Program-made: the position numbers and the translations under genes
Part shown: positions 1-29,694 of the stretch, one piece after another
Layout of the letters: each line of letters begins with the position of its first letter
Numbering within the stretch: the first letter of the stretch is position 1
The notes under the pieces: generated by a model
Told to the model about the DNA's origin: nothing
The model's database searches: none
What the model saw: the letters and a program-made list of their open reading frames with translations, nothing else
Virus record (IMG/VR): IMGVR_UViG_3300024308_000053
Location: 1 to 29,694 of that record
Length of the DNA: 29,694 bases
Source: a virus
Direction: 5' to 3' (one strand)

Positions 1-319
1 ACACTGGCCACACCTGATTGTTGAGGGGGATGCGCGCCATTTCATCATCGAGCTCATTGCCAACATCCGGCAGCGTGAAAGCTGCCTGTTGGTCCATGTC
101 GTTATTGTTGGCCGGGTTTTTGGCGTCCATAGGCGACGGTTCGAATGTCACCGTCTCGCCGGTCTCTAACGTTGCCGTAAGGGGTGAGGTGCCACGCACG
201 ATAAGAAAACGTTTGGACAGCAACGGATGCGTTATTTCTACCGTAGTATAGTCAATCTGGCCCTCCGGGTTGGAGGCCAGTTTCAATTTGTACGCCGCTA
301 AAACTGAATCCTGACTCAT
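1..319 (-). CDS. Tail tip protein, DUF1833-like (C-terminus outside the window)
   Basis: The reading frame opens at an ATG at 317-319, after an AGGT ribosome site, and runs off the left edge, so only about 106 residues are visible. The start (MSQDSVLAAYKLKLASNP) and the following run of short beta-strand-like segments resemble the small DUF1833 proteins found just after the tape measure and tip genes in lambda-like and chi-like siphophages. These are thought to belong to the baseplate or tail tip. It lies 8 bases after the preceding tail gene and shares its operon. The family call is from memory of the pattern, not from a search. Confidence 0.6.
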   Translation of the reverse strand, partial: MSQDSVLAAYKLKLASNPEGQIDYTTVEITHPLLSKRFLIVRGTSPLTATLETGETVTFEPSPMDAKNPANNNDMDQQAAFTLPDVGNELDDEMARIPLNNQVWPV

Positions 320-327
320 AGGCTTAC

Positions 328-1728
328 CTACATGATGAAATCAATGCGCGTGATGTATTTAGAACCCCAGGCGCTGTCGGCCTGTGGTATCGTCGCGTAC
401 CCTTCGACCGCTGCTACGTTTGTCGTAGAAGCGTCTGAATAGGTTATTTTTATTGCTGTTGCTTTGTTAGTCCTGACCTTTGCAATAGAAGCAGCGCGGG
501 TTATTACGGCGGCATCCGTTACTATCGGCTCCGCGACATCTGCGTTATTCTGCATTTGTACGTTAGCAAAAATAACACCGTCAACCCCATTCCCTGAAAA
601 AGTTGGTGCCCGTGTGCTGCTGACCAAAGGAACAGCCGCCATTATCGCATTACGCAGAGATGACATATCCCCAGTTACCTGAGCCGAACACGAGCATAAG
701 TACCAACCGCCCCCCAGGGGTGTTATCCGCCTGTTTGTCGCGCTCCCGGCGGTACTCTGGTTACTCAAATCAAAATTTGCATATTGGTCGGTTATTCCGG
801 TTGAACCCCCAGCGAAATATAACTGTACCACGTTCATTCCGGCGGCTTTAACAACGGCAGATATGTTGATTAAAGTTCCGGTCGGTAATGGGTTTACAGC
901 AGAAGCACGATAGTGCTGCGCCGATGTGCTATTAGGGATTAGCTTAAAACCATAAAAGTCGGCAAATATTCGTTCGTTAGATGTTTGAATGTTTAAATTA
1001 AGTGAGAACCAGTTTGAATTGCTTAAATCGCGGCTATATTTTAACAGATTAGATTCTGCGTTTCTTGGTTGGCCTCTCCCAACAGCGTAGCCGCCAATGT
1101 ACATAACAGGCCACTCATTAACGGCAGAAGGCACAAGAAGCCCGGAACTGTTTAGATAGTTAACAGAAGGACCTGTGTACTCAATACGTGAATCCAGGAC
1201 GGAAGCCAGCATATCAATCGGAGGATACCCAGCCGGGCCTTCGTTACTCCAGATACGCGGGAAGGTCGTTTGCGTGGTTCCGTATTCCGTCAGGAAATAT
1301 CCCAGGCAATCGCCGTAACAGCCAAAAAGGTCAGGAAGGTTTTCGGTAAGGCAATTATCTTCCTGAATCGCGGTGCGTTCGGCGGTTGCCGTGAATGAGA
1401 TGACCCAGTTCTTGCCGTCCTCAGTACTGTCACTTATCGTGCTGGTAATCATCACCTGGTGGTCGGCCAGACCATAGCCTGTGTCATTGACCATAATAAA
1501 CGAATCAGCGCCGCCGTTAATCTGCGTCAGGAAGCTGTAAAACGCCTGGCGGCCCAGATTAGACACAACCAGAGTGATGCTAATCGGTACAGGCTCAAAA
1601 TAAGTATCGCGGCCCTGGCGCGGCAGCCCGCCCTGAACGTCTGTGCGCCAGATATTATTGCCGCGCGTCTGCGAGTAGCCTTTTGATACAATAGGGCGTA
1701 ACGACGCCGGAAAACGTAAAGAACCCAT
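328..1728 (-). CDS. Minor tail / tail tip protein with a possible carbohydrate-binding module
   Basis: This 466-residue protein follows the tape measure gene by 2 bases, the usual place for a distal tail or tip protein. Residues 1-125 form a compact tail-type domain. After a Cys-rich stretch (about 125-145) comes a region starting near residue 230 with the pattern NLLKYSRDLSNSNWF and alternating aromatic and Gly-rich strands. I associate that pattern with carbohydrate-binding modules grafted onto phage tail proteins. The DNA for the C-terminal two thirds (about 400-1150) is visibly richer in A and T than the N-terminal part and the neighbouring tail genes, which suggests the binding module was exchanged. 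A receptor contact role is inference. Confidence 0.65.
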   Translation of the reverse strand: MGSLRFPASLRPIVSKGYSQTRGNNIWRTDVQGGLPRQGRDTYFEPVPISITLVVSNLGRQAFYSFLTQINGGADSFIMVNDTGYGLADHQVMITSTISDSTEDGKNWVISFTATAERTAIQEDNCLTENLPDLFGCYGDCLGYFLTEYGTTQTTFPRIWSNEGPAGYPPIDMLASVLDSRIEYTGPSVNYLNSSGLLVPSAVNEWPVMYIGGYAVGRGQPRNAESNLLKYSRDLSNSNWFSLNLNIQTSNERIFADFYGFKLIPNSTSAQHYRASAVNPLPTGTLINISAVVKAAGMNVVQLYFAGGSTGITDQYANFDLSNQSTAGSATNRRITPLGGGWYLCSCSAQVTGDMSSLRNAIMAAVPLVSSTRAPTFSGNGVDGVIFANVQMQNNADVAEPIVTDAAVITRAASIAKVRTNKATAIKITYSDASTTNVAAVEGYATIPQADSAWGSKYITRIDFIM

Positions 1729-1730
1729 GT

Positions 1731-4025
1731 TTAGTATCCTGGTAGCCCGCGTGTATTGCGGCGCGATTTAGAAATATCAGAATTGCTATCCTGCAAAGCG
1801 CGGGAGACTGTTTCGCTGATGATAACACGTAACCGGCCTTCGTCGTCACGTTCCGTAGTTGCACTGTCAATGCGCCCGGTCGTGTTGTTGACAATCACCA
1901 CGCTGTCATTCCCGCTGCGTTTATTATCTTCACCCATAATCTGGCGCATCTGAGCGGCGGTACGGACACGGGAGGCACCGGCGGGCATGATAACTTCTGC
2001 GCGACCCCGCTCGGCAATCGTTGACGCCTGCCCCGCGGCCAGATAACCCCCTTGCTCACGGGCAGAGCGAATCTTCGCTACGTTAGCCAGACCAGCGGCA
2101 ACGGCAGCGGCAGCCGCCACCGGAGCCGCAATCCACCCGACAATAGGAATGGCTGCCGCTGACTGAAACGCCGCCACGGCACCTACATACGTCTGCATGA
2201 TGGCATTAGCAATGGCGAAAGCCTTATACGCCTTATTGCCTTCGCCAAGAGCAGTTTTTAAGTCATCGGTTGTTTGACCAAGTATTCTGGCGTACTCATT
2301 GCGTCTCTTTTTGTCATAATTCTGCGCTATTCCGCGTTTCGCTTCCTGGTATTCTTCTTCGCTAATTAAATCCTCGGCCCGGAATTTATTAGCCATGTCT
2401 AGCTTCTGCTTTTCCTGAATCTCCAGCAAATCAAGCTCGACCGCATTTTGACCCAAAATCTGGGCCATGAAGTCTTCGCCTTTCTGCTGCTTCTCTTTCC
2501 GCTCTTTTTCGCGTTTGTCGAGTTCTTCCTGGCGTGCAGTGTCTGCCTCCAGCATAATTTGCGTTTTAGCGTCTTCGTACTGCTTATCCGACAGCGCACG
2601 TAATTCATGGAACTTATTCAGCTTATCCAGCTTCTGCTGTTCCTGCGCATCAATAGCTTTCAGCTCGTCCTGCTGCTGCCGTGCGAGCGTATCCAGAAAA
2701 TCCTGCGCTTGCTCCCTGTTACGTTTTGCCTCATCCGCGGCCTTTTTGGCGGCTTTTGCAGCATCAGGGTCCGGCTGTGCTGACGGGGAGCCGGGCTTGT
2801 TCTTAACGAGTTTGGAAAGGTCTACCTGTTGTTTAGCCCGTTCGTCGTACTCTTTACGCAGATTTTTGCTGGCGTCGACCTGGTCTTTGAAAGCCTGGAT
2901 AGTGTCGTCGCGCTCTTTATGGATAATATTGATTCGTGCGGCCAGCGCGCGCTCAATTTCTTTCGATTCGGCGGCGTAAGTGTCGGAGAAGCCAGACTCG
3001 CTGAACGGGTTGAGCGCATTAGCTACGGCGACACCGACAGCCCCGGCTTTCTTGACCAGCGCGTCAAACTCGTAATACACCTCTTTCATTATTGCGGCAA
3101 CATACGGCGGCAAGGCCGCAATGCCGTCAGAGATATCCGTCGCTATCGTGTTGCCGAATGGGGAAATGGCTTTGGCAGTGTTGTTGAAATCTTTGTTTAG
3201 GTCGTTCAGCCAGTCAGAGATAAACGAGAAAGAGTTATCGAACAGGTCTGTCCAGGCGCTAATCTCGGCGGATAGCTGGCCTGATGCGATTAAGCCCGTC
3301 ATCTCGTTAATGGCGGTTTCCGCGTTTCGCACCTGCTCAGCAACCAGGTCACCAAATCCAGACTGCGCAACGCTTAATTTGAACGCCTCAAAACTGTCTT
3401 CCAGGCTGGAGATAGCCCCGTCAAGCGTCTTGGCACGCTGCTCCATCGCACCGGCGAACTGGGTGTTACCAATCGCCAGTAAATATTCCTGGATGGCTTC
3501 AGAGTTGTTTTTTACAGTTGTGGTGACGCCCTGGAACGTGAAGGCGATATCATTGCCCTGTTTACTGGACTTGATACCAAACTCTTTGAGTCGCTCAAAT
3601 TCACCAGTAGAGGCGTCCGCGACGGCCTCAATCATCTGGTTCAGGTCTTTACCCATCGCTGCGGCGGTGTTGCCGTAGGAGACTAGGGCTTCCTGCGACG
3701 GTTTAAGACCCAGCGCCACCAGTTTTGTAAAACCCTCAACGGCCTGGTTAAGGCCGTAAGGTGTATCTTTGGCGAACTGTTGCAACACGCCAAACGCTTT
3801 CGCGGCGTTTTCGGTGCTGCCCGTCATGGTGATAAGTCCGGCGTTTAACTTGTCAAAGTTACGCTGGGACTCCACCAGTGAGCTGAATACCTCTTTAGCC
3901 GCAGCCAGACCACCCACGGCAGCGCCAGCCGCCAGGGCTGCTTTACCGAGGCCCCTCAGAGCGCCGGAGGCATTGTCAACCCCTTGCGTTGTTACCCTGA
4001 CTATCAGGCTGGCAATATCAGACAT
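1731..4025 (-). CDS. Tail tape measure protein
   Basis: At 764 residues this is one of the two longest genes in the window. It lies directly after the tail chaperone pair, the fixed place of the tape measure. Residues 1-220 resemble the lambda-family tape measure N-terminus (VTTQGVDNASGALRGLGKAA, then the TPYGLNQAVEGFTKL region). Residues about 390-590 are a long charged coiled coil rich in K, E, Q and D. Near residues 610-670 is a strongly hydrophobic Ala-rich segment that could enter the host membrane during DNA ejection. At about 0.15 nm per residue the length predicts a tail near 115 nm. Its ATG overlaps the end of the T reading frame by 8 bases. Confidence 0.93.
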   Translation of the reverse strand: MSDIASLIVRVTTQGVDNASGALRGLGKAALAAGAAVGGLAAAKEVFSSLVESQRNFDKLNAGLITMTGSTENAAKAFGVLQQFAKDTPYGLNQAVEGFTKLVALGLKPSQEALVSYGNTAAAMGKDLNQMIEAVADASTGEFERLKEFGIKSSKQGNDIAFTFQGVTTTVKNNSEAIQEYLLAIGNTQFAGAMEQRAKTLDGAISSLEDSFEAFKLSVAQSGFGDLVAEQVRNAETAINEMTGLIASGQLSAEISAWTDLFDNSFSFISDWLNDLNKDFNNTAKAISPFGNTIATDISDGIAALPPYVAAIMKEVYYEFDALVKKAGAVGVAVANALNPFSESGFSDTYAAESKEIERALAARINIIHKERDDTIQAFKDQVDASKNLRKEYDERAKQQVDLSKLVKNKPGSPSAQPDPDAAKAAKKAADEAKRNREQAQDFLDTLARQQQDELKAIDAQEQQKLDKLNKFHELRALSDKQYEDAKTQIMLEADTARQEELDKREKERKEKQQKGEDFMAQILGQNAVELDLLEIQEKQKLDMANKFRAEDLISEEEYQEAKRGIAQNYDKKRRNEYARILGQTTDDLKTALGEGNKAYKAFAIANAIMQTYVGAVAAFQSAAAIPIVGWIAAPVAAAAAVAAGLANVAKIRSAREQGGYLAAGQASTIAERGRAEVIMPAGASRVRTAAQMRQIMGEDNKRSGNDSVVIVNNTTGRIDSATTERDDEGRLRVIISETVSRALQDSNSDISKSRRNTRGLPGY

Positions 4026-4386
4026 CGTCTTTACCCTCGTATATGGCGTCCAGGCCCATTATCAGTTCGGACTCAAACATGCTGATGTTTTGCCCGGTAA
4101 TCTGGCTATAAGATATCAAATCAGACCACTCAAGCATATCTCTTGCATACAGTTTAACGCCGCTTTCGTCCTCACGGCGGATAAACTTTAGCTCCCGGTA
4201 CTTTTCAAAGGTGCTGATAAAGACTGGCGGGCACTCTGGCCCGCTGTCCTGCGCTGTTCGCTGCGCACTGTCGATTACACCCATTGCGATTAGTGCGGCC
4301 TCGTGCGCATCGGCTATGCTGTCAAATTTCTGACGGGCCTGCCGCGCGACGAGTTGCCAGGAGGCGAACGCGTACAGCGCGTTTAC
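4018..4386 (-). CDS. Tail assembly chaperone T extension, made by -1 frameshift (GT)
   Basis: A frame lying -1 to the preceding chaperone is open from the end of that gene (codon GTA at 4386-4384) to 4018. It encodes 34 residues (from VNALYAFASWQL) that join without a break to 88 more (MGVIDSAQR...EGKDDV). The ATG at 4284 has no ribosome site in front of it and sits in the middle of an even alpha-helical sequence, so I do not think it is the true start. This is the GT arrangement of lambda-like phages, where the T extension recruits the tape measure protein. The GT product would be about 260 residues (138+34+88). It overlaps the tape measure start by 8 bases. Confidence 0.82.
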   Translation of the reverse strand, partial: VNALYAFASWQLVARQARQKFDSIADAHEAALIAMGVIDSAQRTAQDSGPECPPVFISTFEKYRELKFIRREDESGVKLYARDMLEWSDLISYSQITGQNISMFESELIMGLDAIYEGKDDV

Positions 4387-4393
4387 TTTTCCT
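4382..4393 (-). promoter_or_regulatory. Programmed -1 frameshift site (G to GT)
   Basis: On the minus strand the sequence reads AGGAAAAGTAA. With AAG in the ribosomal P site and the stop TAA in the A site, lysine tRNA can slip back one base to AAA, giving GTA AAC in the new frame. This is not the classic lambda GGGAAAG heptamer. The A-run plus stop codon is nevertheless a known kind of slip context. No strong stimulating hairpin was identified directly downstream. Confidence 0.65.
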
Positions 4394-4799
4394 GTAACAG
4401 TTTCCGCTGTTCCGCCTGGAACTCAGCGACCTGGTTGCCGAGTGTGCGGTATTGGGCGAGAAGGTTTTCCAGCGCTTCTTTTGAGAAAGGCTCGTCGAAA
4501 CTCCAGCCATTTACAATTTCGGCGGCGAGCTGGCGGTTTAGCTCGGTACAGGCGTCATTAAGAAGCACGTTATATTCTGTGAAGTCTTCCTGCTTTTTAC
4601 ATTTCTTCTGTAAAGGCTCCAGCTCTGCCACTTTAGCGCGATACGCAAACAGGAACGCGCGGCCTGCCTTGACAGCGGCGTCGGCTTCAGGCGCGACAAC
4701 ATTCAGCCATTCGCCAGAATCAGTGCCATCCGGCAGCAAAATCGGCATACGTGCGCCAGTCTGGGCTTTATCTTCAAAATAAAAATCGCTGAGTTGCAT
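4383..4799 (-). CDS. Tail assembly chaperone G
   Basis: This 138-residue helical, charged protein lies between the tail tube and tape measure genes, where the short chaperone form of siphophages is found. The first 45 residues look like a small beta domain. The rest is helical with many E, K, Q and L. The start has a good AAGGA site. The gene ends GAA AAG TAA, with an A AAG slip site directly before the stop, which allows a fraction of ribosomes to enter the -1 frame. It is separated from the tail tube gene by a plus-strand cassette and has its own promoter at 4891-4919. Confidence 0.85.
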   Translation of the reverse strand: MQLSDFYFEDKAQTGARMPILLPDGTDSGEWLNVVAPEADAAVKAGRAFLFAYRAKVAELEPLQKKCKKQEDFTEYNVLLNDACTELNRQLAAEIVNGWSFDEPFSKEALENLLAQYRTLGNQVAEFQAEQRKLLQEK

Positions 4800-4839
4800 T
4801 TTCTTTTCCTTTGGTTAAGAGGTTACTGGTCTGGTTGAA

Positions 4840-4884
4840 GCGGCAGGCGGTGACCATCCGCCTTTCGGGTATGACCCTAGCCGC
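4840..4884 (-). other. Folded 5' leader of the tail operon (three-way junction)
   Basis: Between the promoter at 4891-4919 and the chaperone start, the transcript can pair GCGGC (4880-4884 on the minus strand) with GCCGC (4840-4844). Two hairpins sit inside: GGGT/ACCC at 867-877 of the 4000s and GGCGG/CCGCC at 846-862. All pairs are exact. The role is unknown: RNA stability, or control of transcription through later terminators. Confidence 0.5.
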
Positions 4885-4890
4885 AAAAAT

Positions 4891-4919
4891 ATATTAACAC
4901 GGGTATTGCAATCATCCAA
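4891..4919 (-). promoter_or_regulatory. Sigma-70 promoter for the tail chaperone and tape measure genes
   Basis: On the minus strand there is a TTGGAT -35 box (4914-4919), a 17-base spacer and a TAATAT -10 box (4891-4896). It lies about 90 bases before the chaperone start. A local promoter makes sense because a two-way terminator (5970-5997) follows the tail tube gene. Confidence 0.6.
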
Positions 4920-4964
4920 ATATTAGGCCAGTATTACATCACACCAACCAATGAGGGTATTAAA

Positions 4965-5162
4965 ATGAAATCAGTTATCACCGTTATTTCCGCTCTGTGG
5001 CTCGCTGTCATCTTTGCATTCCTGCAATACTGGTTCTGGAGCACTCTGTCCGTAAACGCCGACGGCGCAATGGGTCGTATGTTTGTTGCCGTTGTGGTAT
5101 TCCTGCTGGTCGGCCTGGCTCCGGTCAAGCTGATTAAAGTAGTCGCTAACCTGTTTAAATAA
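4965..5162 (+). CDS. Small two-helix membrane protein (moron)
   Basis: This 65-residue protein has a clear GAGGG ribosome site. It has two hydrophobic segments, about residues 3-27 and 39-62, with a short polar loop, so it is probably an inner-membrane protein. It opens a plus-strand cassette inserted between the tail tube and tail chaperone genes on the other strand. Genes in this kind of position are often morons that alter the host cell rather than build the virion. I recognise no family. No convincing plus-strand promoter was found upstream; the best -35 (TTGCAA at 4906) lacks a well-placed -10. Confidence 0.7.
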   Translation: MKSVITVISALWLAVIFAFLQYWFWSTLSVNADGAMGRMFVAVVVFLLVGLAPVKLIKVVANLFK

Positions 5163-5171
5163 GAGGTGCGT

Positions 5172-5228
5172 ATGCAATATGTATTCGCATTAATCGGTCT
5201 GGCTATGTTATGGAGCCGCCCATTATGA
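5172..5228 (+). CDS. 18-residue hydrophobic peptide
   Basis: The peptide MQYVFALIGLAMLWSRPL has its own AAGAGGTG ribosome site. Its stop overlaps the next ATG (ATGA at 5225-5228), the coupling seen between real genes of this phage. It is hydrophobic for most of its length and could be a membrane peptide. It might instead only couple translation of the following gene. Confidence 0.45.
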   Translation: MQYVFALIGLAMLWSRPL

Positions 5229-5725
5229 ACACAACCGAGCTAATCGCCCGCAATAAAGAGCTTGCTTCTCTGATGACAGAACGGGCCCGCCTGAATCCTG
5301 TAAGTTGCAAGTTATTAAACGAAGAATGGCGCAAGGATTTCCCTGACGAAGTCGCGGTAGCCCGGAGAATCCTTGCGCTGGTAGAGGCGCTGGAGAGCGC
5401 GCAGAAAAGCAACGCGTTTCTGAAAGACCAATTATCCGAGCTAGCAAACTTCAATCCCGATTGGGACAAGCTGGAGGCAAGCTATGAAATTTGGCGTGAA
5501 ATTATTGTTGCTGAGTTGCTTGCAGCAAAAGGACGCATCGCTGAACTCGAAGGGCGAGCTGTTAAATTTCCGCCAAAAGTTGAGCGTGATGATTCGGATG
5601 GCTACTGGATGCTTAAAGGTCAACGTGTGAGCGCCGCAAATGCTGCGTATTACAACGAAGCGTTGAAAGATGTGGCGCTGGCGCTATTTGCCGCGGGCAT
5701 CAAATGCGAAGTGAAGGGGTCTTGA
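5225..5725 (+). CDS. Ea22-like accessory protein
   Basis: I chose the ATG at 5225 because it overlaps the preceding stop; an in-frame ATG at 5210 lies inside the peptide gene. The product has 166 residues: a helical N-terminal half (coiled-coil-like near 40-65 and 92-108, ending AAKGRIAELEGRAVKFP) and a compact C-terminal part (DGYWMLKGQRVSAANAAYYNEAL ... AAGIKCEVKG). A helical region ending IAELE, followed by a short domain that ends in a beta strand, resembles Ea22-type proteins of lambdoid and chi-like phages, whose function is unknown. It belongs to the plus-strand cassette. Confidence 0.6.
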   Translation: MNTTELIARNKELASLMTERARLNPVSCKLLNEEWRKDFPDEVAVARRILALVEALESAQKSNAFLKDQLSELANFNPDWDKLEASYEIWREIIVAELLAAKGRIAELEGRAVKFPPKVERDDSDGYWMLKGQRVSAANAAYYNEALKDVALALFAAGIKCEVKGS

Positions 5726-5732
5726 CTGTAAA

Positions 5733-5981
5733 ATGACCGACTGGCCCCGCGAACAACTGGACTATCTTACGGAGAATGCGGGCATATTGCCGCCCGCTGA
5801 GATAGCACGGAATACCGGGCATACGGTTAAAGCGGTGTACGATAAGGCTCACGTTCTGGGTGTACCGCTAAGACGCGAAGGCGTGGTTATGAAGCAATGC
5901 CGTCGTGGTCACTATAAGGGCCCTGGAACATGTAAGATATGTCGAAGACTCTGGTTGTTGAGAAAGAAAAAGGCCCCTTAA
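5733..5981 (+). CDS. Small HTH / zinc-knuckle DNA-binding protein
   Basis: This protein has 82 residues. Residues 3-47 (WPREQLDYLTENAGILPP ... KAVYDKAHVLGV) match the pattern of GcrA/Myb-like helix-turn-helix domains common in phage regulators and homing-type proteins. Residues 55-70 carry a C..H..C..C set (CRRGHYKGPGTCKIC) likely to bind one zinc. A basic tail ends the protein, and its stop codon lies inside the terminator stem. It may regulate the cassette or neighbouring late genes. No target is visible. Confidence 0.65.
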   Translation: MTDWPREQLDYLTENAGILPPAEIARNTGHTVKAVYDKAHVLGVPLRREGVVMKQCRRGHYKGPGTCKICRRLWLLRKKKAP

Positions 5982-5997
5982 TTGGGGCCTTTTTTTT
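5970..5997 (+). terminator. Two-way Rho-independent terminator
   Basis: The stem AAGGCCCC (5970-5977) pairs exactly with GGGGCCTT (5984-5991). It is followed by a T-run on the plus strand and flanked by an A-run that gives Ts on the minus strand. It ends the plus cassette and also sits just after the tail tube gene, so late transcription must stop here or be made to pass. Confidence 0.9.
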
Positions 5998-7162
5998 ATG
6001 CGTAGGTGATTCGCTGGATGACGATAGAAGACTGATAGGCGTTACCCGTGGCCTGACCTTCGATAGACAGCGTAACGGATTCCGGTCCGCCAATCTCAGG
6101 TGTTGCCGCGGTAATCTCCGCACGTTTCAGCGTGAAGGACATTGCCCCCTGCGTGCCGGACAGAACAGAGGTTAATTCCACCTGCGTTTCATTCAGGAAC
6201 AGGTTTAGCAGTGTCATGTCGTACAGCTTACCAGCAAGCGAGAAGGTGTTAGCCGCGCGGCCACGCTCAACGAAAGCCACGCTGTCATTACCAAGCTCGA
6301 ACTGAGCAGACGTTCCGTTATCGTTGGTGATAGTGAAGGTATCAATCAGTTTCAGCGGCGCGGTGCCGTTGTACGCGGATACATCCACACTTGAGAATGG
6401 TTCAGCGGTGAAGCTGGTATACGTTGACCCGGCAGGCGGCGCGGTAAGAATCTCCTGGCTCAGACCGATGAACGGGAAGGAACCGGTCACCATCGCGTTG
6501 ACAGCCTGTTCAATGGTGAAGCCGGAGAACTCAACTCCGCGTGTAATGACGTAACTGTCAGCGCCGCCGCAACGACCTTTAAACCAGGTGAGTATGGAGT
6601 ATGTCTTACACAGGTTGCCGGTTTCCAGCTTGTCGCCGGTTTTATAATCGGTAGCCGCCGCTGCGGCAGTTGTCAGCGGCTTCTGGATGCCAGCGCCGGT
6701 TACCACAGTAGCAGTCACCGCGGTAACGATGAAAGGCTTACCGTTTTCACCCGGCAGGTCGGTAAAGGCAATCAGGTTGCCAACTTCAACGCCATCAGTG
6801 ATAAAGCTGCCGGTTGAACGGGTGAATGTTTTCGCTGTCGCATCAACGGCAACAGAAACAGAGGTCTGAGATACACCAGCCACCCATGAACTCGTCATGG
6901 CTCCAGCCAGTAATTCGTCCTGGCTCTGCGCACTCAGTTCAATCGCGTATTCGCCGGTTACCTGTTTGTTACCGGTGCGGATGGATGATGTTTCGCGGCT
7001 GCCGTCCAGCTCGTTTGAAACCAGCGCGTCGCGTGTTACAGCAGGCACGCCTCCGGTGTTGCGCAGCGGCGACCATACCGGACTCGTCGGAGTGACGCCA
7101 GGCGTAGTCTCCAGTGTGTAGAATTGTGCGGTATTCGCGCCTTTATAGGGTTGCAGTGCCAT
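5996..7162 (-). CDS. Major tail tube protein
   Basis: This 388-residue protein follows the tail terminator gene. The N-terminus (MALQPYKGANTAQFYTLETTPG) and the layout (NELDGSRETSSIRTGNKQVTGEYAIEL) match the siphophage tail tube type with a beta-sandwich, as in Phage_tube-like families. Residues about 95-165 (VSVAVDATAKTFTRSTGSF ...) look like an inserted or decorating beta domain, which would explain the larger size compared with a minimal tube protein of about 200 residues. The ribosome site is GAGGA. It polymerises around the tape measure to form the tail. Confidence 0.9.
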   Translation of the reverse strand: MALQPYKGANTAQFYTLETTPGVTPTSPVWSPLRNTGGVPAVTRDALVSNELDGSRETSSIRTGNKQVTGEYAIELSAQSQDELLAGAMTSSWVAGVSQTSVSVAVDATAKTFTRSTGSFITDGVEVGNLIAFTDLPGENGKPFIVTAVTATVVTGAGIQKPLTTAAAAATDYKTGDKLETGNLCKTYSILTWFKGRCGGADSYVITRGVEFSGFTIEQAVNAMVTGSFPFIGLSQEILTAPPAGSTYTSFTAEPFSSVDVSAYNGTAPLKLIDTFTITNDNGTSAQFELGNDSVAFVERGRAANTFSLAGKLYDMTLLNLFLNETQVELTSVLSGTQGAMSFTLKRAEITAATPEIGGPESVTLSIEGQATGNAYQSSIVIQRITYA

Positions 7163-7165
7163 CGG

Positions 7166-7582
7166 TTATATCCTCGCAGTGAAGGCAACAAAATTAATTG
7201 ATAACGGGCGCTTCGCCCATCCATTCTGAACAATCAGCGGCCCCAGGCTAACCGACTGCACTTCGGCGCAGATGTCATTACGTTGAAACGTATTTGATGG
7301 TTTAAACGCCTCCATAAGTAAGTCTGCCATTTTATTCACTGGCGCGCTACCTTTGACCGATGCGACGTTGATATCTATCTGATAAATCCCGGCGCGCTGT
7401 TCCGTCCAGAACAAATCTGCCTGTTCTGTGTCAGCCAGTAACATGTAGCTCGCCAGATACGGTGTTGCCGTGCTGGTCGGTGCGTCGATGTTCTCCAGCG
7501 CAACGGGGATGTTGTTCGCGGCTCCGAAGGTCATCAGCGCAATGTCAAACGCTTTGGTAAGGTCCTCAAAATAGGTAGCCAT
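7166..7582 (-). CDS. Tail terminator protein (DUF4128-like)
   Basis: This 138-residue protein lies between the HK97 gp10-like gene and the tail tube gene, the position of the tail terminator that caps the growing tube and joins it to the head. The small alpha/beta layout (long first helix, then YLASYMLL and QIDINVASVKG strands, ending LSINFVAFTARI) is like DUF4128/terminator proteins. The ATG directly follows the stop of the gene before it. Confidence 0.82.
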   Translation of the reverse strand: MATYFEDLTKAFDIALMTFGAANNIPVALENIDAPTSTATPYLASYMLLADTEQADLFWTEQRAGIYQIDINVASVKGSAPVNKMADLLMEAFKPSNTFQRNDICAEVQSVSLGPLIVQNGWAKRPLSINFVAFTARI

Positions 7583-8020
7583 TTAACTCATCCTCGCCGC
7601 AGCTTCATCAATAAGTCGCTGGAAACGCTTAACAGTTACACGCACAACGCCCTGTGGTGCCTGTTTTGAATAGCCGCCTACCGTGTTGGGCCCGTTACCG
7701 GGATAGCCGCCAAATTCAATGGCTTCGGCATAAGGAAGGTTATTGGTGAAACGGAACTCTTCCCACTCCGGGTTGCGCATAACAAAGTTTGTCGCGTTGG
7801 CTATCGCGCGACTGCCGCTGGGGTCGTTAGCAATGAGAACGGAGGTTGCCGGTTGTCCGTAACTTGCCTGCCAGTTCATGCGAAAACGTCCGGTATCGAC
7901 AGGACTTGCCAGGATAATCTGGGAAAAAAGTTTAACAGTTACCTGGCGGACTACCAGCTCCGGGTTTTTCCGCGCTTTCTTTATAAAATTCTCAATAGAG
8001 CGCTCGAAGTCTGTACTCAT
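7583..8020 (-). CDS. Neck / tail completion protein, HK97 gp10-like
   Basis: This 145-residue protein starts FERSIENFIKKA and carries the ASPVDTGRFRMNW motif typical of HK97 gp10-like minor tail proteins. The PYAEAIEFG stretch and a final basic helix also fit the family. It helps complete the head-tail joint. The start overlaps the previous stop as ATGA. Confidence 0.9.
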   Translation of the reverse strand: MSTDFERSIENFIKKARKNPELVVRQVTVKLFSQIILASPVDTGRFRMNWQASYGQPATSVLIANDPSGSRAIANATNFVMRNPEWEEFRFTNNLPYAEAIEFGGYPGNGPNTVGGYSKQAPQGVVRVTVKRFQRLIDEAAARMS

Positions 8021-8379
8021 TTACGCACCCTGATAAACCAGGCGATGGTGTCATCGTTCACCATTTTAGGCTCAATGCCGACGACAGACCATTGTTCGCC
8101 ATTAAAATAAACCTTATCTTCCATTTTAGGCGTCACGCTGTACTCGGCTTTAACAACCATGTCGCCAGCCTGGATAGTCGTGCCGTTAACCAGCGCAATA
8201 TTAACCGGAACAGGAACCGCACCGACCAGAGGAATTTGGGTATCCGCCAACTGAATATACTCCCCGGACACAGCATCCCATACACGGGCTCCCGCACGGA
8301 TTAACGTCACTGAACTACCGTATTTGGTCAGCAGCCGCGTTGCGGTGCTTTGCATCCGTTTACTGAAGGCGGTGCTCAT
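8017..8379 (-). CDS. Head closure protein
   Basis: At 120 residues, with an N-terminal helix followed by a barrel-like beta domain (SVTLIRAGARVWD, ... QAGDMVVKAEYSVTP, DKVYFNGEQWSVVGIEP), this has the pattern of head closure or stopper proteins. It sits between the connector-like protein and the HK97 gp10-like gene, as in many siphophages. It would seal the head after packaging. Confidence 0.8.
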   Translation of the reverse strand: MSTAFSKRMQSTATRLLTKYGSSVTLIRAGARVWDAVSGEYIQLADTQIPLVGAVPVPVNIALVNGTTIQAGDMVVKAEYSVTPKMEDKVYFNGEQWSVVGIEPKMVNDDTIAWFIRVRK

Positions 8380-8381
8380 AG

Positions 8382-8891
8382 TCAGCCCCGGTATACATTA
8401 AATGACGAGCCGGTAGTATCGCCACACAGCAGAGCCCGCAACGCGTCCATAGCCGCAGTGATTACGACTGTGCTGCCGTTGTTACCGTTGTTGAAGTATG
8501 ACACGGCCACAGCGCCTTCCACACGCTCAGACGCAACAGCACGACCGTCAGTTGACCCCCGGACGTCAGTACCCTTAGCATATTCGGCAGCTGCAATAAT
8601 TTGCGCCTGCACAACCTGTGCCGGAATAATGTTGCTGGCAACAGGGAAACCGTAGAGACGAATTCCGGTTCTGGGAAAAGACAGTGCCTGTGTTGCGGAT
8701 ACACGGTGGCCGCACATGGCGGGCTCCTGCAAGCCGATATAAACGGCCCCATTCCGTAAAGCAGCCTCCGCAGCGGCGTCCTGCTCAGGTAAAGACAGGC
8801 CATACTTAGCCGCAAGCGCGCGGGCGGACTCCAGGCTCACGTAGGAATCGGCGTCACTTTTACCCGTCCCATCCTCAACGACTAAAGCCAT
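8382..8891 (-). CDS. Head-tail connector protein (DnaT-like family)
   Basis: This protein has 169 residues. The start (MALVVEDGTGKSDADSYVSL), the helix with ALRNGAVYIGLQ and the LSFPRTG motif match the head-tail adaptor family often mislabelled as DnaT-like ssDNA-binding protein in phages. It would form the ring below the portal. Translation starts after a GAGGA site. One residue lies between its end and the next gene. Confidence 0.85.
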   Translation of the reverse strand: MALVVEDGTGKSDADSYVSLESARALAAKYGLSLPEQDAAAEAALRNGAVYIGLQEPAMCGHRVSATQALSFPRTGIRLYGFPVASNIIPAQVVQAQIIAAAEYAKGTDVRGSTDGRAVASERVEGAVAVSYFNNGNNGSTVVITAAMDALRALLCGDTTGSSFNVYRG

Positions 8892-8894
8892 GGT

Positions 8895-9083
8895 TTATTC
8901 CTCGAACGTGCGACGACGGCGTTTACGTTCGACTCCGCCACCGTTGTTATGCGCGTCTTCGTTATCCGGCTGCGTTTCTACCAGGTCGTCAGGCAGCGCG
9001 TCGCCGCGTTGAGGGATTAACTTACCGTCAACTTCAACGAGGCCGTTGTAGCGCTCGCGCTTTACGTAATTGTCGTTTGCCAT
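8895..9083 (-). CDS. Small protein of the capsid-neck region, unknown function
   Basis: This 62-residue product has a short beta-like start (NDNYVKRERYNGLVEVDGKLI), an acidic middle and a very basic stretch ERKRRRR near the end. It lies between the Ig-domain and connector genes with an AGGA site. The basic tail could touch packaged DNA, but nothing more can be said. The hairpin at 9098-9115 lies just before it. Confidence 0.6.
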   Translation of the reverse strand: MANDNYVKRERYNGLVEVDGKLIPQRGDALPDDLVETQPDNEDAHNNGGGVERKRRRRTFEE

Positions 9084-9097
9084 CTCTAATCCTTATG

Positions 9098-9115
9098 ACG
9101 GCCCCGGAGGGCCGT
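9098..9115 (-). other. Intergenic hairpin
   Basis: The perfect 7-base stem ACGGCCC/GGGCCGT has a CGGA loop and lies between the Ig-domain gene and the small gene after it. No T-run follows, so it is more likely an RNA stability or processing element than a terminator. Confidence 0.5.
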
Positions 9116-9119
9116 TGTC

Positions 9120-9470
9120 TTATGATACGGTTACTGTAGACGCGCCGGAAATGATATTGCCGTAGTCATCGCGCACCACGACTTTATAGGTACCGGAGTC
9201 AGCTGTGGTGGATGACGCTTTGCTATAGCTCAGGCCAGTTGCTCCCGCGATAGCATTACCATCTTTGTACCATTGCAGGTTGTATGGTTCGGCCCCGCCA
9301 GTTACCGCTACGGTAAGCGTCAGAGTCTGGCCCGCGGTTACAGCTTTGGTTGCAGGGAGCGCGGTAGAGAACGAAGCCGGAGAAATATTCTCCATGTCAA
9401 TCTCAACCTGTCCGTCAGCCGGACCATCATCAGAAATACCCGTCATGCGGCGTTTGATTACATCAACCAT
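9120..9470 (-). CDS. Ig-like domain virion protein (capsid decoration)
   Basis: This 116-residue protein has residues 38-116 forming an I-set/Ig-like domain: TAGQTLTLTVAVTGGAEPYN, then LQWYKDG, then ADSGTYKVVVRD. Such domains are common on the surface of phage capsids and tails, where they are thought to bind carbohydrates weakly. It has its own start with AAGGAG, so it is not a frameshifted extension of another gene. A second Ig protein lies at 13831-14292. Confidence 0.85.
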   Translation of the reverse strand: MVDVIKRRMTGISDDGPADGQVEIDMENISPASFSTALPATKAVTAGQTLTLTVAVTGGAEPYNLQWYKDGNAIAGATGLSYSKASSTTADSGTYKVVVRDDYGNIISGASTVTVS

Positions 9471-9481
9471 TTCAATTCTCC

Positions 9482-9751
9482 TTAAGAGGATGCGATAACA
9501 CCGGCGGAGCGAAGCTTAGCCAGTAATGCGTTAAATTCTGCCTGCGTTGGTGCGGCGGCGGAGTCAGCCTGGGCCGCCTGTTGCAGTACGCCGCCGCGCT
9601 GAGTGGTGGTCGGCGCTTTGTTACCAGCCATAGCTGTAGTGCCGGTTGTGCCAATTGTCGGCGGGTACGTAGTCGGTTTCCCTGTAATCTGGGTAAACGA
9701 CATCGTACTGTCTTTCAGACTGCGCGGCAGCCCTTTACCTGTGGTAGCCAT
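9482..9751 (-). CDS. Head fiber / head decoration protein
   Basis: This 89-residue protein follows the major capsid gene. The start MATTGKGLPRSLKDSTMS is followed by a low-complexity Thr/Gly/Pro stretch. The C-terminal helix APTQAEFNALLAKLRSAGVI matches the trimer-forming end I associate with phage head fiber proteins. It is probably a short fiber on the capsid. The start has AGGAGA. Confidence 0.7.
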   Translation of the reverse strand: MATTGKGLPRSLKDSTMSFTQITGKPTTYPPTIGTTGTTAMAGNKAPTTTQRGGVLQQAAQADSAAAPTQAEFNALLAKLRSAGVIASS

Positions 9752-9778
9752 ACAAATTCTCCTGTATGAATGTTAAGA

Positions 9779-9794
9779 AGGGGCCGAAGCCCCT
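9779..9794 (-). terminator. Hairpin after the major capsid gene (leaky terminator)
   Basis: On the minus strand, AGGGGC TTCG GCCCCT is followed by TCTT. It is a stable stem with a UUCG loop but a poor T-run. This may give partial termination, making the capsid gene message more abundant than the genes after it. Confidence 0.6.
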
Positions 9795-9812
9795 CCTGAT
9801 TATACGCTACCG

Positions 9813-10862
9813 TTAAGCGCCGACACCAGTTACCAGGAACGCAATCGGAATGTGCTTGCGGTCCATTACGCGGTTCCAGTTAGTTGCGTTCGCCAGGTCC
9901 TGCCAGGAAGCGGAGCGCGCGATAGTTTCACTGCCGTTGCCTGTGATTACCGCGCTGGTGAAGCTGTAGCCCAGTGGGTGCATCAGCCAGGTGCGGCGGC
10001 TCCACAGGGTTTCTACGCCACCACCGTTACCGCGCTCTGGAGAGCGCTGATATTCCAGCGGCATATTTGGATTACCTTCACCGTAACCGATAGCGCCGTT
10101 GCCAAAGATGACGCTGATGAACTTACGGCTTGAGCCGGTGCCAACCACGGTCATTTCGTCGTCTACAACTACGCGGTAGCCCTGGTATGTGGAGAACATG
10201 GTGTTGTTTTCGGCGTCACGCACGAAGTCGATAAGCTGCTGCTTACGGGCCTGTGCGTATACGAAGCTGTGCATCGCAATAACGCCCAGCACATCACCGC
10301 CCGCGCCCATCAGAGCGTCGCCCATAGTCTGGGTTGCGTCGATAAACGCGCCAGCGTCAAAACCAGATGTAGCAGAAACGTCAATAATCATGTCGTTCTG
10401 CGTGTGGTACGCGTCAGTAGCGGACACGTTGTCGTTGTACAGACCCAGGGTAGTCGCCAGGAGGCGGCGTTGCGCCTGGCGCTGCCAGAAGTTATCCAGA
10501 CGACGTGCAACTGATTGCAGCGGGTTTTGGCTGGTCAGCTCAACGGTTAAATCCGCCTGGCCGAAACCTTCGTTAAGGTATGCAACACGAACATCCATTT
10601 CGCCGGTGTTAATTGCGCGCGGAGTCGCGATGTCCTGGTACACGTCGTTCGAGTAGTTAGGCTCGATAGATGCGTCGATAGATTTCCAGTACGGCAGCAC
10701 AGCTCTATTCGACGAGCCACGGGCGATTTCAGCGGCGTATGGCGTCGGGGTAAGAATACCGGACTGGAAGAACGCGGTTTTTTCTACCGGGTCTTCGGTC
10801 ATGTAAGACGCCAGTACAGGGATGTTACCGGTTACGATGTCGCCAATAGTGGTGATTGCCAT
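9813..10862 (-). CDS. Major capsid protein
   Basis: This 349-residue protein follows the scaffold gene by 3 bases with a GAGGA site. The sequence MAITTIGDIVTGNIPVLAS ... NPLQSVARRLDNFWQRQAQRRLL and the MHSFVYAQARKQQ helix match the coat-protein family with the HK97 fold. It forms the icosahedral shell with the scaffold and portal. No protease gene was seen near it, so maturation probably does not use a separate head protease. Confidence 0.93.
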   Translation of the reverse strand: MAITTIGDIVTGNIPVLASYMTEDPVEKTAFFQSGILTPTPYAAEIARGSSNRAVLPYWKSIDASIEPNYSNDVYQDIATPRAINTGEMDVRVAYLNEGFGQADLTVELTSQNPLQSVARRLDNFWQRQAQRRLLATTLGLYNDNVSATDAYHTQNDMIIDVSATSGFDAGAFIDATQTMGDALMGAGGDVLGVIAMHSFVYAQARKQQLIDFVRDAENNTMFSTYQGYRVVVDDEMTVVGTGSSRKFISVIFGNGAIGYGEGNPNMPLEYQRSPERGNGGGVETLWSRRTWLMHPLGYSFTSAVITGNGSETIARSASWQDLANATNWNRVMDRKHIPIAFLVTGVGA

Positions 10863-10865
10863 TTG

Positions 10866-11573
10866 TTATTTCCTCAGGGCTTTTAGTTGCCGCTCAAATT
10901 CGGCGGGATTGGTACGGTTCAATTCGAGGCGCTCGGCCTCTGTCATATCCTTAAACGCTGGTGCGGCCCCGCCGCTTTTGCCGCCGGAAGCCCCGCCGCC
11001 GGAAGCTGCATTTGCTTTAATCAAATGCGAAAATGCTTTGTGCTCGCGCAAGTATTTGCGGAACTGTTCAGGGTCTGTCGTGATAACGTTACCATCTGCG
11101 CCGATGAACTTCGTTACCACGTCTTCCCCGTCAAACTCGGTTTTAACAAACGGCGCCAGGATGTCTACTGCTTCCGGTGTAATAAAATCACCGGCGAAGC
11201 TACCAAGTACCGCTTTACGCTCGCTGCCGAGTACACGGTTGGCCAGCGCAGAATACTTCTCTTCTTTCTCTTTCAGTACAGGCTCATACTGGCTACGAAT
11301 CGTCTTTTCGAACTCGTCCATCTTGCCGGCGGACTTCAGCGCTTCCTGGTGCGCCTGCTGGCGTGCTTCTTCAGCTTCCTTCGCCTTGCGTGCTGCTTCT
11401 TTCTTCTCGGTCAACAACGCTTCATTATTGGCCTTCAGGCCAGACACTTCTTTCTCGACAGCTTCGGCAATCATCTTCTGCACTTGTTCTGCCGTGAATG
11501 TGGTTGCGCCGCCTGCTGGTTTAAGGTCGTCTGGTGCTTCTTCTTGAAGCGGAAAACGTAAAAAACGATTCAT
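10866..11573 (-). CDS. Scaffolding protein
   Basis: This protein has 235 residues. Residues about 25-105 are a coiled coil (TAEQVQKMIAEAVEKEV ... EEARQQAHQEAL). Then come a small domain, a Gly/Ala/Ser linker (GGGASGGKSGG) and a charged C-terminal helix of the kind that binds capsid protein. This is the usual build of internal scaffolds and its place before the capsid gene agrees. The AGGGG ribosome site lies within a short hairpin (GTCC/GGAC, 11583-11593), which may damp translation. Confidence 0.9.
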   Translation of the reverse strand: MNRFLRFPLQEEAPDDLKPAGGATTFTAEQVQKMIAEAVEKEVSGLKANNEALLTEKKEAARKAKEAEEARQQAHQEALKSAGKMDEFEKTIRSQYEPVLKEKEEKYSALANRVLGSERKAVLGSFAGDFITPEAVDILAPFVKTEFDGEDVVTKFIGADGNVITTDPEQFRKYLREHKAFSHLIKANAASGGGASGGKSGGAAPAFKDMTEAERLELNRTNPAEFERQLKALRK

Positions 11574-11582
11574 AGTCAGTAT

Positions 11583-11616
11583 GTCCCCTGGACGTTAGTA
11601 GCCGGGCCACCCGGCT
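11583..11616 (-). other. Tandem hairpins in the scaffold/capsid leader
   Basis: On the minus strand the leader folds as AGCCGGG TGG CCCGGCT (11600-11616), then GTCC AGG GGAC (11583-11593). The second contains the scaffold ribosome site. Both have three-base loops, like the pair at the terminase leader (18882-18923). Confidence 0.5.
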
Positions 11617-11627
11617 TTACACTGTCA

Positions 11628-11656
11628 AGAATAAATTATTCCGCAGGAGAAGGCAA
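11628..11656 (-). promoter_or_regulatory. Candidate promoter for scaffold-capsid genes
   Basis: On the minus strand, a TTGCCT -35 (11651-11656), a 17-base spacer and a TATTCT -10 (11628-11633) are seen. The -35 is the same as in the terminase promoter. It lies back to back with the plus-strand promoter at 11666-11694. Confidence 0.5.
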
Positions 11657-11665
11657 CTATTCCTA

Positions 11666-11694
11666 TTGACACTATGATATTACGGTTCTAATAT
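11666..11694 (+). promoter_or_regulatory. Strong sigma-70 promoter for the 11723 cassette
   Basis: TTGACA (11666-11671), a 17-base spacer and TAATAT (11689-11694) form a near-consensus promoter 29 bases before the ATG at 11723. It probably works early without phage factors. Confidence 0.85.
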
Positions 11695-11722
11695 TAACTC
11701 AACTTAACGAGGAGGTGTCTAA

Positions 11723-11872
11723 ATGACGACTTTAATTGTAATGGAATTTGAAACCAGCAAACCTGAATACCGCCAAATGACAATGGAACAGGCATATAAG
11801 CTTGCGTCACGCGGGTCTTTCTACAAAGCACAAATTATCAGCGAAGATGGGGTTGTTGAATATGAGTTTTAG
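11723..11872 (+). CDS. Small protein of unknown function (49 residues)
   Basis: It begins after a very strong AGGAGGTG ribosome site, just after a near-consensus promoter. The product (MTTLIVMEFETSKPEYRQMT ... ISEDGVVEYEF) looks like a small alpha/beta fold: strand, helix, strands. The strong expression signals argue that it is a real early gene, perhaps acting on the host. It overlaps the next gene by 11 bases. I recognise no family. Confidence 0.65.
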   Translation: MTTLIVMEFETSKPEYRQMTMEQAYKLASRGSFYKAQIISEDGVVEYEF

Positions 11873-12206
11873 AAATAACCTAAAAAATCACATTAAAATT
11901 TTCGGCGAAGATGGCCTGCACTCATGGAATGCCGGATATGATGTCAACGATGATATTTTCATACACAAAATAGTAAGAGCAACTCGCCGTGAAGTTAAAT
12001 CCGGAGATATATTAAAGATAAGAGATAACGGCGTTATCGTTGCAGTAGAGAAAGTATTAGGGGTATTTCTTATAGTTGTGGCCGTAGACCCGGCGCTAAG
12101 AGACGCGGCACCATACAGGGCGGCCGGAGAAGGTAAGACGGGAAAGTATGTGTACGGTAGAGTAAAAATCAATAAAGCCCATGTCGATACCATAAAAGCC
12201 CCGTAA
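11862..12206 (+). CDS. Small basic protein of unknown function (114 residues)
   Basis: I chose the ATG at 11862, which overlaps the gene before it; a longer frame back to 11802 lies inside that gene. The sequence starts MSFRNNLKNHIKIFGEDGLH and continues with mostly beta segments, such as SGDILKIRDNGVIVAVEKV and GKYVYGRVKINKAHV. Net charge is positive. It ends close to a two-way terminator. No family is recognised. It forms a two-gene plus-strand cassette between the capsid and spanin genes. Confidence 0.6.
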   Translation: MSFRNNLKNHIKIFGEDGLHSWNAGYDVNDDIFIHKIVRATRREVKSGDILKIRDNGVIVAVEKVLGVFLIVVAVDPALRDAAPYRAAGEGKTGKYVYGRVKINKAHVDTIKAP

Positions 12207-12215
12207 GGGGCTTTT
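12194..12215 (+). terminator. Two-way Rho-independent terminator
   Basis: AAAAGCCCC GTAA GGGGCTTTT is fully symmetric, so it can stop both the plus cassette (ending at 12206) and the minus spanin transcript (ending at 12217). Confidence 0.9.
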
Positions 12216-12216
12216 C

Positions 12217-12456
12217 TCATTGTGTAACGTTCTTAATCCAGTCCTGCAACCTGTACACCTTTAGCCTGAGCTGGCGCACGCATTCCGCGTTCTGCACATC
12301 CGCAGACAAATCCTCATCGGCATCTGCTTTCGCATCACCTAACTTACACGGCGCGGTCATAAGCTGCGGGTCAACCGGCGGCAACGTGTTAGGCGTATAT
12401 TCTGGCGCACAACCAGTTATTCCAATTATTACAGCCAACAGGAATAATTTATTCAT
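12217..12456 (-). CDS. Rz1: Outer-membrane spanin (Rz1-like lipoprotein)
   Basis: This 79-residue protein has a lipoprotein signal (MNKLFLLAVIIGITGC), so the mature protein would start at Cys16 and be fixed to the outer membrane. Pro-rich segments follow (PNTLPPVDPQ), then a C-terminal helix. The gene starts inside the end of the Rz-like gene (8-base overlap, different frame), the classic Rz/Rz1 arrangement. Together they fuse inner and outer membranes in the last step of lysis. It is longer than lambda Rz1 but fits the overlapping class. Confidence 0.88.
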   Translation of the reverse strand: MNKLFLLAVIIGITGCAPEYTPNTLPPVDPQLMTAPCKLGDAKADADEDLSADVQNAECVRQLRLKVYRLQDWIKNVTQ

Positions 12457-12811
12457 TGTCGTAGCCTTTGATGTGATTGGCGTTATCGACGGCGGCCTGT
12501 TTCAGCTTAACGCGCGCTTCATCGAACGTGCAGACATTCCGGCCCGGCGTCTTGATGTACTTAACGACTTCCTGAGTGATGGTTACGGTGCGTGCGGCAC
12601 CCTGCTGTTCGGCGGCGGCGGCGCGGGTGTCGTTCTGGTGCTGCCGTGTGACTTGCTTCTCCAGCTTAGCCTGTGCCTGCTGTTGCTGTTGCGTTACCAG
12701 TGTGGCGCGGCCTTCTTTCCAGCCCTGACTGTGCTGATAAACTCCGTAGGCCCAAAAGGAGGATATGAGAAGTCCGGGGATAACGATAATTAATATGCTT
12801 CGTAGATTCAT
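12449..12811 (-). CDS. Rz: Inner-membrane spanin (Rz-like)
   Basis: I place the start at the ATG at 12811, which has GGGAG in front; an in-frame TTG at 12823 is less likely. The product has 120 residues: one membrane helix near the N-terminus (RSILIIVIPGLLISSFWAYG), then a periplasmic coiled coil rich in Q and A (GRATLVTQQQQQAQAKLEKQ), and a final domain with a Cys that may form a disulfide. It pairs with the lipoprotein encoded at 12217-12456. The spanins lie about 9 kb away from the endolysin and holin candidates. Confidence 0.88.
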   Translation of the reverse strand: MNLRSILIIVIPGLLISSFWAYGVYQHSQGWKEGRATLVTQQQQQAQAKLEKQVTRQHQNDTRAAAAEQQGAARTVTITQEVVKYIKTPGRNVCTFDEARVKLKQAAVDNANHIKGYDNE

Positions 12812-12835
12812 GTTGTCTCCCAACCCCTCGTAACA

Positions 12836-13107
12836 GTGGGGGTAGCCTTAGCGAACCCCACACCATTACTGTACGGCAACACACTAAGAATCATTGTTGC
12901 CGTAAGTCATTGAAAGGATAGAGTCCGACAGATTGTCCGTCTCAGTATAACTGATTCAGAGAAATCTGAATAGACTATCCCCGATGTCTGTTTGACCGGT
13001 GCTGAGCCATACGCGCATCGCTTCAGGGACTCCAGGCCTTACGGCCCGTCCCTGGCGACTTGCTAAGATGCTTTCGCATCTTGGCATGTCTGTTCCGTGG
13101 TGAGGTC
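12836..13107 (-). ncRNA. Large structured RNA or leader before the spanins
   Basis: This gene-free stretch is full of exact hairpins. Stems: GTGGGG/CCCCAC (12836-12861); a 10-base stem at 12872-12881/12895-12904; a cloverleaf closed by GGATAG/CTATCC (12916-12980) with ATTCAGA GAAA TCTGAAT inside; CAGGGAC/GTCCCTG enclosing GGCC/GGCC (13024-13054); AAGATGC/GCATCTT (13065-13082). Read on the minus strand two loops are GNRA (GTAA, GAAA), and a TATAAT box lies upstream on that strand, so minus is the likely sense. No open frame of note covers it. It may be a separate RNA or the spanin leader. I match it to no known family. Confidence 0.65.
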
Positions 13108-13113
13108 AACGGC

Positions 13114-13119
13114 ATTATA
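13114..13119 (-). promoter_or_regulatory. -10 box upstream of the structured RNA and spanins
   Basis: A perfect TATAAT is present on the minus strand. The nearest -35 (TTGGCA at 13139-13144) is 19 bases away, so the promoter may need an activator. The predicted start is near 13107. Confidence 0.45.
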
Positions 13120-13158
13120 CAAAAACGTGTCAATAGCATGCCAATTAAAGATACTTAT

Positions 13159-13191
13159 AATAGTCTAATTTTTAGCCATTATTAGATTATT
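13159..13191. promoter_or_regulatory. AT-rich inverted repeat, operator candidate
   Basis: AATAGTCTAAT (13159-13169) and ATTAGATTATT (13181-13191) pair with a single mismatch across an 11-base spacer. It lies in the very AT-rich region between the structured RNA promoter and the clamp-gene promoter, so a regulator bound here could affect both. Confidence 0.45.
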
Positions 13192-13230
13192 CAGTAGAAT
13201 CCTAGTTTGTATTAAAACCTCTAATAATAC

Positions 13231-13259
13231 TTGACTAATATTCTGGTGTTCTATATGCT
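13231..13259 (+). promoter_or_regulatory. Sigma-70 promoter for the clamp-like gene
   Basis: TTGACT (13231-13236), a 17-base spacer and TATGCT (13254-13259) lie about 33 bases before the ATG at 13292. Confidence 0.65.
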
Positions 13260-13291
13260 GTGCGTAACTTAAACAGAAGAGGTAAAATTGA

Positions 13292-13804
13292 ATGTTCAAA
13301 GTAAGCTACGCCGCGTTTCAATCCGCCACACTTTGTCGCGGTAAGAACGACACAAGGCATTACGTTAACGGTTTTCATCTTGACGCAGAAGGTTTTATAG
13401 TGGCGACAGACGGCGCAATACTTTTCACCGGAAAAGTTGAAACAGAAGCCGGCGAAAGTATTACCGTTGACGTGCTAGGTAAGGCCCCGTCTAAGTTCGA
13501 CTATGCAGAAATTGATTCTACTTCGGCTAAGTTCTACTCAGATAAAGCGGGATTTTTAAGTGCTCTAGCGGTCCGCTTTGTAGATTGTCGTTACCCTGAT
13601 TGGCGGCGCGTCACTAAATTCACAGAGGGTCAAGTATCCTCTATAGGATTCGCAGGTTCGTATCTTCATGCACTGGAAAAGGCGGGAAAGTTCTACGGTA
13701 AAAAAAAATCGGTAAAATTAGAATTTCAGAGCGCTACAGACGCTTGCCGCGTTGCGTTATCCGATACAGATTTCATTGTCCTTATGCCTGCTAGAATTAA
13801 ATAA
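13292..13804 (+). CDS. Sliding-clamp-like protein (short DNA polymerase III beta homologue)
   Basis: This 170-residue protein begins after a GAGG site. Residues 24-48 (VNGFHLDAEGFIVATDGAIL) match the beta-clamp pattern leading to VATDG (37-41). Residues 97-108 (VDCRYPDWRRVT) match the conserved DG.(F/Y)PD(Y/F)RRV motif of bacterial clamps. The following helix SYLHALEKAGKFYG fits the next clamp subdomain. Bacterial clamps have three such domains in about 366 residues; here there is room for little more than one and a half, so it could build a ring from more subunits or act on the host clamp. It forms a one-gene plus cassette inside the late block. Confidence 0.72.
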   Translation: MFKVSYAAFQSATLCRGKNDTRHYVNGFHLDAEGFIVATDGAILFTGKVETEAGESITVDVLGKAPSKFDYAEIDSTSAKFYSDKAGFLSALAVRFVDCRYPDWRRVTKFTEGQVSSIGFAGSYLHALEKAGKFYGKKKSVKLEFQSATDACRVALSDTDFIVLMPARIK

Positions 13805-13806
13805 TT

Positions 13807-13832
13807 AAGGCCCCTTACGGGGCCTTTTCTTT
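13807..13832 (+). terminator. Rho-independent terminator after the clamp-like gene
   Basis: AAGGCCCC TTAC GGGGCCTT is followed by TTCTTT on the plus strand. On the minus strand only a short T stretch follows, so it acts mainly on the plus strand. Confidence 0.85.
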
Positions 13833-14292
13833 ACTCGGCTTTCGGCTTAACCTCGGCAGCTTTCGACACCGCCTGTTCCCCGTCGGCATCCGTCACAACT
13901 GCCCAGTACTTCCCGGCCTCCGTAACTTTCAGCTTCTCGCCGCCATCCGGCACGTTTACGACCTGCTTGTCGTCTTTGTACCACTGCACGGTGTACGGCG
14001 CTTTACCGGCTTTCGGTGTTGCCGTGAGTGTGGTCGCAGTTGAACCAAGCTGTGCGTCTTCTGGCTGCACTGCAAAATACACATCGCCGGCGTCTTCCAG
14101 ATACGGAACTTCAAACAGGGTGCCACCAGCAGCAACTGCGATACCGGTCTTGTCGGCATACGGCATCTGGTCTACAGCTTTGCCCAGGACAGATTCATCT
14201 TCCAGGTGGATAGCGCCTTCAGCCGAGCCGGAGACACGTTTATATTGTACGACTCGGCGCGCCGGAACATCGTGAACGGTAAAGAAACCCAT
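13831..14292 (-). CDS. Ig-like domain virion protein
   Basis: This 153-residue protein has residues 1-70 forming a small domain (MGFFTVHDVPARRVVQYKRV ... GTLFEVPYLED) and residues 75-145 an Ig-like domain with TTLTATPKAGKAPYT, VQWYKDD and AGKYWAVVTDADG. The WYKD strand is nearly the same as in the Ig protein at 9120-9470, which suggests duplication or a common source. It follows the MuF-like gene, so it is probably a capsid-associated surface protein. The ribosome site is AAGGGG. Confidence 0.75.
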   Translation of the reverse strand: MGFFTVHDVPARRVVQYKRVSGSAEGAIHLEDESVLGKAVDQMPYADKTGIAVAAGGTLFEVPYLEDAGDVYFAVQPEDAQLGSTATTLTATPKAGKAPYTVQWYKDDKQVVNVPDGGEKLKVTEAGKYWAVVTDADGEQAVSKAAEVKPKAE

Positions 14293-14293
14293 G

Positions 14294-15349
14294 TCATAAC
14301 CCCTTCAGGTAGTCGGCCACTCGCTTATCGAGGTCAGCCATCTGTTGTAGTGTAAGTGGGCGGCCGTAGCCGTCAACGGAAATTACGCGGAACTCTTCCG
14401 GGCTGATGCCGGAGTTACGGAATATTTTACCACGTACTGGCCCTAAAGCCTCGTCCTGGAACCACGCGGGCTGTTGTTTAAGAAAATCATAATATGACGT
14501 TTTAGCATCGACCTGTGTACCGCCGTCAGCCCCGCGCGCGGCACGCACTGCGCCTTCGTCCAGAAAATCAAGGAAGTCATCCGAAATAACCGGGATGGTG
14601 GTACTGCGACAGTTCGGATGCGCGGGCGGCATCGGACCTTTACCGATTAGATACTCCTGCCCATCACGCGACTTACACACCGTCGACGTGCGGCTGTCGA
14701 GAGTCGACACCCACTGGTACTTGCTGACAATATCGCTGTTGTCGTCGTAGGTCATCTGGCGCGTGGTGTTGGATACATGGCTAACGGCGGTGCGGACAAC
14801 AGTCATCACGTTGCGTTCGGAAATGTCGGCCAGGCCGCCAGCTCCAGCTACGCCAGAGACAATCTGACGTGTCGTCTGGCCCTGCACAAACCCGGTCTGT
14901 ACGCCGCGTAGAAGACGATTGCGCTCGTTGTCACCCCACCCCGACAGAAGGTCGTTTAAAACCACAGGAGCATTGCTTAGCGCCAGAGGGGCGAATTTGA
15001 TGCGCGCCCACAGCTCGGTCGCCGTTGGGCCACTGACAAACACATCCTTCCTGGTGTTCTCGTTTAGCGTGTGGATAAACCATTTATTTTCATAATCGGC
15101 AATATCGCGCAGGCTTTTTTCAATAGTGCTTTTCCAGTCTCCGGTAACATCGGACAGCACGCCGTCAAGACTTTCCAGCATCTTATTCAGTTTCTTGACT
15201 GTGCGCGCGTCGTCGCCGAACTTAAGTACCGCGTCGCGCACTTCAGCACGCATTTTGTTGACAAACGGAATTGACAGGGATGCGGTCTGCGTGCCAAGGC
15301 GCTGGAGCCATATCTGGTGGCTGATTATCGTTTCTGAAAGCTGGCTCAT
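14294..15349 (-). CDS. Head morphogenesis protein, MuF / SPP1 gp7 family
   Basis: This protein has 351 residues. The MuF domain is at about 155-265: IVSGVAGAGGLADISERNVM, TVVRTAVSHVSNTTRQ, then STLDSRTSTVCKSRDGQ and MPPAHPNCRSTTIPV. A helical N-terminal part precedes it. MuF-like proteins are carried inside the head in small numbers next to the portal and may be ejected with DNA. Translation is coupled (ATGA) to the 31-residue membrane peptide before it. Confidence 0.92.
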   Translation of the reverse strand: MSQLSETIISHQIWLQRLGTQTASLSIPFVNKMRAEVRDAVLKFGDDARTVKKLNKMLESLDGVLSDVTGDWKSTIEKSLRDIADYENKWFIHTLNENTRKDVFVSGPTATELWARIKFAPLALSNAPVVLNDLLSGWGDNERNRLLRGVQTGFVQGQTTRQIVSGVAGAGGLADISERNVMTVVRTAVSHVSNTTRQMTYDDNSDIVSKYQWVSTLDSRTSTVCKSRDGQEYLIGKGPMPPAHPNCRSTTIPVISDDFLDFLDEGAVRAARGADGGTQVDAKTSYYDFLKQQPAWFQDEALGPVRGKIFRNSGISPEEFRVISVDGYGRPLTLQQMADLDKRVADYLKGL

Positions 15350-15441
15350 TCATTAACCATCATGTAAAGTGCGCAGGCGATAGCGAGGATGACCGCGCAA
15401 GCCACCACCATAAACGCTACCAGAATAACGAATTTAATCAT
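15346..15441 (-). CDS. 31-residue single-helix membrane peptide between portal and MuF genes
   Basis: The start ATG (15439-15441) overlaps the portal stop as ATGA, and its own stop overlaps the MuF start as ATGA, so it is coupled on both sides. The peptide begins MIKFVILVAFMVVACAVIL and is hydrophobic almost to its end (ALYMMVNE). A peptide kept in frame between two essential head genes is likely to be translated. Whether it acts in the membrane, for example in lysis or exclusion, is unknown. Confidence 0.6.
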   Translation of the reverse strand: MIKFVILVAFMVVACAVILAIACALYMMVNE

Positions 15442-16922
15442 GGCTGCGTACCCTGTTCAATCTCGCCCTGTTGTGCGGTTGTCGGGATGTCTCCGACGGT
15501 CGGTTGAACCGGTGCTACTGAAGTAGGCGCCTGCGCCTCTACGGCGTCAAGAATATCAGCATCTTCCCAGTCAGTTACGCCCGCCTTACGTAGTGCCGCA
15601 TAATAGGCTGTAGCCGGTAACAGACCCGCGTTAATGTCCGCCATCCATGCAGCACGGTCCTGTGCGGTCATTGGCTGCAGGAAGAAGTCCATATTCAGTT
15701 TAAATTCAATCTCCACACCCTCACGCATCCCAAGCATTGCGGCGACCCACGTTAAGGCGTCGGTGTAGGCCTGGCTTACGTTGCGGGCGATGGTCGACAT
15801 AACGGACGTATCAGCACCGCGCTGGATGCGCGCCGACTCCGCAGTAATCTGTGTTGATGGTGTGATAAGCTGTGCGCCAATCTGCACGGCCTGCGTCTCT
15901 TTATCCAGCATGTTCTGTTTTGCCAGGTTGTTCTCTGTGGCCTGAACCAGTTTAGCGTCGCCGCCAGAACCGAGGTTATGGCCTGTGCGGCTGCCGAATT
16001 TAATACCGTTCGGGTTAGCCTCTTTGAACAAGGACGGGCTCATCTGCTCACCAGGGAAGATAAACAGCGTGGGCTGGCCTACCACAAAGCTGGATTCTTC
16101 GTTATCCGCACTGTTCCGGAAATGGCCGATGTTAAGCTCCGCCAGCGGCAGCATCGGCGCGTCGTCTACAGTAGCGTCGTTGTTGCTGGCGCCAATAAAC
16201 GTGAACGGAATCCGGCCTTCCAGTTGGGGCCCGAGCTGCGGATAGATTGTCGTTACGTCCTGCTGAGCGCCACCGGCCGCATCGAAACGGTAAATGCGCT
16301 GGCGATACTTGCCGTTTTCGTCCAGGTCAAGCACGCGATATTGCTCGCCAATTTTGGTTTCGAACTCGTTGTCTGCTTCGTAGTATTCCCACACCTCACG
16401 CAGCACAATCATCACTACGCGGTTAACCGAACCGAAGCGCTTCATGCGCCAGTTGATGATGTTCTCTGCGGTGTAGAATGCGATAACCGGGTTTAATAAT
16501 CCATCGTTCTGCTCGGCAGCCGTGGCCGCGCCTACTTCAGGAGCGTCTACCAGCAGCCCACCACGGCCAATGGCGTCAATCTCCATCAGCGTATCCTGTG
16601 CGTGCTGCCACAGGCCAACGCCAGAACCGTCGCAGTTGGTGAGCAGGTATTCAAGCTGGTCGGGAATAATCTGTTCCGGGTCTTTGCGCATGACGCTGCC
16701 GACCATGCCGGAAAGTGTGCGCTTGGTGAAGTTATAGCAGATAGCGCCCTGCTCATATTCTGCCTGGCGTGCTTCACCGTAGGTTTTATCTGGCTCGTTC
16801 AGGCCGACGTTGCGCAGGTAGCTGATAAGGTCGCCCGCAACAGCGTTACGCACCTTCTTCCATTTCTCGAAGTGGTAAAGCCACTCGCGGTGTTTTGTTT
16901 TTACGCTGTTGTCGTTGCTCAT
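15438..16922 (-). CDS. Portal protein (DUF4055-type)
   Basis: This 494-residue protein has the DUF4055 portal pattern: start HREWLYHFEKWKKVRNAVAG, RTLSGMVGSVMRKDPEQI, then PFTFIGASNND and ESARIQRGADTSVMSTIARN. It forms the 12-fold ring through which DNA enters and leaves the head and binds the large terminase. It lies after terminase and before the MuF-like gene, and its start overlaps the stop of the small gene before it. Confidence 0.93.
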   Translation of the reverse strand: MSNDNSVKTKHREWLYHFEKWKKVRNAVAGDLISYLRNVGLNEPDKTYGEARQAEYEQGAICYNFTKRTLSGMVGSVMRKDPEQIIPDQLEYLLTNCDGSGVGLWQHAQDTLMEIDAIGRGGLLVDAPEVGAATAAEQNDGLLNPVIAFYTAENIINWRMKRFGSVNRVVMIVLREVWEYYEADNEFETKIGEQYRVLDLDENGKYRQRIYRFDAAGGAQQDVTTIYPQLGPQLEGRIPFTFIGASNNDATVDDAPMLPLAELNIGHFRNSADNEESSFVVGQPTLFIFPGEQMSPSLFKEANPNGIKFGSRTGHNLGSGGDAKLVQATENNLAKQNMLDKETQAVQIGAQLITPSTQITAESARIQRGADTSVMSTIARNVSQAYTDALTWVAAMLGMREGVEIEFKLNMDFFLQPMTAQDRAAWMADINAGLLPATAYYAALRKAGVTDWEDADILDAVEAQAPTSVAPVQPTVGDIPTTAQQGEIEQGTQP

Positions 16923-17098
16923 TGCAGGGCCTCAAAAGTGTAATCGCTGTCGTGCGGCACGTCATCGTGAACATACACAAAACCGCCTGCATCCAGCGGG
17001 TCTTCGGCGTCTTTCACGATTAAGGGCTCGCCGGTTTCTTCATCGATAAAAGGTTCAATGTCACGTTGGCAAAACGGGCAGTAATGTTTGTTTGTCAT
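16919..17098 (-). CDS. 59-residue CxxC protein between terminase and portal
   Basis: It starts at an ATG after GAGG (17096-17098) and its stop overlaps the portal start (ATGA). The sequence begins MTNKHYCPFCQRDIEPFIDE and ends with HDDVPHDSDYTFEALQ. A CxxC pair near the start and a His-rich HDDVPHD near the end could hold one metal ion. Small proteins of this kind are often found at this place in siphophages. The function is unknown. Confidence 0.75.
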   Translation of the reverse strand: MTNKHYCPFCQRDIEPFIDEETGEPLIVKDAEDPLDAGGFVYVHDDVPHDSDYTFEALQ

Positions 17099-17104
17099 AA
17101 CGCC

Positions 17105-18376
17105 TCACAAGGCAAAAGATACAGGGATGTTGATAACCGGTTTAACAATCGGCATTTCATAGGCGATTGGGTAGCCTGTCGCGTCGTTCTGGTGGTCGTT
17201 GCCGCTGGATTTATTCGGCTCACCGTTCTTGTCATAAGCCTGCTGCTCAAGACAGCGCGACGTAACCGGGCACGCCTGTTCGTTAACCATCAGCATACCA
17301 GATTCAAACGCCTTATTGACAGCGGCAACACGGTCTTTCACCGCCGGGTTAGTTGACTTTGCCCGAATCTCGAATCCGGCCTGCTGCAACTGTGCGATAT
17401 CGGAAGTTGATGCGTTGTTGCTCTTACGGTTCTTTCCGCTGGCGTCCGGGTACATAACGATGTGATGTCCGTTGCGCTTCCATCGTTCGCTAATGGCGCG
17501 GATGACGTCAGGCGTATCGTACATCTCTTTAAGTTCGTCAACTGCGTGCCAGACGTGCCCGCGCTGCACGTAGACCGTTGAGGCCATCTGCCCGACGTTG
17601 AAGTCCTGGCCGATGTACAGCGTTTCGCCAGGTTTAATCGTCTCACGGCTGCTGTGTCGCTGCCGGTTGTAGGCGTAGTACACTGTGCCGGATGTCAGGT
17701 TGGTAAACTCACCGTTAATGTACGCTTCGATAAGCTGCGCCGGATATGTCGCGCGCAGTGAGTCAACGTACCCCTCTGGCAGGAACGGATTCGACAGCGT
17801 TGAGGCCTGAATCATCTCGTAACCGGGTTTCTTGTTCACTACCCAGCGGTCATGTACGAAGCGGAAGCCTTCCGGCGTGGTGAAGATAGACACCGTGTTA
17901 ACCGGCTTCGGTGATATCGCTACGTAGGTGTCCGGCTTCTGGCGGTTACGGGCGATGATTTTGTTGAATGCGTGCTCTGCGTGCTCGCGTCTCAACGTGT
18001 CCAGTTCGTCTATTTTAGCACGGAACGACTCATAACCTACGATACGCGCCGGGTTGTCCAGGGTGCGCAGAACGAAATCGCCCAGCTGCCGGTTGGACGT
18101 ATAGATGATGTTGTCAGATTTGTTGTAGCGGTATCGCACGCCCCATTCCTGGAGTTTTTCCTCCATACGTGGAGCCAGTATAAGGCGCACCAGGTCGTAT
18201 GTTGGCTCGTACATGGCAATCATGGACGATGAACCGCCTTCCAGACTGTCAAGGAGTGCGGAGTTACACATCACCTCTGATTTACCAGTGCCGAACCCGG
18301 CAACGAAAGCCGGGAATTTACAGTGCATACCGAGGAATGCGGCCTGCGGCTCAGTCGCCTTTATGCTTATCTGCAC
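17105..18376 (-). CDS. terL: Terminase large subunit
   Basis: This protein has 423 residues. The ATPase domain shows Walker A GFGTGKS (27-33) and a Walker B-like KIDELDTL (121-128). The RNase H-like nuclease domain shows GQDFNVG (D258), YPDASG (D311) and NDHQNDA near the end. It drives packaging and cuts the DNA. I use the GTG at 18374-18376, which has a strong GGAGG site; it overlaps the small subunit gene by 26 bases. Confidence 0.95.
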   Translation of the reverse strand: MQISIKATEPQAAFLGMHCKFPAFVAGFGTGKSEVMCNSALLDSLEGGSSSMIAMYEPTYDLVRLILAPRMEEKLQEWGVRYRYNKSDNIIYTSNRQLGDFVLRTLDNPARIVGYESFRAKIDELDTLRREHAEHAFNKIIARNRQKPDTYVAISPKPVNTVSIFTTPEGFRFVHDRWVVNKKPGYEMIQASTLSNPFLPEGYVDSLRATYPAQLIEAYINGEFTNLTSGTVYYAYNRQRHSSRETIKPGETLYIGQDFNVGQMASTVYVQRGHVWHAVDELKEMYDTPDVIRAISERWKRNGHHIVMYPDASGKNRKSNNASTSDIAQLQQAGFEIRAKSTNPAVKDRVAAVNKAFESGMLMVNEQACPVTSRCLEQQAYDKNGEPNKSSGNDHQNDATGYPIAYEMPIVKPVINIPVSFAL

Positions 18377-18857
18377 TGACGACCTCCACGACCACTTTCT
18401 GGATTGGCTCGTTGCTCTGTTCTGATTCTTCTTTCGCAGCCTTCCATCCGTGGCGGTCCTGCATGAACAGGTTAAGCAGGCTCGTACCTATACCGGCTGC
18501 GGCCAGCTCTACGGCAAATGATTGCTGAAGCTGGCGGGCCATCTGGTAGGCTTCGGCAAACTCCGGGTGGCGGCGCTGCCAGTCGTCCAGGACGCGGGTT
18601 GATACGCCGATGCTGTGGCACCAGCGGGCGACAGTAGGGATTTTGCTTTTAGGGATAGCCTTCATGCTACCCTTCATGTCTTCGTTGATTTCCCACGACT
18701 CAGGATTGGCGAAGTAGTCGACGATGGCCTGGCAGTATTCAGGTCGGTAGTTAGTCGGGCGGCCAAAGACATAGCCCTCCGGCTTTTCCTTGTCGCCTGT
18801 TTTACGTGCTGGCGTTACACCGGCAATGCCTTTTGGCTTAGCCTTGCCAATCTTCAT
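18351..18857 (-). CDS. terS: Terminase small subunit
   Basis: I start at the ATG at 18855-18857 (MKIGKAKPKGIAG), which has a GGAGA site; the frame is open further upstream to 18959 but passes through the promoter and leader. This gives 168 residues. VARWCHSIGVSTRVLDDW is a helix-turn-helix-like segment and the C-terminal part (MARQLQQSFAVELAAAG) is helical, in the manner of P22 gp3-type DNA-packaging proteins. It recognises the packaging site on the concatemer. Confidence 0.87.
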   Translation of the reverse strand: MKIGKAKPKGIAGVTPARKTGDKEKPEGYVFGRPTNYRPEYCQAIVDYFANPESWEINEDMKGSMKAIPKSKIPTVARWCHSIGVSTRVLDDWQRRHPEFAEAYQMARQLQQSFAVELAAAGIGTSLLNLFMQDRHGWKAAKEESEQSNEPIQKVVVEVVSADKHKGD

Positions 18858-18881
18858 GGGGTAAATCTCCTGTCTGATGCG

Positions 18882-18923
18882 GTTATGACCATCATAACGC
18901 ATGAGACGCGCCCTGCGCATCTC
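18882..18923 (-). other. Tandem hairpins in the terminase leader
   Basis: On the minus strand GAGATGCGC AGG GCGCGTCTC (18903-18923) is followed by GTTATGA TGG TCATAAC (18882-18898). One pair in the first stem is G-U only on the minus strand, which supports that sense. The pair lies at the very start of the predicted transcript. Confidence 0.55.
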
Positions 18924-18930
18924 TGATGGG

Positions 18931-18959
18931 ATTATATAGCGAGATATTGACAAAGGCAA
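18931..18959 (-). promoter_or_regulatory. Promoter of the terminase (late) operon
   Basis: A TTGCCT -35 (18954-18959), a 17-base spacer and a perfect TATAAT -10 (18931-18936) are seen on the minus strand. The -35 lies in the T-rich tail of the terminator of the operon before it. Confidence 0.72.
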
Positions 18960-18982
18960 AAGAAGCCCGCAGAAGCGCGGGC
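18952..18982 (-). terminator. Terminator of the small-gene operon
   Basis: GCCCGC/GCGGGC (18965-18982) has a 6-base loop and is followed on the minus strand by TTCTTTT. It ends the operon whose last gene is 18990-19211, just before the terminase promoter. Confidence 0.78.
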
Positions 18983-18989
18983 AGGAGGG

Positions 18990-19211
18990 TTAAGCTAAAG
19001 TCCAGCTTATGTTATTCAGGAAGTGTTGACTTTTCACCCGCTTAACCAGGCCTCGTTTTTCCATATCCTTTAACTTACGCAACACGGACGGCGTGTCTAA
19101 ATCCTTGTACAGATACGATAGCAAGTTGCGAATGTAATACGTTGGCTCCCCATCACGCATCTTTCCAACACATGTCAATACGTGCTTATCTTCAATCAGT
19201 GCAATTCTCAT
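18990..19211 (-). CDS. Small winged-helix-like protein
   Basis: This protein has 73 residues. Residues about 25-60 (YYIRNLLSYLYKDLDTPSVL then KLKDMEKRGLVKRV) read like a winged helix in which a helix selects DNA and EKRGLVKRV leads into the wing. It is the last gene of the operon and is coupled (ATGA) to the NinH-like gene. A role as transcription regulator at the switch to late genes is inference from fold and place. Confidence 0.65.
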   Translation of the reverse strand: MRIALIEDKHVLTCVGKMRDGEPTYYIRNLLSYLYKDLDTPSVLRKLKDMEKRGLVKRVKSQHFLNNISWTLA

Positions 19212-19438
19212 AACCCATTCGCTCTGTCAGTTCTGGTACGACCCCGGCGCGAGTACAGCACCGGGCTGGTTACAATATGCGTCATCAGACGCCCGTTATA
19301 TATAATGTGCTTCTCGCAGTCCTTGTCGAAACGGTACTTGGCGATAGTCATCTCACTGAGACCGGTTGCGCGACACGCCGCAGCAATGCTGCCGTATCTG
19401 GCAATTAGCTCCGGGATTGTGGTTATACTTTCTGCCAT
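19208..19438 (-). CDS. NinH-like DNA-binding protein
   Basis: This 76-residue protein has the sequence TIPELIARYGSIAAACRATG followed by LSEMTIAKYRFDKDCEKHII and a conserved N-G-R-L-M stretch. It follows the pattern of lambda NinH (TIP.ML...YGN...VARRL, ...TVRKY...KD...H.I.N..LM). NinH is a Fis-like protein of the nin region, and its exact role is unsettled. The C-terminus here (LYSRRGRTRTDRANGL) is basic. Alternatively it is a general phage HTH protein. Confidence 0.7.
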   Translation of the reverse strand: MAESITTIPELIARYGSIAAACRATGLSEMTIAKYRFDKDCEKHIIYNGRLMTHIVTSPVLYSRRGRTRTDRANGL

Positions 19439-19449
19439 TTTAACGCTGC

Positions 19450-19596
19450 CTACAGTTCTTCCTGCGGGATTCGGTTCAGAGTAGCTAGTTGCTGCCGTGT
19501 GATGTTTCTCGTACCCATAAACCGGATTCCGGATGGTGTGCGCACTGCGGCAACGCCTTTCTCCCGGTACATGTTCAGTAACGCTAACGTGTTCAT
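19450..19596 (-). CDS. 48-residue protein of unknown function
   Basis: It starts at the ATG at 19594-19596, which overlaps the stop of the membrane peptide before it (ATGA). The product starts MNTLALLNMYREKGVAAVRT and ends NITRQQLATLNRIPQEEL: a helix, a short strand pair (IRFMGTRNI) and a helix. It may be a very small DNA-binding protein, but this is a guess. Confidence 0.55.
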   Translation of the reverse strand: MNTLALLNMYREKGVAAVRTPSGIRFMGTRNITRQQLATLNRIPQEEL

Positions 19597-19673
19597 AACC
19601 ACCAGCCTATCTCTTTCAGCGCCATGATAACCAGCGGCGCGCCGAGGATTGTTACCATGATGATGTTAGTCAT
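19593..19673 (-). CDS. 26-residue hydrophobic peptide
   Basis: It starts 3 bases after the stop of the gene before it, with GGTGA as ribosome site, and is coupled by ATGA to the next gene. MTNIIMVTILGAPLVIMALK then EIGWWL forms one likely membrane helix. It may be functional or only a coupling frame. Confidence 0.45.
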   Translation of the reverse strand: MTNIIMVTILGAPLVIMALKEIGWWL

Positions 19674-19676
19674 AAG

Positions 19677-19871
19677 TCACCAACTATCGCCACATTTACC
19701 GCAACGGAAAACGCCGTCTCGCCCCTTAACCCAGTCATGCAAACACAAATCCATGTATACCGCAAGCAACCGATACGCCTTGAGCTGGTATTCCTCGTTA
19801 ATCGACAGGTCACCGTAGCTCTCCAGGCGGCCGATATTCTCGGCCAAAGATTCTTTAGTTACTTTGGTCAC
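19677..19871 (-). CDS. Small CxxC protein of unknown function
   Basis: I use the GTG at 19869-19871, which has a good GGAGG site; an in-frame ATG at 19892 has none and lies deep in the gene before. The product has 64 residues: a helical part (KESLAENIGRLESYGDLSI, then QLKAYRLLAVYMDLCLHDWV) and a short zinc-type end FRCGKCGDSW. The final C..C pair with Cys and His in DLCLHDW could bind zinc. Confidence 0.62.
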   Translation of the reverse strand: MTKVTKESLAENIGRLESYGDLSINEEYQLKAYRLLAVYMDLCLHDWVKGRDGVFRCGKCGDSW

Positions 19872-20109
19872 GGTATACCTCCGCCAACCCATTAATCACT
19901 TTTTCTTTAAGCATTGCGCCGGTTTCGCTTTCTGGCTTATTCAGGTCGTACCGGTTGCAAATCTCGCGACGCGCCTCGTACAGGCGGGCCAGATTAGCCT
20001 CGGCAGCCGCGATAATCTCGTCGTACTGCTTACGGAGATGCTCGCCCTCAAAGCGCAGACCACATTGTGCTGCCGTGATGCTGGCGGCTTCGTATTCCTG
20101 GTTAGTCAT
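19855..20109 (-). CDS. Helical protein of unknown function
   Basis: I start at the ATG at 20107-20109 (MTNQEYEAASITAAQCG), with GAGGTG in front; the frame is open further up, inside the preceding gene. The product has 84 residues and is mostly helical: HLRKQYDEIIAAAEANLARL, then YEARREICNRYDLNK. Such small helical proteins are common in phage early operons. No family is recognised. Confidence 0.6.
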   Translation of the reverse strand: MTNQEYEAASITAAQCGLRFEGEHLRKQYDEIIAAAEANLARLYEARREICNRYDLNKPESETGAMLKEKVINGLAEVYRDQSN

Positions 20110-20122
20110 TTCGTCGGCACCT

Positions 20123-20323
20123 CTAGTGGCACATATAATAAATGTCGTCGCCTGCCATCTCATCGGCGTCGTCTTGATTGACTATTTCGACGTCCTCATA
20201 ATCCCAGGCCAATGCCATCTGTCTGGCCATTGCGCGACGTTTACGTTTACAGTTACGCATGTCTCTAAATACGCACAACTCTTTATCGTAAGCACGCACC
20301 ATTCTTTTGATATGACTTTTCAT
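20123..20323 (-). CDS. Small protein with basic head and acidic tail
   Basis: This protein has 66 residues. The first half is strongly basic (MKSHIKRMVRAYDKELCVF, then NCKRKRRAMARQ) and the second half acidic (WDYEDVEIVNQDDADEMAGD). It has a GGAG site and is coupled by ATGA to the gene before. It could bind nucleic acid through the basic half. The function is unknown. Confidence 0.58.
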   Translation of the reverse strand: MKSHIKRMVRAYDKELCVFRDMRNCKRKRRAMARQMALAWDYEDVEIVNQDDADEMAGDDIYYMCH

Positions 20324-20499
20324 TTCCGTTTCTCCAGCATCCGGTTCAGATGCTTATTGTCGTTGACGGAGCCGAAGCTGTTGCGAGCCAGCAGTTCTTC
20401 GCGGCTTGGCATCGGCTTTTCGTTCTGTTTGGTGTACTTAGGCGCTGCCGTAGAATCTGAGCCGTACCCAACATTTCGGTAATTGTATTCGTCAGACAT
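20320..20499 (-). CDS. 59-residue protein of unknown function
   Basis: It runs from the ATG at 20497-20499 to a stop overlapping the next ATG. It starts MSDEYNYRNVGYGSDSTAAP and ends NDNKHLNRMLEKRK. The first half is Tyr/Gly/Ser-rich and probably disordered; the second has a short helix PSREELLARN. It has no clear SD, but the ATGA coupling and codon use support it. Confidence 0.55.
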   Translation of the reverse strand: MSDEYNYRNVGYGSDSTAAPKYTKQNEKPMPSREELLARNSFGSVNDNKHLNRMLEKRK

Positions 20500-20504
20500 G
20501 GCTA

Positions 20505-20717
20505 TCAGACCCCTATCTCGCTTATTGAAAGTATAACTATGCTGTTTGCTGTCTCGCCTGCATCAGCTAAAAAGATACCATTTTGAGTTACGTGTTTCTC
20601 GAAATCACGTATTTCGGATTGAGTGATAATGCTGTCGTCTTCGTGCGTTATGAACGCGTTACCAAACCCTGTTTTAGTATCTGCTGCCCAGGAAAAGCCA
20701 ATTAACCATTTGCGCAT
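20505..20717 (-). CDS. 70-residue protein of unknown function
   Basis: It starts after GAGG. The sequence (MRKWLIGFSWAADTKTGFGN, AFITHEDDSIITQSEIRDFE, ... ANSIVILSISEIGV) looks like a compact alpha/beta domain with the order strand, strand, helix, strand. Small proteins that begin KWLIGFSW and contain SEIRDFEKHV are seen in many phage early regions, but no function is known to me. Confidence 0.6.
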   Translation of the reverse strand: MRKWLIGFSWAADTKTGFGNAFITHEDDSIITQSEIRDFEKHVTQNGIFLADAGETANSIVILSISEIGV

Positions 20718-20720
20718 ACC

Positions 20721-20849
20721 TCATTTCCCCTTATACGCAGCTTTCAGTGCCTGCATCGCGGCGAACCAGAAAGCGCTGTCCAATTTACCCACGGCAATGC
20801 GAGCCATGATTTGTGCGTCTTCGAACGCGAGTTTGTCGGTGATTTTCAT
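20721..20849 (-). CDS. 42-residue helical protein
   Basis: The start shares one base with the stop before it (TAATG). MKITDKLAFEDAQIMARIAV continues with DSAFWFAAMQALKAAYKGK: two helices. A GGGAG ribosome site lies upstream. No family is recognised. Confidence 0.5.
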   Translation of the reverse strand: MKITDKLAFEDAQIMARIAVGKLDSAFWFAAMQALKAAYKGK

Positions 20850-20974
20850 TAGAGCATCTCCCCTGTATTAGCAAACAAGCTGGCTTCGGCTTTAGTTGCA
20901 AAATAGCATTTACGCCCGCGATAAACGCCAACCCACGGCAAGTGGTAGGTAACATCTTTGAATACGTTTTCCAT
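20849..20974 (-). CDS. 41-residue protein, first gene of the operon
   Basis: It starts at the ATG at 20972-20974 with GAGG nine bases before; an ATG 15 bases upstream has no site. The product (MENVFKDVTYHLPWVGVYRG ... FATKAEASLFANTGEML) has a beta part and a short helix in the style of small DNA-mimic or adaptor proteins, but no family is recognised. The promoter at 21008-21036 lies 34 bases upstream. Confidence 0.55.
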   Translation of the reverse strand: MENVFKDVTYHLPWVGVYRGRKCYFATKAEASLFANTGEML

Positions 20975-21007
20975 TCTTTTCGACCTCATGTTGTATGGTG
21001 TAATCAG

Positions 21008-21036
21008 ACTATAGGCCGGTCATAGATATTATGCAA
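21008..21036 (-). promoter_or_regulatory. Promoter of the 11-gene small operon
   Basis: TTGCAT (21031-21036), 17 bases and TATAGT (21008-21013) are seen on the minus strand. It lies directly after the lysis terminator. Confidence 0.75.
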
Positions 21037-21056
21037 CTATTATTTGCGAATAAGAT

Positions 21057-21085
21057 AAAAAAAAGCCCCGATGGTTAGTCGGGGC
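21057..21085 (-). terminator. Terminator of the lysis operon
   Basis: GCCCCGA/TCGGGGC (21065-21085) has a 7-base loop and is followed by eight Ts on the minus strand. The gap between it and the endolysin stop (21086-21201) holds no convincing gene. Confidence 0.92.
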
Positions 21086-21201
21086 AAAGCTGGCTGGGTG
21101 GAATTTGGTGTGGCGCTGGCGATTGGCTCCAGTCTGGCAGGTTTTGCGCTGCTACGCTATCCAGGTATCACAAGGACATGCCACTAAGACTAATCCTAGC
21201 A

Positions 21202-21687
21202 CTAATTAACGTCGCGTCCAACTTTTTCCGCCTGTTGCCACAGCATCCCGTCGAACAGCGCCAGGCGGCCGGTTGCACGGCGACGCAGGCCAAGCAGTGG
21301 TTTGCCGTTCTGGTTGATAAACTGCGGCAGCTTCTGGCGTAGCACGCCAATGTTACCCTCGCGCAGTGCTTTACCCGTGCCCGTAGACGCGGCGATAGCA
21401 CCAGGGCCTACGTTAAACACCAGGTCAACCATAGCGTCGAACTGCGACTGATTCAGCGACGGGTGCGCTACGGCATCGACAGCTTTCACGGCAGCAGCCA
21501 TATCCTTGTTCAGCAGGATAAGGGCCTGGCCTTCAGTAATCTTCTGGCCTTCTTTGACATGTTGGCCGTAACTGCCATACCCGATAGTGAAATACTGTTC
21601 GTTTTTGGTAGCCTTGTACGCCACGGGCTTAAATTGCTCAAACGCAGCGGTGAAGTGTAGGCCATTATCAGAAATATTGCGTGGCAT
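21202..21687 (-). CDS. Endolysin (GH24 lysozyme-like)
   Basis: This 161-residue protein cuts the cell-wall glycan. LHFTAAFEQFKPVAYKATKN carries the catalytic Glu17 and YFTIGYGSYG carries Thr34 of the E...T...G layout. The usual Asp or Cys of the E-(D/C)-T triad appears to be Ala26 or Thr27, with two extra residues before Thr34. No signal or SAR helix is present at the N-terminus, so release should need a holin. The later segments ALILLNKDMAAAVKAVDAV and NQSQFDAMVDLVFNVG are standard for the family. Confidence 0.9.
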   Translation of the reverse strand: MPRNISDNGLHFTAAFEQFKPVAYKATKNEQYFTIGYGSYGQHVKEGQKITEGQALILLNKDMAAAVKAVDAVAHPSLNQSQFDAMVDLVFNVGPGAIAASTGTGKALREGNIGVLRQKLPQFINQNGKPLLGLRRRATGRLALFDGMLWQQAEKVGRDVN

Positions 21688-21698
21688 GATTAATCCTC

Positions 21699-22010
21699 TT
21701 ATTCGTCAGTGGCTACTTTGTTCAGCGCGTTGGCCGTCTTGTTACCCAGCTCTGCCAGGCGCTTGCTGTTGGCCTCATTGGTAACCAGACACTGCTGTAG
21801 CACCGCTTTGCGTGCATCAGAGGCTTCCTTGTAGGCGCGCTCCTGCTGTGCCAGCACCTCTTTCGCGCCGGTTGCGGCTATCCAGTTGCCGATGAGATAC
21901 CCGATAAGTATAGCTGACAGTATAACCGCGATGGTCGGAATCCAGAACTGGCGGGTCCGCCAGAACACTTTAGCCGCGACGGTCACCTGTCCCTCCGGCA
22001 TATTGCTCAT
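21699..22010 (-). CDS. Single-helix membrane protein, holin or antiholin candidate
   Basis: This 103-residue protein has one membrane helix at about 22-46 (WIPTIAVILSAILIGYLIGN), then a long soluble helical tail (LAQQERAYKEASDARKAVLQ). It lies directly before the endolysin and is coupled (ATGA) to the other membrane protein of this operon. With only one helix it would be a class III-like holin, an antiholin or a spanin-like accessory protein. Confidence 0.62.
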   Translation of the reverse strand: MSNMPEGQVTVAAKVFWRTRQFWIPTIAVILSAILIGYLIGNWIAATGAKEVLAQQERAYKEASDARKAVLQQCLVTNEANSKRLAELGNKTANALNKVATDE

Positions 22011-22384
22011 GTCGACCCCCGGACGGCGGCTTTGATGTCGCTCAGTTCCTGCTTAAGCGTGTCAATCTGTACAGACATGTACTGTATTTTATCGAGCGCG
22101 GATTTAAGGTCGGCCTGGTATGTGAATTTTTCCTGCATCAGTGCAGCTATCTGTGTGTCCTTCGTGTCGATGCGCGCCCGAAGCTCCTTGTTTTCATCCT
22201 GGAGCTCGTTAAGCATGTTAACGACAGCCTGAGAGTTAGCAGCGTCGGCCCGGTCAGCGAAGAATTGCTTCCATAGCTTCAACAGGCCCATGCCCACCAC
22301 GCCAGCGCCACCGATAATACCGGCAATTGTTCCCACGTCGTTGGGGTCAGCGGCCATATTGTCCACCTTTGCGACAGTGCCCAT
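22007..22384 (-). CDS. Membrane protein with coiled coil, holin candidate
   Basis: This 125-residue protein has one Gly-rich hydrophobic segment at about 18-38 (GTIAGIIGGAGVVGMGLLKL), then a coiled coil (NMLNELQDENKELRARIDTK). It is the first gene of the lysis operon. Small Gly-rich helices followed by coiled coils are seen in phage holins annotated from Gram-negative phages. Which of the two membrane proteins forms the hole is not decided by sequence. Confidence 0.62.
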   Translation of the reverse strand: MGTVAKVDNMAADPNDVGTIAGIIGGAGVVGMGLLKLWKQFFADRADAANSQAVVNMLNELQDENKELRARIDTKDTQIAALMQEKFTYQADLKSALDKIQYMSVQIDTLKQELSDIKAAVRGST

Positions 22385-22490
22385 ATGAACACCCCTGGTT
22401 AATAATCAATAGTGATGCCATTCACTCATCCCCGTTCAGTAAGGTATATAGGAATACTCTGAACGCATAATAACCATTAACCGGCGAAAT
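22385..22490 (-). promoter_or_regulatory. Control region before the lysis operon
   Basis: This 106-base stretch has no gene. It holds an inverted repeat GTTCAG/CTGAAC (22435-22440 and 22459-22464 on the plus strand), which the transcript could fold. The best promoter on the minus strand is weak (TTATTA, 17 bases, TATATA), so the operon may rely on an activator. Confidence 0.35.
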
Positions 22491-22514
22491 AAAAAGCCCA
22501 CCTGTCAGATGGGC
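22491..22514 (-). terminator. Terminator of the eight-gene operon
   Basis: GCCCA...TGGGC (22496-22514) with further inner pairs is followed by TTTTTATTT on the minus strand. The stop codon of the last gene lies within the stem. Confidence 0.82.
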
Positions 22515-22873
22515 CTTGTGTAAGGGCATTTGCGAATCTTCGTTGATGGTTGCCGTGGTATGTCTGTCAGGCCCTGTCGTCGCCAGTAACGGTACAGTCT
22601 AATCGCCACAACGGCGCGGGCATGTGTGTAGTAAATACCCAGGTGGCGGTCGCATTCACCATCATGGACCTTAGCGAGCCACATATCGTGTTCACGCATG
22701 TAGTAAACCCCCTTCACCTTTGGATTCTCCATCACGGCTTTAGGCGTCGGCTCTGGCTGTTTCTTTTTGGTACGCCGGGCAGTGGGGACGCAATCCCGGT
22801 TGGGCTTGTACGGCGACGGCGGCGACAGCGACAGGTTAGCCCGGGCTTTGAGGATGTCAGTAGCAAGGCTCAT
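22505..22873 (-). CDS. AP2-like DNA-binding domain protein
   Basis: This protein has 122 residues. After a basic disordered start (SPPSPYKPNRDCVPTARRTK), residues 53-99 (VKGVYYMREHDMWLAKVHDG ... LGIYYTHARAVVAIRLYRYW) follow the AP2/ERF pattern: GVYY, W.AKV, LG.Y.T...A. In phages this domain usually comes with an HNH endonuclease domain; none is present here. It may be a free regulator or a remnant. It is coupled by ATGA to the gene before. Confidence 0.72.
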   Translation of the reverse strand: MSLATDILKARANLSLSPPSPYKPNRDCVPTARRTKKKQPEPTPKAVMENPKVKGVYYMREHDMWLAKVHDGECDRHLGIYYTHARAVVAIRLYRYWRRQGLTDIPRQPSTKIRKCPYTRPI

Positions 22874-23157
22874 AACATATCTCCCTGCATTAGTTCTTCA
22901 AGATACCTGGCGTGAGCCAGAGTTTTGTCGCGCTTGTCCTGTAACAGCTTTGTCAGTGCGGCGCGGGCTCCGTACAGGTTGCCGTACAATGACCATTTAT
23001 CCTTGTTCATGGTACGCTTTGAACCGTTCGCGTACTGAAACCGCCAGTAGTTTTTAGACGACTTGATTACAAAACCAACATGCACCTTTGCGTCGCACAT
23101 CGACGCATCTTCCAGATTCATTGGTACAGCGAACTGTACTTGGGCTGGGTTATTCAT
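22870..23157 (-). CDS. 95-residue protein of unknown function
   Basis: This sequence (MNNPAQVQFAVPMNLEDASM ... VGFVIKSSKNYWRFQYANGS ... YGARAALTKLLQDK) reads as a beta part with aromatic residues, then two helices. The layout KNYWRFQYANGSKRTMNKDK followed by GARAALTKLL echoes AP2-like domains (W..., then A...A helix), so it may be a degenerate relative of its neighbour. The start overlaps the gene before (ATGA). Confidence 0.58.
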   Translation of the reverse strand: MNNPAQVQFAVPMNLEDASMCDAKVHVGFVIKSSKNYWRFQYANGSKRTMNKDKWSLYGNLYGARAALTKLLQDKRDKTLAHARYLEELMQGDML

Positions 23158-23273
23158 TTTCGTTTCTCCAGTTGCTTCAGGGCGCGCTGGTATGCAGCAC
23201 GCAGCCCTTCCAGTTCACGCTTCAGTGCGCGATTCTCTTCGCGCAGGCTTTCTGTCTCGTCTTTGGAGCTCAT
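23154..23273 (-). CDS. 39-residue coiled-coil peptide
   Basis: It starts at the ATG at 23271-23273 in ATGA overlap and ends in ATGA overlap with the next gene. It starts MSSKDETESLREENRALKRE and continues with LEGLRAAYQRALKQLEKRK, a single amphipathic helix able to form a coiled coil. It could be a small adaptor that binds a host protein. Confidence 0.55.
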   Translation of the reverse strand: MSSKDETESLREENRALKRELEGLRAAYQRALKQLEKRK

Positions 23274-23500
23274 AAGCCGAGCCTCTCTGTCAGTGCCACC
23301 GCGTCTGCATAGGTGGCCTCGTCGACCATCTCATCGCCCGCATCTGCGATAGCTTTAGCGAACGCGTTACGCTCTTCTGTGCGCTGCCGTAGTTGCGCTT
23401 CGAGAATCAGGTAGTCTTCGTACTTAACCACTTTAACCCAGTCGCTATAAAACTCATCCCCACCGAGTTCACTACCTCTAACTTCATAGCTCTTAACCAT
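23270..23500 (-). CDS. Small helical protein of unknown function
   Basis: This protein has 76 residues: a short beta-like start (MVKSYEVRGSELGGDEFYSD), then helices KYEDYLILEAQLRQRTEERN and AFAKAIADAGDEMVDEATYA. It is acidic. The middle segment LE.QLR.RTEERNA resembles the coiled coil of Ea-type early phage proteins. Its stop overlaps the next ATG. Confidence 0.58.
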   Translation of the reverse strand: MVKSYEVRGSELGGDEFYSDWVKVVKYEDYLILEAQLRQRTEERNAFAKAIADAGDEMVDEATYADAVALTERLGL

Positions 23501-23502
23501 GA

Positions 23503-23700
23503 TTATTTATCTCCAGCCAGTCGTTTAGTTGCACAGATACCGCGAACCTGAATATCGGTCGGGCGGTCTGTGAAGGTTAGGGGCGCGTTCTCTGCCGCAC
23601 GGGCCGCTACACGGCACGCCTCCAGGGTGTAGAATGTCTCCACACCCTCCAGATGGAGCTGGCCCGCCGACATTACCCAAATGAAAAGGACACTGGTCAT
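23503..23700 (-). CDS. Small exported or membrane-tethered protein
   Basis: This 65-residue protein has a hydrophobic N-terminus (MTSVLFIWVMSAGQLHLEGV) that could be a signal or short anchor, and a soluble rest with two Cys (EACRVAARAAENAP, DIQVRGICATKRL) that could form a disulfide in the periplasm. It is in ATGA overlap with the gene before. The function is unknown. Confidence 0.55.
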   Translation of the reverse strand: MTSVLFIWVMSAGQLHLEGVETFYTLEACRVAARAAENAPLTFTDRPTDIQVRGICATKRLAGDK

Positions 23701-23867
23701 AGTATTTTACCTAAAAGCATACTTCTTAGTTTATCAAAAGGCACCCATTCTGATGGCGCGGTAGAGAACAGGTGTTGTTTAACTGCGGCGTAGCGTCCGG
23801 CGCGTGCTTCGGCTCTAATCATAATCTTCAGCCGGTTTGCGCAAGTTTTGTAATCGTCTGTGGTCAT
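23697..23867 (-). CDS. 56-residue basic protein
   Basis: It starts MTTDDYKTCANRLKIMIRAE and ends PFDKLRSMLLGKIL. It is mostly helical and basic. It overlaps both neighbours (TAATG before, ATGA after), which supports translation. No family is recognised. Confidence 0.55.
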   Translation of the reverse strand: MTTDDYKTCANRLKIMIRAEARAGRYAAVKQHLFSTAPSEWVPFDKLRSMLLGKIL

Positions 23868-24337
23868 TAGTCTTTATCCTTTTTGCCGCACCGCTCGCAT
23901 TCAACTACACCAAATAACGGGGTTCGGTGCCATATATGTACGCAGTCCTCGGTATCCGGTTTACGGCATCCTGCTTGTTCTGGCGCATCGACAAAATCGA
24001 GCTCGGCTCGTAACTCATCACGTTCTGCTCGCAGCACTGCATTACTCGCACGCAACTGCTTAACCGTGTTCTCCAGCTCCTTGACGCGACGCTCGGCGGA
24101 TTTAACTTTAGGACGGCACGCCTCCAGGTCTACGGCCAGGGCCTTGTCGTTCAGGCCTGGTGTGGTCGCATCTTCACGCAGTTTAGCAAGTAGCAGACGC
24201 TCTACCGGAACTTCACCGAGAAGCTCCTGAATAACATCGTGCATCGCATGAGCCAGACGTGACGCAGAGGCCGGGATACCGCTGCCGGATGCGAGCAGGT
24301 CGACCATCGCCTGCTGGTGGTCTTTGAGAGTAGCCAT
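23867..24337 (-). CDS. Coiled-coil protein with C-terminal zinc ribbon
   Basis: This protein has 156 residues. Residues 1-75 are helical. Residues 78-115 are a coiled coil (SAERRVKELENTVKQLRASN then LRAERDELRAEL). The end (GCRKPDTEDCVHIWHRTPLF ... VECERCGKKDKD) has a C/H/C/C set likely to bind zinc. The build resembles Ea22-type early phage proteins. It sits in the promoter-near part of the eight-gene operon. Confidence 0.6.
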   Translation of the reverse strand: MATLKDHQQAMVDLLASGSGIPASASRLAHAMHDVIQELLGEVPVERLLLAKLREDATTPGLNDKALAVDLEACRPKVKSAERRVKELENTVKQLRASNAVLRAERDELRAELDFVDAPEQAGCRKPDTEDCVHIWHRTPLFGVVECERCGKKDKD

Positions 24338-24507
24338 TATTCACGCTCCAGCAGGGCTTTAATCTTAGGCAACACGTCACCCACGCATCCATCTGCGTAC
24401 AGTTCGTCGATACCACGGCAAGCGCCCCACTCACCGTCTATCTGCACCTCATAACTTTCGAGCGTGTCTAATGCCTCTTCGAGAATTGCTCTTACTTCGT
24501 CGTTCAT
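24337..24507 (-). CDS. 56-residue acidic protein, first gene of the operon
   Basis: It starts at the ATG at 24505-24507 after a GGAGA site, 32 bases after the -10 box. The sequence (MNDEVRAILEEALDTLESYE ... YADGCVGDVLPKIKALLERE) is strongly acidic and helical, as in small proteins that bind host factors or mimic DNA. The stop overlaps the next start (TAATG). Confidence 0.6.
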   Translation of the reverse strand: MNDEVRAILEEALDTLESYEVQIDGEWGACRGIDELYADGCVGDVLPKIKALLERE

Positions 24508-24538
24508 TGTCTCTGTCTCCGTTGGTTAACTGATACTC

Positions 24539-24567
24539 ATATTAGCTGAGTAGTATCGGGGTGTCAA
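24539..24567 (-). promoter_or_regulatory. Consensus sigma-70 promoter of the eight-gene operon
   Basis: TTGACA (24562-24567), 17 bases and TAATAT (24539-24544) are seen on the minus strand. The -35 overlaps the stop codon of the gene before. GATACT and AGTATC (24532-24537, 24552-24557) form an inverted repeat across the -10 and may be an operator. Confidence 0.88.
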
Positions 24568-24749
24568 CGCAATTTCTTCAGCCAGGCAGGATTAGGCCGA
24601 TAGTGGCGTGGGCGGCGTGCAAACTGACGCCACACCTGCACCACGTAACGCTCGCTGCCGTTGCGCTGGTAAACCTGGACGATTACCCCGATGTGCGTCT
24701 TAGCGCTGCGTGGGTGCGTCCAGGTGACGATATCTTTTAGCGCGAACAT
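24564..24749 (-). CDS. Small basic beta-type protein
   Basis: I start at the ATG at 24749 (MFALKDIVTWTHPRSAKTHI); the frame is open to 24848 but lies inside the gene before. The product has 61 residues: GVIVQVYQRNGSERYVVQVW is beta-like with an SH3-type feel, and the end (FARRPRHYRPNPAWLKKLR) is very basic. It may bind nucleic acid. Confidence 0.55.
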   Translation of the reverse strand: MFALKDIVTWTHPRSAKTHIGVIVQVYQRNGSERYVVQVWRQFARRPRHYRPNPAWLKKLR

Positions 24750-24910
24750 GGCTTCTTGGCCTGGTAGTTGTTGCCGATTAGTTTCCAGATGCCGTAGGTA
24801 TTTAGCCTGACTATCTGCCCGGTGTTTAATTCGAGACTGTCGGGCCACGCAAGAACAAGGTAAAAGCTCCGTGATAGGTCACTTCTAATGACCTGACCTT
24901 TCTTGAACAT
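24737..24910 (-). CDS. 57-residue protein of unknown function
   Basis: It begins at the ATG at 24908-24910 after AGAGGTG and overlaps the next gene by 13 bases. MFKKGQVIRSDLSRSFYLVL, then LNTGQIVRLNTYGIWKLIGN: two similar beta units (GQVIRSD and GQIVRLN), suggesting a small barrel. The long folded element at 24947-25005 lies in its leader. Confidence 0.55.
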   Translation of the reverse strand: MFKKGQVIRSDLSRSFYLVLAWPDSLELNTGQIVRLNTYGIWKLIGNNYQAKKPCSR

Positions 24911-24946
24911 TTTCACACCTCTGAAATAGGATATATCTTAGTTACG

Positions 24947-25005
24947 CGTGCGACGGGGTTGAGAACTTGTATGGTAGTCTGACAAGCTAATCACCCGGTC
25001 GCACG
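24947..25005 (-). other. Long nested hairpin in an early leader
   Basis: CGTGCGAC (24947-24954) pairs exactly with GTCGCACG (24998-25005). Inside, CTTGT (24966-24970) pairs with ACAAG (24982-24986), with some further GGG/CCC pairing. The outer arm can instead form a local hairpin with GGTCG/CGACC at 24998-25008, so two exclusive folds are possible. No T-run follows. Confidence 0.5.
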
Positions 25006-25011
25006 ACCCGT

Positions 25012-25194
25012 TTAAATGATGCCGTAGGCGTGGTCGTTACTCTTGGTGCGTAGCACACGCCATACCGCCAGATGGCGCATCGGACTGTTGCGTTCAAGAC
25101 GACGATACGTCGGGCTAAGCAAAGCCACCTTCTGTGTGTTACTACGCCAGTGGTCCATTCCCAGAATCATTCTTGCTTTAGCGTTGTTTGTCAT
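25012..25194 (-). CDS. 60-residue basic protein
   Basis: It starts after AAGGAG. MTNNAKARMILGMDHWRSNT, then ALLSPTYRRLERNSPMRHLA: basic (many R, K and H) with short helices, so possibly a nucleic-acid binder. It is the second gene after the promoter at 25491-25519. No family is recognised. Confidence 0.55.
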   Translation of the reverse strand: MTNNAKARMILGMDHWRSNTQKVALLSPTYRRLERNSPMRHLAVWRVLRTKSNDHAYGII

Positions 25195-25246
25195 TTCTCT
25201 GTCTCCTTTAATTGTTATGTTGTAACATCACAATCGCACGCCACAA

Positions 25247-25462
25247 TCAACCGGCGTTAAAAGACCCGAGCACAACACCAGACTTACGCGGCTTCTTAAT
25301 CTCCGTTGCCGTTGCGCCATTTTTGAAGTTTGTGCGGCCTATGCAATCTGTAGACGCGGCTTTAGCAATTTCTATCGCTTCTTCCGGTGTCTTAGCCCAC
25401 ACGATAAAAGAGTCGTACTCATCATAGCTGTAGTCTTCTGCTTCAACGTTCCAAAGTTTCAT
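25247..25462 (-). CDS. 71-residue protein of unknown function
   Basis: It starts after GAGGAG. MKLWNVEAEDYSYDEYDSFI, then VWAKTPEEAIEIAKAASTDC: a beta-beta-alpha layout in which an acidic Tyr-rich strand pair is followed by the helix TPEEAIEIA. Small early phage proteins of this pattern (W...YDSF.V.A...EEA...A) are widespread and unassigned. It is the first gene of its operon. Confidence 0.65.
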   Translation of the reverse strand: MKLWNVEAEDYSYDEYDSFIVWAKTPEEAIEIAKAASTDCIGRTNFKNGATATEIKKPRKSGVVLGSFNAG

Positions 25463-25490
25463 TTTCCATCTCCTCTGTTGGCGTACACAG

Positions 25491-25519
25491 ATATTACGAC
25501 ACTAATACTATGATTGCAA
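25491..25519 (-). promoter_or_regulatory. Sigma-70 promoter for 25462-24564
   Basis: TTGCAA (25514-25519), 17 bases and TAATAT (25491-25496) are seen on the minus strand, 29 bases before the start codon. It lies next to the iteron region. Confidence 0.8.
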
Positions 25520-25617
25520 GTAGCAGCCAACATAATTCTTTGCGCTGCCGGTAGTCACTTTTATCTTTGCTGCCGTGTTGCATGCTTAAATGAATAATCA
25601 TCAAGATGGATGGTGGG

Positions 25618-25818
25618 TCCGACAGACCACCACCATTCATCGTTAGATGATAGTGTCGGAAATTCTGTCGGAACCATCGGTAACCCGCATGGATGCTGAA
25701 TCCGACAACTTTCCGACAGGATGTCGGCAGCAACTTTTGTCGGGGGTTTTGTCGGAACATATTTATTCACTTTTTCTGCATAACTATTCACAGCCAACAT
25801 TGTCGGAACGTGTCGGCT
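25618..25818. repeat. Iteron cluster, candidate replication origin
   Basis: Ten copies of TGTCGG lie within 201 bases: seven on the plus strand (starting at 25654, 25666, 25722, 25738, 25750, 25801, 25811) and three inverted (within 25618-25625, 25701-25707, 25711-25718). Many extend to TGTCGGAA. They come in pairs 10-12 bases apart, about one helix turn. An AT-rich stretch with two ATTCAC motifs (25758-25793) divides them. The cluster lies just after the primase-helicase gene, as origins often do beside initiator or helicase genes. No convincing gene lies in 25520-25829. Confidence 0.75.
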
Positions 25819-25829
25819 GAGCGTTGTTT

Positions 25830-28121
25830 TTAGTCATCTAAATCATCTGTTGGCTGCCCATCTGTGAAATCGTTAGGGCCTACCGGGATGCGGAATTGCA
25901 TATGCCGGTCTTCTTCGCCGTTAAGTAACCGTCCTTTTTTATCGCGTCCGTAACAGATGATGTTGCGTTCTGCCAGGGCCATAATCGCCGGTCTGCGCCT
26001 ACCGCCGTCGCCCGACAGTTTGATAATCTCGGAGACAGAATAACCCTGTGGCCGGTCTGATTCGTTCTGCAATTCCTCAAGCGCGGCGTAAACTTTCGCC
26101 TCATCTCCTTTCAGCATCGGGCCGTCTTCCTTCGTTTTCTTCGCCGCCAGGCGGCCTGCATCGGCAGCCTTTGAGTCGAACGGCAGCAATGCAACAGGTA
26201 TAAGAACGAGCGTCTCGTCACGTGGTGCCGATTCCAGTGGTTTTTGGGTGTAACCCTCTAAAAACATTGAGAAATCAGGTGCTGCCCGGTCCGATTGAAT
26301 CCCTAGTATAAAGTCATTGTGTGTCTCGGTAATTTCAATCTTACACTTAGCCAGCAGGAAGCCGCGGGGTAACTGTTTGGTGCTGCCGCGTGCCTTCTCC
26401 ATGTAAAAGTTCAGGCGCAGCGGTTCAGACTCGTCCGGCTGTTCAATGAAGTAGACGAAATCAACCGCACCATGCAGCGCGCCGGAGCCGCGACCGATGC
26501 GGCGTGTGCCTTTCTCGGATTTGGCCGGGTGGTGTACGACACCTGCGCACGCGCCAGTTTCATCGGCAATCGCCTTGAGCGCAGACGCCACCGTACCCAT
26601 ATCAGAGGAACTGTTCTCGTCGAACGGTTTATCCGACAGCGCAACCGACTGGTTCAGAGAGTCGAACGCCACCAGGCCGACCGGGTCAGTGCCTGCCGTC
26701 GTTCGGATGTGACGGATAATGGCGCGCTGGCCGGCCTTGCTGGTGATGTCCCAGCCTTCGGATTGCAGGTCGATGATGTGCAGCCAGTCCAGGTCGTCGC
26801 CGTAGGTCTTCTGTAGGGCCTGTTTGCGGTCCAGTGTCGTGCTGCCGCCCTCAGCATCGAAATAGAAGCTGTGCGACCTGATAACCTTCGCACCGGCAAA
26901 CGGCAGCCCGGCGGACGCACACGCCATCTGGCCGAGCAGGAAGAACGATTTCCCGATGTTTGACTCACCGACCAGCTCGAACGTCGATTTGAAGTTGTAC
27001 AGGCCGTCGATAATCGGGTCGCGCTTGGTGAACAGCGCGCACGGCTCGTCCATCAGGTCTTCGTCCTGGCACACGTGCGCGTCCAGACCGTCCGCCGCAG
27101 CCTCTACCTGGTTACGGTGGACGTGCTCTACCTCGTCCTCATCCATGAAAGGGAACAGCTCGGCAATTTGCTTCTTCGAAATGTTATGCGCTTCCGGTAA
27201 ATAACTATCTGGCACGCCAACAAGTTGAAGCATCATGTGCTGGTGGCTGTTCAGGTTGCGACAGTGCGCGTGCTGGCAGACGAAACGCACTTCCGGGTGC
27301 AGTGAATCCGGCAGCATAATAGCCGTATCACCCTCGGTGCCGTCGCGGCCGTCGGTGTGGCTCATGTGGTTCGGGCACTGGATAGCCCAGCCGCGCCCCG
27401 ACGGCATCATCTCCAGACCCATCTCGAACGCCCAGCCTGCGATGGCCTGGCTATTCTCCGACGCCATGAGTAGTGATTCTTCCGACCATACCGTGTTGCC
27501 GGACTCGCTCGGTGGCTCGTAGCCATTGTTTAGCATACGGGTAACGCGCACGGGCTTGCCCTCGCCTTCCCAGAATTCCGCGCCATACGGAGGAACGAAC
27601 ATGATGCGGGCGCGCTGGTTAGCAGTCATATCGACCCCGGGAGCATCAATCAATCCGAGCTGGTCAAGCATAGCGTGCTGCACATGCCAGATTTCATCGG
27701 CGGCCATGGGTACGTTAGTTGGGATAAGGAAACGTACGGCGCGCAGTTCCTCATCACCTTTTACAGGGTGGCGGTCGCCGCTGGTGCTGTGCGCGAAGTA
27801 AGCCAGGCCCAAATCGTTAAGTTGGCGCGTGACTTTGCGGACTTCTCGGGTAGACACACCGTCCAGGTCGATGAAGAGGATGGAGCGGCCCAGCACGGTG
27901 TCGTTAGAGCGTACCTTATCAACGGCAGCGGCGATGTAGTTCTGCTGTTTCTTCTTGCGGTCGTACTGCTCTCTGGTTTCGTCGCCTGAGAACTCAACGC
28001 CCAGGCTTGGCTCGTCGATGTAGTCCATCATCTCGGCGATGAACTCCGGCCAGGTCATATCGTAGTTTTTGGCGCGACGGGATTTAGCATCGTTGCCAAT
28101 GGAGAAAAGAATGTTTTCCAT
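25830..28121 (-). CDS. Primase-helicase (AEP-like primase plus RepA-like helicase)
   Basis: This protein has 763 residues. Residues 80-180 look like an archaeo-eukaryotic type primase: ILFIDLDG (Asp85, Asp87), AHSTSGDRH (near 110), RFLIP and GVDMTANQRARIMFVPP. Residues 249-293 carry a zinc-type C..H...C..H..C set. Residues 385-392 are Walker A (GESNIGKS) and 483-488 Walker B (LVAFDS), with YFDAEGG (420-426) between, as in RepA/DnaB-like hexameric helicases. The end (near 690-745) resembles a winged helix. It should make primers and unwind DNA at the origin. The start has AAAGGT. Confidence 0.88.
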   Translation of the reverse strand: MENILFSIGNDAKSRRAKNYDMTWPEFIAEMMDYIDEPSLGVEFSGDETREQYDRKKKQQNYIAAAVDKVRSNDTVLGRSILFIDLDGVSTREVRKVTRQLNDLGLAYFAHSTSGDRHPVKGDEELRAVRFLIPTNVPMAADEIWHVQHAMLDQLGLIDAPGVDMTANQRARIMFVPPYGAEFWEGEGKPVRVTRMLNNGYEPPSESGNTVWSEESLLMASENSQAIAGWAFEMGLEMMPSGRGWAIQCPNHMSHTDGRDGTEGDTAIMLPDSLHPEVRFVCQHAHCRNLNSHQHMMLQLVGVPDSYLPEAHNISKKQIAELFPFMDEDEVEHVHRNQVEAAADGLDAHVCQDEDLMDEPCALFTKRDPIIDGLYNFKSTFELVGESNIGKSFFLLGQMACASAGLPFAGAKVIRSHSFYFDAEGGSTTLDRKQALQKTYGDDLDWLHIIDLQSEGWDITSKAGQRAIIRHIRTTAGTDPVGLVAFDSLNQSVALSDKPFDENSSSDMGTVASALKAIADETGACAGVVHHPAKSEKGTRRIGRGSGALHGAVDFVYFIEQPDESEPLRLNFYMEKARGSTKQLPRGFLLAKCKIEITETHNDFILGIQSDRAAPDFSMFLEGYTQKPLESAPRDETLVLIPVALLPFDSKAADAGRLAAKKTKEDGPMLKGDEAKVYAALEELQNESDRPQGYSVSEIIKLSGDGGRRRPAIMALAERNIICYGRDKKGRLLNGEEDRHMQFRIPVGPNDFTDGQPTDDLDD

Positions 28122-28135
28122 GCTGCTACCTTTAT

Positions 28136-28173
28136 TTGACTATTTTAGCAACACGGCGCTATACTCGTGTTGC
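28136..28173 (+). promoter_or_regulatory. Promoter with built-in operator for the small RNA
   Basis: TTGACT (28136-28141), 18 bases and TATACT (28160-28165) form a good plus-strand promoter. A perfect inverted repeat GCAACACG (28148-28155) / CGTGTTGC (28166-28173) with a 10-base spacer surrounds the -10 box, so a dimeric repressor bound here would block it. The same repeat also lies in the leader region of the primase gene on the other strand. Confidence 0.75.
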
Positions 28174-28250
28174 ACACACTGAGGTTTTGTTGTAATGGTT
28201 CGACCCACTCTTCGAGAAAAGCCCCGCTCATTTTGATGCCGGGGCTTCTT
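28172..28250 (+). ncRNA. Candidate small RNA of about 80 bases
   Basis: It spans from the predicted start of the promoter above (near 28172) to the terminator (stem 28221-28245). Nothing sizeable is coded: only a 13-codon frame (MVRPTLREKPRSF, 28195-28236) with GAGG ten bases before it, whose end overlaps the terminator stem. The unit therefore either makes a regulatory RNA or a micro-peptide. It lies between primase and the regulator genes, both on the other strand. Confidence 0.6.
28216..28250. terminator. Two-way Rho-independent terminator
   Basis: GCCCCG (28221-28226) pairs with CGGGGC (28240-28245). On the plus strand TTCTTTTT follows, on the minus strand TTTTC. It ends the small RNA in one direction and the regulator operon in the other. 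Confidence 0.88.
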
Positions 28251-28251
28251 T

Positions 28252-28413
28252 TTATCCTGTAGTTTTATCGCGAGTTGCTCTGTAAGAATCCCGCCACGCC
28301 AACCACGTATAAAGAGATAATTCTTCCCATTCCTCATCTGAAAATGTTTTGCGAGGGAAATTCTTATTTAACCAGGCAATGTGCAAATCCGCTAAATCAG
28401 AATCAGTAAACAT
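28252..28413 (-). CDS. 53-residue acidic protein coupled to the regulator
   Basis: It starts at the ATG at 28411-28413, which shares one base with the stop of the HTH gene (TAATG). MFTDSDLADLHIAWLNKNFP, then TFSDEEWEELSLYTWLAWRD: a small helical, Trp-rich, acidic protein. Coupling to the regulator suggests it works with it, for example as its anti-repressor or partner. This is inference. Confidence 0.62.
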   Translation of the reverse strand: MFTDSDLADLHIAWLNKNFPRKTFSDEEWEELSLYTWLAWRDSYRATRDKTTG

Positions 28414-28634
28414 TATTCCACATCTCCTTCCGCCAGCCAGCGCGGGTCTACTTCCAGCACATCGGCCATCTTGAACAGCAGGTTCACATCGGCAATATTG
28501 TTACGCCCACAGCACAGGTGGCTGATTGCCGATTGTGTCACGCCGCAGCGCTGCGCCATCTCAATTTGCATAATGCCTTTCGCACGCATGGTTTCACGAA
28601 GGCGGGTACTAAACTCGGTCGGTTGTGGCTTCAT
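28413..28634 (-). CDS. Cro/CI-like HTH regulator (XRE family)
   Basis: This protein has 73 residues. Residues 8-67 are a typical XRE helix-turn-helix: STRLRETMRAKGIMQIEMAQ, RCGVTQSAISHLCCGRNNI, then LLFKMADVLEVDPRWLAEG. The recognition helix is about 33-41 (TQSAISHLC). It is as short as Cro and has no CI-type protease domain. It is divergent from the plus operon at 28780, so it probably controls that promoter and its own. The start has AGGAG. Confidence 0.92.
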   Translation of the reverse strand: MKPQPTEFSTRLRETMRAKGIMQIEMAQRCGVTQSAISHLCCGRNNIADVNLLFKMADVLEVDPRWLAEGDVE

Positions 28635-28663
28635 TACATAGCTCCTTGGTTGTTTGTCGTCAT

Positions 28664-28693
28664 AATATACATCAGTAATCCTGCGCCGTACAA
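28664..28693 (-). promoter_or_regulatory. Promoter of the HTH regulator
   Basis: TTGTAC (28688-28693), 18 bases and TATATT (28664-28669) are seen on the minus strand, 30 bases before the start codon. It faces away from the promoter at 28719-28748. Confidence 0.6.
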
Positions 28694-28708
28694 GCTGAAA
28701 ATTATTTT

Positions 28709-28748
28709 ACTAAAGTGCTTGCATAACGGATTAGTTTAGTATTATAGT
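28709..28748 (+). promoter_or_regulatory. Promoter and operator of the right operon
   Basis: TTGCAT (28719-28724), 18 bases and TATAGT (28743-28748) are seen on the plus strand. A 7-base inverted repeat TACTAAA (28708-28714) / TTTAGTA (28735-28741) brackets the -35 and spacer, as expected for a regulator site in a Cro-like divergent switch. Confidence 0.68.
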
Positions 28749-28779
28749 TCTCATCACCAACTGATACGGAGATAGACAA

Positions 28780-29040
28780 ATGACTTTACGAATTGATGGT
28801 TTAGAAGTTGAAACAATCGCTGATATCGAAGCGCAACGTAACGGGAAAGTTGCCGTTACTCTTATAGGGGCCGATATAACCGAAGTTATCGACGCTGACG
28901 AAATTGTGGCGGAGTACGGCGCGGACGTTCTGCTTGACGCAATTGGCGGGTTTGAAGATTGGTTTGATAAAGGTGGAATTAAGGCTGATGAGGTGGCCGA
29001 GTGGCTAGAATCACAAGGTTACACCGTAGAACGTAATTAA
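28780..29040 (+). CDS. Acidic protein of unknown function, first gene of the right operon
   Basis: This 86-residue protein has a GGAG site. MTLRIDGLEVETIADIEAQR, then VAVTLIGADITEVIDADEIV, then a helical end GIKADEVAEWLESQGYTV. It is strongly acidic with a beta-rich front. As the first gene under the regulated promoter it is likely expressed very early, and acidic proteins at this place often inhibit host enzymes. No family is recognised. Confidence 0.68.
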   Translation: MTLRIDGLEVETIADIEAQRNGKVAVTLIGADITEVIDADEIVAEYGADVLLDAIGGFEDWFDKGGIKADEVAEWLESQGYTVERN

Positions 29041-29091
29041 TCTCAAACGGCAACGCCGGGGCCCCAATCCGGCATATAAAAGGAACCAAAA
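29041..29091 (+). other. Intergenic hairpin before 29092
   Basis: GCCGG and CCGGC (29055-29073) pair across a GC-rich loop with no T-run. It could slow or process the message between the first two genes. The ribosome site AGGAACC follows. Confidence 0.35.
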
Positions 29092-29580
29092 ATGATTGCA
29101 TATCTTGAAAAATTCTTAGCACTGGTTGAACGCTTCGTAGTCGCTCATGAACTGATTGCGGCGAACTCTGCTCTTAATAAAGTAGATTCACTGTTAGTCG
29201 CTGCCGAAGTACCGTTTAAAGGGGAAGAAAAATCTGCTGCTGTTAAAGGCGGCGACAGGCCGAAACAGGAAGAAGACGACCTGGACGACGAGCCGGAAGA
29301 GAAGCCGAAGCAAAAACGCATGCGCGGGCAGTCTATCAAAGCCGCAGCGGAAGCAACTAAACCGAAAGGCCCGGACGTAGCGAAGCTGCGCGAAGAGATT
29401 AAGACCATCGCGAAAGCTATCGCTGCCGGTGATTCTGACGAATGCGCCGACAAGTTCGACGAGCTGCTGGAGGACTACAAAGTCCGCACGGTGACCAAGC
29501 TGGCCGACGAAGACGTCGAAGCGTTCCATAAAGACGCGACCAAGCTCGTTGGCAAATATTACGAAGTAGAAGAAGACTAA
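29092..29580 (+). CDS. Two-domain charged protein of unknown function
   Basis: This 162-residue protein has a hydrophobic helical start (MIAYLEKFLALVERFVVAHE), a very charged flexible linker (KQEEDDLDDEPEEKPKQKRM at 58-77) and a helical end (DVAKLREEIKTIAKAIAAGD ... VEAFHKDATKLVGKYY). Two helical domains joined by an acidic/basic linker fit a protein that brings partners together, for example at DNA. No family is recognised. Confidence 0.68.
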   Translation: MIAYLEKFLALVERFVVAHELIAANSALNKVDSLLVAAEVPFKGEEKSAAVKGGDRPKQEEDDLDDEPEEKPKQKRMRGQSIKAAAEATKPKGPDVAKLREEIKTIAKAIAAGDSDECADKFDELLEDYKVRTVTKLADEDVEAFHKDATKLVGKYYEVEED

Positions 29581-29587
29581 CAGCCGC

Positions 29588-29610
29588 GCCCTGGTTCGCC
29601 AGGGCCTTTT
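29588..29610 (+). terminator. Rho-independent terminator / attenuator
   Basis: GCCCTGG TTCG CCAGGGC is followed by CTTTTCTC. It has a perfect stem with a UUCG loop and moderate T-run. It lies between two plus-strand genes of the right operon, so some transcription may pass. Confidence 0.82.
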
Positions 29611-29628
29611 CTCAAGAGGGTTAGAGCT

Positions 29629-29694
29629 ATGAACATGCCTAAACATATTTCTACATTCAATAACCAACCTGTTACTGGTCGCACTCCGTATGAG
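29629..29694 (+). CDS. Start of a gene cut by the window end
   Basis: An open frame begins at the ATG at 29629 after AGAGGG. Only 22 residues are visible (MNMPKHISTFNNQPVTGRTP...), too few to identify. It follows a terminator-like hairpin. Confidence 0.55.
   Translation, partial: MNMPKHISTFNNQPVTGRTPYE

Follow-up and report, generated by a model that had tools for sequence, protein, structure and literature searches.

Absence of GATC from a 29,694 bp phage genome fragment and GATC depletion in the Guernseyvirinae

The stretch of viral DNA analysed here (the window) is the whole of the linear IMG/VR fragment IMGVR_UViG_3300024308_000053, 29,694 bp in length, and it raises the question of how a phage comes to lack the tetranucleotide GATC and what in its hosts would select against that word. 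Selection against GATC in enterobacteriophages is an idea reportedly published by McClelland in 1984 and by Deschavanne and Radman in 1991, and GATC loss in enterophages is said to have been known for four decades. The window is an instance of this known phenomenon in the Guernseyvirinae, a subfamily for which no published report of GATC depletion was found among open-access papers.

GATC counts and codon choice in the window

A machine count gives zero GATC in the window, as the initial annotation had claimed, compared with expectations of 98.2 from a second-order Markov model, 90.5 from a first-order model and 114.8 from base composition; the zero holds for the part of the genome represented by the record only. 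GATC is the most depleted of the 256 tetranucleotides and the only one with no copy, far below the next most depleted words, CTAG (13 observed, 37.6 expected) and CCTA (24 observed, 40.8 expected), and the count in 200 second-order Markov simulations ranged from 73 to 119. The trinucleotide ATC is preceded by A 154 times, by C 168 times, by T 113 times and never by G, and GAT is followed by A 144 times, by G 121 times, by T 107 times and never by C. The frequencies of CCWGG (Dcm), GANTC, GGNCC and CCNGG match expectation. Other palindromes are present, as had been noted, although the positions first given for them are off by 1–5 bases; the true ones are 8660 and 27573 for GAATTC, 15675 for CTGCAG, and 22840 and 27636 for CCCGGG.

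The loss is achieved by codon choice, as GATC is regained when ORFs are shuffled with their proteins held fixed. Permuting synonymous codons 500 times in 47 selected ORFs (85% of the window) yields 78.6±6.9 GATC with a minimum of 55, against zero observed. No other 4-bp palindrome rivals GATC in this shuffle (CTAG: 10 observed versus 28.9), which, together with its lowest rank among the 256 words, bears out the earlier claim that the loss is specific to GATC. Isoleucine is encoded by ATC in none of the 97 codons that follow a G and in 185 of 355 elsewhere, aspartate is encoded by GAT in none of the 62 codons that precede a C and in 205 of 452 elsewhere, and the 47 ORFs contain no NGA-TCN codon pair. 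The loss of GATC leaves the proteins unchanged, and the selection is on the DNA.

The absence of GATC from the window is strongly non-random. The probability that it stems from chance composition, from codon bias or from a fault of assembly or library preparation (e.g. a fragment from a GATC-cutting library) is negligible. The sole point in favour is that the record is a metagenomic fragment, whereas the simulation and codon-shuffle minima are 73 and 55, and neither end of the window is GATC, such that it is not a Sau3AI or MboI restriction fragment; an artefact is refuted by equal depletion in independently isolated complete genomes. The depletion of CTAG, second to that of GATC (13 of ~38), probably has a separate cause, since phages that infect other hosts are poor in CTAG as well.

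Identity of the phage and GATC in its subfamily

DNA and protein comparisons assign the window to the Guernseyvirinae, as part of the genome of a virulent phage near Cornellvirus. Its homologues of the terminase, portal, capsid and tail genes keep the gene order of the subfamily (Table 1), and its capsid, which is the basis of both the tree and the host comparison below, falls within the Guernseyvirinae clade (SH-aLRT 96% and 99%). The two tail assembly chaperone ORFs (4018..4799) match separate halves of one profile, suggesting that they are probably joined by the usual programmed frameshift. The helicase-primase corresponds to the autonomous, virulent-type replication gene of GATC-poor Guernseyvirinae. 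Complete relatives are about 41–45 kb in length and roughly 12 kb of the genome lies outside the record, including the part where relatives encode the DNA polymerase, the tail spike, and either a methylase or a Mom-like protein. The host is therefore predicted from kinship, and is likely Salmonella or another enterobacterium; the nearest named relatives infect Salmonella. No methylase of the PF05869 or PF02086 families was found in the window (with ~12 kb of the genome outside the record) or in the complete GATC-poor relatives L002–L005, L007 and L016.

Table 1. Predicted genes of the window and the evidence for their assignment.
Feature	Coordinates	Strand	Evidence
Tail tape measure protein	1731..4025	-	phrog_1538, E 1e-160; contains no GATC
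Two tail assembly chaperone ORFs	4383-4799 and 4018-4284	-	Two halves of one profile, phrog_15027
Major/minor tail tube protein homologue	5996..7162	-	phrog_290; syntenic with L003 gp50
Major capsid protein	9813..10862	-	85-87% identity to Guernseyvirinae major head proteins
Portal protein	15438..16922	-	78-82% identity to Guernseyvirinae portals
Terminase large subunit	17105-18376	-	Synteny and DNA match to annotated relatives
Terminase small subunit	18351-18959	-	phrog_3064; synteny and DNA match to annotated relatives
Replicative helicase-primase	25830..28121	-	phrog_3228, E 1e-302

All 15 of 15 named Guernseyvirinae genomes are nearly devoid of GATC, with 2–11 sites per ~42 kb (observed:expected ratio, O/E, of 0.02–0.07), so that the zero of the window is a family trait. 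Metagenomic relatives contain further zero or near-zero stretches (e.g. G004, with one GATC in 40 kb). DNA of relatives homologous to the window has 0.080 GATC per kb and their non-homologous DNA is denser (0.166 per kb). The density in relatives predicts only ~2.4 sites for the window (Poisson probability of zero ~0.09), and a zero is thus ordinary within the group.

The residual GATC sites number 92, of which 51 can be aligned to at least three relatives and occur in a single genome. In 588 of the 825 aligned comparisons at residual sites the second genome differs from GATC by one base; these counts are non-independent because the genomes are related. The pattern is one of sites that appear to arise by mutation or import and then disappear.

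Several of these genomes encode DNA modification functions. A Mom-family gene (PF25680, E 2e-37) adjoins the DNA polymerase gene in Cornellvirus genomes (L003:6112-6717; also L002 and L015). In phage Mu, mom is regulated via Dam sites, and such sites are nearly missing from these three Cornellvirus genomes. Mom was considered as a source of relief from GATC avoidance and rejected, as its carriers are as GATC-poor as other relatives; a cytosine methylase was rejected likewise, with L007 and L014 (annotated in L016) being equally GATC-poor. The phage G010 encodes a divergent D12-class adenine methylase (L134:1206-1922) that scores under the Dam cut-off, and still avoids GATC.

GATC in relatives on other hosts and in phages with protected DNA

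A capsid-based search located the same capsid lineage in 17 genuine named host genomes. Phage loci in Pseudomonas, Paracoccus, Aureimonas and Roseibacterium, hosts without MutH, have GATC O/E of 0.94–1.10, and those in Acinetobacter, also without MutH, are a little low (0.72–0.77). Values of 0.22, 0.46 and 0.48 were obtained for loci in Rosenbergiella, Pantoea and Siccibacter, respectively, and a search of 18 host genomes for MutH (TIGR02248) found it in these three and in no other. Chromosome samples of the same three hosts have O/E of 0.71–1.01, and the low phage values are therefore not merely host background. The capsid tree provides four independent MutH contrasts, all four in the expected direction (p 0.125, significance being out of reach with only four contrasts). 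The effect of MutH is confounded with those of Dam, SeqA and enterobacterial identity. A metagenomic clade with capsids 74–81% identical to that of the window has O/E of 0.88–1.03, and one of its capsids shares 92% identity with one from a Pseudomonas edaphica contig. The more distantly related Shewanella phage 3/49, from another gamma-proteobacterium, has an O/E of 0.28.

The close relatives G006, G001 and Serratia phage Eta are intermediate (0.2–0.6). They contain a lambda-like or Eta-like replication module together with ParB. Enterobacterial prophage-like relatives fall in this same range, as does temperate lambda (0.55 by the same counting). G006 (L130:13373-19787, L129:1841-3555) and G001 (L132) combine a Guernseyvirinae-type capsid module with an early region of lambda or Eta type. 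That of G006 encodes an O-like initiator, a DnaC-like loader and ParB, and that of G001 a primase, SSB and ParB; G006 has two separate exonuclease/annealing-protein pairs. A phage Dam gene (PF05869) is present in G006 (L129:1161-1700) and in the related metagenomic phage contig G005 (L131:797-1330), and with two in-frame stop codons in each it is probably dead. It was thus rejected as the reason for the GATC in these two contigs, for which the temperate-like life suggested by the lambda-like replication module is a better one; no tyrosine integrase was found in either.

Virulent phages outside the group differ according to whether their DNA is protected. The same counting gives 0.04 for T7 (6 of 141 expected), which lacks Dam, and 0.78 and 0.95 for T1 and KP36, which are virulent and in both of which a phage Dam was confirmed. 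The Queuovirinae, members of the same capsid superfamily as the window's group, carry 7-deazaguanine DNA and are undepleted, with values of 1.03 for slur01 (Escherichia coli) and 0.91 for Kpn2-P2 (Klebsiella), in which Que genes are annotated. TLS, which has its own Dam, contains >200 methylated GATC (PMC11447400). T1, TLS and KP36 (own Dam, PF05869) encounter the same hosts and GATC readers as the window's group but keep normal GATC numbers, whereas the window, within the record, has no PF05869 or PF02086 methylase.

MutH and other candidate readers of GATC

According to the initial annotation, some factor recognizing GATC selects strongly against it, as in certain coliphages, and this holds on word counts, codon shuffle and relatives. 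As the pressure follows MutH hosts and spares phages that encode a Dam or have 7-deazaguanine genes, the relevant reader would be one acting on un- or under-methylated GATC. The best explanation, with a probability of about 0.6, is purifying selection against under-methylated GATC nicked or cut by MutH, which would have purged the phage lineage in Dam+ MutH+ hosts. Fast-replicating phage DNA, including that of the window's phage, would escape full Dam methylation in the cell, and un- or hemimethylated GATC would be the place where MutH activated by MutS and MutL nicks or double-cuts. Every GATC would then cost the phage, such that point mutations destroying it, mostly synonymous, become fixed, and new or imported sites would soon be lost.

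Among possible readers of under-methylated GATC, MutH is the likely main agent. It fits best because it is nearly universal in Enterobacterales (188 of 197 genomes, with seven of the nine lacking it being 1 Mb or smaller) and because dam- mutH+ cells give lower yields of phage (Deschavanne and Radman 1991, as cited in PMC5014478). Counting against a MutH cost, phiX174 with 20 added GATC has no clear short-term growth defect, and the forces behind GATC avoidance are called unclear by the authors of that study (PMC5014478); further points against are the avoidance in G010 in spite of its adenine methylase, and the slightly low values in Acinetobacter, which has no MutH.

Escape from Type II restriction would also purge sites if hosts often carry MboI/DpnII/Sau3AI-type enzymes. 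GATC is under-represented in 46 of 46 phages whose hosts encode a matching restriction enzyme, and the generally weaker depletion in temperate phages fits such avoidance (PMC6286503); a phage Dam or modified DNA would protect from these enzymes too. However, GATC nucleases over the cut-off in the 197 Enterobacterales genomes number two for the DpnII family and none for the DpnI family, versus 188 for MutH, in a survey confined to these two families, to which enzymes of other kinds, systems on plasmids and differences between strains may add. MboI-type systems would moreover provide no fresh self/non-self mark in enterobacteria, whose DNA is already Dam-methylated, and restriction avoidance is considered unlikely. 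The window resembles the restriction-site avoidance described by Rusinov et al. 2018, who list GATC among avoided sites (PMC6286503), in that a short palindrome is nearly excluded and more so in non-temperate phages, but differs in that the theory requires a matching enzyme and DpnI- and DpnII-family enzymes are rare in the sampled Enterobacterales. Methyl-dependent restriction of the DpnI type was rejected, with 0/197 for the family and with own-Dam phages keeping their sites, which disfavours any reader of methylated GATC. Dependence on the phage's own polymerase was also rejected as a cause: phiX174 replication uses the host replisome, yet phiX174 lacks GATC.

A somewhat smaller probability is given to SeqA or Dam as the reader of hemi- or under-methylated GATC, e.g. 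through sequestration of GATC clusters during replication or packaging. Their host range is largely that of MutH, and the profile searches of host genomes covered Dam and MutH. The comparative data fail to separate either from MutH, as hemimethylation would be briefer with a phage Dam, and 7-deazaguanine could prevent binding. Against this, SeqA requires paired GATC sites at suitable spacing and should therefore spare isolated ones, yet the loss in the window is total. No published case of a SeqA effect on phage yield was found; the published effect, as cited in PMC5014478, is that of mutH.

Selection on mutation rate, in which GATC-free DNA evades methyl-directed mismatch repair and so mutates and adapts faster, is improbable as the main cause, though the phiX174 data suggest that it may contribute. 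The mutation rate of phiX174 with 20 extra GATC is eightfold lower, but some GATC have no effect on the rate and are missing from phiX174 nonetheless, and the effect is gone under stress (PMC5014478). Second-order selection is also weak at single sites, and virulent phages with their own Dam keep GATC although an equal gain from its loss would be expected.

Purging by MutH would place the window beside T7 and phiX174 (GATC 0/20; PMC5014478), in which Dam-less virulent phages of Dam+ MutH+ enterobacteria show a near-total and GATC-specific loss. The Guernseyvirinae differ in being an unrelated phage group whose capsid lineage is traceable onto MutH-less hosts, where GATC is normal. They offer a usable comparison, and with hosts that have and lack MutH and with differing replication modules within one capsid lineage the causal test is well defined. 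A more tentative proposal, possible but doubtful, is that MutHLS protects nearly all enterobacteria from virulent phages as a permanent innate defence, one strong enough to bring GATC to zero in whole lineages. If so, the subfamily would be a natural record of this pressure turning on and off, based on close relatives on MutH-negative hosts and on GATC-containing chimeras.

DNA of such phages should be little or not cut by MboI, Sau3AI, DpnI and DpnII, and GATC content may help to infer the host group and lifestyle of metagenomic phages. Two records have questionable host labels. L013 (PP389045.1), a Jerseyvirus with a GATC O/E of 0.05, is labelled as a Pseudomonas syringae phage, a designation that may be wrong. 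A capsid match in Taishania pollutisoli (Bacteroidota) was rejected as a case of avoidance on a MutH-less host, as the contig, L138 (NZ_JACVEL010000023.1), is a Salmonella Jerseyvirus with 97.2% identity to phage 95YS and is probably a contaminant of that assembly.

Follow-up and report, generated by a model that had tools for sequence, protein, structure and literature searches.

Why should a gene-free stretch in front of the spanin genes of a phage be so densely folded, and on what would an RNA made from it act? We addressed this in IMG/VR record IMGVR_UViG_3300024308_000053, whose positions 1 to 29,694 form the window analysed here. Judged by its sequence, the source virus is a Guernseyvirinae siphophage close to Cornellvirus; the best matches of the window are the Salmonella phages SaI_NFG_5577 and vB_CECAV_044 (96%). 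Guernseyvirinae are commonly isolated phages of Salmonella and Escherichia coli, some of which have been studied for biocontrol or therapy.

A densely folded leader before the spanin genes

The minus strand of the window carries late genes, namely those for head morphogenesis, a Hoc-like decoration protein, the spanins, the scaffold and the major capsid protein. Read along this strand, the head morphogenesis and Hoc-like genes are followed by a terminator (13824–13809), a moron on the plus strand (13292–13804), the leader, Rz and Rz1, the two spanin genes serving to breach the outer membrane of the host. Past Rz1 come a bidirectional terminator, a second plus-strand ORF (11802–12206) and then the scaffold and major capsid genes (Table 1). 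The moron matches a PHROG named RusA-like resolvase, a name that is doubtful as annotated; a second PHROG match is to a DNA polymerase processivity factor (E 2e-5), and there is no Pfam match.

Table 1. Features of the leader and its surroundings, in window coordinates
Feature	Position	Strand	Basis or conservation
Promoter-like TTGACAC-N7-TATAAT (−10 at 13119–13114)	13114..13133	-	kept in all 17 type A leaders, including Pantoea AH01
Predicted RNA 5′ end, TTGACCT (+1 at ∼13107)	13103..13109	-	invariant in all type A
Hairpin P1, GAC/UGC/AAGAUGC stem, GAAA loop	13057..13090	-	6/13 pairs with both-side changes; 96.9% of cells paired
Hairpin P2, CAGGGAC..GUCCCUG outer stem, GGCC-GUAA-GGCC inner stem	13024..13054	-	2 outer pairs with both-side changes
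Candidate hairpin P3, CCGGU-CAAACAGAC-AUCGG	12981..12999	-	invariant stem
Variable linker (earlier 'cloverleaf')	12908..12980	-	length and predicted fold vary among relatives
Hairpin P5, 10 bp	12872..12904	-	90.9% of cells paired; one pair with both-side change
Hairpin P6, directly before the ribosome-binding site	12830..12869	-	4/13 pairs with both-side changes; 95.2% of cells paired
GGGAG ribosome-binding site and ATG of the i-spanin gene	12809..12821	-	sequence
i-Spanin gene (Rz), first gene past the leader	12449..12811	-	PHROG 2536, E 1e-45
o-Spanin gene (Rz1)	12217..12456	-	PHROGs 5672 and 1267
Bidirectional intrinsic terminator past Rz1	12198..12211	both	terminator scan
Separate promoter-like TTGCCT-17-TATTCT before scaffold/major capsid	11628..11656	-	kept in most type A and type B phages compared

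Between the TATAAT box and the Rz start codon at 12811 lies an untranslated leader of ∼296 nt (13107–12812, minus strand). A preliminary description of this DNA had proposed a gene-free, unusually densely folded stretch here, with a TATAAT just upstream on the minus strand, and these points were borne out. No coding was found in an ORF check; the longest conserved ORF (43 aa, 12956–13087) is stopped in most relatives and loses its frame in divergent ones, and a leader peptide was rejected because of these interruptions. On the minus strand, 12824–13108 folds at −118.6 kcal/mol, whereas shuffled sequences average −85.3 (z −6.6) and none of 200 folds as well, and the leader ranks first among the 147 minus-strand windows of 280 nt in a fold scan. 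The 10-base stem at 12872–12904 and the nested stems at 13024–13054 were found as described, as were the two GNRA loops on the minus strand, GAAA in the hairpin at 13090–13057 and GUAA in that at 13054–13024. A four-way cloverleaf claimed for 12916–12980 did not survive analysis: the minimum-energy fold of this segment in the window is a rod, and neither fold nor length is kept among relatives, so that a conserved cloverleaf was rejected. In PhiSTP1 (L041 848–1291) and St161 (L033 848–1291), the annotated i-spanin starts reach upstream into the leader hairpins; these extended start codons are probably wrong.

Hairpins could arise as a side effect of a feature of the DNA itself, such as an origin, a packaging site or a recombination hot spot. 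The plus strand of the region also folds well (z −5.8), and a border of cassette exchange, described below, lies inside it. Nevertheless, the promoter and the ribosome-binding site next to the leader, together with its GNRA loops, all fit the minus strand. G·U cells also exceed A·C cells on that strand (58 versus 10), which is weak support, since choosing the pairs on the same strand biases the count. We consider an explanation at the DNA level improbable.

Covariation in type A leaders and exchange of the 5′ domain

Relatives were gathered by distant BLAST and IMG/VR pattern scans. The resulting 'type A' set comprises 17 aligned leaders, counting that of the window; they come from Salmonella phages, Pantoea phage AH01 and two IMG/VR contigs. 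Its members have the promoter motif, covariation in P1 and P2, P6 and a place before Rz, of which they lie directly upstream in the phage records examined. Covariation in the 5′ domain (window 13109–12977) was assessed on a sequence-only alignment with 10 distinct rows. A standard pair is kept in 97.9% of cells, and 8 of the 29 pairs show changes on both sides; none of 500 shuffles reached the observed covariation, and slid partners were paired in 30–41% of cases. Most of this signal comes from P1; in P2, an A-U pair is replaced by G-C in two lineages. The inner stem of P2, with its GNRA loop, and the stem of P3 never vary and are uninformative on pairing either way. As the P3 loop differs in IMG09944 while its stem stays invariant, with no covariation, we treat P3 as a suggestive candidate. 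RNAalifold predicts, moreover, that the TTGACCT at the predicted 5′ end could pair with GGTCAA at 12998–12993 in competition with P3, and this TTGACC/GGTCAA pairing likewise hardly varies among type A leaders.

The 3′ hairpins were aligned together with those of SP31-like phages, whose 5′ domain differs. Here 92.4% of cells are paired and five pairs show changes on both sides, mostly in P6. Independent compensating events are few because most of the sequences are close; they come mainly from the AH01/IMG31112, VSiP/PhiSTP1 and IMG09944 lineages. The alignment of relatives that had been suggested as a check on the structure thus reveals compensating changes in P1, P2 and P6. Each type A genome searched with a type A model yields a single copy, and type B genomes yield no significant match (see below). 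No copy was found in plasmids; 11 P2-like sequences in bacterial genomes correspond to the P2 hairpin only and score weakly. We conclude that type A is a real, new family of phage leader RNAs, supported by covariation, and by kind a phage structured leader.

In type A genomes, the TTGACA of the promoter-like motif stands just 8 bp upstream of the −10 box, a spacing that does not make a standard σ70 pair and leaves the motif with no standard −35. Every type A genome examined has a single copy, and seven type B genomes have none at ≤3 mismatches. From these letters we infer a promoter.

The same place before Rz is occupied in Jerseyvirus (Ent1, PVP-SE2 and SETP3-like phages), Kagunavirus (K1ind3) and SP31-like phages by an unrelated structured leader, which we term type B (L037, L036, L004 and relatives). 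Both types are long structured leaders with a promoter region of their own and a hairpin before the Rz ribosome-binding site, but the 5′ domain and promoter sequence of type B are unrelated to those of type A, and the type A model finds no significant match in them. In most type B leaders the 5′ domain ends in a hairpin that contains CGGAAGG, and type B leaders fold moderately well (z about −1.4 to −2.5). Near-identical 3′ hairpins are nevertheless common to SP31-like and type A phages; they are fully identical between PSDA-2/SE1 (type A) and pink (type B). Since identical 3′ hairpins follow unrelated 5′ cassettes, the border of the exchanged cassette lies inside the leader. A comparison of the ORFs of seven genomes of each type, at chosen cut-offs, gave no clear regulator ORF that tracks type A or type B; the few near-matches either turn up in a type B genome as well or correspond to the RNA. 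The comparison thus points to no dedicated partner protein.

Some Jerseyvirus records (e.g. NC_073198) carry an annotated tRNA-Ser that overlaps the terminator before the leader, and the tRNA-Ser called by ARAGORN in the Ent1 locus (L037 2663–2741, minus strand) lies over that terminator. These are probably false calls.

Known RNA families and the promoter core in other phages

The preliminary description had proposed a new phage noncoding RNA matching no known family, and the covariance search that it advised agrees with this: with Rfam 15, neither the window nor 12 related loci gave a match at the gathering threshold. A weak likeness to naRNA4 in the P1–P2 region falls on the opposite, plus strand (22.5 bits against a gathering threshold of 59.5, E 0.08) and was rejected. 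ARAGORN found no tRNA or tmRNA in the window. Among the searchable papers, we found none describing the leader, and a structured RNA in the late region of Guernseyvirinae is described in none of the papers found; a Guernseyvirinae RNA-seq paper (PMC12645636) presents gene-level profiles, and no mention of intergenic or noncoding RNA was found in it.

It had also been suggested that the leader is an RNA antiterminator like put of phage HK022. The put sites (putL and putR) are ∼70 nt long, with two stem-loops and the conserved core GGCGGGTTCAGGATGA..GGCAATG; they lie in early lambdoid transcripts and work without a phage protein (PMC9378689). The type A leader resembles put in its structure, in its position at or close to the 5′ end of a phage transcript, in the terminators that follow and in the lack of an indicated phage protein partner, and GC-rich paired hairpins likewise come right after its promoter. 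It differs in its length of ∼296 nt, in its at least four hairpins and in its place before late genes of lytic-type phages. A covariance model built from five put sites scores the HK022 sites at 88.2 and 51.3 bits but the leader of the window at −0.2 bits or less and type B leaders at 6.0 or less. Membership of the put family was rejected on this basis, and a divergent true put RNA is scarcely credible. Support for the put-like reading is partial; terminators do follow the leader. In phage lambda, the boxB elements of the nut sites are small hairpins with GNRA-like loops within a leader, a likeness to the present RNA, but our comparison of gene content found no N-like partner.

Nearly the same 32 bases as at the type A promoter occur in Erwinia phages of the Chaseviridae (93.8%, E 2e-5) and in an IMG/VR phage of 53 kb. 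The copies, in Erwinia phage Aioli (L027, 3511–3531, minus strand) and L011 (9808–9828, plus strand), consist of the core plus TTGACCTA. In these Chaseviridae or Chaseviridae-like genomes the core faces against the surrounding genes and is followed by a noncoding stretch, an arrangement that a free RNA would explain more readily than a leader. This bears on the alternative that the 5′ domain is released by processing or termination and acts in trans on a host or phage target, the spanins merely happening to lie downstream. In L011 the RNA behind the core folds well (z −3.5) and has a closing helix, TTTGACC/GGTCAAA, that is likewise possible in type A, and the invariant loops of type A would suit a trans-acting RNA. 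Against this, the terminator scan of the window left the interval from the RNA to Rz without a terminator or an evident 3′ end, and synteny with Rz is strict. The Aioli copy, moreover, is weakly folded (z −2.0), and the type A model finds nothing in the Chaseviridae, so that conservation of the type A RNA itself there was rejected and only the core and TTGACCTA are common. On balance, we regard a trans-acting RNA as unlikely.

Kagunavirus fBC-Eco01 (L051 2501–2867) has a promoter with a related core, TTGACACATNTTTGTATAATG. It precedes an untranslated, hairpin-rich leader of ∼350 nt, which includes a terminator-like hairpin and heads an operon adjoining replication genes.

Possible modes of action

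Place, fold, covariation of P1, P2 and P6 and exchange of the 5′ cassette are direct observations of this analysis. The reading that we prefer is that the RNA is a cis-acting structured leader of the spanin unit, to which we assign a probability of about 0.6. In its favour are the fold, the covariation, the place directly before Rz and the sister phages, which retain this place but replace promoter and 5′ domain by an unrelated structured version. RNA polymerase would start at ∼13107 on the minus strand, make the leader of ∼296 nt and continue through Rz and Rz1; transcription from the TTGACAC-N7-TATAAT motif and action in cis are both presumed here. The leader has two parts. Its 5′ domain (P1, P2 and probably P3), with invariant loops and linkers, is swapped as one cassette together with the promoter and may bind the very polymerase from which it has just emerged, or else a host elongation factor. 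The polymerase so bound would then pass terminators at about +0.6 and +7 kb, as with put but through a different RNA. The 3′ part (P5 and P6), which abuts the Rz ribosome-binding site, would most likely insulate or stabilize the Rz start region.

Antitermination directed at the polymerase by the 5′ domain is our leading specific prediction, a tentative one. It is favoured by the place of the leader at the start of a unit, by the invariant loops, the cassette exchange and the lack of an indicated protein partner, and by the terminators in its path: in most genomes, intrinsic terminators in the same strand follow the leader at +0.5–0.6, +2.2–2.5 or +6–7.6 kb. In the window, two of the three two-way terminators that had been listed, near 12194 and 5970, correspond to those at 12211–12198 and 5989–5972 (both strands), but the hairpin at 9779 lies outside the calls of the scan. 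The role in late transcription at large that had been envisaged fares less well. Scaffold and major capsid have a conserved promoter-like sequence of their own, TTGCCT-17-TATTCT, in which hexamers and spacing are kept and spacer letters vary, and read-through from the leader is therefore unnecessary for the main late genes. A broader and doubtful proposal is that the leader represents a second, unrelated class of processive antiterminator made of RNA only, a late-unit leader modifying host RNA polymerase in cis. The type A and type B 5′ domains would then be interchangeable and would be swapped between phage genera like the specificity cassettes of nut and put.

The leader may instead serve the mRNA and leave RNA polymerase unaffected, its hairpins shielding the 5′ end of the late message from RNase E or providing a processing site and keeping the Rz ribosome-binding site open. 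A long hairpin does precede that site in type A, SP31-like, Jersey and Kaguna phages despite their differing sequences, as would be expected for such a role; against it, the loops and linkers that stay invariant in the 5′ domain (the GUAA loop and CCGGU..CAUCGG) go beyond what a generic protective stem requires. We give this explanation a less than even chance. If RNA polymerase is its target, the leader would join put as another kind of antiterminator made of RNA only, and the existence of two interchangeable versions would make structure–function swaps straightforward in laboratory E. coli; should its action be on the mRNA or in trans, the phage RNA family is new and widely kept all the same.

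The scaffold/capsid unit has a conserved hairpin of its own. In most of the Guernseyvirinae compared, the region corresponding to 11656–11600 (minus strand) holds TTGCCT-17-TATTCT and then, ahead of the scaffold gene, the hairpin AGCCGGGTGGCCCGGCT and CCAGGGGACATACTGACTATG. This conserved hairpin precedes the scaffold/capsid ribosome-binding site in most of the phages compared and is possibly a translational operator of capsid assembly.

Follow-up and report, generated by a model that had tools for sequence, protein, structure and literature searches.

The window, which denotes the whole stretch of DNA analysed here (IMG/VR record IMGVR_UViG_3300024308_000053, positions 1-29,694), is a partial phage genome of 29.7 kb; the genomes of its relatives are 39-46 kb large. 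Portal and tape-measure genes are present, and judged by its sequence the phage is a siphophage of the Guernseyvirinae type. Its helicase-primase is 82-86% identical to the counterparts of Salmonella phages, e.g. FSL SP-031, and 74-76% identical to those of phiEap-2, Hafnia phage TS33 and Pantoea phage AH01. Among plasmids, one distant full-length homologue of this protein was found, all remaining matches being restricted to the helicase core. Directly after the stop codon of the helicase-primase gene lies an array of short repeated words, accompanied by an AT-rich element and a hairpin (Table 1).

Table 1. Features of the helicase-primase locus in the window and of the paired arrays in two Dhillonviruses (L numbers denote relatives).
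Feature	Position	Strand	Basis or remark
Iteron array, ten TGTCGG/CCGACA words	25619..25816	both	motif count and simulations
TGTCGG words, plus strand	25654, 25666, 25722, 25738, 25750, 25801, 25811	+
TGTCGG words, minus strand	25619, 25702, 25713	-
AT-rich candidate unwinding element	25757..25793	-	conserved among relatives with different words
Long imperfect hairpin, helicase-distal end of the array	25597..25651	-	one inverted word in the loop region
ACGGCAGC, just past the hairpin	25569..25576	-	kept in relatives; belongs to a genome-wide motif family
ATGTTGGCTG motif adjoining the AT-rich element	25791..25800	-	second copy at 25524-25533; kept in several relatives
Replicative helicase-primase, 763 aa, proposed initiator	25830..28121	-	phrog_3228, AAA_25
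AAA_25 (RepA/RecA-type) helicase motor	26517..27035	-	Pfam, E 5e-21
N-terminal primase-like domain	27552..28121	-	conserved D85xD87 and H118
C-terminal winged helix, residues ~671-745, proposed word reader	25887..26111	-	alignment and structure prediction
Predicted recognition helix, residues 709-718, RRPAIMALAER region	25968..25997	-	changes with the word
XRE gene, upstream of the helicase-primase	28413..28634
Array pair, Dhillonvirus L063	11826-12175 and 39598-39960
Array pair, Dhillonvirus L067	11214-11597 and 40178-40657

A sequence-only reading of the window had described ten copies of TGTCGG, seven direct and three inverted, within 201 bp and in pairs 10-12 bp apart; all ten were recovered at the same positions and with the same spacings. 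The palindrome described for one pair is present in interrupted form (CCGACA-GGA-TGTCGG, 25713-25727). That reading would have fallen with an equal frequency of TGTCGG elsewhere, and the word was counted at 37 per kb inside the cluster versus 0.61 per kb outside. The window contains 28 copies in total (15 +/- 3.6 expected), 10 of which fall in the cluster. Chance clustering was estimated from first-order Markov simulations of the window, scored for 201-bp clusters. For any 6-mer, the densest cluster held 4-5 copies and never more than five (60 runs), and for TGTCGG alone it held 1-3 copies (200 runs). Except for the overlapping GTCGGA, no other 6-mer forms a cluster of at least six copies across the window. 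The cluster had also been taken to hold no good gene; the two small open reading frames covering it on the minus strand (25494-25760 and 25561-25800) gave no match to a Pfam family, and the first did not match PHROGs either.

The AT-rich stretch noticed beside the words has an A+T content of 71.8% (25756-25794), compared to 47.7% for the whole window. These 39 bp contain a 13-bp direct repeat, whose two GTGAATAnnTATG-like units, read on the minus strand, are spaced by 21 bp (25758-25770 and 25779-25791). The DnaA-box consensus of E. coli is TTATNCACA; by eye, TTATTCACT and CTATTCACA (25764-25792, within the AT-rich element) each deviate from it by one base. The motif ATGTTGGCTG (reverse complement CAGCCAACAT) recurs in several relatives at the AT-rich element and ahead of the next gene. 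The hairpin of the window folds as single-stranded DNA with a z value of -2.9, and each of the 14 phages folded has a stable stem-loop in the corresponding region, according to a scan with RNA parameters.

The helicase-primase matches the profile of phrog_3228 over its full length (E 1.2e-302, residues 1-735). AAA_25 was found in the helicase-primases of all 26 relatives, and the Walker A motif of the window protein is GESNIGKS (residues 385-392); the match to the RepA structure 1g8y is weak (E 0.025). A match to BT4734-like_N was obtained for the N-terminal domain in two of the 26 relatives, and this diverged domain presumably acts as a primase. The C-terminal winged helix was modelled as three helices (673-687, 696-703 and 709-718) plus a beta wing, with a pLDDT of about 80-90 both within the full-length model and when modelled alone (~85 for the domain model), the full-length model being of low confidence except for this domain and the N-terminal one. 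Its structural matches include the winged helices of ORC1 and Cdc6 among many others and are generic. P4 alpha is not among the structural matches listed for it, which is uninformative either way. The initiator had been proposed to be RepA- or P4-alpha-like. An AAA_25 motor of the RSF1010-RepA/RecA type was indeed found, together with a predicted C-terminal winged helix and iterons, but a motor of the P4-alpha type was not. Scans against Pfam and PHROGs gave no match to SF3 or Toprim in the helicase-primase, and DUF927 and D5_N/Primase_Cterm were not matched either. The helicase of P4 alpha belongs to SF3. Its primase is of the Toprim type (PMC4234260). Membership in the P4 alpha family was rejected, since both the motor and the primase types differ.

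In nearly every close relative the same elements follow the stop codon: one word or a pair of words, a double repeat rich in A+T (GTGAATAGTTATGCAgaaaaAGTGAATAGTTATGC and variants), the array, a G+C-rich hairpin and ACGGCAGC/ACGGCAAC. The array words are tightly spaced (about 8-16 bp) and occur in both orientations. Layout and location are kept across the Guernseyvirinae and Dhillonvirus relatives, and in about nine groups of relatives the word is a different one. The word is CCGACA in the window and L004, CGGACA in L001, L002, L013 and L017, GGGGAGA in L003, L011, L018 and L020, AGGGATA in L006, GGGGATG in L029 and mixed GGGAGA/GGGATG in L012. Dhillonviruses have CGGGACA, Klebsiella phages TCGCAA, Serratia phages GCGGAA (few copies) and Edwardsiella phage eiAU-183 GCAACCAAC. 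Counts in the window and in four complete genomes gave 17-37 own words per kb in the array versus at most 0.6 per kb elsewhere; each phage's word peaks in its own array, and the words of the other phages do not.

A few relatives deviate from this layout. L007 has kept the winged helix, but no clear array adjoins it, and a degenerate origin-like region lies about 1.4 kb downstream; tandem GGCAGCAT repeats are found beside this displaced region (8930-8990). In Escherichia phage bob (L042, about 3600-3700), a tandem duplication of ~82 bp disrupts the winged helix and alters the C terminus with the words intact, and is either a sequencing error or a natural mutation. In Kagunavirus-type relatives, with helicases 25-31% identical, no array was found downstream of the gene, and in the complete K1G genome no cluster of a 6-mer reached the threshold applied; the system is therefore not general in the subfamily. 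When viral contigs were searched for the pattern of the AT-rich element, known relatives and apparent chance matches were returned.

The word changes together with one part of the helicase-primase. Between close relatives, residues 1-660 hardly differ, whereas a change of word is accompanied by changes in the last ~85 residues. Pairs with different words share 91% of the body and 59% of the winged helix (window and L001), 91% and 51% (window and L011), 97% and 42% (L001 and L011) or 96% and 50% (L004 and L013). The window and L004, which have the same word, are 78% identical in the body and 85% in the winged helix. The winged helix of L013 is just 50% identical to that of L001 even though the word is shared. 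The CGGACA phages alone have a GGGNxRRR insertion ahead of the recognition helix; it is shared by three winged helices that have diverged from each other (L001/L002, L013 and L017). In partial Mantel tests with 13 representatives, sharing a word correlated with the winged helix when the body was controlled for (r = 0.45, p = 0.001), and r was -0.20 for the body given the winged helix; the words had been assigned beforehand by eye from k-mer tables, and the test includes linkage. The covariation is partly due to linkage, since winged helix and array are adjacent. The conserved layout and this covariation support the earlier proposal of a candidate origin beside the primase-helicase. The array is very probably a replication origin that is read by the predicted winged helix of the adjacent helicase-primase.

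How far linkage reaches can be judged from mosaic genomes. In a sliding comparison, the helicase body and the downstream flank of the window resemble L001/L011, whereas the stretch from about -270 to +225/270, counted from the stop codon, resembles L004. In L013 the body is that of L004, and the piece inserted between nearly the same limits is foreign. In both phages one breakpoint is located at the junction of body and winged helix and the other shortly after the hairpin. Winged helix and array are exchanged together, as a cassette of ~0.55 kb. Such a common exchange unit is also what would be seen if the array were read by a host factor or another phage protein and merely travelled with the coding end of the winged helix. 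This explanation is improbable. Up to 97% identity is retained in the other 660 residues of the initiator across a change of word. Moreover, the AT-rich element of the window, which lies between the gene and the main array, is L001/L011-like with L004-like sequence on both sides, albeit over a short element, and the word adjoining it has the CCGACA form. In addition, Dhillonviruses harbor, ahead of the tape-measure gene and at a distance of about 17 kb, a full second array (AT-rich element, words and hairpin) with their own word; matches to it were found in 155 records. Because this second array is unlinked and has the matching word, linkage to the gene is not the whole explanation. In LM40P1 the word has drifted to ACGGGACA in both arrays, more completely in the helicase-side copy. 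As the second array is a paralogue of the first, it provides strong, though not independent, evidence against pure linkage. The second array of the complete SSL-2009a genome contains more words than the helicase-side array, so the gene-proximal array is not necessarily the main origin there. A second array might also be located elsewhere in the genome of the window phage, since the record is incomplete.

Since the repeats are short, intergenic and in both orientations, and an XRE gene lies upstream of the helicase-primase, they could also be operators of a phage repressor or regulator in a transcriptional control region. The XRE protein, however, is 97-99% identical in the window, L001, L002 and L011, which have three words among them; between the window and L004, which have a word in common, its identity is only 39%. 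No XRE match was obtained in the Dhillonvirus loci tested, which do contain arrays, and a search of the array region for a sigma-70-type promoter found none. Conserved across differing words, the XRE regulator was excluded as the word reader, and a role of the words as its operators is very unlikely. Iteron-like arrays are also known at centromere-like sites, and two array copies per Dhillonvirus genome would suit a partition, packaging or maintenance site, but this is equally unlikely, given that the annotations of the complete relatives examined include no partition gene, that no prophage relative was found in the bacterial genomes searched, and that location beside the helicase-primase and covariation with it favour replication.

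If the array is the origin, protomers of the helicase-primase would dock on the 6-bp words via the C-terminal winged helix, as the covariation suggests. Several protomers on direct and inverted words might then form hexamers around the AT-rich double repeat and melt it, by which the AAA_25 motor would be loaded as the fork helicase. In the weakest step of this scheme, the N-terminal primase-like domain would prime, possibly at ACGGCAGC past the hairpin. GC skew, named earlier as a check on the origin, has extremes that roughly coincide with the array in two phages (phiEap-2 and SP-031) and do not in two others (SSL-2009a and AH01); ambiguous and confounded with gene strand, it was dropped as proof of an origin.

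These phages contain the motif ACGGCARC about 7-13 times per 10 kb, compared to 2.1 times in phage T1. Within open reading frames it is about 2.4-7 times more frequent than in synonymous-codon shuffles; T1 is also above its shuffles, from few sites. The window contains 32 sites, about one per kb (e.g. 25569-25576 on the minus and 26180-26187 on the plus strand), and an ACGGCA[AG]C copy is situated just beyond the origin hairpin. On the arm downstream of the helicase, the motif is strand-biased in SSL-2009a (29:3), phiEap-2 (26:8), SP-031 (17:4) and AH01 (28:14), and on the other arm of the same four phages it is unbiased. The strand bias of the window flips close to the array. Gene strand switches at the same places as the bias, so that both effects are inseparable here; the motif is possibly a signal for primase recognition or fork polarity.

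With somewhat more doubt than confidence, these observations can be brought together in a wider proposal: the pairs of initiator winged helix and word on a near-constant body might form a recognition code, origin specificity being repeatedly exchanged as a cassette of ~0.55 kb, combined with ACGGCARC as a genome-wide, strand-biased primase signal. Perhaps such an exchange avoids competition between initiators in co-infection or an attack directed at the origin. As a natural swap set on bodies 91-97% identical, these phages make origin specificity and the change of target of a DNA-binding domain directly approachable.

No paper on a mapped origin, an initiator mechanism or word swapping in Guernseyvirinae or Dhillonvirus was found in the open-access literature searched. 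In the record of Sodalis phage SO-1 (GQ502199), the same Dhillonvirus loci are annotated as repeat regions A and B, mutually similar, with direct, inverted and palindromic repeats and the wording 'possible ...'; as shown, the record draws no link to a winged helix, word swapping or the Guernseyvirinae arrays. Among better-known systems, P4 alpha similarly unites primase, helicase and a C-terminal winged helix binding origin repeats in one protein (PMC4234260), an arrangement that is predicted here. RSF1010 shares the RepA-type helicase motor and an iteron origin, but its iterons are read by a separate protein, RepC (PMC4234260), whereas the proposed reader, the motor and the primase-like domain are parts of one polypeptide in the phages. 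A parallel covariation is described for the RepA/ori modules of the V. cholerae PLE, where specificity was shown by swap experiments; PLE RepA differs in its RepA_N N-terminal domain, in iterons of ~30 bp and in belonging to a satellite instead of a phage (PMC8263062). SaPI Rep reads short iterons that lie immediately downstream of the gene encoding it, and does so with the C-terminal domain of the helicase (PMC7581432, citing Ubeda et al. 2007). The array of the window is likewise placed directly downstream of the helicase gene, and the covariation suggests that it is also read by a C-terminal domain. The SaPI proteins are DUF927 or D5_N/Primase_Cterm helicases of satellites (PMC7581432), in contrast to the AAA_25/RepA-type motor of phages found here, and, compared to SaPI Rep, the present phages use at least eight alternative words.
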